64,000 bases of DNA from Antedon mediterranea. Lineage: Eukaryota > Echinodermata > Crinoidea > Comatulida > Antedonidae. Positions 1 through 64,000 of the stretch are shown one piece after another. Where the stretch lies: contig NC_092672.1 in NCBI RefSeq assembly GCF_964355755.1, positions 27,710,501 through 27,774,500 on the forward strand. The letters run 5' to 3'. Below the pieces are notes generated by a model. It worked only from the letters and a program-made list of their open reading frames with translations, was not told where the DNA came from and ran no database searches. Each line of letters starts with the position of its first letter. Within the stretch, counting starts at the first letter, position 1. The position numbers were made by a program, and so were the translations under genes.

Positions 1-356
1 CTTACTCTAGTAGAATTCACAGGCATGTTGATAAGCACTGTATTTATAATATTCTTTTACTTTATATAGTATTAATGGTCTCAATCAATTGAGCTATTCC
101 ACTATCCTTACGAACATTTCTTATAAATGTAGGCCTATATTAAATCTTATTACATGTCAATTTGATACATTCCATTGTATGATAGAGAGGACTGGTATTA
201 CTGTGATTTCACTACATTTACGTTGTGTTACTTTAGTAAATCGGACAAAAGGATCAGACATTGGGATTCCTAATAAATCAGTTTGAACCAGATAAAGTTG
301 ATTAACTAGAAAAAACTAAAATTGAGATGCCATTTGGAAGTAGTTCAAATGGTTGA
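1..356. other. AT-rich sequence, no gene seen
   Basis: Only short chance frames. The 65-residue frame starting at 89 has no recognisable domain and no supporting splice context. Confidence 0.5.
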
Positions 357-716
357 ACATATTGTTCGTATTGAATTGCGTGACTTCTATTGTACGAATA
401 TTTCTATAACTTTATCGTCTTTATTTACAGTATATTATGGTAAAAGCCCATTAGGCAAATTCCTGTCAACTGTTTGTAATCAATAGAAACAAATTATTGT
501 AACAGTTCGTTGAACTTTACATATTCATATATATGTACATATTGTTCGTATTGAATTGCGTGACTTCTTTGTACGAATATCTCTATAAGTTTATCGTCTT
601 TATTTACAGTATATTATGGTAAAAGCCCATTAGGCACATTCATGTCAACTGTTTGTAATCAATAGAAACAAATTATTGTAATAGTTAGTGGAACTTTACA
701 TATTCATACATGTATA
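357..716. repeat. Tandem direct duplication, 180-bp unit
   Basis: The block beginning catattgttcgtattg at 357 recurs at 537 with few changes and one small indel, through the AT-rich end near 716. Two copies only. Confidence 0.85.
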
Positions 717-963
717 TGTACTTTTTGTACGTTACACGTTTTGTACTTTGTGTACGTTGCACGTTTTATTCTCGGTGTTGGCTCTCCACATACGACCATT
801 TGCTCGGTGTCATAGGAATGTTTGGTAATACTAACATTTCCTTCTATCATGTAGGTAGGTAATGGGTTAGGTTATGGTATAACATATCTTCCTATGATAC
901 CGGAGCAATATAGCTACAGAACCAACTATCCGACGATGATTAACGTGTAAGCTACACCTAACT

Positions 964-1757
964 TTTTAGTCGCGTGGAAGCGACTCTATAGTTCACTATG
1001 TCGGTCGGTCGGTCTGTCTGTCTGTCTGTCGGTCTGTCTGTCTGTCTGTCGGTCCGGTATCACTATGCGTTTTATCGCTTTATGACCTTATCTTGATATC
1101 AGTTTACTCTAGCTAAGTCAATTTTTCACAGAATATTCCTTATGGCCAGGAATCGATGTGGTTATGTTTTCACGGTGCGCAATAAAAAATTACGCGGTCT
1201 ACGCACGATTTAACGAAATCACGTTTGTAATTATTATCTTAACAACCATGAATCACAATTAAATAAAATTTGGTACTCATAAATTTCAGGGCATAAATCA
1301 TCATATGGCAATACAATTACGTGCGTAGCGCATGTAACGCATGCGTACGCGCGCTTAAAATTTTAAAAATTTATTTTCGATGAAATAAGAGTACGTTTCA
1401 GGCAATTTTAAGCGTTTACAAAATTGCCATGAGTGCGCAGATTTTTGCGCGCGCACTGCGCGTTAAATGTTATTGCGCACTCTTTTTGCCCGATTTCTGT
1501 TTTCTTGACTTACTTTTCAACTCGAAATTACGTTATACGAGCACGTCAAAAGTGACAGGCTACGCACGTGTAAATTAAAAAAATATAAATGTTTTTAAAC
1601 ATTTCAACATTTTTAAACATGTTCAGTAATTTCGGTCAGTATAGTTCACTATGTCGGTCGGTCCGTCTGTCTGTCGGTCTGTCTGTCGGTCTGTTTGTCT
1701 GTCGGTCCGGTATCACTATGCATTGTAGCACGCGACTTAATGGCTGTTGGCCTTGTT
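964..1757 (+). mobile_element. GTCGG-family element, long copy 1
   Basis: About 790 bp. Starts ttttagtcgcgtggaagcg, has two GTCG/GTCT microsatellite tracts (about 1000-1050 and 1650-1705), each preceded by tatagttcactatgtcgg and followed by ggtccggtatcactatgc, and ends gctgttggccttgtt. The interior between tracts has many GCGC-rich words. No coding capacity. Closely similar copies lie at 19561 (reverse) and 22261. Class unknown. Confidence 0.8.
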
Positions 1758-2427
1758 CTGGAATCAGTTGCAGGAATAATTTAAAGATTTTTATTTGTGC
1801 TATTCAGATTTTACTGCAGAAAATCCACAATGTTAGCTTTAGTTAATTAATCCATATTGCTTCTTGTTTAACTAGTAGTCCCAGTACCTTTGATTTAATT
1901 TCATTATTGGAAATCACACCCAAATTAAAAGTAACATAATTCAATGCACTCTCGATGGGTTTTAAAGGTAAGCATATTGCACATTATCTGGATTTCTTTT
2001 TTGATTTGATATAAAATAATTGTATATGCCTATATTTCATTAATATTGGTATTATTACGTATCATTTTTATATCGACCTTCCTTAACTTGCGAAATTGCG
2101 TAGTGTCAGACATTCCTTATTGAAAGTGGGCGAGGCGAACAATGAACCGTGCTATTTGAAGAAGTGGTTTCGTAGAAGTTCTTTTCAAAGTCAAAAGGTG
2201 TAAAATTTTAAGCTTTATGTATTGTTGTACATGAATGATAGAAGATACAAATTAGGTTATTTTAAAAGTACATGCCAGACAAAATGATTTCAAACAACAA
2301 AGTTCATAACCTTGTTATTTCCTGTTCAAACAGATATTACAGATTACCGTCGATATCTGGTATCGTACAAATATAGAACACATCTTAATTCGGGTTTGCT
2401 TATGATCAATGCTGCGTAAGCGCTATA
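1758..2427. other. Noncoding sequence upstream of the candidate signal exon
   Basis: AT-rich with no conserved frame. It would contain the receptor's 5' UTR and promoter if the exon at 2428 is its first coding exon; no clear TATA box was assigned. Confidence 0.3.
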
Positions 2428-2488
2428 ATGTCATTAATAATTTTTATTGTGATATTTGGACTTCTGAATAATCTTGTCAATTCACAAA
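2428..2488 (+). CDS. Candidate signal-peptide exon (exon 1 of the receptor)
   Basis: ATG at 2428 opens 20 residues: Met-Ser, then a hydrophobic core (LIIFIVIFGLL), then a polar Asn/Ser/Gln end that looks like a signal-peptidase region. The exon ends in phase 1 at a consensus donor, gtgagt. That matches the phase-1 acceptor of the first HYR exon, and no better signal exon was seen nearer to it. The implied first intron would be 8.6 kb and would contain the small gene at 7573-9403. It could instead belong to another secreted product, since it is also in phase with the exon at 8166. Confidence 0.5.
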
Positions 2489-5400
2489 GTGAGTATGTTA
2501 TCTATTTAGACTCGTATCTTAATTAATCTTCATTGTTTTCTAAGAAATCTCAAAAGTATGAGACCCGTATTTTTGTTTTAATTGGGTCAGTAAAGTTTAG
2601 ATTTGAGGGATCGTTAGTATTATTTATGTTTAGAAAGCTGCTGGTACATTGCCCCTCTACCTATATCCTATTTTATCCTCAAAAATTAAAAAAATACTGT
2701 ATATTGTTACGGACGGGAAATATCATTTAAATCCTAATTATTTCACAAACCATGAATATTTTAAAAAAATATTTGCCAGATATAGTTACTCTATGTCCCT
2801 ATTGTACATAGTCAAGCATTTTATAACACATATTTTGCTATTAAATTTCATATATACATTTCAAAATTCATAATTGTCCCATCCGCAACATTTTAATAAT
2901 AGCTTTATGTGTTTTTTACATTTTAGTTAAAAGTATTGATACCACAATTTAATATTTTGTTTTCTCCTTTTAAAAACTATATGCAATACATTATAAACAA
3001 ATATTTTGAAACTTTTGGTAAAAATATCATATTCAAAAATATATTGATGACATTTTTCGTAGGAACGGGACTGACACGATGTTTTGTTAAGGACGGGACA
3101 TATCATTTAAATCCTTTTCATTTCATAAAACCATGCATCTTGTTAACAGTTTCCCCCATAAATATACTGTAGTTAACTTTTTATTTCACAATAAGCTTCA
3201 ATTGTTCATAATTAAGTATTTAAAAAAAATTATTATTTATTAATTTCATATTTGCATTTCAAAATTGTTACTTTCTTAGACATTTCGATTGGGGGTTTTT
3301 CCTTACTTGTGTTTATTGAAGTAATGGCTCCAAAATTGTTATTTAATTCTTAATTTTAAATCTTAATTTTCAACTCCTAAGGATATTAAATTGCAATAGA
3401 TTTTGTGTACTGTAGGCTGGCAAGTACTGTACAAATGTGTTAACTGTTGTTTAGTAATCTGGTCTGTATTTAAAATAACAATCCACAAAAGAACAATACC
3501 TACATCCAAAACACATTGAGTGGAGCTGTGGCTTGGTGGCTATGATGCTTGGCTACCAATCTAAGGGTCCTGGGTTCAAGTCCTGTCATATGTCAGGGTT
3601 TTTTCTCATGACAATTTACAACTCCACTCCCAAAGACTTAATAATAAGTCTTTGTTTATGTAGAGCATCTTGTGTATATGTTTGTCTTGTGAAATTATTA
3701 AATAGTTTATCCATCCTTTAATTGGCGGGTTACTCGCTGTTGGATGAGAATAAAATAAAATAAAAATAAAATAAAATAAAATAAAACAACATTCATGACC
3801 AGTATGAATGGGAGTATTGGGTGCGGTCATCACTTTGTAGATTTCATTCTTTGTGAATTTGCAACCAAGAACCTTTTATAAATCAGATAATAAATAATTA
3901 AGATTGAATTTTAATAGAAGTAGGCCTACAGTAATATTAAATCCAAGCAAGGATAGAAGAACATTTCAGATGCAACTTGGATCCACTAACAAATTCAATT
4001 TATTAATAAATTTGCAGTTACATTTTTATAATTAACATTCAGTTATCTAAAACAACTATCTGCCAACATAATAATACAAAACAAATTTTAAAATCTCTTT
4101 TAAATGAGGAGAAATATTACAATACGTAAACCTTCATAATTAACATTGGCCATATATGTATACATTTATTCTACTTTGAATCTGGTATTCTTTTTTATTT
4201 CTAAGATATGTCTAGTTATATTCTCAAAAATGTCCCATCCGTAACAAACAAATACTGTGAAATGCCCCGAAGATGAAACATTAGCCGCCCCAACGTCAAT
4301 ATAATTATTTTTAAACATTGTTAGCAACATTATTACATTTACTATAGTTCACTTTTAAATAAATTATTTAGGTGCATGATATGATTTCATAATGCATCAA
4401 AATCACACCAGGCAACCACTGTTCTAAAATGTTACTTGGATAATTTATTAACAGTATTTTAAGACATTCATATCTGGACATATGAGTGTTCCTTATAAAA
4501 AGATTCGTTGCACTTCATAATTATTTTAATTAACAGCCTCTATATACTTGAGTTAAATTAGTTACCCTTGTTTGCTACAAAAATTCCATATCTTCATTGT
4601 ATGCATTTCTATTTTTGTTATATTAGCATTTCATCAATTAAGAAATTCTGCAAACATATGACTACCTATCAAGTGTACATTGAGTACTATTATATTATAT
4701 ATAGCTTGATTTACTATTACTAAAGTTTGTGTTAAATAAAATGTCAACGTTATAATCAAATAAAAAAACTGAAAAGCCATGTAACGTTTCTTAGTACTGT
4801 AACTATACAGTATGTACGTTATCGTCAATATTTATATATTGTTCATTCCGAAGGCATTGTGTTTAAAGAAAGCTCCTTTACAATGATTTCAAGGAAAGCA
4901 ATCAGGTGAATTTTAATCTGTCACCTGCCACTGGGATTAAGGGTTCACGAAAGATTGAACGATATGGGACATTTAAATGTCTATAAATGAATGTACTACG
5001 TGCAGGGGCGGACACAGGGAGGTTGCCCCAATTGCCCGGGTAACACAATTAATTCCATGCTAAATGTTTTTTTTCTGTCACTAAATTAAAATTTAGATCC
5101 CATTTTATCATATGTAATAACCATTAATGTTATAGAAGTCCTGTTTTGGAAGAGCCTATGTAAATTGACAGACTGCAGCGTAAAATTAACCAGCATTACA
5201 ATACCGCACACAACCGCCGGCTGTCAGCGTATTTATGTGTATGGATATATCATCTGAACATGTTGAGAATGAATTGCTTGTGTGCTTCATGAGAAGGTAC
5301 GAAAGGCCACACAACACACACTGTGTTCGTGGAAAACCCCGTCACATGGGTCGTAGATTTGTCCATAATTATTGCATTTTTGCCGGAGATTCCCCATCAT

Positions 5401-8400
5401 TTCCGTAGTACCCTATTTATCTTCATTTTATGTCCGTAATATTGGGCCAAATTTCCGTAGTAATTACGGAAGTCTCAAACTTTGAAATAACAATGTTTAA
5501 TTGCTTCTTTTTGTTCATTTCGATCATATTTTCTTTTCTGAAGTGTACGGTAGTTTAATTTACGCAACACTGTTTGTACAGTTTATAGTGGATAAAATGA
5601 AAATGAATTTAGGATTTTTTATTTATTGATTATAATTGCCAGAATTTATGAGCTTACCGGATGTACATTCGTCGGAGACTTCCTCTGACGTTAAAAGGCT
5701 GGATACGATGGTATTGCTGTTTGGTAGCCCGATATAGAGTGCCATTTTCGGCAAACTATGGGTGCCATTTATCGTGAATTGTACGTGCGAGAGTACCATT
5801 TCTGGCCATCTAGGGGTGTCATTTAACAAAATTCGCTTCGCCAAAGGCCCTACCATGGGAGGCCTGTGGTAAAAAAATCTTGTTGTCAACGGTCCTGGAC
5901 TCGTGGGCAACCCCCTTAAAATAGTTCTGCGATCGTCCCTGACGTGTACCTATGTGAAACTTCAAAATAATCGAAATCAAATTGCAATAACAAACTAGAA
6001 AGCCACTCCGAGAGTGCATACCTCCGCCTACTGTAAAATTCTCCTATATAAGATTTCTCTGGGAAAAATATATATATATTTATGTGTGTCTTAATGCTGT
6101 GTGTGATTTAGGTTAATTTCACTACAAGCATGTGTATGCGAATTTGGTGTAACAACGTTGGTTCAAGTACAATAGTTTCAGTTGACAATAGAACAGCAAT
6201 GCCAAAAACAAACGGGTGAATTTGAAAAGGAATAGGTTTTTTAAAACTACACTCGTATAAAAAAGCCTGTCCATTAAATTTAAAAGAAAAAATTACAAAT
6301 TAAAACTCTTTCCTCTTGTACAAAAATGAAGTTTTTGGACAATTAGTTCTCGAGAAAATGCAATTTCAGTTTACTTGTTACTTTAAGACTGCCTCAACGG
6401 CTTTTGAAAATTCGGTCCTATCTATTAACACTAGCAGGTCTGAAAACTATACTAAAAAGTGGTCCAGAATTGGGACCGTGGTCCGGATTGCCTCCAAAAT
6501 TGAATGGAGTGGTCCTTCACCACATATCTATCAGTATTTCATTTTGGTAAAGATCTTGTAATTACTTTGAGTAATCCTGCTAACAAACAAACACGATCGA
6601 TTACATATACCTCCTTGGTGGAAGTAAATAAATGTGTAAAAACTGTTTAAAAAAATACATATACACTGTCATGTGATCTCCCCCTCCCCTCCCCCCACCC
6701 TCTCTCTCTCTTCCAGCACGCCCTCTCTCTTTCTCTCTCGCCACTGATAGGGCTTGATTATATTAAAATTACATACATGTAATGATCAATCATAACTGTT
6801 CAATATCTATAAACCTTTTTAAAAAATAACAAGAGCATTCACATTAAATACAACGAATTCATTCCTCTTTAACTACAAACATTAATTTTTTATGTGAAAT
6901 TTTACATTTTCAGAACGTTTATTCACAAAAATTCTAAGAAGTTTAGCATCTATGAATATTCATCTATAATACGTAAAGGCAATATTGATGCCTAAGTATG
7001 TCTAAGTAAAAAAAAGAGTACTACTATTTAAATAATGAATATTATGCCTACTAATATGCCTACTAACAAATATGTCTGTATTTCTAAAATTTATAAAAAG
7101 TTACAATTGTATTACCATATAAAGATCAAACCTTGTTTTAAACAAGGTCAACAGCCATAAGTCGTGTGCTAAAACGCATAGACCGACAGACCGACAGACA
7201 GATAGACCGACCGACCGACATAGTGAACTATAGAGTCGCGTCACAGCTGTTTCAACTAGTGTTAAGATATCAGAAAAAGTCAAGCGCCCTCAGTGTTAGC
7301 AGACGAGGCTCTCCCGAGTCGCGCGGACATATAATTTTTGTTTACAAACCATTATTTCGCGAACGCCAAATTAAATTTCGCTATCGTGAGTTTTTATGTA
7401 GTAAAACATTTTATACAAAACTAAATGATTAAAAAAAGTGTATGTTCAATTAAAAAATAAATATTTTATTGTTTCTTTACTATAAATTAATAAATAAACG
7501 ACGATATTGTCCATTTTACTGAAATAATCTCCAGCACATAAACCAGGAAGTCAAGATAAACTGTGTAAAGAAATGGTAAACAATCGTAAGTAGAAAATAT
7601 CATTGTATTCTTTACTTTTTTTGTGGATATAATTAATTTTTTTAGAAAAAGAACGAACTAGAATATAGTCCATCATTATTATATAAACAAAATAATACTA
7701 GTTTTGTTAATATAGCCTGGTTCAGTTTTTAGTAAAACTCGCATATTTTGCAACCCCTTTATACATTGTTATTGTTGTCGGCGAGAAAACGGTTTGGCGA
7801 TAGGCTTAGAAAGTGCGTTGACGCCCGCGATGACCGTGACGGTAATGTGGGCCTAGAATAAAGCTAGGCCGAAACATAGAAAATTCGTAATAATTAAACC
7901 TTTAATTACCCTAATCCTAAATTTAATCATTATAACTGTTACCAAATAATTAATGGCATGTGTTTATAATAATAATTATTGCTTTCCTGGTGCATTTTTA
8001 GGCTAGCTGGTGTGACTGAGTGACAGTCACAGCCTAGGCTAGGCCTTAATAGTAATACATTTGTATAATAATGTTTTAATATTTTGACTATTAGCTCTCT
8101 TGTTTGGATTTGTTTGGACACAAAACTGAAGTACTGTAGATTAAAAAATTGATTTATTTTTAAAGGAAAGTACAGTTGCATCTATTGTTTTTGTAATCAA
8201 GATGACATCAGAACCAACAATGTTCCTCAAGCCTGTAGACATCTCAAGGCCTACAATCATGACTACAAGTTTTTTGTAGACCATGGCAGTGAAAAAAAAA
8301 GAAGCAAAATAATATCGCACAGTGTTGTTAGGCCATACCTGGTAGACATTGAATTAAACAGGGTAGGTAAATAATCATAACCACCTCTTTAGAAAGTTTA

Positions 8401-11400
8401 ATACACACTCCAAACAATGAAATGTGTGTTTGTACTTCATATTAAAGAACAATGTTAGTATAAAATAACTGTCGAAACAAACAATTGTTACAGTAATTTA
8501 TAAATATACCTCTTTTCTTTATTAAATATTTCCTCAATCAACTATTTTTCCAGGTGTCAATATGTTATAATATTCAACATGCGACAGGATGCTGACATCT
8601 TGACTGGTAAATTCAAATGTTGTTTCAACTTTACATTGACATTACATAATAACTCAATTGGTCAAGTTGCTCTTTAAATATACATTGTCCATTTGAGCAT
8701 AGAATTTCAAAATTGTTTATCCTATTTTTATGCATAATAAAGCAAACCTTTGGCTGGAACTTATTTTCCTATGAATTATCCATATATTATCATTATCTGC
8801 TACAAGAAATAGTTGTTAACATTTTGAAAATATAATAATGTTGATGCTCATTTTTTATGCAGATTGACATTTATTTGGTTGACCAATATTGTTTAATCTC
8901 AGGTGATCATCTAGGAGAAAGAGAAAATCAGAAGCTGCAGTACATCGACATGCTACAAAGTACAATGATTAAAATCCAGTCTTTAGAAGAGAATCTTGAG
9001 CATTTAAGAAATGAACTCTCAGTGTCACTTGTGACAAAACAGCATAGTAAGATTGCAGAGACTGGCCACATAATAAATCTAAAAGAACAAGAGGTCAAAG
9101 ACTTGGTCAGTCCTACATTATATACCTTTAAAATTATGTCTAAAACATGCAATACTATAAAAATGAATGCCATATTTCTTTTATATATTTTATATAGCGA
9201 ACTACTATGAACCAGAGAGATTTGAAACTGGAACTCTATGTACAAAAATGGTCGAGGTATTTAGAAAAAATAAATTCCTCGACAGCAGTACCATGGAAAG
9301 AGTTTTGTGGGAAATCATGAAGTCACATCTGACGTTTATTTCACCTGAGATCCAGCATGAAGTAACTAGGCCGGTAACTAAGTGCAGAAAAGTTGAGGAA
9401 TAGTTTGCTATTTCTCAGTTAATTGTTATAGTATTGCATATTATATGTACAGTATACCATATGAATGGTAGTATTTTTTTGTGTTATTGCTAGAACAATG
9501 ATTTTGTAAATATTTAACAAATGGTATATGAATTGTAATTTAATTTAATTTTTTGGAAGTTATTTTATTTTAATTTGGTTTATATATATTATTGATTGAT
9601 AACGGAAATTGATGTTATTTACTGATTTAGATTGTGATTGCATATACAATACAAATATGAAAGAAATATGCATTTATAATTAAATATCTAATGTCACAGT
9701 ACTCTATAGCTTCTTTCTATTAATATATTACAGATCTTTGACTAAGACATGCTAGGTAGGCTGCTAGCCTTTAACCTGCTGATGATGTAGCCTAGCCTAT
9801 ATATAGTATAGGCCTAGCTAGGCATGTAACCTGGCCTACTCTGTACTCCTCTCTCCCAATATGAATGATTATTAAAAAAGCTTAGGCCTAGGCTAGGCCT
9901 AATTTTTAATTAGGACCAGGAACAAGTAATTAATCAGCTTTATAACAGGTCAACTGTCATTTAGGCCCCCCGAATAGACATGTTTACATGTTAAAAATAA
10001 ACAGTTATTTTATTTTAATTTGGTTTATATATTAATAATTATTTATTGATAACGAAAATTTATGTTATTTACTGATTTAGATTGTGATTCATTGCATATC
10101 AAAATAATAAATATACAATACAAATATGAAAGAAATATGCATTTATGATTAAATATCTAATGTCACAGTACTATATAGCTTCTTTCTATTTAATATATTA
10201 CAGATCTTTGACTAAGACATGCTAGGTAGGCTGCTAGCCTTTAACCTGCTGATGAGGTAGCCTAGCCTATATATAATATAGGCCTAGCTAGGCCTGTAGC
10301 CTGGCCTACTCTGTACTCCTCTCTCCCAATATGAATGATTATTAAAAAAGCTTTAGGCCTAGGCTAGGCCTAATTTTTAATTAGGACCAGGAACAAGTAA
10401 TTAATCAGCTTTATAACAGGTCAACTGTCACTGAGGCCCCCCGAATATACATGTTTACGTGTTAAAAATAAACAGCCATTAGTCTTACACAGCTGGTTTT
10501 AACCACGCAATGGGGCCTGGGCATAGCCTATTATAAGCTAGCGTAGGAAAAAATCCAGCCAGGCAATATGAATACGATCCTTGTTAAAACAGTCAAGGAT
10601 AACTAAAAAATAAAGTATCCAACTAAATCAAAGAATTCAACAGAAAAAATTATTTTTAAACTGATATGGAAAACAACATTTATACCTACTTTTTAAATGT
10701 ATCACTTGAGAAAAAAACTGGCGTTGGGTGTACAATTTTCAATTACATTACCTCTTAAAATCCACGTGATAAAACAACGACAACATGTTTTTCACCTTCA
10801 TCCAGGGTTGTTCTAATGAATATTCATTATTTTTCTGACTTTCGCGGTCTTTATTTGTTTTTATTGGCTATTAAAAAACAGTCGTTTTATGCTTGATTGC
10901 TTCCGGGTTCCTCATGTGGTTTGTATACAATATGTTTTCGGAATCGCTACTCCATAAAACGCTATGAAACGTTGGGGGCACTGCACTTAATTCATATTTC
11001 TGGAACAGCTGTGGCGTCCACGCGACTAAAAATGTTTGTATATGTTACATATACTATTCAATGTTTTAATTTAGACACACCAATATGTTTTATTGCATTT
11101 CATTAATAGATAACAACAGTTCAATGATTGAATGCCCAACAAATACAACTTCAAACAATTATTTTGGAGAAGGAAATGGACTAATAGGTATCAGCACAGA
11201 TGAAGGAAGTCCAAATGCCACAGTCACCTGGGATCATCCTGTGACAAGTGGCAATGGAACAGTGACTGTGGTGTCATCACCATATGAGTCAGGTGACATG
11301 ATACCAATCGGTACTCACACAATCACCTTTACAGCAACTGATTCTTCTGGTAACATTGACATATGTGACTTTGGTCTTCAGGTTGTAGGTAAAATATTAT

Positions 11401-14400
11401 CTGTTTTCATAAAATAGTATTGTTAAAAGTACGGTAATTGATTTAGCTAGTAATTGTAATATATAAAATAGTACTTTTTTCCCCTTGTTAATTTACAACA
11501 TAATTTACTAATCGGAAATTCTGCTGACTGGGTTCATGATCTATTGAACAAGTGTCTATAGTTGATTTTTTTTAATTTTTATTTTAGATAACGAAGATCC
11601 AATTATCAAAAATTGTCCAAACGATACAACAGTAAACACTACTAATGGACTACCAACTGCTACTGTGTCTTGGATAGAACCCACAGCAACTGACAATTCT
11701 GGCTCAACATTTGTTATAAATACCATTAAAACAAGAAGTATGTTCCCAATAGGCAATAGCCTGGTAACATACACAGCATATGACTTTCCACAATTTAACA
11801 CTGCTATCTGTTCCTTTATTGTTACAGTTAAAGGTATGTGTGTTTCATGAAATAAATAACTATTGTTGATCCACTTGATTTGTTTATTATGAATTCGCCT
11901 TTCTTTATTATATACCGTATGGTAAATTAACACACAAAAAATGAGTCAACTGTTTACATAATAAAATCGAGAAATACTTTTCGACGAGGTATAACGAGAA
12001 ACAAATTTGATCCAGTATATCCAGTATTAAATAATAATTGTTATCATTAATTTTTATAGATCCTGAATCACCAGATATTATCAATTGTCCAATGGATATG
12101 ACTGTTAACACAACAACCGGTGAGGCATTTACAATCAATGTCACATGGGTTGAACCGACAGCTACCGATAACTCTGGAGAGACTTCTGTACCAGTAGCAG
12201 ACTACACTCCCGGTGATAATATGTTTCCAATTGGAGACACAACAGTCCAGTACAATGTATCAGATTCCTATGGCAACTACAATGAAAGATGCAGTTTTGT
12301 TATCACTGTTGAAGGTAGGTTTTGATCACACTACTGTAGGTAGGCAATTTAAATTTAGCAAACGTTGTTTATTAAAAATATAGTGGCGGCATCTTGTGTG
12401 TTTATAGTTTGTAAACATAATATACTAGATGTTACATTTATACATTTTAGTAAAGAGGGAAACTTTTTAATAAAATATATATCATGTAACTGTATCACAA
12501 CATATTTGATCTTCACCTGTATCTGCACAATTCTTTCTTTGTTCTTTATCAGTACCTTGATTGATAATTCTATATCTAGTCTGTACAATTCTCTCTTTCC
12601 GTCAACATTTTGATTCTGATTTTCTTAAAATGTTAGCAGTATGACCAGTAACCCTCCAATTTACGGGGCTTCAAAGGTCACATAATGGTAATAATGTATA
12701 GCTTATGATGTGTTCAGAGATTTAAGATCATAAATCAGGAAAATGTTAGTTTAGTATTATTTTTAGAAGAGTGAGGCGCAATACTAAAATGATCCTGAAA
12801 AAGGCTAATGCTTATTATAAAGTTAGACCACTCAGAAAGATACATTAATACAAATAACAGGCTAGCATGTTAACAGTTGATTATATCAAACAATATACTT
12901 CTGTTACAAACACATAGTAGGCCTACCATTACTTTCTTTTTCATAAATGCATTTTGATAAAGTAGTACTTTTTCCCTTGTTAATTTGCAACACAATTTAC
13001 TAATCGGAAATTCTGCTGACTGGGTTCATGTTCTATTGAACAAGTGTCTATAGTTGATATTTTTTTTTATTATATCAGATAACGAAGATCCAATTATCAA
13101 AAATTGTCCAAACGATACAACAGTAAACACTACTAATGGATTACCAACTGCTACTGTGTCTTGGATAGAACCCACAGCAACTGACAATTCTGGCTTCAGA
13201 TTATTTATAAATACCATTACATCAGAAAGTATGTTCCCAATAGGCGATAGCCTGGTAACATACACAGCAGTTGACCTTTCACAATTTAACACTGCTATCT
13301 GTTCCTTTATTGTTACAGTTAAAGGTATGTTTGTTTCCTGAAATAAATAACTATTGTTGATCCACTTCACTTGATTTGTTTATTAAAAAAATGAGTCAAC
13401 TGTTTACATAATAAAATCGAGAAATACTTTTCAACGAGGTATAACGAAAAACAAATGTGATCCAGTATATCCAGTATTAAATAATAATTGTTATCATTAA
13501 TTTGTATAGATCCTGAATCACCAGATATTATCAATTGTCCAATGGATATGATTGTTAACACAACAACTGGTGAGGTATTTGCAATCAATGTCACATGGGT
13601 TGAACCGACAGCTACAGATAACTCTGGAGAGACTCCTGTACCAGTAGCAGATTACACTCCCGGTGATAATATGTTTCCAATTGGCGACACAACAGTCCAA
13701 TACAATGTATCAGACTCCTTTGGCAACTACAATGAAAGATGCAGTTTTGTTATCACTGTTGAAGGTAGGTTTTTATCAAACTACTGTAGGAAGGCAAAAC
13801 GAGAAACAAATAAAAACAGCTTTTCTTTTTGTTGATTTGTGTTAATTGATCAACTATTGTATTTTTATCCAACAGCTTCTTTATTTAGTTCAAATTAGCA
13901 TGATTATTATCATAAAAATCTCTACAATACTTCACTTCTCTTGGAATACACTCTATGAGCTTTCCAACGCTGCCTTTCACATGCTACTCTATCTACGTAC
14001 AATGTTGTGTTAAAAATGTTCTTGTTGACAATTAAATTGTCCTGTGTTAATCGTATATTATGCGAGCTGAAACTTCAGGTCAAATTTAAATGTTCGATTT
14101 CTTTTTTAAAATTACATTTCATTTCAAAATTCTGTTTTCATATTTTATGAGATAAGTTTAAATTTACCTTTAATTCAGTTTACCTTATTGTAACAGTTGC
14201 ATCCATGTTGTTGTTGTCTCTCACTGCATACTTTTATTGATGATTATTGTTTTCCTTCAGACTAGTTCTTATATTTTCATTAATAGATAATGAACGTCCA
14301 ATGGTTGAATGCCCCAAAAATATCACTTCAAGCAATTATATTGGAGAAGATAATGGACTAGTTGGTGTTAGCACAGGTAAAGGAAGTCCAAATGCCACAG

Positions 14401-17400
14401 TCACCTGGGATCCTCCTTTGGCAAGTGACAATAGTAATGAAACAGTGACTGTTGTGCCATCATCATATGAGTCAGGTGACATGATCCCAATTGGTATTCA
14501 CACAATCACCTTTACAGCAACTGATTCTTCTGGTAATATTGGCACATGTGACTTTAACATCAAGATTGAAGGTACAAAAAATGTATACGCTTTATTTAAG
14601 AATCTAGTAAATGTATCATTAACAATTCAATAATAAATAAAATAAAAAGTATGACTGATGTAGCCTAATATTAAAAGACTACTATTGGAAACTAAATACT
14701 ATTTAAGTGTACTATTATACAGATATTGCCTGCTTAGAGGTTAAATATAAGATTTGACATCCCCAAGGGAATGATATTTTGTTCGAGGGAATATATATTT
14801 CCCGAAGCGCTAGCTGAGGGAAATATATATTCCCCGAGAACATAATATCATTCCCAAGGGGTTGTCGAAATCTTATATTTTACCGATATAAAAGGCGATA
14901 TCTTATATTACATAGCTAACAACAAGTTGAATATCTACTACTGGGTCGGGTGCTAGATAGGCCTCCTTGTAATAAGTCTGCCTAGTTAGGCGTTGCATTC
15001 ACCTTACCTTGCAAAGAATAATATACAGATAATTACTAATTAATGATTCCTTGGCAATACAATATTCACTTAGGCCTAGGTCGTTTAAATTAAAAGAATA
15101 ATTTCCATCAATAAGCCTAAATTAATAATAATATTATTATTATCAGGTAAGCCTAGGCCGAATAAATAATAAGTCGTCTTCTTCAAGGAGCCGAATCACC
15201 GGATGTTCAGCGCGCCGCGCGTACCAGGTTACTACTGAGATTATTAACCAATCACAAACGGTCTTTCATCACATCTAGGGAGGACTAATAGCAAATGTGA
15301 GCGCTATGTATGCATAGTTTAAATAGTTTAGTTGATTAATTTCTTCAACTACGGAAGTTGCGTTGCGCAATGGATGAAACGTTGTCTTTGTGATGGTGTG
15401 ACAAATCATCGCGAGTGAAGTAGATGACTTTTGTTTATTTATCGCCAAACCCGAGTGTTGCCACACGAAAAATTACACAGTCAATATCATCGTACTCGAG
15501 AATTTACTGGATTTTGTATGTTTAATTGACAGGGACACGATAATTACGCGAAAATTACTCAATCAATATTATCGTACTCGAGGATATATATGATTTACGA
15601 TCCTCGCAGTTGTAGTCATGTGATGCAGTTTCAACTAATCACGTTCACGTATTTACATGTAATATTTCAAATTAAAAGACAGCATGTTAATAACATTTAT
15701 CTTTACATTACTCTTTGTTTGATACATTTATAACTTGCTATCCTTTTAGTTATTTCAGTTGTATGTTGCCTGTGCGTATTTTTAGTCGCGTGCAACGCGA
15801 CTCTACAGCTCACTATATCGGTCGATTGGTCGGTTGGTCGGTAAACACTAACTTGAGCACGCGACTGCAGCCATGTATATGGCCTTGTTTTCACACATTG
15901 CACAAACAACGATTTCTTTCCACGCACATATTTCAACTCTCCCATGGCGATGCGTTTGCGGCAACAACCTAATTAAAGGCCGATACAAAAGTTCCTGCAG
16001 AAATAAGTTGAAACAATTCGCCTCGAGATTAAAATAAAATTTAACCGATAATTATCTTATTCAAATCAGATAATTATCTGACAAAACTTAACAATATTAA
16101 TTGTAGGTATTGTTCACTGGTTTTTTCGGTAATGATTGATCGTGCGCACGACCTTTTTTTTTTAAATTTTCTAATTGGTTATTATTAATAATTGGTTAAT
16201 ATTATGGCCGCGGAAACATGGCCTTCTCGTCTTGTTGAAGAGTTTAAATCTACCTAGTTTTGTTTAAAATATAAATTATTTAGGGTTTATTGTTTTACTT
16301 TCATATGTTTCATTTAGTTGAACCAACATTTAAACATGCTTGGAACCTTTTTTTTTACAAATAGCTAATTTGTTCATAGTCTTTAGCCGTTTCGTACATC
16401 AATGCAATTTCGTTTTGTGATGTAAAAGATGCTTTTATTCTATCTATTTTGGTAGCTTCAAAATTTCCTAATGACTTTGTATTTAAGTTGCACACTTCAT
16501 TTAAAATAACACTATTATTAATTTTTAGATCAAGAAGCTCCAGATATTATCAATTGTCCAATGAATATGACTGTTAACACAACAACTGGTGAGGCATTTG
16601 CTATCAATATTACATGGGTTGAACCGACAGCTACTGATAACTCTGGAGAATTTATTGAGCTAGAATCAAACTACACTTCTGGTAATATTATGTTTCCAAT
16701 TGGTGACACAGCAGTCCAGTACAATTTCTCAGATTCATCTGGTAACTTCAATGACAGCTGTGTTTTTGTTATCACTGTTGAAGGTAGGAAATACGTTTTT
16801 CTCAACTCGGACGTACGTGCACTTACAATTGAGTAACCTGTACAGTTACGTAAGACAGAGTTGACCAATAAACATACTCCATGTTGCAAATCTACTTAGT
16901 AGTAGTAATTGTAATTATCATCAGCTAATGTTTAATTTGAGGTTCTAGTTAACAAAACAGGAGTTTGAAACATGCATTCTCTATCCTGGAAAGTATTCTA
17001 ATAATCAATTTCAAATTTCAACAATAGCAAAATTATTAGCCAAATTCTGAACTTTCTTCCACCAGGTAGCCTAGTAGGTAATGAGTGTACTACGAGAATA
17101 ATGTTGTTACTAATTTTTTTTTTTGCTTAGATGTTTTGTGTAACATTGACCATTGTTTAAACAAAATTTTATTTCCTTTTCTGTTATATAAACATTCTTC
17201 TTTTTACTAAGTTACTTAGATATGTATGGGTATGTTTTTAATATTTAAAAAATAATACAATCTAATTTGATATGATCTCACTTGATATTTTAATATGAAT
17301 TAAATTGTATTGATTAACTTTGGTAACATTTAAAAAAATAGTGCAATTCAACGATTCAAAGTTATGTTTACAATGTTTCGGAATTTTTGATATGCGATGA

Positions 17401-20400
17401 TATTTTGTTTGCACGTTTCTTTGTTTTTTTTTTACTTTATTATTTTTGTTTCGACTTATCAGCATATAATATGAAATCAATTTACTTAAATAAAAATGAG
17501 CATCAATAAAGTACAATACAACGAGGAAAATAAGAAACATTTGTTTGCAACATTTATTGTCAGAATATTGGATGATTATTTAAATGTGTTATTTGCACGC
17601 ACACATTTGAATAATCAACATGCTTCACTATCTACTCATACACAATTTTACATTTTTAAAGATATGACAATCATTTTTTATCCTATTTAAACATCTTAAA
17701 AAAAATTGAAGGTACATTTTTCATAGTTTTAATTAAGTTTTAAATCAATTAAAAATAGTATTTTAATGTTATTTATAACTAAAAATAAAATCATAAGCAT
17801 TGATAGTTTATCTGATGTTGTTTTTAAATGTTAAACGTGTGATGTCGCAATATTTAAATTTGCTTTTCTCAGTTAAAATGTCTTTATCTTTATTGATGTT
17901 TCTCTAACAGAACATTCTATATTTTAGATAACGAACGTCCAATGATTACCTGCCCAACAAATGTCACTTCAAACAATTATATTGGATTAGATAAAGGACT
18001 AGTAAGTGTCAGAACAGATGAAGGAAGTCCAAATGCCACAGTCACCTGGGATCTTCCTTTGGCAAGTGATAATAGTAATGAAACAGTGACTGTTGTGTCA
18101 TCGTCATATATATCAGGAGACATGATTCCAATTGGTATTTACCCAATCACCTTTACAGCAGATGATTCCTCTGGTAATATTGACACATGTGACTTTACTA
18201 TCAAAGTTAAAGGTAAAAATACAATTTTTTAAAGAATTGTGTAAATGTGTTATTAACGACCAAACAAATGAAAAATGTGAATGATGCAATACGAATATTA
18301 TTTGACACCAAATACTAAACCTACTTGTAGTCACTATAATATATTATCACTTCTTTGTTCACATGATGTAAATAAAGTTGAGGAGTCTGATTTTAATTTA
18401 CGAAAATGAGAATGTTTAAAGTTATACACGTTTCCCCTGAAAATTTCAACAATAACCGCCTTTTTAAAATCAAACTTTTCTTTCATATTTAGGTTATATT
18501 ATGAATTTTTCACAGTTCATTTAACATAACATTATCATTAACGTTTAGATCAAGAAGCTCCAGATATTATCAACTGTCCAATGAATATGATTGTTAACAC
18601 AACAACTGGTGAGGAATTTGGAATTAATATCACATGGGTTGAACCGACAGGTACTGATAACTCTGGAGAATTTATTGAGCTAGAATCAAAGTACACTTCT
18701 GGTTATATTATGTTTCCAATTGGTGACACAACAGTCCAGTACAATGTCTCAGATTCATCTGGTAACTTCAATGAAAGCTGTGTTTTTGTTATCACTGTTG
18801 AAGGTATGAAATACGTTTTTCTCAACTCTGACGTACGTGCACTTACAATAATTTAGTAAAAATAGTACATTTAAACGATGTAAATAAGGAACACACAATA
18901 TTGTGTTTGCACGGTTTTTTTTTTTTAACTTTATTATTTTTGTTTCGACTTATCAGCATATAATATGAAATCAATTTACTTAAATAAAAATATGTATCAA
19001 TAAAGTACAATACAACGAGGTAAATAAGAAACATTTGTTTGCAACATTTATTAGCTGAATGTTGGATGATTATTTAAATGTGTTATTTGCACGCACACAA
19101 ATTGTTTGAATAATCAACATGATCAGTCACACGCTTCACTATCTACTCACACACAATTTTACATTTTTAAAGATATGACAATCATTTTTTATCATATTTA
19201 AATCATAAAAAAATTGAAGGTACATTTTTCATAGTTTTAATTATCTGGTTTTTTTTTTATTGTCTGTAAAAATCAAAGATTTTGTGGCAGATGTAACAAA
19301 ATGGATTTCTCTCAAATTTTTACCATGAATAGACATTTCAATAAAAAGCATATCTACAACATTCATTTAATTTTTAGCCTCCGTTGCCATGACAACGGTC
19401 AATTCTCCAAATGTTGATGTTTTTGCCATTTTTCACAGATTTTCTATAGTGAAAAAGTACAAACTTGTATACTTATTTTAACCAAAAATACTTACAGTAT
19501 ACAGTTTTTGTTTATAGCAGTGTAAACAACATGTATTGAGTTCCATTTAAAGTAGAAAAAAACAAGGCCAACAGCCATTAAGTCGCGTGCTACAATGCAT
19601 GGTGATACCGGACCGACATACAGACCGATAGACCGACAGACAGACCGACAGACAGACCGACAGACCGAAAGACAGACAGACCGACCGACATAGTGAACTA
19701 TACTGACCGAAATTACTGAACATGTTTAAAAATGTTGAAATGTTTAAAAACATTTATATTTTTTTAATTTACACGTGCGTAGCCTGTCACTTTCGACGTG
19801 CTCGTATAACGTAATTTCGAGTTGAAAAGTAAGTCAAGAAAACAGAAATCGAGCAAAAAGAGTGCGTAATAACATTTAACACGCAGTGTGCGCGCAAAAA
19901 TATGCGCACTCATGGCAATTTTGTAAACGCTTAAAATTGCCTGAAATGTACTCTTATTTCATCGAAAATAAATTTTGAAAATTTTAAGCGCGCGTACGCA
20001 TGCGTTACATGCGCTACGCACGTAATTGTTTTGCCATATGATGATTTATGCCCTGAAATTTATGAGTACCAAATTTTATTTAATTGTGATTCATGGTTGT
20101 GAAGATATGATTACAAACGTGATTTTGTTAAATCGTGCGTAGACCGCGTAATTTTTTATTGCGCACCGTGAAAACATAACCACATTGATTCCTGGCCATA
20201 AGGAATATACTGTGAAAAATTGACCTAGCTAGATTAAACTGATATCAAGATAAGGTCAGAAAGCGATAAAACGCATAGTGATACCGGACCGACAGACAGA
20301 CAGACCGACAGACAGACCGACAGACAGACCGACCGACCGACATAGTGAACTATAGAGTCGCTTCCACGCGACTAAAAATTACAAAATGGAGTTTGGTTGA

Positions 20401-23400
20401 TACCATTATTTTAAAAAGGGGTGTTTTTAAAAAAATATTTAAAATTCAAAATCACGTATTGTGGCTATATACGATATTCTTAAACGAAACGAGCCTCTCA
20501 ATTTTCCAGCTAATTGTAGGCCTATTATTATTTATAATCAGGTGGTTTAGAATTTTTTAGCATTTTCAGACAACATTTTAAAAGCTTTTATCATATGAAA
20601 AATGGTCGGTCAAAATCTGTGTAGTTTTCTCATCTCTTCACAGTAATGTTTTTAAAACCTCTTCAAAATAAAGCTAATATATAAAGAAATACAATAAACA
20701 TGCACCTCTAATTCATAGGTCCATGCATTAAGTATCACATTTTTCGATTGGCCGCTTACAAAAAATCTAATTTTTAGTATAAAAAGGTGCCCGCAGCTGC
20801 TTACGGTAAGAACCAAATGCACTAATTAGATAGGAAGAACAAACAGGCTTTTCAAAGTGCGTCCGTTAAGGGATGTGGCCGCTGTAAATAAAATATGGGG
20901 TTTTCATGAATAAAAATAATCACAGAAGAAAGTGCTTACGAATATGACCTTGTGAAACGGTAATTTGAAAATGCAAATAAGGCATGCCTGCTAATAATCT
21001 ACAAATTTAAATTTGTATAAGATAAATATGCAAAATCTAAAGAATATCTCAATTTTAGTTACCATAGTAACTGTTGCTATGCATAACTAAGGGAAATTAA
21101 ATAATTATCAGATAATTATTAATTAATAATTAATACTGAATCCAACCATCACAGTAAAAAAAATATAGAATTTAAAACCAATATTTAATAATAAAGTGTG
21201 ATATGTTACATGCTGACCTTAAATGAAATAAAATTTCACATCAGGGCTTCAATATTTGTTATGTAGCATTAACATACCTGAGTATATCATTGACTTTTGA
21301 TTGGTTCTATTTTGGGGAGGGGAAAGTGGTGGATCCAGGACTTTTAAATAGTTAGGGGGTTGAAGGCGAGGGTCTAAAAACTTAACTTTATGTCCTATCT
21401 TTTGCATTGCAATTTTTAACTTGGGGTGGGTGGGGGCTTGGAGAAAGGGGGAGGGGGTGGGATGGATGAGTTTGAATCCGTCTATTCATTGGGGCGATAG
21501 TAGCGGCAGTGTGGGTGGTGCTTGAATGCATGCATTTGACACTCTATAGTGGATGATCGACCAAAGTGTTGCAGTTTATCTGTTTGTGGTTATAGTCGGG
21601 GTGGGGGGGGGGGGGGGTGGGGTGGTAGTCGAAAGTGGTGGTGGAAGGGCATGTGAGATCTGCTTAGGTTAGCAAATAAAAGAAGTAAACAAATGAAAGA
21701 GGAGGTTCAAAATAAGAGAGGAGACTGTAATCTGTTGCAAAGATTAAGATTCACAACGATCTGATAATTTATTCAAATTTCCGGAGGATATAACCTATAA
21801 AATGACATTAAAAATGGGAATTACAGAATCTATAATTAAAAATTTTTTTTTTTTCTCACAACACAACTAGAACTATATAAAACATTAAGAATTTTTCTGA
21901 CCAATGGGTTTCAAATCAAATAATCAAAGAAAATAAAATGTTCTTACTAATATACCATGTTTTTATTTTATAAAAATGCCTATGTTTCTCGCAACACTGC
22001 TTGTAGATTTTAAAATTACCCCAGTATTTTATTTTAGAAATCAATTATTAAACATTAGAACTACCTATTTGTAATAAATCAGCTAAAAAAATACACCACT
22101 TTGGGCGTTATGGTAAAGTAAAGTTTAGTTGCAATGAACAATTTAAAAAAAGTGAAAACACCCCTTTTTAAATAAATGGTATCTCCCAAAGTATGAAATA
22201 AAAAAAAAAAAAAATATGAAACAGGTACACAATGCATTGTTATTATGCATACACTAATTATTTTTAGTCGCGTGGAAGCGACTCTATAGTTCACTATGTC
22301 GGTCGGTCGGTCTGTCTGTCGGTCTGTCTGTCTGTCGGTCCGGTATCACTATGCGTTTTATCGCTTTCTGACCTTATCTTGATATCAGTTTAATCTAGCT
22401 AGGTCAATTTTTTACAGTATATTCCTTATGGCCAGGAATCAATGTGGTTATGTTTTCACGGTGCGCAATAACAAATTACGCGGTCTACGCACGATTTAAC
22501 GAAATCACGTTTGTAATCATATCTTCACAACCATGAATCACAATTGAATAAAATTTGGTACTCATAAATTTCAGGGCATAAATCATCATATGGCAATACA
22601 ATTACGTGCGTAGCGCATGTAACGCATGCGTACGCGCGCTTAACATTTTCAAAATTTATTTTCGATGAAATAAGAGTACATTTCAGGCAATTTTAAGCGT
22701 TTACAAAATTGCCATGAGTGCGCATATTTTTGCGCGCGCACTGCGCGTTAAATGTTATTGCGCACTCTTTTTGCCCGATTTCTGTTTTCTTGACTTACTT
22801 TTCAACTCGAAATTACGTTATACGAGCACGTCGAAAGTGACAGGCTACGCACGTGTAAATTAAAAAAAAAATGTTTTTAAACATTTCAACATTTTTAAAC
22901 ATGTTCAGTAATTTCGGTCAGTATAGTTCACTATGTCGGTCGGTCGGTCGGTCTCTCTATCTGTCTGTCTGTCGGTCTGTCGGTCTGTCTGTCGGTCTGT
23001 CTGTCGGTCCGGTATCACTATGCATTGTAGCACGCGACTTAATGGCTGTTGGCCTTGTTTATAATTAAATGAACAAAACAAAAATATCGTTCATCAAAGT
23101 AGTACCAGTATCCATTTTAAAAAAACCTTAAATAAGAACAAAATTTGTCAAAAACACAAATTTGGCCGTTGCCATGGAAATATACGTGTGAAATAAAAAA
23201 TACTTCATATTTGATTTCTCTCAACACATAGCCATTTTTTTTGTGTCTGCCACTCTTTTTGATATTTCTTTGATTCTTACAGACAATGGCTCTTAAGTTT
23301 TAAATCAATTAAAAATAGTATTTTGATGTTATTTGTAACTACAAATAAAATCATAAGCATTGATAATTTATCTGATGTTGCTTTAAATTTTAAACGTGTG

Positions 23401-26400
23401 ATGTCGCAATCTTTAAATTTGCTTTTCTCAGTTAAAATGTCGTTATCTTTATTGATGTTTCTCTAACAGAAAATTCTGTTTATTTATATTCTAGATAACG
23501 AACGTCCAATGATTACCTGCCCAACAAATGTCACTTCAAACAATTATATTGGATTAGATAATGGACTAGTAAGTGTCAGAACAGATGAAGGAAGTCCAAA
23601 TACCACAGTCACCTGGGATCTTCCTTTGGCAAGTGATAATAGTAATGAAACAGTGACTGTTATGTCATCGCCATATAAATCAGGAGACATGATTCCAATT
23701 GGTATTTATCCAATCATCTTTACAGCAAATGATTCCTCTGGTAATATTGACACATGTGAATTTACTATCAAAGTTGAAGGTAAAAATACAATTTTTAAAG
23801 AAATGTGTAAATGTGTTATTAACGACCAAACAAATGAAAAATGTGAATGATGCGATACGAATATTATTTGACACTAAATACTAAACACTAAACCCAGTTG
23901 TAGTCACTATAATATAGTGTCTTTAAATAATGTCGTATTAAACTAAAGTATAATTGAGCTAAAAAAAATGTAACGGAGTTTATATTGATATTTATTATCA
24001 GATAATGAAGAACCAATTTTATATACGTGTCCAATTAATGATACTACAGTAAACACTACTACTGGACAACCAACTGCTAATATTTCTTGTATAGAATCTA
24101 CAGTAATGGATAACTCTGGCATATTGATTAATATCAATGCTATTCTGTTTTCAGATATAAACATATTTTTTATTCTGTCTATTTGGCAGATTAAAAATTC
24201 CCCAATGATTTTATATTTAGGTTATATTATGAATTTTGCACAGTTCATTTAAAATAACATTATCATTAACGTTTAGATCAAGAAGCTCCAGATATTATCA
24301 ATTGTCCAATGAATATGACTGTTAACACAACAACTGGTGAGGCATTTGCTATCAATATTACATGGGTTGAACCGACAGGTACTGATAACTCTGGAGAATT
24401 TATTGAGCTAGAATCAAACTACACTTCTGGTAATATTATGTTTCTAATTGGTGACACAGCAGTCCAGTACAATGTCTCAGATTCATCTGGTAACTTCAAT
24501 GACAGCTGTGTTTTTGTTATCACTGTTGAAGGTAGGAAACACGTTTTGCTCAACTCTGACGTACGTGCACTTACAATTGAGTAACCTGTACAGCTACATA
24601 AGACAGAGTTGACCAATAAACTTACTCCATGTTGCAAATCTACTTAGTAGTAGTAATTATAATTATCATCAGCTAATGTTTAATTTGAGAAGTGGGTTCT
24701 AGTTAACAAAACAGGAGTTTGAAACATGCATTCTCTATTCTGGAAAATATTCAAATAATCAATTTCAAATTTCAACAATAGCAAAATTATTAGCCAAATT
24801 CTGAACTTTCTTCCACCAGGTAGTAGGTAATGAGTGTACTCCGAGAATAATGTTGTTACTAAATTATTTTTTTTGCTTAGATGTTTTGTGTAACATTGAC
24901 CATTGTTTAAAAAAAATTAATTTCCTTTTCTGTTATATAAACATTCTTCTTTTTACTAAGTTACTTAGATATGTATGGGTATGTTTTTAATATTTAAAAA
25001 ATAATACAATCTAATTTGACATGATCTCACTTGATATTTAATATGAATTAAATTGTATTGATTAACTTTGGTAACATTTAAAAAAATAGTGCAATTCAAC
25101 GATTCAAAGTTATGTTTTACAATGTTTCGGAATTTTAGATATGCGATAATATTGTTTTTGCACGTTTCTTTGTTGTTTTTTTACTTTATTATTTTTGTTT
25201 CGACTTATCAGCATATAATATGAAATCAATTTACTTAAATAAAAATGTGCATCAATAAAGTACAATACAACGAGGTAAATAAGAAACATTTGTTTGCAAC
25301 ATTTATTTTCAGAATGTTGGATGATTACTTAAATGTGTTATTTGCACGCACACAAATTGTTTGAATAACCAACATGATCAGTCACACGCTTCACTATCTC
25401 CTCACACACAATTTTACATTCTTAAAGATATGACAATCTGTTTTATCCTATTTAAAGCATCTTAAAAAAAAATTGAAGGTACATTTTTCATAGTTTTAAT
25501 TAAGTTTTAAATCAATTAAAAATAGTATTTTAATGTTATTTATAACTACAAATAAAATCATAAGCATTGATAGTTTATCTGATGTTGTTTTTAAATTTTA
25601 AACGTGTGATGTTGCAATATTTAAATTTGCTTTTCTCAGTTAACATGTCTTTATCTTTATTGATGTTTCTCTAACAGAACATTCTGTTTATTTATATTCT
25701 AGATAACGAACGTCCAATGATTACCTGCCCAACAAATGTCACTTCAAACAATTATATTGGATTAGATAATGGACTAGTAAGTGTCAGAACAGATGAAGGA
25801 AGTCCAAATGCCACAGTCAATTGGGATCCTCCTTTGGCAAGTGATAATAGTAATGAAACAGTGACTGTTGTGTCATCGTCATATACATCAGGAGACATGA
25901 TTCCAATTGGTATTTACCCAATCACCTTTACAGCAGATGATTCCTCTGGTAATATTGACACATGTGACTTTACTATCAAAGTTAAAGGTAAAAATACAAT
26001 TTTTTAAAGAATTGTGTAAATGTGTTATTAACGACCAAACAAATGAAAAATGTGAATGATGCAATACGAATATTATTTGACACTAAATACTAAACCTACT
26101 TGTAGTCACTATAATATATTATCACTTCTTTGTTCACATTATGTAAATAAAGTTGAGGAGTCTGATTTTAAATTACGAAAATGAGAATTTTTAAAGTTAT
26201 GCACGTTTTCCCCTGAAAATTTCAACAATAACCGCCTTTTTAAAATCAAACTTTTCTTTCACCAAATGTAATGAAGTGTGTAATTCGAGGTTACTTTTTC
26301 TATTTAGATTTTATTTTAGTTAATTTTGCTGCTTTTGTTGTTTAGATGTTTTGTGTAACAAACTTGATTTGTTAATGATTATTGCATTTTACGTTTTGTA

Positions 26401-29400
26401 AAAATAATGCGCGCATATGTAACTTTAACAACGTTAAACCAGGTTATTTCTGGTCTTAAAAGTGCGCTCTAAGGGTAATTATGATAAAAAGAGAAAACAA
26501 TGCACTACATAATTAGCTCGTGTCGAAAGTTCTTTCGTAGACGTTTATAGGCCTAGCTTAGTTAGGCTTAGTTTTGTAGGCCTGGCTGGTAAAGAGTAGC
26601 CATAAGACTAGCCTGACATTGTCTCGTTGCTGAATTAATTGTCTTTTCTTTTTTGCCAGATTCCGTTAAAACAAATTGAGGAAAACTTTCACGCGATCGA
26701 TCGAAATGAATGAATGAAAATATCAATCAGCGCGCGATGCATGTTTTGATTTAATAGTCGGCCGCTTAAATGATTATAATCGACTTCTTTTTCACGCTTT
26801 AACCATTTTAAGGCGAAAAAAGTATCGCAATATATCCATATATATATATTTTACTTAGTTTTAAAAACGTAGGTATAGTGTCTTTAAATAATGTCGTATT
26901 AAATTAAAGTATAATTCAGCTAAAAAATGTAATGGAGTTTATATTGATATTTATTTAGAACCAATGTAAAATACGTGTCCAATTAATGATACTACAGAAA
27001 ACACTACTACTGGACAACTAACTGCTAATATTTCTTGCATAGAATCTACAGTATGTATAACTCTGGCATATTGATTAATATCAATGCTATTCTGTTTTCA
27101 GATATAAACATATTTGTTTATTCTGTCTATTTGGCAGATTAAAAATTCCCTAATGATTTTATATTTAGGTTATATTATGAATTTTGCACAGTTCATTTAA
27201 CATAACATTATCATTAACGTTTAGATCAAGAAGCTCCAGATATTATCAACTGTCCAATGAATATGATTGTTAACACAACAACTGGTGAGGCATTTGCAAT
27301 TAATTTCACATGGGTTGAACCGACAGGTACTGATAACTCTGGAGAATTTATTGAGCTAGAATCAAAGTACACTTCTGGTTATATTATGTTTCCAATTGGT
27401 GACACAACAGTCCAGTACAATGTCTCAGATTCATCTGGTAACTTCAATGACAGCTGTGTTTTTGTTATCACTGTTGAAGGTAGGAAATAGGTTTTTCTCA
27501 ACTCTGACGTAACGTGCACTTACAATAATTGAGTAAAAATAGTAGGCCTACATTTAAACGATGTAAATAAGGGACACACAATATTGTGTTTGCACGTTTC
27601 TTTGTTGTTTTTTTTACTTTATTATGTTTGTTTCGACTTATCAGCATATAATATGAAATCAATTTACTTAAATGAAAATATGTATCAATAAAGTACAATA
27701 CAACGAGGTAAATAAGAAACATTTGTTTGCAACATTTATTAGCTGAATGTTAGATGATTATTTAAATGTGTTATTTGAACGCACACATATTGTTTGAATA
27801 ATCAACATGATCAGTTACACGCTTCTCTATCTACTCACACACAATTTTACATTTTTAAAGATATGACAATTATTTTTTATCCTATTTAAATCATAATTTA
27901 AAAAATTGAAGGTACACTTTTCATAGTTTTTAATTAAGTTTTCAATCAATTAAAAATAGTGTTTTTATGTTATTTTTCACTAGAAATAAAATCATAAGCA
28001 TTGTTAGTTTATCTGATGTTGCTTTAAATTTTAAACGTGTGAAGTCGCAATCTTTAAATTAGCTTTTCTCAGTTAAAATGTCTTTATCTTTATTGATGTT
28101 TTTCTAACAGAAAATTATGTTTATTTATATTCTAGATAACGAACGTCCAATGATTACCTGCCCAACAAATGTCACTTCAAACAATTATATTGGATTAGAT
28201 AATGGACTAGTAAGTGTCAAAACAGATGAAGGAAGTCCAAATGCTACAGTCACTTGGGATCCTCCTTTGGCAAGTGATAATAGTAATGAAACAGTGACTG
28301 TTGTGTCATCGCCATATAAATCAGGAGACATGATTCCAATTGGTATTCACCCAATCACCTTTACAGCACACGATTCCTCTGGTAATATTGAAACATGTGA
28401 CTTTACTATCAAAGTTGAAGGTAAAAATAAAATAAAAATTTTATAGAATTGTGTATATGTGTTATTAACGACCAAACAAATGAAAAATGTGAATGATGCA
28501 ATACGAATATTATTTGAAACTAAATACTAAACCTACTTGTAGTCACTATAATATAATATCACTTCTTTGTTCACATGATGTAAATATAGTTCAGGAGTCT
28601 GATTTTAATTCACGAAAATAGGAATTTTTAAAGATATGCACGTTTATTTAAACAATAACTGCCTTTTTAAATCACACTTCTGAAGATTTCTTTCACCAAG
28701 TGTAATGAAGTGTGTAATTCGAGGTTACTTTTTCTATTTAAATTTTATTTTAGTTATTTTTGTTGATGTTGTTTAGATGTTTTGTGCAACAAACTTTATC
28801 ACAGTATAAAAATATCAATCCGCGGGCGATGCATGTTGTTCTTTTTCATACTTTTAACCGTCTAAAGACTAAAAAAAGTATTGCAATAGGTCCATATATT
28901 TTTTTACATAAAATATAGTGACCTTATATTAGGTCGAAAAACATAGGTCTAGTGTCTTTAAATAATGTCGTATTAAAGCATAATTGATCTAAAAAATGTA
29001 ACAGAGTTTATGGTGTATTGATATGTATTATCAGATAATGAAGAACCAATTTTATATACGTGTCCAATTAATGATACTACAGTAAACACTACTACTGGAC
29101 AACCAACTGCTAATATTTCTTGGATAGAATCTACAGTAATGGATAACTCTGGCATATTGATTAATATCAATGCTATTCTGTTTTCAGATATAAACATATT
29201 TGTTTATTCTGTCTATTTGGCAGATTAAAAATTCCCTAATGATTTTATATTTAGGTTATATTATGAATTTTGCACAGTTCATTTAAAATAACATTATTAT
29301 TAACGTTTAGATCAAGAAGCTCCAGATATTATCAATTGTCCAATGAATATGACTGTTAACACAACAACTGGTGAGGCATTTGCTATCAATATTACATGGG

Positions 29401-32400
29401 TTGAACCGACAGCTACTGATAACTCTGGAGAATTTATTGAGCTAGAATCAAACTACACTTCTGGTAATATTATGTTTGTAATTGGTGACTCAGCAGTCCA
29501 GTACAATGTCTCAGATTCATCTGGTAACTTCAATGACAGCTGTGTTTTTGTTATCACTGTTGAAGGTAGGAAACACGTTTTTCTCAACTCTGACGTACGT
29601 GCACTTACAATTGAGTAACCTGTACAGTTACGTAAGACAGTTGACCAATAAACTTACTCCATGGTGCAAATCTACTTAGTAGTAGTAGTTATAATTATCA
29701 TCTGCTAATGTTTAATTTGAGGAGTGGGTTCTAGTTAACAAAACAGGAGTTTGAAACATGCATTCTCTATCCTGGAAAATATTCAAATAATCAATTTCAA
29801 ATTTCAACAATAGCAAAATTATTAGCCAAGTTCTGAAGTTTCTTCCACCAGGTAGTAGGTAATGAGTGTACTCCGTGAATAATGTTGTTACTAAATGTTT
29901 GTTTTTTGTGTGTTTTTTTTAGCTTAGATGTTTTGTGTAACATTGACAATTTTTTACAAACATTGAATTTCCTTTTCTGTTATTTAAACATTCTTCTTTT
30001 TACTAAGTTACTTAGATATGTATAGGTATGTTTTTAATGTTTTAAAAAAAATACAATCTAATTTGATATGATCTCAATTGATATTTAATATGAATTAAAT
30101 TGTATTGATTAACTTTGGTAACATTAAAAAAAAAATTACAATTCAACGATGCAAATATGGAACATAAATAAGGAACATTTGACATAGTTCTTAGTTTTGT
30201 TTTACAATGTTTCAGAATTTTAGATAGGCAGTAATATTGTGTTGTTTACTTTATTATTTTTGTTTCGACTTATCAGCATAAAATATGAAATCAATTTACT
30301 TAAATGTCAATAAAGTACAATACAACGAGGTAAATAAGAAACATTTATTTTCAGAATGTTGGATCATTATTTAAATGTGTTATTTGCACGCACACATTTG
30401 AATAATCAACATGATCAGTCACACGCTTCACTATCTACTCACACACAATTTTACATTTTTAAAGATATGAAAATCAATTTTTATCCTATTTAAATCATAA
30501 TTTAAAAAATTGAAGGTACATTTTTCATAGTTTTTTTTTAGTCATAAGTTTTAAATGAATTAAAAATAGTATTTGGATGTTATTTGTAACTACAAATAAA
30601 ATCATAAGCATTGATAGTTTATCTGATGTTGCTTTACATTTTAAACGTGTGATGTCGCAATCATTGAATTTTTATTTCTTAGTTAAAATATCTTTATCTT
30701 TATTTTAATCTTTTTATCTTTTTAATTTGTATATTCATGTACCGATCCCCTATACTCATTTTGAGTCTTAAGATACTTTTTTATAAGCTTGTACAAATGT
30801 TAATTGGTGCAATATTTTTTGTATTTTTATGTTTTTAAGGGGCAACTGACTCTTTGAGTTATAGTAATTGTATTGCTTTAGTTGCCCCTGCCCATTGTGC
30901 TCTGTTTCTGTTCTGTATCTGTGTATTGGTCGAATAAATAAATGAAATGATGTTTCTCTAACAGAAAATTATGTTTATTTATATTCTAGATAACGAACGT
31001 CCAATGATTACCTGCCCAACAAATGTCACTTCAAACAATTATATTGGATTAGATAATGGACTAGTAAGTGTCAGAACAGATGAAGGAAGTCCAAATGCCA
31101 CAGTCACCTGGGATCTTCCTTTGGCAAGTGATAATAGTAATGAAACAGTGACTGTTGTGTCATCGTCATATAAATCAGGAGACATGATTCCAATTGGTAT
31201 TCACCCAATCACCTTTACAGCAGATGATTCTTCTGGCAATATTGACACCTGTAACTTTGGTCTCAATGTTGAAGGTAAACATATCATTTATACATTTTAC
31301 CAAATTTACTAAATCCTACTACTCACAGAAGAAATCCTGACAAATTTGATCTTGTGAAAGATATGCCTGCTAATAATCAATACATTTCAGTTTGTATAAC
31401 ATCCTCCACAATATCTTAACTGTTTCTATGCATAACTTTAAATTAAAAGCAACTTAATTATTAAGAACTATTGAAATCTCGAGATTTCACAAATACAATA
31501 AATAATTTATTACATAACACTTCTTCTGAATCCAACTATAACAGTAACAGAATTATATTCTCAATATACTTTGATCGACCTCAGGAGTTATGCAGGAAGT
31601 CCAGGAAACTTTGGAATATAAGTGAACTAGGGTAGGACTGAAAGGGTAGGTGTGAAAGCTAAACACAATAGCAATGTTCATTAGAATTACAATAACCTTG
31701 ATGTCCAAAAACGGTAAACTGACCAATATAATTTACAAGTTTTACTGACAATATTAAACCAATAATATAAATAGTGATATTTGATATACTGACCTAAATG
31801 AAATGGGCCCATCAAACACTTTTATATAAACAAATGGTAAAATGCATTTTGCATTGTATTAAACATCAGGGCTTCAATTTTGTTATGTGGCATTTTGATT
31901 GGGTAATTTTGAGAAGGGGGAAGTGGTAAATCCAGGATTTGAAATAGTTGAGGTGGCTAGGGTATGTGTGGTGGTGAGGGCCTTATTAAATACAGTTCTG
32001 TAACTTAACATTATGTCCTCTTGCATTGCAATTATTACAATTTAGTGGGGAGGAGACCCCCTTGAATCCGTCTATTGTCTGGGGTGGTAGCGGCAGTGTG
32101 GTAATTTGGTGAAAGGGTAAGGATGGTACCCTGGCTGCTGTTTTGTGTATCGTGACATCGACATTAAATAAAGACGGTCTACGCACGTTTTGTAGTTTTG
32201 AGGGATCTGCCTAGGTCAGTGGTCAGAAAGGGGGTTTCCATCGACTTTTTGGCAAACGTTTCTCATTAGAGTGAATATAAATATGGGTCTTCTGAGTAGT
32301 TTGGCACAAACAAAATATTCCAATACACCCAGTAGTTACCAAGTTACGCAAAGTCTTAACTTTGACCATATTTACCTTTTGGCCCCTGCACTGACCAAGC

Positions 32401-35400
32401 ATCCCAATTTTTATATAAGGAAGCAAAACAACATTGCTAGAAGATGCAGGTACCCCAACTAACTGTCATAAAATGTTGTGTTAAATAAATCCTTGCTTAA
32501 AATGATCCTTTATAAATCATATTATATTAAGCTGAAACTCCAGGTAAAATGTGAATGTTATATTTCTTAATTTTTCTAATTCTGAATATTATTGGAAACT
32601 CAATACTTCGAACCAAAAGACAAACTATTATTAACATTAGTAGGTCTAAATTTATATTCACATTATAAATAATTTATATTAAATACATTTTATTTATTAA
32701 ACGAATAACAACAAATTTAACAAATAATTTCACAAACGAATCCAGATTGTTTGTTATTTGAGTTTTCTCTGATTTCATTTAGTGGAACAAACATTATAAA
32801 CATGCTTTCAACTTGTTTTGCATAGTTTTTGGAAGCTATAACGTACCTCAATGCTGTTTGGGTTTTACATGTAAACAGATGTAAAGTCTTTTTTGGCAAA
32901 AACAATTTCGAATTACCTATTTTTAAAGTTATGTTTTTTAATTTAGCCCATTTTTTTTTTAAGATTAAGATTACACTAAATATCATCATTTTTAGATCAA
33001 GAAGCCCCAGATATTATCAATTGTCCAATTGATATGACTGTAAACACAACATCTGGTGAGGCATTTGCAATCAATGTCACATGGGTTGAACCGACAGCTA
33101 CTGATAACTCTGGAGAGACTCTTTTACCACCAGTAGCAGACTACACTTCTGGTGATAATATGTTTCCAATTGGAGACAAAACAGTCCAGTACAATGTTTC
33201 AGATTCGTCTGGTAACTTTAATGATAGCTGTAGATTTGTTATCACTGTTGAAGGTATGTCGGTATAATATAATCTATGTATCTATACTTTAGTAAAGGGA
33301 ATCTTTATATATGTATGTCTAAGTGACCAAAATGTTATTACATTTGTATTAAAATTATGACTACTACACTAATACCAATAATAACCCTATATTTTATAAG
33401 TTAAGGCAATCAATCATGCAGACAATTAGAAATACTAACATTTACTTTAATAAATAATATTGTGAGGTGGTTTCCCGAATGATCGTAAAATCAAAACGGT
33501 ACTGGGTATGACCAACTAGCGTTATTGTCACCAACTAGTCATCCATTCATAGAAGTACTGATGTAGTAGCCTATCTGTACGGTGACCATAGGATGTGACC
33601 CGAGACATGACTAACTACGACTTTTAGTTGATAGAAGATTGAAAACATTTTGTTAAGAAGAGTACTGTACTGTATGTGGATGTTTTATTGAAATTATGTC
33701 AATAATGTTTACACACTAGGCATATAAATAGTAATGTTTGTTAGTAAAAATAATTTTGAGTTAATAAGAATAAGATATAAGGAAGAAAAGCAAAGAGACT
33801 ATACTAGGCCTTTTGGTTTTTAACTGAACCTGTGGATGTCTTGTCGTTGTATGGTTTTAGTTTAAAAGAATCTATGTTCGATATGTGTGCGTGTGCGTAA
33901 TAGAATGAAATGCTTGCGTACGATGTGCGTAAATGCAGAGTTGTGTACTGTGTAGTGTATGCTTCTTATAAGTGTATCGTACATAGTAGTAGAAGCAAAG
34001 ATTATATAGAGCCGCTACGCGGCGCTATATAATCTTTGGTAGAAGATCGAAAATATAACATAGGTATATAATGGTAGAATATGAAAAAGTAGTATAGAAT
34101 GTAGAAATAGGAAATGTTTGTTAATAAAAAAGAATAGATTTTGAATGTGAGGAATGACTTATGATGGTTAAATCCCACTAGAGATCTATGTCGGCTCCTA
34201 GGCCTGTATAACGTCGTGAGGTGGTTTCCCGAATGATCGTAAAATCAAAACGGTACTGGGTATGACCAACTAACGCTAGTTGGTCATACCCAGTACCGTT
34301 TTGATTTTACGATCATTCGGGAAAACACCTTACGACCAAAATGTTATTACATTTGTATTAAAATTATGACTACTACACTAATACCAATAACAACCCTATA
34401 TTTTATAAGTTAAGGCAATCAATCATGCAGACAATTAGAAATACTAACATTTACTTTAATAAATAATATTGTTTTGATATTAGACATACATACTGTATTC
34501 ATTCATTTTCTATTAGATAATGAACGTCCAACGATTAAATGTCCAAAAAATGTAACTTCAAATAATTACAATGGAGAAGAAAGTGGACTAATAAATGTCA
34601 ACACAGATCATGGGAGTACAAATGCTACAGTCACATGGGATCCTCCTTTGACAAGTGAAAATAGTAATGGATTTGTAACGGTAGTGCCATCACCATATGA
34701 GTCAGGTGACATGATTCCAATTGGTACTCACACAATCACCTTTACAGCAACTGATACTTCTGGTAATATTGGCACATGTGACTTTGGTCTCAGGATTCAA
34801 GGTAACAAAATAAATTTTATTTTTGAATTTAACAATTTATTTATTATTTATTGACAACTTGGCATCAGTATTGTGGGACCAAATAGTACTCCATTAATAT
34901 TTTTAGTAACTGATTTTCATATTATCAAATAAAACAGAAGGACTTGTATCGGCATGAGCATTGTGGTACCATTAGTACTCCTTTCATATTTTTAGTAACT
35001 GAATGTCATATCAAATAAAACAGAAGCCGGTAACATCTAAGAAAAATCAAATTCGCATGCCTCTCAATCAAATAAACACGTTTCTTGAACAATATATCGT
35101 TGCCGGTTGCTTATTGTAACAATATTATACTAAATAATACATTTTTTATAAATCGTTTGTATAAATTATTAATTAAAAAATATATATATATTTCCACAGA
35201 TGAACATATCCTCGATATTATCAATTGTCCAATGGATATGACTGTTTCCACAACAACTGGCGAGGCATTTGCCATCGATGTGACATGGGTTGAACCAACA
35301 GCTTTTCATACCTTGGGAGAGACACCTGAACCAGAATCAGACTACAGTTCTGGGGATAATATGTTTCCAATTGGTAGCACAACAGTTCGGTATAATGTGT

Positions 35401-38400
35401 CAGATTCAGCAGAAAACTTTAACGAAGATTGCAATTTTGTTGTCACTGTGGAAGGTAGTTTGATTATTAGGTGATCATTTAGAATAAAATGATCACCTAT
35501 TGTTATTGTACTTAAATTAAAATATTATTCTTCTTTCTGTACACTTTTTGTGTAACAATTATCTCAAAAAGTTGAATAGCAATGATCACAAAAATTTCAC
35601 AATGTCTTTCAAATACTTTTCAGCGTGATCACTCATCCGTGACGTCATTTATACGCCATTTTGTGAAATCACATTATGAATCATATCTCCATAATTCATT
35701 ATCACATATTAATGAAATTTACTATACGTAAACTTCAGGTCAAGGGTAAAAATATTAGCACGTAAGGTCATACGCGTGAAATCGCGCGTTAAAAATTTAA
35801 AAAGCTCAAAATTAAGTTTTGATCAATTTAGAGCATGAATTAGGCCATTTGCGTTTGTTTTAAAAAATTACTGCGCAAAAACACGTTTTTGCGCGTGCGT
35901 ACATAGAAAGCGAAAAAAATACAATTTTTTGTAGAAATTGCATTCTACTCATCTTCCTTGGTACATTCACCAAATTTGAATCCATTTCGACTTAAAATAA
36001 TGCTATACGAGCAAGTTAAAAATGAAAAATGCGGTAAAAAATAAGGCCTTTTAAAAATGAATGTAACTCTTCAGAAGGGAAGGTGACCCCCAATTGTTTT
36101 AACTTATTATGGAAGCCAATGAGTTGTAGATATAAATGTATATACACATTAGGGCGTACAAAATGGTATGACGTCATCATTTGGCCACATGCATTTTTAA
36201 AATAGTGTTTTTTCCCCTTTTGTCATAGACCACCATATTCAACAGAGCGCAACTCGCTTATCTGTGATCGATTTTCTTTAAATTTTCAATATATTCTACC
36301 TCAACCAATTATGTTACAGTTACTTATGTGTTGCCAATATTTTCATTTGGATGAAGTCATTACGTCTTAAAATTTAAATAACGGTGGTTACGTAATTTCA
36401 CCTACAAGGTATATTTGAATACCTTACAGCTCTTCTGAATTAAAGTTGACCTTGATGTTTATAACTTATTATGAGAGCTGGTGAAATTTAGATATGAATT
36501 ATTATAAAAATTAAGCCTATCGGATGTTGTGACGTTATCATATGGCCAGTTAAAGTTAAAAAGTAAAGTTATACAATTTTAAAGAGCGCGCACCGCCCTT
36601 CTACGTGCCAAATTGTCTTCCAATTGTTATATTTTATTGCTCAATTCATTATCTTTCGATATTGTTATCCACAAGTTTATTTTGATAATGTCATCAGTGC
36701 CGAAAAATTAGAACATGATGTGTGTCCGTAATTTCACCAATGCTACACTGTATATAGATATACAGTACTGTATATACTGTACATAATGTATATGGCATAT
36801 AATAGGCACAACTCAGCACTATAAGTGTATAATAGGATGGCATACATCAACATTTTCTGATTGTATGTTAACATACGTGCATGTTTAAATGTTAATCAAT
36901 TAAATTGTTTTCAAAAATATATTTATTTTGTAATGTAATTAATATTATTATTAGTTAATTCATTATTATTTAGTTCTTTGTACTACGTATATTTTTTTAT
37001 TGTTTTTTTTCTTTTTATAGCAGTCTAACATATATTAAAATGTGTTTTTATATTAGATATTGAAAGTCCAGCTATCGACTGCCCAACAAATGTCACTTCA
37101 AACAATTACAACCACACAAGCTTTGGTTTAATAGTTATTAGCACGGATGGAGAAAATTCATTTGCCACAGTGACCTGGAACCCTCCTGTGACAAGTGACA
37201 ATAGCAATGGAATAGTGACTGTTGTGTCATCACCATATGAGTCAGGTGACATGATACCAAGTGGTGTTCACACAATCACCTTTACAGCAACTGATCCTAC
37301 TGGCAATAGTGACAGCTGTGATTTTAGCTTTCGGGTCCAAGGTATAAGGATTTTCAAGAATTTAGTATTATTGTAATAACCATTTTTGGTTATACGATCA
37401 TAAAAATGAATTAAGTGGTTGCATTATTTTCAGTAAAAATAATAAACAAAGTATGTGCAATAAACAAATCATATATTTTTAAGAATGATGATATAGTTGA
37501 CTTATAATTTACAGATATTGAACCTCCAGAGGTGTTGACCTGTCCAGATAATACCACCTATAGTACAGACCCTGGGAACCCTAACAAAACAGACGTCAAT
37601 TGGGAAATACCTACATTCCAGGATAATGTTCCTGGGTCATTAGTTTACAGCAGTAATATAAATCCGTCATCAAATACATTTCAACTCGGAACTACAATGG
37701 TGACTTATGAAGCTACAGACACATCAATGAACACTGGTTATTGTATTTTCTACATAACAATAATAGGTAATAAAACTGAATGAATGGAAATATTATTCAT
37801 CATCATAATTATCATTATGTTTTTAATTCTGTATTTTGAAATTATTGGTCAATATTAAACCATAATTTGAGCATGATTTTTTTGAATATTTTGTATAGAT
37901 GATGAACCACCAGTTTTAGAGTGTCCTGATGACATAATTGGTGTGGCACCCAACACATCTGGAATCAGTATCATTTGGTCAGAACCCACATATACTGATA
38001 ATTCTGGAAACACTGTTATTTTAAGTTCAACAAGAAATTCAGCAGATGTGTTTACTTTTGGGACACATAATGTAACATACACTGGAATTGACCAATCAGG
38101 GAACAGTGGTACATGTGGATTTGAAATCACAATAGAAGGTAAGCTTTTGTAATTGATCTCTTCATAACTATCTAAAGGATAAGAATTGTCAACTCATTTA
38201 TTTTACCCAAATGGATTATAAATGTGTTTCAACAAACAGGAAAATTAGTTACGCAGAGCAATGAAATTCCAAAGTTTCTTTTTATTTAAGATGAATAAAT
38301 TCTCTAAATTGCTGTTCTAATACTTCCATTTTTACGCAAATAAAACATTCCAGGTATCTGATTTTATTATTTCTTGTTTAAAAAAAACAAAAATAAAACA

Positions 38401-41400
38401 AAATTATTCAGAAAGATTTTTCATTGTGTTGATATTCTGTATGTTTTACTTAACAGATAAAGAACCTCCTGTGATTAGTGACTGTCCTCCTGATATGAAT
38501 TGGACAACATCGCCAGGTGTAAACTACACTACTGTCACCTGGAAAGAACCCGCAGCAGACGACAATGCAGGAACTCCAAGCCTTCTTTCAACACACAGTA
38601 ATGGTAGTAGGTTTTACATAGGTGACACGATTGTAACATACACAGCTGAAGATGTTTATGCAAATACTGCTACATGTATTTTTAAAATAAATGTACAAGG
38701 TTAGTGTTAAACTACTGTATGTTAATGCATGTTTCTTACTTCTCTAGTACTCCACATGTTTGGTTATACGATCATAAAAATGAATTATGTGGTTGCATTA
38801 TTTTCTGTAAAAATAATAAACAAAGTGTGTGCAATAAACAAATCATATATTTTTAAGAATGATGATATAGTTGACTTATAATTTTCAGATATTGAACCTC
38901 CAGAGGTGTTGACCTGTCCAGATAATACCACCTATAGTACAGACTCTGGGAACCCTAACAGAACAGACGTCAATTGGGAAATACCTACATTCCAGGATAA
39001 TCTTCCTGGGTCATTAGTTTACAGCAGTAATATAAATCCGTCATCAAATATATTTCAACTCGGAACTACAATGGTGACTTATGAAGCTACAGACACATCA
39101 ATGAACACTGGTTATTGTATTTTCTACATAACAATAATAGGTAATAAAACTGAATGAATGGAAATAGTATTCATCATCATAATTATCATTATGTTTTATG
39201 TTTTTAATTCTGTATTTTGAAATTATTGGTCAATATTAAACCATAATTTAAGCATGATTTTTTTGAATATTTTGTATAGATGATGAACCACCAGTTTTAG
39301 AGTGTCCTGATGACATAATTGGTGTGGCACCCAACACATCTGGAATCAGTATCATTTGGTCAGAACCCACATATACTGATAATTCTGGAAACACTGTTAT
39401 TTTAAGTTCAACAAGAAATTCAGCAGATGTGTTTACTTTTGGGACACATAATGTAACATACACTGGAATTGACCAATCAGGGAACAGTGGTACATGTGGA
39501 TTTGAAATCACAATAGAAGGTAAGCTTTTGTAATTGATCTCTTCATAACTATCTAAAGGATAAGAATTGTCAACTCATTTATTTTACCCAAATGGATTAT
39601 AAATGTGTTTCAACAAACAGGAAAATTAGTTACGCAGAGCAATGAAATTCCAAAGTTTCTTTTTATTTAAGATGAATAAATTCTCTAAATTGTTGTTCTA
39701 ATACTTCCATTTTTACGCAAATAAAACATTCCAGGTATCTGATTTTATTATTTCTTGTTTAAAAAAAACAAAAATAAAACAAAATTATTCAGAAAGATTT
39801 TTCATTGTGTTGATATTCTGTATGTTTTACTTAACAGATAAAGAACCTCCTGTGATTAGTGACTGTCCTCCTGATATGAATTGGACAACATCGCCAGGTG
39901 TAAACTACACTACTGTCACCTGGAAAGAACCCGCAGCAGACGACAATGCAGGAACTCCAAGCCTTCTTTCAACACACAGTAATGGTAGTAGGTTTTACAT
40001 AGATGACACGATTGTAACATACACAGCTGAAGATGTTTATGCAAATACTGCTACATGTATTTTTAAAATAAATGTACAAGGTTAGTGTTAAACTACTGTA
40101 TGTTAATGCATGTTTCTTACTTCTCTAGTACTCCACATGTTTGGTTATACGATCATCATAATGAATTATGTGGTTTCATTATTTTCTGTAAAAATAATAA
40201 ACAAAGTGTGTGCAATAAACAAATCATATATTTTTAAGAATGATGATATAGTTGACTTATAATTTTCAGATATTGAACCTCCAGAGGTGTTGACCTGTCC
40301 AGATAATACCACCTATAGTACAGACCCTGGGAACCCTAACAAAACAGACGTCAATTGGGAAATACCTACATTCCAGGATAATGTTCCTGGGTCATTAGTT
40401 TACAGCAGTAATATAAATCCGTCATCAAATACATTTCAACTCGGAACTACAATGGTGACTTATGAAGCTACAGACACATCAATGAACACTGGTTATTGTA
40501 TTTTCTACATATCAATAATAGGTAATAAAACTGAATGAATGGAAATATTATTCATCATCATAATTATCATTATGTTTTTAATTCTGTATTTTGAAATTAT
40601 TGGTCAATATTAAACCATAATTTGAGCATGTTTTTTTTTAAATATTTTGTATAGATGATGAACCACCAGTTTTAGAGTGTCCTGATGACATAATTGGTGT
40701 GGCACCCAACACATCTGGAATCAGTATCACTTGGTCAGAACCCACATATACTGATAATTCTGGAAACACTGTTATTTTAAGTTCAACAAGAAATTCAGCA
40801 GATGTGTTTACTTTTGGGACACATAATGTAACATACACTGGAATTGACCAATCAGGGAACAGTGGTACATGTGGATTTGAAATCACAATAGAAGGTAAGC
40901 TTTTGTAATTGATCTCTTCATAACTATCTAAAGGATAAGAATTGTCAACTCATTTATTTTACCCAAATGGATTATAAATGTGTTTCAACAAACAGGAAAA
41001 TTAGTTATGCAGAGCAATGAAATTCCAAAGTTTCTTTTTATTTAAGATGAATACATTCTCTAAATTGCTGTTCTAATACTTCCATTTTTACGCAAATAAA
41101 ACATTCCAGGTATCTGATTTTATTATTTCTTGTTAAAAAAAAATAAAAAATAAAACAAAATTATTCAGAAAGATTTTTCATTGTGGTGATATTCTGTATG
41201 TTTTACTTAACAGATAAAGAACCTCCTGTGATTAGTGACTGTCCTCCTGATATGAATTGGACAACATCTCCAGGTGTAAACTACACTACTGTCACCTGGA
41301 AAGAACCCGCAGCAGACGACAATGCAGGAACTCCAAGCCTTCTTTCAACACACAGTAATGGTAGTAGGTTTTACATAGGTGACACGATTGTAACATACAC

Positions 41401-44400
41401 AGCTGAAGATGTTTATGCAAATACTGCTACATGTATTTTTAAAATAAATGTACAAGGTTAGTGTTAAACTACTGTATGTTAATGCATGTTTCTTACTTCT
41501 CTAGTACTCCACATGTTTGGTTATACGATCATAACAATGAATTAAGTGGTTGCATTATTTTCTGTAAAAATAATAAACAAAGTGTGTGCAATAAACAAAT
41601 CATATATTTTTAAGAATGATGATATAGTTGACTTATAATTTTCAGATATTGAACCTCCAGAGGTGTTGAGTTGTCCAGATAATACCACCTATAGTACAGA
41701 CTCTGGGAACCCTAACAAAACAGACGTCAATTGGGAAATACCTACATTCCAGGATAATGTTCCTGGGTCATTAGTTTACAGCAGTAATATAAATCCGTCA
41801 TCAAATACATTTCAACTCGGAACTACAATGGTGACTTATGAAGCTACAGACACATCAATGAACACTGGTTATTGTATTTTCTACATAACAATAATAGGTA
41901 ATAAAACTGAATGAATGGAAATATTATTCATCATCATAATTATCATTATGTTTTTAATTCTGTATTTTGAAATTATTGGTCAATATTAAACCATAATTTG
42001 AGCATGATTTTTTTGAATATTTTGTATAGATGATGAACCACCAGTTTTAGAGTGTCCTGATGACATAATTGGTGTGGCACCCAACACATCTGGAATCAGT
42101 ATCACTTGGTCAGAACCCACGTATACTGATAATTCTGGAAACACTGTTATTTTAAGTTCAACAAGAAATTCAGCAGATGTGTTTACTTTTGGGACACATA
42201 ATGTAACATACACTGGAATTGACCAATCAGGGAACAGTGGTACATGTGGATTTGAAATCACAATAGAAGGTAAGCTTTAGTAAATTGATACCTTCATTAC
42301 TATCTAAAGAGTAAAAATTGTCAACTCATTTATTTTACCCAAATGGATTATAAATGTGTTTCAACGAACAGGAAAATTAGTTACGCAGAGCAATGAAATT
42401 CAAAAGTTTCTTTTTATTTAAGATGAATAAATTCTCTAAATTGCTGTTCTAATACTTCCATTTTACGCAAATAAAACATTCCAGGTATCTTATATTATAA
42501 TTTCTTGTACAAAAAAAAACAAAAATAAAACAAAATTATTCAGAAAGATTTTTCATTGTGTTGATATTCTGTATGTTTTACTTAACAGATAAAGAACCTC
42601 CTGTGATTAGTGACTGTCCTCCTGATATGAATTGGACAACATCTCCAGGTGTAAACTACACTACTGTCACCTGGAAAGAACCCGCAGCAGACGACAATGC
42701 GGGAACTCCAAGCCTTCTTCCAACACACAGTAATGGTAGTAGGTTTTACATAGGTGACACGATTGTAACATACACAGCTGAAGATGTTTATGCAAATACT
42801 GCTACATGTATTTTTAAAATAAATGTACAAGGTTAGTGTTAAACTACTGTATTTTAATGCAAATGTTTCTTACTTCTCTAGTACTCCACATGTTTGGTTA
42901 TACGATCATAAAAATGAATTATGTAAATTCTGTAAAAATAATAAAGAAAGTGTGTGCAATAAACAAATCATATATTTCTAAAAATGCTGATATATATTTG
43001 CAGATATTGAACCTCCAGAGGTGTTGACCTGTCCAGATAATACCACCTATAGTACAGACTCTGGGAACCCTAACAGATCAGACGTCAATTGGGAAATACC
43101 TACATTCCAGGATAATGTTCCGGGGTCATTAGTTTACAGCAGTAATATAAATCCGTCATCAAATACATTTCAACTCGGAACTACAATGGTGACGTATGAA
43201 GCTACAGACACATCAATGAACACTGGTTATTGTATTTTCTACATAACAATAATAGGTAATAAAACTGAATGAATGGAAATATCATTCATCATCATAATTA
43301 TCATTATGTTTTTAATTCTGTATTTTGAGATTATTGGTCAATAATCAACCATAACTTGGGCATGTTTTTTTTAAATATTTTGAATAGATGATGAACCACC
43401 AGTTTTAGAGTGTCCTGATGACATAATTGGTGTGGCACCCAACACATCTGGAATCAGTATCACTTGGTCAGAACCCACGTATACTGATAATTCTGCAAAA
43501 ACTGTTATTTTAAGTTCAACAAGAAATTCAGCGGATGTGTTTACTTTTGGGACACATAATGTAACATACACTGGAATTGACCAATCAGGGAACAGTGGTA
43601 CATGTGGATTTGAAATCACAATAGAAGGTAAGCTTTTGTAATTGATCTCTTCATAACTATCTACAGGATAAGAGTTGTCAAATCATTCATTTTACCAAAA
43701 TGGATTATAAATGTGTTTCAACAACAAAAATAAAATAAAATAAAACAAAATTATTCAGAAAGATTTTTCATTGTGTTGATATTCTGTATGTTTTACTTAA
43801 CAGATAAAGAACCTCCTGTGATTAGTGACTGTCCTCCTGATATGAATTGGACAACATCTCCAGGTGTAAACTACACTACTGTCACCTGGAAAGAACCCGC
43901 AGCAGACGACAATGCAGGAACTCCAAGCCTTCTTCCAACACACAGTAATGGTAGTAGGTTTTACATAGGTGACACGATTGTAACATACACAGCTGAAGAT
44001 GTTTATGCAAATACTGCTACATGTATTTTTAAAATAAATGTACAAGGTTAGTGTTAAACTACTGTATTGTAATGCAAATGTTTCTTACTTCTCTAGTACT
44101 CCACATGTTTGGTTATACGATCATAAAAATGAATTATGTAAATTCTGTAAAAATAATAAAGAAAGTGTGTGCAATAAACAAATCATATATTTCTAAAAAT
44201 GCTGATATATTTGCAGATATTGAACCTCCAGAAAGATTTTTTATTATGTTGATATTCTGTATGTTTTGTTTAACAGATAAAGAAGCTCCTGTGATTAGTG
44301 ACTGTCCTCCTGATATGAATTGGACAACATCTCCAGGTGTAAACTACACTACTGCCACCTGGACAGAACCAACGGCAGAAGATAATGCAGGAACTCCAAG

Positions 44401-47400
44401 CTTTCTTCCAACACACAGGAATGGTAGTAGGTTTTACATAGGTGACACGATTGTAACGTACACAGCTGAAGATGTTTATACAAATACTGCTACTTGTAAT
44501 TTTACAATAAATGTACAAGGTTAGTGTTAAACTACTGTGTTTTAATGCAAATGTTTCTTACTTCTCTAGTACTCCACATGTTTGGTTATACGATCATAAA
44601 AATTAAGTATTTGATTGCATTATTTACTGTAAAGATAATAAACAAAGTTTTTGCAATAAACAAATCATATATTTCTGAGAATGATGATATAGTTGACTTT
44701 AATTGTATTAACAGATATTGAACCTCCAGAGGTGTTGAGTTGTCCAGATAATACCACCTATAGTACAGACTCTGGGAACCCTTACAAAACAAACGTCAAT
44801 TGGGAAATACCTACATTCCAGGATAATGTTCCTGGGTCATTAGATTACAGAAGTAATATAGATCCGTCATCTAATACATTTCAACTCGGAACTACAATGG
44901 TGACTTATGAAGCTACAGACACATCAATGAACACTGGTTATTGTATTTTCTACATAACAATAATAGGTAATAAAACTGAATGAATGGAAATATCATTCAT
45001 CATCATAATTATCATTATGTTTTTATAGTTCACTATGTGGTCTGTCGGTCTGTCGGTATGTCGGTCTGTCTGTCGGTCCGGTATCACTATGCGTTTTAGC
45101 ACGCGACTTATGGCTGTTGGCCTTGTTAATTCTGTATTTTGAAATTATTGGTCAATAATCAACCATAATTTGACCATGATTTTTTATGAATATTATGTAT
45201 AGATGATGAACCACCAGTTTTAGAGTGTCCTAATGACATAATTGGCGTGGCACCCGACACATCTGAAATCAGTATCACTTGGTCAGAACCCACGTATACT
45301 GATAATTCTGGAAACACTGTTATTTTAAGTTCAACGAGAAATTCAGGACATATGTTTGTTGTTGGTATACATAATGTAGCATACACTGGAATTGACCAAT
45401 CAGGGAACAGTGGTACATGTGGATTTGAAATCACTATAGGAGGCAAGCAATTATTTTATGTGTAACTGTACAATAACCGTAGTAATCAATTTGTGCATTC
45501 ACCACTATGCGGAGCAATTCAATTATCAGTGTTAGTAATTAAAATTGTTTAATATTAAGAGATAGTTTTTTTAGTTATGTGTTACAATGATTTTTTTGTT
45601 AACAGATTCCTGTTCTTCTTTACCATGTCAAAATGGAGGAACTTGTGTACAGTTAGATACGAACTTGATGTGTATCTGTCCTATATTGTATGAAGGAAAC
45701 TTATGTCAAACAATACCTGGTAACGTTAAACATTTTTAACACCTTGTATTTACTATGTTTTCAGATGTAATTAGCCAAAAATTACTTCTTTTTGTCTGGT
45801 AAAACTGGATTCTTTCTAAAACTCATTATTTACACCTGACAAATCAATTCAAATCAAAATAATATTATTATCAATAAACTAGAACTATTAATTATGTATT
45901 ATCTCTGACATTTTTTTATCAATAAACACCGGATTTAGAACTCAAATTTCTCATAGATGGTGTCTAACAATGACTTAATGCCCCATTCAAAATACCTGGC
46001 CCTTGCGCAACATAACTATTTTCACATCAGTAACATTTATCAATATAAGCCTTAAAAACTTTCGCTATCAAAATAGGAACTATGGTACTGATGGTCATTA
46101 TTTTTGTGGTATACCTACTTTTGCTTACATTTTTACCTGGATAAAGATGGCAGGCCCTAATTGTGTTGCATAATACCATCCTTTATTTGAAATAGAGGTA
46201 AAAGGCCAAAGATAGTCATTAATAATTAGTTATAGTGTTAGAGCCAAAAATGCTTACTTTAAATTCAAGACTAAGAATAAGTAAATTAATTTTTTAAAGC
46301 TCTGTCTTCACTATCAATCTCATAACCTCTTATCACTACCGTATTTGGGCACAAACTAGTTTAATAGGGTATATACAGAGCTTGTAGCACAACTATTTCA
46401 AAAATAAGGTTTAACCATAAGGTTCATTTCTTATCACTGCTTCTGAAAATTAATGGCACCATCTCAATGTACTGTTACTATTGTTTTACTATGATAAACA
46501 ACTTTTCTATAAACTCTACGGTGCTTTTTATATCATGTTTTAAAAAACCAATTTGAAAAAAATGATAGAAATTAACCATATATGACATATTTAGGTAAAC
46601 CCACAGCAGAAATCCAGCTGTTATTCCAATCTCAGAGTATTAATTTACAAAGCAAAGTTACTTTCCAATGTACTGTAAAGTACTCAGTTGATTGGCGTTG
46701 GTATAAAGATGACATTGAACTCTCATCTGAAACACGAAATCTAAAGAATCTCACAATCAACGAAGTAGTACTGGGAAATCAAGGCTATTATTACTGCAAA
46801 GCATTTGGAGTATCACCACATGATGACGTAACAGATACCTCAATGAGGGCAGTTCTGGTTGTAACAGGTAAACATATTACTTATTTTCTACACTGTAGTA
46901 TAAGTGAGTAAATGAATAAGTTAATACAACACGGAAAAACTGAAATAATTTACTACAGAGAATATAACATTTATACAACATATTACTTCTTTTTTTTCTG
47001 TTTATCCCCTCATTCATTTCACCTTCACATTTATACATTTGATATTGACCAAGTAATTTATGTTGCTGTAAAATAAATTAAATTCATCATCATCTCCAGA
47101 ATCATTGCTTAATTACAAATTAAGTAGATAAAAGAAACTAGCAAAATTTGCTAGTCTAGTTCTTAAATACAATGTAAACTTAAACAATACAATGTAATTG
47201 GTGATTTTGTATCAAAATTAAATTTAAAAAAACATAAAAAACCTACGTTTCTATTATTATTTAGATGCGTTTACCGTTCCAGTGTCGGTATCTTTCCTGA
47301 ATTTACAATTCACCTCTGTTTTGACTGACTCGTCCTCTGAAGAATTCAAAAACACTTCTACAATAATTGTAAATTTGGTAGGTTTTGGTTTAAGCCAATT

Positions 47401-50400
47401 TGTTTAAAACAGCTTGGTAGAGATTTCCTGACTAATTCTCAACAAAAAAATGGATAAATTTAAAATTGTGGATAATATTTATATCTACTTCCTGGTTAAT
47501 TCTAGAAACATAATCGTTTTTACTACTGTGTATAATATAACCATTTAAATAACCATTTAATTATATTTCAGCCATCAGGAACAGGCCAACATGGTATAAC
47601 AAATTATTACTGCCTTGTTTAAAACAATTTAAACAATAATTCCTATGCAAAATAATTATTAATTTATGAGTTTGATTTATTGTTATTAGTAGACCCAATA
47701 ATGTTAAGGTTATGAACATGAATTGGTTGATCAATTGAGACAGGTAACTGTGCATTTGCTTTTTCACTTTTTTATTTTACAGTTAACTGAGAGTATAAGT
47801 ATAAGTGATATATTTGTTCAAGTTCTTAGACTTAGTGCTGGGAGTGTGATTGCAGATATCAATATACATACTCCAAGTGCAGACACAACTTACGATAATT
47901 TTATGAACAGTTTATCAGAAGACTTTAACATATCAGCAAATAACGGAAAAATTGGAAATTTTTCAATATTTAGCACTGGTAATTCAAAACTTATTCAAAC
48001 TACTACAATTTGTGTTTGTTATCAGTTTTATAAATTTATTTTATAAGCTTGTAATTGTATTATATCTTTTAATGTACTGTAATGGTACAGTAATAAAACA
48101 ATGTACCTTTTATTACAGAGAATTGTAGTAAAGATATCATAGAAGGTTTAACATTCGGCTCTTCTGCAGTTGGTCAAAATGTATCATCAGAAGAAGTTTG
48201 TCCACAATCTGCAGTCGAATGTAAGCTTCTTTTGTTTGTATTTGTTTGAACATTTTAAATGACCCGTATTAATATATTTTGTTGATATAATTTTATTGTT
48301 AAAAATTTAACTCTGGAAAAAAACCATACACATTGATATGGTAGGGCTACTACTACTACTGGTAATCAAACTGTTCATAATGATACATTCCATAAGGTTT
48401 GATTTTATGATAAGCAATAAAAAAAAATAAGTGTACCAAATTTGCTTTGAACCATGTTATAGATTGAAATGATACATTTCACATTCCCCAGTTTCCATAT
48501 TCATTTCACAGTATACTGTAAATGTTCATATCATTACATTAATAATGACAATACATAGGATGTGAATGTAGCAATAATATTAGTAATTTTATTATGTAAT
48601 AATGATGCTTGGAAACAAAAAGGTTAGCGATGCAGTGTAGGCATTATCGTCGTTGTGTTATCTTTTTTTTTTTTTTTTTTTTATTTTAACTTATTTTGTA
48701 AGTGCAGTAACGACATGGTAGATTAGAAAGATCAGTTAGTCATAGGACAGATGTATGACATTATTTATCAAGATAAAAAAGACGCCTACTACCGCTATGT
48801 TTGGTTTACTTATTAAGAACGCTAGCACAGACCATGAAATAAATTCATAGCTTCCCTCGTTCCTATATTTTTTCACGTAGTTTCATCAGTGATTTCCTAC
48901 GTTCCCTAACACCTGCAGAAACATCGTCGGTGATGAATATGCCTGTGAATAAATTATTTTTCAAGCATTTCGTAGGCATAGGGTAGGAGGTGATGCTGAT
49001 TTTAAGATCGATTGTTATTCTTTGAAACCAGAACAGTATCAGCAGTAACATATTACAACATTTTTATTGACAAATTGACAAAATATATTGAAATTAAACG
49101 TAAATTTCAGCAATAAATAAATTACAAATAGACGCATTCCACCGATTTGTAGCCCTCTATTATTTTTGCTCTTTTAGCGCGCCATAGCAACGAAAATATT
49201 GAACATGGAGGTTAATACGAAATTCAAGAAAGCGTGAAACACTCCGTAAATAAAAAATCAGTATTTTAGTGATTCTCCTTTATAAAAAGTACTTATGAGG
49301 TCTAATTTTAAGGTGTGGTATTCAGGATAAGTTAGTTTAACAAATTAATTAATGGAGTGGCGAAACCTCTTGAAACAATCGCAATGGAGTAAATAATATC
49401 AACAAAAAAGTGTGTTTGTTGTGAAATAATGGGTGCAAATATTGAGTTTATTTCTGTTTGTGATAAGTATTTAATTATATTTATTGTAAAAAAAATAATA
49501 ATAAATTAAACCTACTATGTTTAAAATTATGTATAGATAAGCAATTATTGTTTTAAGCTGTCTTTTGTAATCTGTAATCTTAGGTATGGGATCGTGCTTT
49601 CGTGATCTTAGGCTTTGTGCCACCCCTAACATGACGTTGTTTGGTCGTCGGTCGTGACGTAATGTTAAAACTAAAATACTATATATCCTTGTCATAGATG
49701 GTATGTCCCTGGGATTTTCTATATGCTTTAGTGATGGCCTGTCACCTGCCATGTGGCAAGAAGTGATGCATCGAAACTGTAGTGAGGCTACATCTGATCA
49801 ACTTTTAGAAAGGTTAAATATGGTTAGTATAGACATTATTTTATACAATATCTAGTGTTCAAAGAAATGTATTAGATAAGGTTATTGTAATCTTGTAAAT
49901 GTTTGACCTAAATGTTGTACTTCTAAACTTGTAGATAACTGAAAATAAAATATGTAAAAACACATTTTAATATTTATTTATTTATTTTATTATTACAATA
50001 AACATGTTGACAATGTAAGTCAATTTCTTTTTCGGCCGTGTTGTTAGTTTAATAACTGTTATTTTATTATTTATTATTTTACCATTGAAACACCTGTTCT
50101 AATCTGAAATTCCAATTTAATTGCGTCTATCGTAAACTTAATTTTGAGCTAAGGTTGATTTGCAGAGCATTTTCACTCTGTTTTATTATAATTTATTGTA
50201 GATGCCAATTACAGAGGAAAATGCAGAGGAAGTTCTTCAAGCAGTTAATAACATTACAACAACTGAACCAGATACTATTACACCAGACGGGTTGGAAGCA
50301 ACTGCAGAAATTATTGAAAGTGTTATTTCTGTAAATTCAAAATCTGCCGAGGTGATTTTATTCATTGTTTTGTTTACTATGCCGTAGATAAACAACCATA

Positions 50401-53400
50401 GTGAAACTAGAGTTCTTAATATCGTATGTTTGGCTATAATACAGGTGACATCAACGTTAGTTGACACTGTTGCTAGTCTGTTTGAAGTAGATGATGATGT
50501 ACTCTTTGAGAGTCAGATGGAAACACAAGCTCCTAGTAGAATTGTGGAATCCCTTGAAGAACAATTAGCAGTTGTTGATCTTGAAAACGAAACATATGTA
50601 TTTATAACTAACACGGTAGCAGTGCAAGCTCAGAGTTTAAAAAGCAATGAATTGGACAACATGGGAATTGGAATCGCATCTTACCAATCGGCAGATTCTA
50701 GTGTAATTGTGAATTTGACAGGATTCATTGAGCCAGAAGAGCTTGATAATTCTGCGTCTGTGGCATCTGTCAGTATCTATATTCCTGCTATTGACATTCT
50801 TGCAAGCTCCGATGGTAAGTGCATTGAGAAACATTATAAAACCATAAACAGCATCCATCATCATCCATAATTTATCATAACGTTATATATTATACTTGAG
50901 AGAGCCAAGAGCTGCATAAAACACAATATTGAATCTCGTAATGACTTTTTGTATAGCCATTACTCAGAAACAAGCATGTTTAACAGAACATTGAAAATGA
51001 TTGTGCCTAGAAATTTTCAGCAAAAAATGTTTCTCTACTGATTATTCGATTGTTTTTTTTTTATAATTAGGTGCTAATTTGCGTGTTGTTACAGTGGTAT
51101 ATAATGATAGTTCACTCTTTCCGACAAACCAGTTTGATACTGACATCAGGCGACCCAATGGTCAAGTTATTTCAACTTCAATACCCGGTGTTGAACTGAA
51201 AAATTTATCAGACCCAATAATAACAACATTTATTCCTGCTGAGGTAAATATACATTTTCAATGGATTTACGTTGATTGTTAGTTCAGTATACGAAACTAT
51301 GTTAATAACTATGGCCAAACCATTATTAAGGGAACTCCCTTATTAAAGTGTGTCAAAATGATACTTTCTCTGGTTTAGTGAGTTTTCTGACCTTATGATC
51401 CTTCAGGAAATTACCTTATGCATTCATAATCATCCCAATGTTTATTTCCTTTATTTCTAGATATCTGAGAATAACAACGAGACCGAGTGTGTGTTTTGGG
51501 ATTTTGAACTTGATGATGGTAATGGTGGCTGGTCAGGTACTGGATGCTACTTTGCTAATGGATCATTAGACGGCAGTAACAGACAAATTTGTCATTGTGA
51601 CCATTTAACAAATTTTGCAATTCTTATGGTAAAATTATGAATATTTTATTTTTGTTTAATTGTTGACAAGATTGTTTTTATTATTTTAAAATTAAATCTT
51701 GTTTACTGAGGGTGACCTAAAACAACATAAACTGACAACCAAATGGTCCTCACAAACGATAAAATAAACATGAATGAGCGTTTAAAAAAAAAATAATCTA
51801 GATGATGAAAAACTGTGTTTCGATCATTAAAATAACCAAAAGGTTGTTAATGAACATTTTGTGAATATGAATATCTATGGCTGATTTGTAATAGACTTGC
51901 CCCAAGTCTGTATTGTCTTTTTTTTAATTTATTTGTTTTTATTTCGACCGCGATTTTTGTCTGAAAATACAGACTTGTGAAACACGTATAGAAATCGATT
52001 TGCAGACCGCAAACATCCGATAAGAATGACGTAGGTTATCATACCGTATTTGGCTATATGGGGCGGGCGGTATGTAAATATGGATTTCGAATCAACCAAT
52101 GATCATTTTGTTTTAAAATGAAAAAGATCGAGTACGTACAGTGCTGAATGTACGATCGAGACTGTTGAAATATAAAATCGTGTTGCCAAGTTGTTTTGTT
52201 TACCTCCTTTGTAGGTCCTACTCAACTCGCACGTATGACCTGCCAAATAAAACGCCAATAAGGTAGGCCTACATACCACCACCACCGGTACACAACAGGA
52301 TTCACACACAACAGGGCTACACCACTACACAGAACAGGACAGGGTGGGAATTCAATCAAATTATCTCCGCCTAATAAATGATCCATTCAATGTTTGATTT
52401 GCGGAGAAGCTAGCCTATCATATCAAGACGAGTTTTCATGTTCTTGGGAAAAATCCCATCAATGTTTATTACCAGACTACTAGGCATATAAAATCATTTC
52501 TAGCCTTCAGAAACTGTCATCAATGTATAGTCGGGTCAAGATATGAAAATATAGGGCCTAACCCCAAAAAAATTGCAAGAAAAGGTTTTTTGATGTATTA
52601 CAATAAAATAAGGTCTCAAAAAACATATATCAAAAGTTTACTCAAATTAGACTACCGCAAAGGTCCAAAATTTGACGTTAAAAAAGATGGCCGCCAATTT
52701 TTCAAAACTTTCTACAGTTGACCTTATTTTATTGTAATTCATCAAAAAACCTTTTCTTGCAATTTTTTTGGGGTAATGAAACAGTTTGACTCGACTAGTA
52801 CCCAAGTACACATTGTCTAAACGTAACATAGCGCATGCGCACCATCTTAGTTGTTGAGTCTTTGAAATTCTGAAATATGAATATTAAAATGGCTGTACGA
52901 GTGAGTAGCCAATCGCATGCAGCTGAAACTAGTCAACCGGATAATCTATGCATCAAGAATTCTTGGTGTCAAACCACGTGAATTTTGCGTGTTTCCCCAG
53001 ATGGAGTTGTCAAACTAAAGTAATACACGTATGACACGCCATATGTGCAAAAATATTTATATTTTTACTAATATTAAGACAAAACTCCGTCTGGAGCCCA
53101 GACTAGATTTGTAAGTCTGGCAGTGTAAGATATTCCGGAGCAAACTTGTAGACATAGACAGCCGAACTACAGATGTTTTTGGATGTTAACTTGAGGATAG
53201 TGTGAGAGGATAAGCTTTGAGGAGGATTTTGCAAAATTTGAAGATGTGAGCTTTAAATAATGACTGGTTGTTGCAGCACGATAATAAATTCTTGAACGTA
53301 AATGCCGGTACAGCCGTTGTATTTAGTTTCCAGCATAAGTTTAATTTATCTGTACAAAATCTATAGCAATCAAGCCTAAAAGTATTAATTTGGCAATGTG

Positions 53401-55655
53401 GGTAATAATATGTAATGAATAAAATGAATCGGAATAAAATACTTTTAATTTGTAATTACATTTTGTTATATTTAGAATTTTTACTCAAGTGATACTACTA
53501 GTGATCCTGGTATTCCGATAGTTATAGCAAGGTACATCACAAATATTGGTCTTGGTGTTTCAATCGCTTGTTTACTTGCAACTATATTTACCTTTACAAC
53601 CAACAGGTAGGGCTTAGTTTTTATCATAAGTATTTTATACGTTCACTAGAAACTTTGTTGAAATTATGTAAATATTGTAATGTTTTAAAATGTATTCTTA
53701 TAGCAGAAGTTAACAGTGCATTTTGGGCATTATTATTTTTTGTACAATGCATTATAAAGCAGAACTTGTTTATTTTCCTTTTATTTTTCAGAAAGCTACG
53801 AAACAGTAAACCACAACAGATTTTATGTCACTTGTGTGTATCACTACTCGGCTTGTATTTGATCTTTCTCGTTGGAATTGACAGAACAAAAAAACGGCGC
53901 GCTTGTACTGTAATCGCTGGACTGATTCACTACTTTTTGCTCACATCTATCTTTTGGATGTCAGTGCAGGCTATTCATATGTATTATTTATTTGTTAAAG
54001 TGTATGATACACACATTTCTAGGTTTTTCTTTAAGGCCTGTCTTTTTGCTTGGGGTAAGTGGCTCATCATATACTCTAATTTTATCAGAATTCTGTATAA
54101 GTGCTATTTTTCAGTACACATTATTGTAAAAAAAAGATCAATGTAAAAAAATGTATTAAAAGCATGCCATTGATGATAAAAACTGATGTTGTGTAAGAGA
54201 TATACACTTGGGAAAATGAATGTACTGGTGTTATGCATTATTATTATTTGTTTTAAAGTTTTGTCAATTAGTAATAATGTAAGCTTATCGTAATTACAAA
54301 TGTTAAATTTATAACATTTACAAACTTTAATTCGTTAACAATGATAATGCCAATGTGTGAAGTGAAAACAAATCATATGCAAATGGAGGCATATGCTCGA
54401 TTGGATTATCAAAGCGATGACGGGAATTGTTGTTGACAATAATATCGATGCTAGTATCATGTGTACGTGAACAGTTTTCTGATTAAAATATTGTATCTGA
54501 TCATAATGTTTTCAATATTAACAGGTCTACCAGTTGTAATTGTTGCTGTAACTGTTGGAATTGATGTTGAAAATTATGCTAATACAGACTAGTAAGTAAC
54601 GTTAGCCTACTGCACAGATACCAGATTAAACCTCCTTATCTAATGATATTACTTTTCTTTTCATTCTTTTTTTTATGTACTTTCCATCTATTGTAACATG
54701 ATCTAATGTATTATTATTATATTATATTATTTGGAAACTCTGTTATTAATGTATGGAATTTCCCATTTGTAATGAAAATGTGTTTCAGTTAAGCAAACCA
54801 TTGTTTACTTTACAAATTTCACATCTACCATTTCACATTTTGCATTCGCAGTATTTGTTTATCCTCACTTTTGTAAATGTCTTGTAAAATAAATGTTATC
54901 TCATTTATGGCAGGGTCTAGTCTCGGTTTTGGCAATCTTGCAGATATTTTTTGTATTCATGTTTTCCAATTGATAGTAATTAATATGCCTACCTTATATA
55001 TTTCTAAAATTATCATTGTATTAGTACCTATTTAATATTAATAGTACTAATAATAAACAGTATTTACACTTGTATTACTCTTTTTTTCAGTTGCTTCCTT
55101 GCTGTAACCCGTATGTATTACGGCGTAGCATTACCTATTGCAGTCACACTACTCACCAATGTGGTTGTATTTGTTATGGTATTACACAGTCTAAGTAAAC
55201 TTGGCAACGTTGCAAAACAAGCTCACAAAATTCGTAAGAAGCGGAAGGGCATGTATTTACTACAGAATGCCGTGTGTATATCGGCTGTGATGGGAATGAC
55301 GTGGCTTATTGGATTCTTTGCAATTGGTAGTGCCTCCGAGATTGTCCAGTTACTTTTCTGTATCCTGAATTCTTTTCAAGGATTCTTTATATTCGTTATG
55401 TATTGTTTCAGAAGTAAAGATATTCGTAGATTTTGGGCAGACAAAACCTTCAAAAAATGTTACGCGATGTCGTCATCATTTATAGGAGCAAAAAATAGCA
55501 ATCTGTACTCTAGTGGGGGTAAAAGTACTGGTTTTAATTCATCGGCTTCTGGAAGAAACCAAACACATTCAGATTCTAGGAATTATTCAAATAGCAACCA
55601 AGTTTCCTTTGCCCGATCTTCACGTGTTTCTAATGACTTTAGTTATCGGACGTAA
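2428..55655 (+). CDS. Giant HYR-rich adhesion GPCR (whole gene, split into 53 exons listed separately)
   Basis: This is a predicted cell-surface receptor: signal peptide, 38 HYR domains (about residues 21-3273), EGF-like (3274-3311), Ig-like (3312-3402), SEA-like (about 3403-3505), a cysteine-containing linker (about 3506-3581), GAIN plus GPS (about 3582-3868), seven transmembrane helices and a serine/asparagine-rich tail. Exon joins were made by hand from AG/GT sites; the phases agree throughout and the chain totals 12,630 nt including the stop. The GPS and helices follow the adhesion (B2) GPCR family, in which autoproteolysis at HL|T leaves a tethered agonist. SEA plus Ig before GAIN recalls vertebrate ADGRF receptors, but the HYR array is not a vertebrate feature. 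HYR domains occur in echinoderm hyalin and other adhesive extracellular proteins, so matrix or cell adhesion is the inferred role. The body from 11110 is well supported; the link to the signal exon at 2428 is less certain. Confidence 0.88.
2660..3180. repeat. Two diverged copies of an AT-rich repeat
   Basis: The words gttacggacgggaaatatc at about 2706 and gttaaggacgggacatatc at about 3087 begin similar ~70-bp stretches (both continue with catttaaatcc and a later accatg). The word cccatccg near 2878 and 4230 is the reverse of part of it. Confidence 0.5.
3521..3786 (+). mobile_element. tRNA-derived SINE
   Basis: RNA polymerase III box A-like tggcttggtgg at 3529-3539 and a perfect box B ggttcaagtcc at 3573-3583 have tRNA spacing. 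The body runs about 200 bp and ends in a (TAAAA)n tail at about 3748-3786. Not a functional tRNA: no cloverleaf 3' half was found. Confidence 0.8.
3787..7140. other. Noncoding, repeat-scattered stretch
   Basis: AT-rich sequence with no supported exon. Contains ggggcggacacaggg-type dispersed repeat near 5005, a pyrimidine-rich CT tract at 6679-6740, and scattered short frames without domains. Part of the receptor's first intron if the signal exon is correct. Confidence 0.4.
7141..7240 (-). mobile_element. GTCGG-family element, short copy
   Basis: About 100 bp in reverse: starts aacaaggtcaacagcc, contains a single cgac/agac tract, and ends tatagagtcgcg. This is the long element with its middle removed, leaving one microsatellite tract. 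Confidence 0.7.
7573..9403 (+). CDS. Four-exon small gene, 187 aa, unknown function
   Basis: Coding exons are 7573-7585, 8166-8366, 8903-9046 and 9198-9403. All joins are phase 1 and all use GT-AG; the donors begin gtaag, gtaaat and gtaag. The sum is 564 nt with the stop at 9401-9403. The N-terminus has a CIYCFC cluster followed by a Cys and several His (ACRHL, then HD and DH), which may be a metal-binding finger. The middle is a Leu/Glu/Lys-rich predicted coiled coil (around SLEENLEHLRNEL). The C-terminus is compact and helical-looking, with WEIMKSHL. I do not recognise the family. A further GT/AG-bounded segment at 8554-8607 was left out because its phase does not fit. Exon 1 is only 13 nt and is the weakest part. 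The gene lies on the same strand as the receptor and possibly inside its first intron. Confidence 0.5.
9558..10476. repeat. Tandem direct duplication, about 445-bp unit
   Basis: Sequence from agttattttattttaattt at 9558 recurs at 10003 with few substitutions and small indels, including the run of aggcctag words and the closing ttaaaaataaacag (about 9990 and 10462). Lies 3' of the small gene. Confidence 0.85.
10477..11109. other. Noncoding stretch before the first HYR exon
   Basis: No exon supported. At about 11016-11032 it holds tccacgcgactaaaaat, a solo terminus of the GTCGG-family element in reverse orientation. Confidence 0.4.
11110..11388 (+). CDS. HYR exon 1 (type A)
   Basis: 93 residues, phase 1-1. 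Opens DNNSSMIECP and carries VTWDHP, GTHTITFTATDSSGN and a second Cys (DICDFGL), the usual HYR signature of two cysteines and a P-G-x-H/T-x-V/I-x-[FY]-x-A-x-D strand. It is the shortest type A copy, lacking the two-residue SN insertion of the others. First recognisable HYR domain of the gene. Confidence 0.88.
11588..11833 (+). CDS. HYR exon 2 (type C)
   Basis: 82 residues, phase 1-1. Opens DNEDPIIKNCP; has VSWIEPTATDNSG, FPIGNSLVTYTA and the second Cys in AICSF. One of only two intact type C exons; its near twin is HYR exon 4. Confidence 0.9.
12060..12314 (+). CDS. HYR exon 3 (type B)
   Basis: 85 residues, phase 1-1. Opens DPESPDIINCP; contains VTWVEPTATDNSG and FPIGDTTVQYNVSDSYGN, with second Cys in ERCSF. 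Donor is GAAG|gtaggt. Confidence 0.9.
12315..13078. other. Intron between HYR exons 3 and 4
   Basis: 764 bp, AT-rich. Its last ~120 bp duplicate the sequence before HYR exon 2 (ttgcaacacaatttactaat region), marking the boundary of the C-B pair duplication. No exon seen in the remainder. Confidence 0.6.
13079..13324 (+). CDS. HYR exon 4 (type C)
   Basis: 82 residues, phase 1-1. Near copy of HYR exon 2. Flanking intron sequence, including the run leading to the acceptor, is also copied, showing a genomic duplication of a C-B pair of about 1.45-1.49 kb. Confidence 0.9.
13510..13764 (+). CDS. HYR exon 5 (type B)
   Basis: 85 residues, phase 1-1. Near copy of HYR exon 3 (differences such as TPVPVADYT and DSFGNYN). 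Second member of the duplicated C-B pair. Confidence 0.9.
13765..14286. other. Intron between HYR exons 5 and 6
   Basis: 522 bp. A stretch near 13990-14100 (gctgaaacttcaggtcaaat) is similar to 32470-32580 in the intron before HYR exon 17, so intron segments were duplicated too. No exon seen. Confidence 0.5.
14287..14571 (+). CDS. HYR exon 6 (type A)
   Basis: 95 residues, phase 1-1. Opens DNERPMVECPKN and carries VTWDPPLASDNSN, the full-length type A form. Donor is GAAG|gtacaa, a weaker match than its neighbours. Confidence 0.9.
14745..14879. repeat. Long hairpin-forming inverted repeat
   Basis: Arms of about 60 bp (14745-14803 and 14818-14879) pair with few mismatches around a 14-bp loop; the inner arm is gggaatatatatttccc. 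Lies in the intron between HYR exons 6 and 7. Could be a small foldback element. Confidence 0.8.
15779..15889 (+). mobile_element. GTCGG-family element, short copy
   Basis: About 110 bp: tttagtcgcgtgcaacgcg start, a short GTCG tract, then gagcacgcgactgcagcc and ggccttgtt. Diverged (tatatcggtcgattgg), so older than the long copies. The ends carry the inverted pair agtcgcgtgc / gcacgcgact. Confidence 0.7.
16529..16783 (+). CDS. HYR exon 7 (type B, subclass I)
   Basis: 85 residues, phase 1-1. Opens DQEAPDIINCP with EFIELESNYTSGNIMFP. The downstream intron starts with a sequence shared with HYR exons 11 and 15, which defines subclass I. Confidence 0.9.
16784..17927. other. Intron between HYR exons 7 and 8
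   Basis: 1.14 kb, repeated almost in full at 24532-25702 and 29566-30989 after the matching subclass I exons. No exon found. Confidence 0.6.
17928..18212 (+). CDS. HYR exon 8 (type A)
   Basis: 95 residues, phase 1-1. Carries DEGSPNATVTWDLPLASD and GIYPITFTADDSSGN. Exon and both flanking introns are closely repeated at HYR exons 10, 12, 14 and 16. Confidence 0.9.
18549..18803 (+). CDS. HYR exon 9 (type B, subclass II)
   Basis: 85 residues, phase 1-1. Has MNMIVNTTTGEEFGIN and SKYTSGYIMFP; pairs with HYR exon 13 rather than with its adjacent B exons. The intron upstream lacks the decayed type C exon present in equivalent places. Confidence 0.9.
19561..20378 (-). mobile_element. GTCGG-family element, long copy 2
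   Basis: About 818 bp in reverse orientation, from aacaaggccaacagcc to cgactaaaaatt. Similar to the copies at 964 and 22261 over its whole length; forms one arm of the inverted repeat. Confidence 0.8.
20920..21720. repeat. Repeat shared with 31320-32215
   Basis: Both stretches contain, in order, atgcctgctaataatc, tccaacca/tccaacta, catcagggcttcaat, tccagga near atagtt, and a G-rich end with ggcagtgtgg. Similarity is patchy. This copy has an 18-G run near 21600. Confidence 0.6.
22261..23059 (+). mobile_element. GTCGG-family element, long copy 3
   Basis: About 799 bp, plus orientation, tttttagtcgcgtggaagcg to ggccttgtt. Opposite arm to the copy at 19561. Confidence 0.8.
23495..23779 (+). CDS. 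HYR exon 10 (type A)
   Basis: 95 residues, phase 1-1. Near copy of HYR exon 8, with substitutions such as SPNTTVTW and CEFTIKVEG. Preceded by the 4.7-kb intron containing the large inverted-repeat insertion. Confidence 0.9.
24002..24165 (+). pseudogene. Decayed type C HYR exon, copy 1
   Basis: After an intact-looking ttatcag acceptor the sequence reads in phase as a type C start (NEEPILYTCPINDTTVN, then TTTGQPTANIS). The conserved Trp is Cys, and homology fades before the strand that should carry the second Cys. No phase-1 donor is visible. It is probably skipped. The right boundary is approximate. Confidence 0.7.
24277..24531 (+). CDS. HYR exon 11 (type B, subclass I)
   Basis: 85 residues, phase 1-1. 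Near copy of HYR exon 7 with IMFLIGDTAVQYN. The copied downstream intron confirms subclass I. Confidence 0.9.
24532..25702. other. Intron between HYR exons 11 and 12
   Basis: 1.17 kb, near copy of the intron at 16784-17927. No exon found. Confidence 0.6.
25703..25987 (+). CDS. HYR exon 12 (type A)
   Basis: 95 residues, phase 1-1. Near copy of HYR exon 8; VNWDPP replaces VTWDLP. The intron after it matches the intron after exon 8 for about 250 bp, then diverges because exon 8's intron is shorter. Confidence 0.9.
25988..26956. other. Intron segment after HYR exon 12
   Basis: Starts as a copy of the intron after HYR exon 8, then holds about 600 bp found only here and (shortened) after exon 14 (28660-28930), leading to the decayed type C exon. 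Confidence 0.5.
26957..27105 (+). pseudogene. Decayed type C HYR exon, copy 2
   Basis: Same relic as at 24002 but further decayed: the first codons are lost, a TAA stop lies just after the acceptor (ccaatgtaaaatacg), and the Trp codon is TGC. The C-terminal half is missing as in the other copies. Right boundary approximate. Confidence 0.7.
27225..27479 (+). CDS. HYR exon 13 (type B, subclass II)
   Basis: 85 residues, phase 1-1. Near copy of HYR exon 9 (YTSGYIMFP form) with INFTWVEPTGTDNSG. Confidence 0.9.
27480..28135. other. Intron between HYR exons 13 and 14
   Basis: 656 bp. It is the uninterrupted counterpart of the 4.7-kb intron after HYR exon 9, which is how the 4-kb insertion was recognised. 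No exon found. Confidence 0.6.
28136..28420 (+). CDS. HYR exon 14 (type A)
   Basis: 95 residues, phase 1-1. Near copy of HYR exon 8 with SVKTDEGSPN and TAHDSSGNIETC. Confidence 0.9.
28421..29034. other. Intron segment after HYR exon 14
   Basis: Shortened relative of the segment after HYR exon 12, ending at the third decayed type C exon. No other exon seen. Confidence 0.5.
29035..29200 (+). pseudogene. Decayed type C HYR exon, copy 3
   Basis: Best preserved of the three relics: acceptor intact and the conserved Trp codon still TGG (ISWIEST). It is truncated at the same place as the others and has no second Cys and no evident donor, so the truncation predates the duplications. Right boundary approximate. 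Confidence 0.7.
29311..29565 (+). CDS. HYR exon 15 (type B, subclass I)
   Basis: 85 residues, phase 1-1. Near copy of HYR exons 7 and 11, with IMFVIGDSAVQYN. Its position about 5.03 kb after exon 11 gives the period of the higher-order repeat. Confidence 0.9.
29566..30705. other. Intron between HYR exons 15 and 16, first part
   Basis: Near copy of 16784-17900, interrupted at its 3' end by the LINE-like fragment that follows. No exon found. Confidence 0.6.
30706..30947 (+). mobile_element. Possible LINE 3' fragment
   Basis: About 240 bp absent from the equivalent introns of HYR exons 8, 10, 12 and 14. Contains ttagttgcccctgcccattg and ends gaataaataaatgaaatga, resembling a 5'-truncated non-LTR retrotransposon tail with a short A-rich repeat. 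Family not identified. Confidence 0.45.
30990..31274 (+). CDS. HYR exon 16 (type A)
   Basis: 95 residues, phase 1-1. N-terminal two thirds match HYR exon 8, but the end reads DTCNFGLNVEG, closer to the FGL endings of exons 1 and 18. It may be a recombinant between subtypes. Last A exon of the recently amplified stretch. Confidence 0.9.
31320..32215. repeat. Repeat shared with 20920-21720
   Basis: Second copy of the patchy repeat described for 20920; it fills much of the 1.7-kb intron between HYR exons 16 and 17. The following 32216-32995 shows only the weak similarity to 13990-14100. Confidence 0.6.
32996..33253 (+). CDS. HYR exon 17 (type B)
   Basis: 86 residues, phase 1-1, one residue longer than other B exons because of LLPPVADYTSGD. 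Otherwise resembles HYR exons 3 and 5. Confidence 0.9.
33325..34471. mobile_element. Foldback element flanked by 138-bp direct repeats
   Basis: Direct repeats 33325-33462 and 34334-34471 are almost identical. Between them is an 871-bp insert that begins tgaggtggtttcccgaatg (33463) and ends with the inverse of that sequence (about 34277-34331); an extra direct copy of the left end (34216-34272) makes a near-perfect 110-bp palindrome at the right side. No coding frame. Confidence 0.75.
33997..34037. repeat. 41-bp near-perfect palindrome
   Basis: 19-bp arms (aaagattatatagagccgc) with a single mismatch and a 3-nt loop (tac), inside the foldback element. Confidence 0.85.
34517..34801 (+). CDS. 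HYR exon 18 (type A)
   Basis: 95 residues, phase 1-1. Diverged type A: DNERPTIKCPKNVTSNNYN, NTDHGSTNATVTWDPP, ending FGLRIQG. Confidence 0.9.
34802..35199. other. Intron between HYR exons 18 and 19
   Basis: 398 bp. Contains two diverged ~75-bp direct repeats around catcagtattgtgggacc (34862) and catgagcattgtggtacc (34953). No exon. Confidence 0.5.
35200..35454 (+). CDS. HYR exon 19 (type B)
   Basis: 85 residues, phase 1-1. Most diverged B exon: DEHILDIINCP start, and FHTLGETPEP where others have TDNSGE. Core strand FPIGSTTVRYNVSDSAEN is kept. Confidence 0.87.
35455..37056. other. 1.6-kb intron with relic repeats
   Basis: Starts with a short inverted repeat (taggtgatcattt, about 35470-35500). 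From about 35640 to 36060, gcgcg-rich words and ctatacgagcaagttaaaaatg recall the interior of the GTCGG-family element (gttatacgagcacgtcaaaagtg), suggesting an old relative. The rest up to 36900 has repeated gacgtcat/tggcca words. No exon. Confidence 0.4.
37057..37341 (+). CDS. HYR exon 20 (type A)
   Basis: 95 residues, phase 1-1. Diverged A exon: DIESPAIDCPTNVTSNNYN, VTWNPPVTSDNSN, ending CDFSFRVQG. Last A exon before the D-E-F trios; its DIE start resembles type D. Confidence 0.9.
37515..37766 (+). CDS. HYR exon 21 (type D, trio 1)
   Basis: 84 residues, phase 1-1. Opens DIEPPEVLTCPDNTTYSTD; core LGTTMVTYEATDTSMN and second Cys in GYCIFYI. First exon of the D-E-F trio. Confidence 0.9.
37899..38138 (+). 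CDS. HYR exon 22 (type E, trio 1)
   Basis: 80 residues, phase 1-1. Opens DDEPPVLECPDDI; core FGTHNVTYTGIDQSGN and second Cys in GTCGFEI. Reads ISIIWSEP, shared only with trio 2. Confidence 0.9.
38457..38699 (+). CDS. HYR exon 23 (type F, trio 1)
   Basis: 81 residues, phase 1-1. Opens DKEPPVISDCPPDMNWTT; core IGDTIVTYTAEDVYAN and second Cys in ATCIFKI. Donor CAAG|gttagt is non-consensus at +3 and is conserved in all six F copies. Confidence 0.9.
38889..39140 (+). CDS. HYR exon 24 (type D, trio 2)
   Basis: 84 residues, phase 1-1. Differs from trio 1 at DSGNPNRT, NLPGS and SNIFQL. Introns are also nearly identical to trio 1. Confidence 0.9.
39280..39519 (+). CDS. HYR exon 25 (type E, trio 2)
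   Basis: 80 residues, phase 1-1. Protein-identical to the trio 1 E exon, including ISIIWSEP. Confidence 0.9.
39838..40080 (+). CDS. HYR exon 26 (type F, trio 2)
   Basis: 81 residues, phase 1-1. Only trio with YIDDTIV instead of YIGDTIV, losing the conserved Gly of the core strand. Confidence 0.9.
40270..40521 (+). CDS. HYR exon 27 (type D, trio 3)
   Basis: 84 residues, phase 1-1. Shares DPGNPNKT and NVPGS with trio 1; unique FYISII ending. Confidence 0.9.
40655..40894 (+). CDS. HYR exon 28 (type E, trio 3)
   Basis: 80 residues, phase 1-1. First E exon with ISITWSEP, the form kept in trios 4 and 5. Confidence 0.9.
41214..41456 (+). CDS. HYR exon 29 (type F, trio 3)
   Basis: 81 residues, phase 1-1. 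Protein-identical to the trio 1 F exon. Confidence 0.9.
41646..41897 (+). CDS. HYR exon 30 (type D, trio 4)
   Basis: 84 residues, phase 1-1. Reads VLSCPDN (others VLTCPDN) and DSGNPNKT; the VLSC form recurs in the last D exon. Confidence 0.9.
42030..42269 (+). CDS. HYR exon 31 (type E, trio 4)
   Basis: 80 residues, phase 1-1. Protein-identical to the trio 3 E exon, with a synonymous ACG Thr codon in PTYTD. Confidence 0.9.
42589..42831 (+). CDS. HYR exon 32 (type F, trio 4)
   Basis: 81 residues, phase 1-1. LLPTHSNG replaces LLSTHSNG, shared with trio 5. Confidence 0.9.
43004..43255 (+). CDS. HYR exon 33 (type D, trio 5)
   Basis: 84 residues, phase 1-1. Unique NPNRSDVNW, which removes the N-glycosylation-like NRT site of trio 2. 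Acceptor sequence (atttgcag) differs from earlier D exons. Confidence 0.9.
43388..43627 (+). CDS. HYR exon 34 (type E, trio 5)
   Basis: 80 residues, phase 1-1. Reads TDNSAKTVIL where others have TDNSGNTVIL. The intron after it is shortened by about 140 bp. Confidence 0.9.
43804..44046 (+). CDS. HYR exon 35 (type F, trio 5)
   Basis: 81 residues, phase 1-1. Protein-identical to the trio 4 F exon. Confidence 0.9.
44217..44232 (+). pseudogene. Stub of a type D HYR exon
   Basis: The acceptor and first 16-17 bases of a D exon (DIEPPE) are present, then the sequence switches within CAGA to the intron that normally precedes an F exon. The rest of D, all of E and the intervening introns are missing. 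The frame stays open from the stub into HYR exon 36, so use of the upstream acceptor would add about 20 residues. Confidence 0.8.
44277..44519 (+). CDS. HYR exon 36 (type F, orphan)
   Basis: 81 residues, phase 1-1. The most diverged F exon: DKEAPVIS, TATWTEPTAEDNAG, SFLPTHRNG, ATCNFTI. It has lost its D and E partners by deletion. Both its own acceptor (taacag) and the D-stub acceptor upstream are available. Confidence 0.88.
44715..44966 (+). CDS. HYR exon 37 (type D, last)
   Basis: 84 residues, phase 1-1. VLSCPDN form with NPYKTNVNW, LDYRSNIDPSS. More diverged than trios 1-5, so likely an older copy at the array edge. Confidence 0.9.
45026..45126 (+). mobile_element. 101-bp GTCGG mini-element with TA duplication
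   Basis: Inserted in the last D-E intron. The five paralogous introns read tttttaattctg without interruption; here tagttcactatgtgg to ggccttgt is inserted between two TA dinucleotides. This defines both ends of this short form. Confidence 0.8.
45203..45442 (+). CDS. HYR exon 38 (type E, last; GC donor)
   Basis: 80 residues, phase 1-1. Reads PDTSEISITW and SGHMFVVGIHNVAYTG. The donor is GGAG|gcaagc, whereas all five other E exons have GAAG|gtaagc, so the intron must be a GC-AG intron. No GT donor in the right phase lies nearby before the stop. Confidence 0.88.
45606..45719 (+). CDS. EGF-like domain exon
   Basis: 38 residues, phase 1-1. Six cysteines in EGF spacing: DSCSSLPCQNGGTC, then MCICP and GNLCQ. 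No calcium-binding consensus (D-x-D/N-E) at the start. Links the HYR block to the Ig domain. Confidence 0.9.
45720..46594. other. Intron between EGF and Ig exons
   Basis: 875 bp, no repeat family or exon recognised. Confidence 0.5.
46595..46867 (+). CDS. Ig-like domain exon
   Basis: 91 residues, phase 1-1. Typical Ig marks: VTFQC (first Cys), WRWYKDD (core Trp), and GNQGYYYCKA (D/G-x-Y-x-C second Cys). Ends VLVVTG, the usual last strand. A single Ig precedes the SEA-like region, as in ADGRF-type receptors. Confidence 0.88.
46868..47264. other. Intron between Ig and SEA exons
   Basis: 397 bp, AT-rich, nothing recognised. Confidence 0.5.
47265..47377 (+). CDS. SEA-like domain, first exon
   Basis: Phase 1 to phase 0. 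Reads VPVSVSFLNLQFTSVL, then SSEEFKN and a strand TIIVNL, matching the opening strand-helix of SEA domains (hydrophobic strand, L..S.EF). No other domain was considered as good a fit. Confidence 0.75.
47378..47782. other. Intron inside the SEA-like domain
   Basis: 405 bp. Contains an AG/GT-bounded 22-23-nt segment near 47572 that would break the frame and was not used. Nothing else seen. Confidence 0.5.
47783..47978 (+). CDS. SEA-like domain, second exon
   Basis: Phase 0 to phase 1. Continues the SEA pattern: helix then FVQVLRLSAGSVIADINIH, the G-S-V turn that in many SEA domains is the autocleavage site. Ends with a Ser/Asn-rich stretch before the next cysteines. Confidence 0.8.
48119..48220 (+). 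CDS. Linker exon before GAIN, with two Cys
   Basis: Phase 1-1, about 34 residues: ENCSKDIIEG, GSSAVGQNVSSEEVCPQS. Together with the next exon it may form a cysteine-bridged module like the hormone-receptor motif found before GAIN, but the match is weak. Confidence 0.75.
48221..49697. other. 1.48-kb intron before the HRM-like exon
   Basis: Contains a 20-T run near 48664 and AT-rich sequence; no exon or clear mobile element. Confidence 0.5.
49698..49822 (+). CDS. Hormone-receptor-motif-like exon
   Basis: Phase 1 to phase 0. Contains GFSICFSDGLSPAMWQEV and HRNCSEATSDQLLERL. The Cys, then Trp, then Cys order resembles an HRM domain and the residues after it start the first GAIN helix. Assigned by position and pattern only. 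Confidence 0.75.
49823..50201. other. Intron between the HRM-like exon and GAIN exon 1
   Basis: 379 bp, AT-rich, nothing recognised. Confidence 0.5.
50202..50351 (+). CDS. GAIN domain exon 1 (helical subdomain)
   Basis: Phase 0-0, 50 residues. Amphipathic helices EENAEEVLQAVNNITT and GLEATAEIIESVISVN match GAIN subdomain A (residues before the beta-sandwich). Confidence 0.83.
50445..50814 (+). CDS. GAIN domain exon 2
   Basis: Phase 0 to phase 1, about 123 residues. Has helix VTSTLVDTVASLFEV, the helix SRIVESLEEQLAVV, then strands YVFITNTVAVQAQ and ASVSIYIP typical of the GAIN A-to-B transition (P-x-x-I/L after the strand). Confidence 0.88.
51071..51243 (+). CDS. GAIN domain exon 3 (beta-sandwich)
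   Basis: Phase 1 to phase 0. LRVVTVVYNDSSLFP, then VISTSIPGVELKNLSDPI and ITTFIP: the V-x-N-S-x-I/P and L-x-x-P-I strands of GAIN subdomain B. Confidence 0.88.
51461..51628 (+). CDS. GPS exon with tethered agonist
   Basis: Phase 0-0, 56 residues. Complete GPS: CVFWDF, GGWSGTGC, then CHCDHLTNFAILM. The cleavage triad His-Leu|Thr is intact (His codon 51602, Thr codon 51608), so autoproteolysis is expected from family knowledge. The new N-terminus TNFAILM is a canonical Stachel sequence. Confidence 0.95.
52562..52773. mobile_element. 212-bp MITE with 54-bp terminal inverted repeats
   Basis: Left end ccccaaaaaaattgcaag (52562-52615) and its inverse (52720-52773) pair over about 54 bp. Both sides are flanked by TAA (52559-52561 and 52774-52776), a 3-bp target duplication as in PIF/Harbinger elements. 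It lies in the intron between the GPS and TM1 exons, whose other parts (51629-52561, 52774-53475) hold nothing recognised. Confidence 0.85.
53476..53606 (+). CDS. 7TM exon 1 (TM1)
   Basis: Phase 0 to phase 2. Short linker NFYSSDTTSD, then hydrophobic helix ITNIGLGVSIACLLATIF ending in TTNR. The 1.85-kb intron before it separates the Stachel from TM1. Confidence 0.9.
53792..54054 (+). CDS. 7TM exon 2 (TM2-TM3, start of TM4)
   Basis: Phase 2 to phase 1. TM2 ILCHLCVSLLGLYLIFLVGI, then DRTKKRRAC (basic loop; Cys for the extracellular disulfide), TM3 GLIHYFLLTSIFWMSVQAIH, ending FFFKACLFAWG. These are family B2 landmarks (HYF.L..F.WM..E/QA). Confidence 0.95.
54055..55090. other. Introns flanking the short TM4 exon
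   Basis: 470 bp and 499 bp of AT-rich sequence on either side of 54525-54591. No repeats recognised. Confidence 0.5.
54525..54591 (+). CDS. 7TM exon 3 (TM4 and loop 2)
   Basis: Phase 1 to phase 2, 67 nt. GLPVVIVAVTVGID completes TM4 (the GxP motif), followed by loop residues NYANTD. The split codon joins TA to T, giving the Tyr before the loop-2 Cys (YCF). Confidence 0.92.
55091..55655 (+). CDS. 7TM exon 4 (TM5-TM7, tail, stop)
   Basis: TM5 GVALPIAVTLLTNVVVFV; basic loop KIRKKRKG; TM6 GMTWLIGFFA with the family's switch Trp; TM7 CILNSFQGFFIFVMYC (LNS-QG motif). The cytoplasmic tail of about 75 residues is rich in Ser and Asn, with no domain recognised. Stop at 55653-55655. Confidence 0.95.
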
Positions 55656-57146
55656 CGTCTGATTACGTATAGTTAACACATTAATGGCAAGTGATTAGGT
55701 ATATTCCATCCTAAATGTTTTGAGAGAACAACAGATAATGTATCCTCAAACTATAGATGTACAATACAATACTCCGCTTTTCCGAAGTACTTTGATTGGA
55801 AAAATAAACGGACTACTAATTATTTTCCTTATTACTACATAATTAAAACAAAACTAATATTTTAAAATGTGCCTTTCCATTATCAACAATAATTAATCTT
55901 GCTGGTTGATTATATTATTTAAAGCTTAGGATCAAAATTCTTTTTACCGGGTTTATGTTCTATTGAACATACTATCTCTATTTATGTCTTCTTCTTCTTT
56001 TAGGGAACATTTTAAAACGCTACTGTTTGCAGACGATAACTCCGATTTTCTTAAATCTTTGTCAGTATGACTAGTACCAACTCCCATTTATGCAGTGTTA
56101 TCGATTTTGGGGTCAAAGGTTACATATGGGTCAGTTTGGTCAAAATTTAAAACACTACTTGGTCTACAAATAATATAGTAAATAGTTCTCCTTATATTAT
56201 TATGATACCTTGTCTTCAGGGTTTTAAATGAATTAGGATCAAAGGTGAGGAAGGGGGATAGTCTGGCAACATTTTAAAACGCTACAAATTGCAGACGTCA
56301 ACTGAGATTTCATTCCCATTTGGTCAGTATGACTGATACCTCCTCTAAGTTATGTAGTGTTTATAATTTGGGGTCGACGGTCACATAAGGTTCAGTATGG
56401 TCAAAATTCCACAAAATGAATATTTACACATAGGCTTATGTATTATTATACAGGGGTGTTAATGGAATTGTGATTTTAGAAGGTGTCACTAGACCAAAAT
56501 AATGTATTCTCAGACTTATTTCAGCTTTTTGAAACAAGACTGTGTTAATGCAAACTATAATATAATAGGGCATACGTTCCACAAGTGTACATAATCTGTT
56601 TATAATAATAGAAAGTTAGGTAAAGGAATCATCTCAAAAGAGTAGAATTTAATTAGTTATATTGACATAATAACATAATATTGTATTTTACAATTTCAAC
56701 GTTGATGTTAAACCATACCCATTCGGGGGCCGATGTACCTAGAGTTGTTGAGTAAAAGAATACACATTGTTAACGATTGGGCTGATTTCAAACAAACTTA
56801 ATTGGTCCATGATAAAAGCATAGGATTAAATACCAAACAATTCCTCTTACTGGGTTTATGTACTATTGAACATATTATCTCTAGTTAAAGATGTATTGCC
56901 CCTTGAAACACAAAAAAGGTCAAAATATTATAAATTTAAATTAGCCATATCAAAGTAATATTAACGTCATTCACTTTAAGCCAAAAACAACAAGTTTACG
57001 TAATTAACAGGTAAATTAGTTTGATTGCATTTCGTTCCGTTTCGCAAGCGAAAGTAAACAAAGGTTTCAAACCACGAGTATGCATTGCATATGCTAAGTA
57101 GGATTGTTTACAACTCGCAGATCGTATAACGAAATTAATATTATAA
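55656..57146. other. 3' flank of the receptor gene
   Basis: After the candidate poly(A) signal the sequence contains diverged ~300-bp repeats (ttttaaaacgctac at 56010 and 56274; tactgggtttatg-type words at 55950 and 56850). No gene supported. Confidence 0.4.
55803..55808 (+). terminator. Candidate polyadenylation signal of the receptor gene
   Basis: AATAAA lies about 150 bp after the stop codon. It is the first perfect hexamer seen in the 3' flank; AT-rich sequence makes chance occurrence possible. Confidence 0.4.
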
Positions 57147-60100
57147 TATCTCTAGCAATTATACCCACTCCAGGGCAGGTTTCAAAATTAGTTTAAAGCC
57201 TTCTCAGTACATAACACCCGACGCCAGTATCTCCGTATACGCACCAACCTCCGCCCCTTAATAACACCCCACACTCTTTCCAGTGAAGGACAAATTCAAT
57301 TAAACTTTAGCTTCAAATTGAGAGGGCATACATAGCTATGATAGGCCTATGGCTTACGTACGTTGTAAACTGTGTAAATGAGTGGGTGTCATATTGGGCT
57401 GATAATTAAAATATATAATGTTGATACTGCGGTCTCCCGGCCTTCTTTCTCCTCTCACCATCGCAGCCGCAATCAACAAACCTTACTTTCTCCCCCTGGA
57501 CAGTTCAAATGTGACCTAGTAAATTTTCGTTGTACAATTCAATCATATAAGCCTAGGCTACTTCATTACGCCAGTATTTTCGCTCCTCCTCCCAACACAC
57601 CCCAGAAACCGGGTGATGTTTTTAAGACGGTTCCAGTACAAATTATGTTAGCCATCACTTCCAACCCATAGTCCCTCAGTGGCAGTTTTCAAATGTAGTT
57701 TTAAACATTCCCAGTTTCGGTCATGGTGATAGGGCTACATCCCCACCCCAAAATCCCAGCCGTTTCCCAGGAATAATTAAGCAAAATACCCACTATCAAC
57801 TGAACCCCAACTCCCAAACAGTATCTCAAAACGCCCCTCTCCCACAATGGGCGTTTTTTCCTTGGAGGCATGGTGATGTAGTTGAACGATGTAGTTGAAC
57901 ACAGTAACAGTAAACAACCTGTGTATGTTCACACGGGAATGGATGTCTGTAATGAGAAAATCCAAGAGACCGATACATAGCTGGATATGGTTAAAATACT
58001 TTGCTAAATGTGTAATTGAATAGGTGTCATATTGGTTAATGAATAAAATATGTATATCTATATCTATATTTCCCCAAACGCCTTGCTGAGGATAAATAAA
58101 ATACTGTAAAACTTTTGTAGTATAATTTTACAATTCGATAGCCTACAACCCCGAGCCCTAGGAAAAATGACATCGCAAACCACCTAACCCCCCCCCCCCC
58201 CCCCACAAAATAACCAGGAGTCGGGGGGAATTTTTTAAAATGTAGTTTAAAACCTTCCGGGTACAATTGCCATCATTTTGATAACCCATACGTATGGTTA
58301 CGTGCAGAAACAGAAATTTGTATAACGAACAAACATCGAAAGTGGGGGTTTGACCACATTTTGGTCCCTAACTTGGATCCTAGGAGGCGGATGATGTTAC
58401 AATATAGCTTAGAACATTTCCGGTACAATTGCGGTCATTTTGATACCCCATATGTAAGATTACGTGCAGTAACAAAAATTTGTATAACGAACAAACAAAC
58501 ACACAGACAGACACACAGACAGACGTACAAACTCTCTCACTTATAATATCTACTAGCAATTATACCCGCCCCAGGGCGGGTTTCAAAATTAGTTTACAGC
58601 CTTCTCAGTACATAACACCCGACGCCAGTATCTGTCTATACTCGCCAACCTCCACCCCTCTTCAATAACACCCCATACTCTTTCTTAAAAACAAATTCTT
58701 CCCAGTGATGGACAAATTCAATTCAACCTAAGCTTCGAATTGAGAGGAGTATGCATAGCTACGATGGGTCTAATAATGGTTAAATGGTACGTTGTAAATT
58801 GTGTAAATGAATAGGTGTCATATTGGCTGATAATTAAAATATGTAATTTAGATACTGCGGTCCAACAGCCTTCTTTCTCCTGTCACCACCCCAGCCACCA
58901 TCAACAAACCTTAACTCCTCCCCTGGACAGTTCAAATTTAGTAACTTTTCCTAGTACAATCCAATCATATAGGCTACTTCATTACGATAGTATTTTCGCT
59001 CCTCCTCCCCCTACTACACTACACCCCAGTACAAATTATGTTATTATCCCTCAGTGGCAGTTTTCAAATACAGTTTCGGTCATGGTGATAGGCCTACATC
59101 CCCACCCCAAACTCCCATCCGCTTCCCAGGGATGATTAAATACTTTAACATCTCCCAACCACAATTCTGGTGTAAGCAAAATCCCCTGAACCCAAACCCT
59201 ATCTCCCAACCCCACTCTCCCACAATTGACGTTTTTTACTCGGGGTACCCGAGTCTAGTACTTACTCATTTTCTCCTTCTCTTCCTCCATCTGGACACTA
59301 TTGAGTAAAAAGCGCGATTTTTTAAGTACTACTCCTCCCTTATTCGTTATAGTATTGAGCTGGGATTTGGCATGAACATACTACAGGGACATGTCCTCAA
59401 AGCTATAGAGCTATATCTATATTATAAGTGAGAGAGTTTGTCTGTCTGTTTGTTTGTTTGTTCGTTATACAAATTTTTGTTACTGCACATAATCTTACAT
59501 ATGGGGTATCAAAATGACCGCAATTGTACCGGGAATGTTCTAAGCTATATTTCAACATCATCCGCCACCTAGGATCCAAGTTAGGGACCAAAATGTGGTC
59601 AAAACCCCCACTTTCGATGTTTGTTCGTTATACAAATTTCTGTTTCTGCACGTAACCATACATATGGGGTATCAAAATGATGGCAATTGTACCCGGAAGG
59701 TTTTAAACTACATTAACAAAAATTCCCCCGACTCCTGGGGTTTTTGTGGGAGGGGTGGGTGGTGTGGTGGTTTGTGATGTCACATTTTTGCTAGGGCTCG
59801 GGGTTGTAGGCTATCGCATTGTAAAATATATACTACAAAAGTTTTACAGTATTTGAATTATCCTCAGCAAGGCGTATATAGATATACATATTTTATTCAT
59901 TAACCAATATGACACCTATTCAATTACACATTTAGCAAAGTACTTTAACCATATCCAGCTATGTATCGGTCTCTTGGATTTTCTCATTACAGACATCCAT
60001 TCCTGTGTGAACATACACACGTTGTTTACCGTTACTGTGTTCAACTACATCACCATGCCTCCAAGGAAAAAAAGTATTTAATTATTCATGGGAAGGGACT

Positions 60101-60736
60101 GGGAGTTTGGGGTGGGGATGTAGGCCTATCACCATGACCGAAACTGTATTTGGAATGTTTTAAACTACATTTGAAAACTGCCACTGAGGGATTATGGGTT
60201 GGGAGTGATAATAACATAATTTGTACTGGAACCGTCTTCAACAAATCACCCAGTGTATCTGGGGTGTGTTTGTAGGGGGAGGTGGAAGAGCAAAAATATT
60301 GGCGTAATGAAGTAGCCTATATGCTTGGAATTGTACTAGGAAAAGTTACTATATTTGAACTATCTAGGGGAGGAGTTAAGGTTTGTTGATTGTGGCTGGG
60401 GTGGTGAGAGGAGAAAGAATGCTGGGGGGCCCGCAGTATCTAAATTAGATATTTTAATTATCAGCCAATATGACACCTATTCATTTACACAATTTACAAC
60501 GTACTTCAACCATTATTAGACCCATCATAGCTATGTATACTCCTCTCAATTTGAAGCTTACGTTGAATTGAATTTGTCCATCACTGGGAAGAATTTGTTT
60601 TTAAAAAAGAGTATGGGGTGGTATTGAAGAAGGGTGGAGATTGGTGAGTATAGACAGATACGGTCCTCGGGTGTTGAGAAGGCTTTAAACTAATTTTGAA
60701 ACCCGCCCTGGGGCGGGTATAATTGCTAGTAGATCT
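57147..60736. repeat. Complex of two direct and one inverted repeat copies
   Basis: Copy 1 (about 57147-58546) and copy 2 (58548 to about 59210, shorter) begin alike at ctagcaattatacccgcccc. Copy 3 (about 59403-60736) is the reverse of copy 1, ending ggcgggtataattgctag. Each long copy includes an inner tgcagtaacaaaaatttg / acaaacaaac segment with an acagacagac tract. No transposase frame; the local translated frames are shadows. Confidence 0.8.
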
Positions 60737-61087
60737 ATAAACAGAATAAAATAAATTTCTCTACATTATCGGCGTTCTTTTAAAGTATATTTTACTGATG
60801 GCAGGTAATGTTTGTGCCGAAACAGATGTACGCTTATGTATTAAAATGGAGTGAGTTGTATCACTTGTAATATTGTACTTACCAATATTTCATTCATCAT
60901 TTTCATTCTTTGGTATGCCATACACAAGCAGCAAATCATTCCACTTGCATTGTACAGCAGGTTGTGTGTGCGCAAATGGTTTGCATATTAATTGTGTTAC
61001 AACGAAGAAAAGTACAACACGTGATGATGGATATGGAAGATTTACGGTAATGATAATGATGACGATGATAATGATTATGTTGAATAT

Positions 61088-61169
61088 AAGGCTTGGTTCC
61101 CACTAGAACCACGGATGTCGCTTGTTTTATTACGTCCTTGCGTTGCGCCTCTAGTGAAAACCATGCTTA
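61088..61169. mobile_element. Diverged short MITE copy
   Basis: Starts aaggcttggttcccactag and ends with the inverse-like cctctagtgaaaaccatgct; same termini as the element at 61280 but half as long. Confidence 0.6.
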
Positions 61170-61279
61170 AATGATGTCAATGATATTAGGATGATTGTGA
61201 TAGGACGATTGATGATTATGACAACGATAACGAAGATGACAATGATTTGGAATTGGGATTGTTTGGCTTTGGTAAAATT

Positions 61280-61441
61280 AAAGCCTGGTTCCCACTAAGA
61301 CGCATCGCAAGGACGTATATGCAACGCGAGCGTATTGACCAATGGCAAGCGACAGTTTGAATAATCCATCGCTTGTTATTGGCCAACTCACTTACGTTGC
61401 GTTACGTCCTTGTGTCGCGTCTCTAGTGGGAACCAAGCTTT
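61280..61441. mobile_element. 162-bp MITE
   Basis: Terminal inverted repeats aaagcctggttcccacta and tagtgggaaccaagcttt, followed inward by agacgc / gcgtct. No coding capacity. A second, shorter copy lies 190 bp upstream. Confidence 0.75.
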
Positions 61442-62454
61442 GTCAACGTTGGCATTGCGTATACACATCCTTGATTTGCGCTAACATGCCTATTACTATT
61501 ATTTTCTGATGTTGATATAGTGTGGAAACGTGCTTAGCCACGTCTTCAACAATTAAATTGTGTGGCTTCATGAATTCAGGTAGTTCTCATCAACCTAATT
61601 ATTGATTATCTATTTTTAAAGTCATTTTTAATCATCAAGTATCAATACAAACGTGTACACATGTCAAGTAGAATTTCTTTAATAATAATGTATTAAATAT
61701 AAACTATTAGTAACACTATGTTTAAAAACATATCTGTAAAGCACACACAAATGAACAATTGTAATATTATTACAATTTTTAATAATAACGTTTAAGTTAA
61801 AATCATTCCTTAACTACACGCAGTTCCCAATTTCATAAATAAGTATGCTGAGAGGTAGGTATGTAAAAGATAATTATAAATCTATTTATTCATCTAAAAA
61901 AAAAAAAAACAAGCGAGGAGTAAAAAATATTTGATATATATATATTTACTTTTCTTCAAAACGAGCGCTAGAAAGTAGTAGAGTCATTGGTGACGTATCG
62001 CAGCTATACATAGCCAGCCAATCCCGGATCAGGGATCGCAGTTTTCATTCGAATAGGCCCGGTAATTTTATGTGATGTGGATGACATAACCACTAGCCAA
62101 TCACCAGGCACTACAATTTAAATATAATCACATCGATAATTAAGGAGATTTATTAAGAAACTACTGCTTAGCCATATATTAAAAACACGATTCTTGTACT
62201 TGACACCACAAGACACGGTAACAACAGACATGTTCATGTGCATAATTTAATATTCTATAGATTAACGCAATTTTTAATGACAGGAGGTGGCAGGCCAATA
62301 TGTTAATTCAAATATAAAAATTGCATATTTTATTAATATTACCAACTACTTAAAATTACCGGTCGTAAGAAAGTGAACTTTTCCTAGTCCGATTGTGATG
62401 AAATTAAAACAGCATTGTTCAGCAATATTTTGTTGTTGTCAATAGACACGTTTC

Positions 62455-62540
62455 TCGCTCGCGACCAATCAGAAATAGTGGGTATAGATTTGTAAACAAA
62501 CCGAACACCTCTCGCCTAGTGCGTGTTGAAGCATAGCGAA
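62455..62540 (+). promoter_or_regulatory. Putative CCAAT-box promoter segment
   Basis: Contains gaccaatcag at about 62463 within a locally CpG-containing stretch (ctcgctcgcgacc) just before the ATG at 62541. No TATA box was seen. Inference from context only. Confidence 0.3.
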
Positions 62541-62728
62541 ATGGCGACTGCCGAGTGCTTTTGTTGCAAGGTGCATCATAAATGTTGTATATGTTGGATA
62601 AATCGTGAATTTAACTACACAAAATCACTGAATAATATTCCTGTTTTTAATGTTCAAACACTTGCTGAGTGGTTTGCGTCGGCTCCGAAGGAGAGTGGCG
62701 CAAAATCTTGGAAATTTTTCAAGGAAAG
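62541..62728 (+). CDS. Probable first coding exon of an unidentified gene
   Basis: ATG at 62541 begins MATAECFCCKVHHKCC and continues through IPVFNVQTLAEWFASAP to FFKER, ending at a consensus donor gtacgt in phase 2. Upstream is a CCAAT-box-containing stretch and the region is richer in CpG than its surroundings, as at a promoter. The first 17 residues are rich in Cys and His (possible metal binding); the rest looks globular. The open frame runs on past the donor to a stop at 62768, so a short single-exon protein is the alternative. The family is not recognised. Confidence 0.5.
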
Positions 62729-63937
62729 GTACGTCCACGATGTGCCACGGCTGTTTCAACGCACGTAATGCGCGACATTAAGTGTTTACAACGCGCTTTT
62801 CCTTTTATTCGCTAGCCGCGTGTTCTCGAACACTTTTTCATTGTTTCCATGCACCGCCGATACTTAGCAACGCTGCATAGTTCGTTTACTTCCTTAATGC
62901 ATAATAATGCTTTTATATTTATACATGGAATTCTAAAATAATTAATAAAATGTCTAATATTGTTGATATTATTTGTTTTACTAAGTTTTCAAGAACATAA
63001 AATAATAAACATATTACGAAATTTGTGTTTGTAGATAAAAATATCGCTACTTTATTGAAGGCCTTGCAATACAAAACAATCGACGAAATTAATATTTAAA
63101 GCGCCCTCAATTTACGGCAGAAATTTCGTCAGATTTATCGTCTTCTCGTTCGTCCGTCGAATTTTTTTTCGGAGATTTGTTAAGAAAATAGTAATCTTAA
63201 ACTATTTAGTTATCAACCTGCAAAATCCCAGTTTAACGGCAAACCTGCAACTATGTTAAAATTAAGCATATAAAATGGCTATTTTAATCAATTTGTGATT
63301 CTTAGGCCTACTGTGTAGGTCTGATAGGCTTGGTGGGTGGACTTACACGGTCACAGTAGCCTACCTAGGCTAGTAATAGTAGTGAAGTAGGCCTACATTT
63401 TGTTAATTAGGCCTACATACAAAAATTGTGTTTTCAACATAAAAGTAGGTCTTATACTTATTTTCATTATTATTACAATTTGTAACATGCCATATTTTTT
63501 AGGAAATGTATGGCTAGACCTATTTATAATAGAAATTAATTTATTGTTTAGGCATCAAGTACAGTATCAGTATACCTACTATGTATGTCCCTATATTTAT
63601 ATAGATAATGGGCCTAGGCTGATAGGCATGATACTAAGTAGATATAGACTTGGAAATAACAAAAACATTGATTCAATATCCAGTTGATTGTATATTTTAA
63701 ATTACATATATCACTTTATACAATATATTTACTCTAGTCTAATAAGAATATAATTTAATATTTTGTGTTAAAACTAAAAAACAATAGGCCTACAACAATA
63801 ATTATAAAATGTCATCACAATCTAGATTAGCTTCAAAATATTAATATTTATATTTTAACGTAAATCTTTTCTTAGATAAATTTACATAATTCGATGAACT
63901 AAAGTCGAAATATGTCCGGTCTCGTGTCTATTTTCAG
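62729..63937. other. Probable intron or intergenic sequence
   Basis: CpG-containing for about 150 bp after the exon at 62541, then AT-rich with many taggcctac words at 63305-63420. Acceptor-like sites near 63032 and 63877 lead straight into stops in phase 2, so no second exon was assigned. Confidence 0.35.
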
Positions 63938-64000
63938 TCACTATTGACTTCATTGGAACTTTCTTCTATGAATGGATTAGTAATTGGAAGCATGAACACC
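63938..64000 (+). CDS. Possible internal exon at the window edge (partial)
   Basis: After a good tttcag acceptor, 21 codons are open to the window end (LLTSLELSSMNGLVIGS). In its open frame it starts in phase 0, so it cannot join the exon at 62541-62728 directly; an unseen exon would be needed. Weak evidence. Confidence 0.25.

Follow-up and report, generated by a model that had tools for sequence, protein, structure and literature searches.

A probable giant adhesion GPCR with 38 HYR domains in the crinoid Antedon mediterranea, from a family of about 15 close members

The genome of the crinoid Antedon mediterranea appears to encode, in one gene, an adhesion GPCR of 4,209 residues with 38 HYR domains ahead of its receptor part. 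We think it likely that this protein is a mechanosensitive receptor, anchored to matrix or to cells and switched on by a tethered agonist, whose number of HYR domains changes by duplication and decay. The gene lies in a stretch of 64,000 nucleotides that we analysed as a whole (contig C3, 27710501-27774500, plus strand; referred to as the window), and positions without a contig name are positions in this window.

We rebuilt the gene model from open frames and splice sites. It spans 2428-55655 on the plus strand in 53 exons, from an ATG at 2428 to a TAA that ends at 55655, and the translated chain has no internal stop. Of the 52 introns, 51 are GT-AG and one is GC-AG (its GC donor sits after 45442, the end of the HYR 38 exon), and all end in AG. 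The HYR array (exons 11110-45442) encodes residues 21-3273, all 38 of its exons are symmetric (phase 1-1), and the tail past the array has 936 residues. An earlier note on this DNA had chained 38 HYR domains with EGF, Ig, SEA, GAIN, GPS and 7TM in frame, and we re-derived that chain at the same length. Its exons, along with three decayed exons, are as follows, with the evidence in parentheses.

2428-2488, +, exon 1, start codon and signal peptide (MSLIIFIVIFGLLNNLVNSQ), phase 0-1 (ORF; exon and donor matched elsewhere; aligned in closest paralogue)
11110-11388, +, HYR 1 (Pfam; splice sites)
11588-11833, +, HYR 2 (Pfam)
12060-12314, +, HYR 3 (Pfam)
13079-13324, +, HYR 4 (Pfam)
13510-13764, +, HYR 5 (Pfam)
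14287-14571, +, HYR 6 (Pfam)
16529-16783, +, HYR 7 (Pfam)
17928-18212, +, HYR 8 (Pfam)
18549-18803, +, HYR 9 (Pfam)
23495-23779, +, HYR 10 (Pfam)
24004-24246, +, decayed HYR exon, outside the chain (HMM, from 24007, and tblastn; open-frame counterpart in closest paralogue)
24277-24531, +, HYR 11 (Pfam)
25703-25987, +, HYR 12 (Pfam)
26958-27050, +, decayed HYR exon fragment with an in-frame stop (tblastn)
27225-27479, +, HYR 13 (Pfam)
28136-28420, +, HYR 14 (Pfam)
29037-29177, +, decayed HYR exon fragment (HMM, from 29040, and tblastn)
29311-29565, +, HYR 15 (Pfam)
30990-31274, +, HYR 16 (Pfam)
32996-33253, +, HYR 17 (Pfam)
34517-34801, +, HYR 18 (Pfam)
35200-35454, +, HYR 19 (Pfam)
37057-37341, +, HYR 20 (Pfam)
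37515-37766, +, HYR 21, opens triplet block (Pfam)
37899-38138, +, HYR 22 (Pfam)
38457-38699, +, HYR 23 (Pfam)
38889-39140, +, HYR 24 (Pfam)
39280-39519, +, HYR 25 (Pfam)
39838-40080, +, HYR 26 (Pfam)
40270-40521, +, HYR 27 (Pfam)
40655-40894, +, HYR 28 (Pfam)
41214-41456, +, HYR 29 (Pfam)
41646-41897, +, HYR 30 (Pfam)
42030-42269, +, HYR 31 (Pfam)
42589-42831, +, HYR 32 (Pfam)
43004-43255, +, HYR 33 (Pfam)
43388-43627, +, HYR 34 (Pfam)
43804-44046, +, HYR 35 (Pfam)
44277-44519, +, HYR 36 (Pfam)
44715-44966, +, HYR 37 (Pfam)
45203-45442, +, HYR 38, GC donor (Pfam; donor read)
45606-45719, +, EGF exon (Pfam EGF; present in paralogues)
46595-46867, +, Ig exon (Ig_2, under cut-off; matches elsewhere in the genome)
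47265-47377, +, SEA, first half (Pfam SEA, barely above cut-off; paralogues)
47783-47978, +, SEA, second half, with G|SVI motif (Pfam SEA; motif across paralogues)
48119-48220, +, first linker exon (paralogues)
49698-49822, +, second linker exon (paralogues; GPR128_N below cut-off across both linker exons)
50202-50351, +, GAIN exon 1 (paralogues; alignment to ADGRG6 GAIN)
50445-50814, +, GAIN exon 2 (paralogues; alignment to ADGRG6 GAIN)
51071-51243, +, GAIN exon 3 (paralogues; alignment to ADGRG6 GAIN)
51461-51628, +, GAIN exon 4 with GPS, HL|TNFAILM (Pfam GPS; motif in 14 of 14 paralogue loci)
53476-53606, +, TM1 exon (paralogues; Pfam; solved-structure matches)
53792-54054, +, TM2-TM3 exon (paralogues; solved-structure matches)
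54525-54591, +, TM4 exon (paralogues; solved-structure matches)
55091-55655, +, TM5-TM7 and cytoplasmic tail, stop codon (paralogues; solved-structure matches)

Taken alone, each of the 38 HYR exons scored above the curated Pfam cut-off of 21.7 bits (45.9 to 72.8 bits). An HMM built from 37 of them and run on both strands of the window found no further intact HYR; its extra matches were the decayed HYRs at 24007 and 29040 and a few others at E above 1. In the tail, Pfam identified 7tm_2, the secretin-type 7TM of class B2 receptors (6e-41, 140.7 bits against a cut-off of 20.6), GPS directly before TM1 (3e-13, 50.5 bits), and EGF (1.1e-6, above its cut-off). SEA was barely over its cut-off (5e-6, 27.0 bits against 26.4), Ig_2 fell under its own (1.7e-5, 25.4 bits against 27), as did four other Ig models, and the linker exons matched GPR128_N, the model for the N-terminal domain of ADGRG7 (GPR128), below its cut-off (4e-4, 20.8 bits against 27.2). 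Neither the tail nor the 38 HYR exons had a Pfam match to Calx-beta, EPTP, CUB or pentraxin. The domain chain is not a product of chance, since the tail exons recur singly, and mostly at full length, in paralogous loci with HYR arrays ahead of them.

The Pfam GAIN model had no match in the tail at E<=1; the GAIN region aligns over 253 residues with the solved GAIN domain of ADGRG6 (E=1.3e-14). Among solved structures, the GPS-7TM part best matched ADGRG2 (2.8e-52), ADGRG6 (3e-50) and ADGRL3 (5.6e-47), while the 7TM matched ADGRF1 (1e-27) and ADGRV1 (7e-16) more weakly than ADGRG2 or ADGRG6. Adhesion GPCRs were the top solved matches for both the 7TM and the GAIN regions, in keeping with the kind of receptor that had been proposed. 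By sequence, the receptor part is nearest to ADGRG2 and ADGRG6 among solved structures, a kinship to be read as a best-match statement and not as a place in a tree with vertebrate receptors. The SEA exons had no significant homologue among solved structures (the best was the protease stem of TMPRSS11D, E 0.99), and two HYR domains that we searched had no match there at E<=1. A model of one HYR exon, made from 21 HYR sequences, is all-beta (mean pLDDT 88.1, pTM 0.74), and among its nearest neighbours in the PDB are rod domains of bacterial adhesins and of cadherins, as weak matches (best E 1.5e-3, none <=0.001). Across the whole protein there are 126 N-glycosylation sequons.

The earlier note had also treated the HYR array and the receptor exons as parts of the same gene. 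The alternative is a pair of genes, first a matrix gene of hyalin type with the HYR exons, which would end near 45.4 kb, and then a separate EGF-Ig-SEA adhesion GPCR. The same genome does hold HYR clusters without a nearby GPS match among the matches listed. At the junction in question, HYR 38 is separated from the EGF exon by an intron of just 163 bp, in phase 1-1 on both sides. We also read 14 paralogue loci besides the window, in stretches of about 10 kb (L031, L032 and L018 are upstream extensions). The tail exons that lie inside these stretches keep the order of the window in 12 of 14 loci, at 51-97% identity; L010 and L014 are diverged, with their tail exons partly matched, and the TM4 exon of L013 was not found, an exception to the otherwise kept order. 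(The stretches of L005, L008, L009 and L012 start inside the tail or at its edge, those of L002, L003, L004, L009, L011 and L012 stop before or inside the last exon, and in L002 one GAIN exon is split over two overlapping matches.) An HYR exon is followed by an EGF exon on the same strand, within 10 kb, in 9 of the 14 loci (L001-L004, L006, L007, L011, L013 and L014), and this order is also found in L009 with L031 and in L008 with the upstream L018. Furthermore, HYR exons lie upstream on the same strand in all 15 genes whose TM2-3 exon is at least 69% identical; for 12 of these the DNA was read, with HYR directly before EGF, and for three (L005, L012 and the gene at C1:39.64 Mb) the position in match listings is the basis. 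The closest paralogue carries a signal-peptide exon upstream of its own HYR array. We rejected the separate-gene reading because of the short intron and because the order recurs in paralogues, and we consider it very improbable. The reading as one gene is supported, and is borne out as far as genome sequence allows.

Judged by exon identity, the gene belongs to a family with about 15 close members. We found 72 genome matches to the 88-residue TM2-3 exon among 122 scored candidates: 15 genes (including the one in the window) are at 69% or more, three are at 58-59%, and the rest are at 56% or less. The Ig exon had 19 genome matches (window included) of 44 scored, 15 of them at 63% or more. One of these 15, at C8:18588163, is without a TM2-3 match nearby; C8:18586777-18588426 has HYR and Ig exons of the family and is possibly a partial gene. 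The Ig match at C2:32851356 contains a stop, so the gene there may be broken, and in the gene at C1:38.2 Mb the Ig exon matches at just 40%. The closest paralogue (L008, C1:7248501-7298500) has a signal-peptide exon, 22 HYR, EGF and the whole tail through 7TM, and its signal-peptide exon and 5' flank can be aligned to the window. In a FastTree analysis of the GAIN-7TM exons, the window joins L008 with support of 1.00; the deeper node that joins this pair to L001, L003 and L005 has support of 0.08.

Several other loci are related to this family by their domains. Two pairs of family members, at C1:39.567-39.597 and 39.641-39.670 Mb and at C1:6.56-6.60 and 6.77-6.79 Mb, have equal or nearly equal HYR scores and matching spacing within each pair, which suggests recent large duplications. 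At C9:18.96-18.98 Mb (L033, L034), in a cluster that also matches the signal-peptide exon, there is a sister adhesion GPCR. It has CUB, MAM, CUB, one HYR and GPS exons above the Pfam cut-offs, EGF-like and Ig-like exons below them, and a SEA-like exon that has no Pfam match and contains GSVI; part of this gene (the ORFs at L034:7743 and 8526) seems to be locally duplicated. The HYR giants may have derived from a CUB-MAM-HYR-EGF-Ig-SEA-GAIN receptor by loss of CUB and MAM and expansion of HYR, or the change may have run the other way. At C7:2285068-2320980, on the minus strand, at least 11 GPS matches, whose scores are the same or almost the same, stand in tandem, with no 7tm_2 beside them among the matches listed. 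Large HYR clusters at C1:39.05-39.14, C1:14.30-14.44, C10:11.87-11.89 and C4:29.47-29.49 Mb have no GPS near them among the matches listed and are possibly hyalin-like or EBR1-like.

Exon 1 is the weakest junction of the chain because the first intron is 8.6 kb long. A DNA search of the genome with 2100-2700 of the window found the window itself and 20 other places (one in two pieces). For 17 of the 20 (on C1 and C8 and within the receptor cluster of C9) the match is confined to 69-85 bp at exon 1 with its donor, the pattern that a conserved coding exon would give. The other three also share non-coding flank, at 82-84% identity: one is the start of the closest paralogue, and two, on C8 and C2, sit beyond the 3' end of a receptor and would be the starts of further genes. 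At C1:6.52-7.25 Mb there are 14 matches to the signal-peptide exon compared with 8 receptors of the family, so some of these exons belong to other or partial genes. Among the matches listed, the receptors on C4, at C1:38.2 Mb and at C1:39.57/39.64 Mb have no signal-peptide exon close by, and the pairing of signal-peptide exons with receptors covers only part of them.

Within intron 1 (8845-9400, plus strand) are two adjacent ORFs, members of a dispersed repeat family, that match the genome at 56 and 50 places; many copies are 90-99% identical and they are often paired at the same spacing. We rejected these ORFs as part of the gene because they belong to this repeat family, and the pair is likely to be a mobile element or a multicopy gene fragment.

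Most of HYR 21-38 is made up of tandem copies of one unit of three exons, 1.27-1.38 kb long. Over exons and introns together, identity is 98.4-99.2% among blocks 1-3, and 95.7-97.6% when block 4 or 5 is compared with the other blocks. The closest paralogue has fewer such blocks. Together with the three relic exons, this pattern indicates that the number of HYR domains changes by tandem duplication of three-exon blocks and by exon decay. The architecture could be right and the count of 38 still be wrong for the animal, if the triplet blocks (37515-44276) are mis-assembled, polymorphic or alternatively spliced. The near-identity of blocks 1-3, introns included, and the lower total in the closest paralogue both lend this some weight, as do the phase 1-1 exons, which are symmetric so that any one could be skipped in frame. 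Blocks 4 and 5 differ from blocks 1-3 by 2.4-4.3%, an amount of change that an exact duplication in assembly does not explain, at least for part of the array. We think a wrong count unlikely.

We compared the gene with its closest paralogue. Pooled dN/dS was 0.44 for HYR, from 10 reciprocal pairs, as no reciprocal partner was accepted for 12 of the paralogue's 22 HYR. For the tail, counted without the EGF exon, it was 0.44 in the Ig-SEA-linker exons, 0.43 in the 7TM exons and 0.27 in GAIN. dS was similar across the parts (0.10-0.16), as expected if the HYR array and the tail were duplicated together. Three short tail exons have dN/dS above 1 (TM1 2.9, n3 1.35 and TM4 1.13), each with few changes, and these count against uniform constraint. 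In HYR, we found no positive selection in this comparison (single pairs 0.25-0.83; 0.51-0.91 within repeat classes).

The protein probably has two cleavage sites. HL|T in GAIN domains and G|S in SEA domains are established self-cleavage sites of these families, and the self-cleaving type of SEA combines the SEA fold with a G|S[VI] motif. The GPS reads HLTNFA[IV]LM in 14 of 14 paralogue loci (HL|TNFAILM in the window), which fits the pattern of adhesion GPCRs, an HL|[ST] site followed by a tethered agonist. GSVI is present in all 11 of the second-half SEA exons that tblastn found, and also in L032 (upstream of L005); this exon was not found by tblastn in L010 or L014. Wherever its exon turned up, the SEA motif was no more variable than the GPS, which makes two cleavage sites likely; in the protein of the window they are predicted after residue 3861 (HL|T) and after residue 3460 (SEA G|S). 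Double self-cleavage, at the GPS and in SEA, is likely by analogy with these families.

These features suggest how the receptor might work. By analogy with other adhesion GPCRs, and with GAIN and SEA domains, it would cleave itself at HL|T and probably also at the SEA G|S; the pieces would stay joined non-covalently, so that SEA and GPS would act as pre-cleaved joints. The 38 HYR domains, each a beta-sandwich, would line up as an elongated rod, perhaps on the order of 100 nm or longer and probably carrying many glycans, whose partner would be either the extracellular matrix or an adjacent cell. Once tension was applied or the amino-terminal fragment was shed, the tethered agonist TNFAILM would be freed and would turn on the 7TM; reach and avidity would depend on the length of the rod, which varies between paralogues. 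The most likely role of the protein is plausibly that of a mechanosensitive receptor for matrix or for cell contact.

Two other roles deserve to be weighed against this one. The protein might be a receptor for gametes or for self, with an HYR array that, like that of sea urchin EBR1, binds in a species-specific or individual-specific manner and is here coupled to a G protein. EBR1, which carries several HYR repeats, is a candidate for the bindin receptor of the egg (PMC8403831, in part), and EBR1_5 has a transmembrane segment, SEA and seven HYR, three of them under positive selection (PMC5521101, in part). The HYR blocks in the window were recently duplicated or homogenised, which would also fit such a role, but the HYR exons do not show positive selection against the closest paralogue (pooled dN/dS of 0.44), and we regard a recognition role as unlikely. 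Alternatively, the receptor might be a matrix tether in which the 7TM merely anchors the protein and does not signal. The part before TM1 makes up 92% of the protein, as might be expected of a tether; yet the 7TM is conserved, all 14 paralogue loci carry the tethered agonist TNFA[IV]LM and dN/dS in GAIN is low (0.27), so there seems to be only a slight chance that this is right. A mechanosensitive receptor remains our preferred reading.

Several known proteins resemble parts of this receptor. ADGRG6 (GPR126) and ADGRG2, of group VIII, are the best solved matches for its GAIN, GPS and 7TM. ADGRG6 has a SEA domain before GAIN, as the receptor in the window does, and its ectodomain contains CUB, so the sister receptor on C9 (CUB, MAM, CUB and one HYR) is closer to its layout. 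The receptor in the window differs from both ADGRG6 and ADGRG2 in having 38 HYR with EGF and Ig, and no CUB or pentraxin match. ADGRV1 (VLGR1) is alike in having a giant ectodomain with one repeat in tens of copies, but that repeat is Calx-beta, which with EPTP defines ADGRV1, and the 7TM subfamily also differs. ADGRF5 (GPR116, or Ig-Hepta) has SEA and Ig before GAIN, like the receptor in the window, and a G|S cleavage site in SEA; to our knowledge it has no HYR, its domain order and 7TM are unlike those described here, and ADGRF1, also of group VI, is a weaker match for the 7TM. Hyalin, a matrix protein of the hyaline layer, shares the tandem HYR domains; as far as we know it is without a GAIN-7TM part, which the gene model in the window adds. 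Sea urchin EBR1 and EBR1_5 have HYR arrays as well, accompanied in EBR1_5 by SEA and a transmembrane segment (PMC5521101, in part); for EBR1, which contains CUB and TSP repeats, no transmembrane domain is predicted (PMC8403831, in part). The available parts of these two papers mention no 7TM or GPS for EBR1 or EBR1_5, in contrast to the GAIN-7TM of the receptor in the window.

In the available parts of three papers (PMC2246102, PMC4302439 and PMC13197933) we found no adhesion GPCR with HYR. Across the open-licence literature that we searched, just one text, PMC12716839, brought HYR or hyalin repeat and adhesion GPCR terms together; neither HYR nor hyalin occurs in the part of it available, and the rest may already name HYR among adhesion GPCR ectodomains. 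(The "hyr" match in PMC6626334 refers to the hyrax, not to the domain, and was discarded.) Other HYR-7TM receptors may be annotated among predicted animal proteins. HYR arrays and adhesion GPCRs are each known, and what we describe appears to be an expanded adhesion GPCR family in which their combination is a variant.

The rest of the genome offers some context. On C2:7827700-8206250 (L019-L030) there is a compact Hox cluster of 12 homeobox exons, three of them posterior-type, in which the second homeobox exon from the posterior-type end is inverted. Three posterior-type genes with one inverted is what we take to be the ambulacrarian pattern, that of an echinoderm or a hemichordate. A search of the genome for COX1 had no match, which need not mean that the gene is missing. 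At 354 Mb in 18 contigs the genome is small beside the measured echinoderm classes, which do not include crinoids, range from 500 Mb to 4 Gb and mostly have 36-46 chromosomes as diploids (PMC3308324, in part).

If our reading is correct, one multigene family joins the HYR repeats of matrix proteins and egg receptors to adhesion GPCR signalling, and its ectodomain length has changed recently. The family would be a natural series in which to ask how ectodomain length and two cleavage sites tune the mechanosensing of adhesion GPCRs, and it would also let one ask whether HYR recognition proteins can signal directly. A bolder proposal, which we hold only tentatively and think unlikely, is that some 15 giant HYR adhesion GPCRs form a lineage-specific, triplet-amplified and double-cleaved recognition repertoire, with HYR number and sequence setting specificity for self, mate or matrix. 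If that were true, an EBR1-like adhesion system would gain a direct G-protein output.
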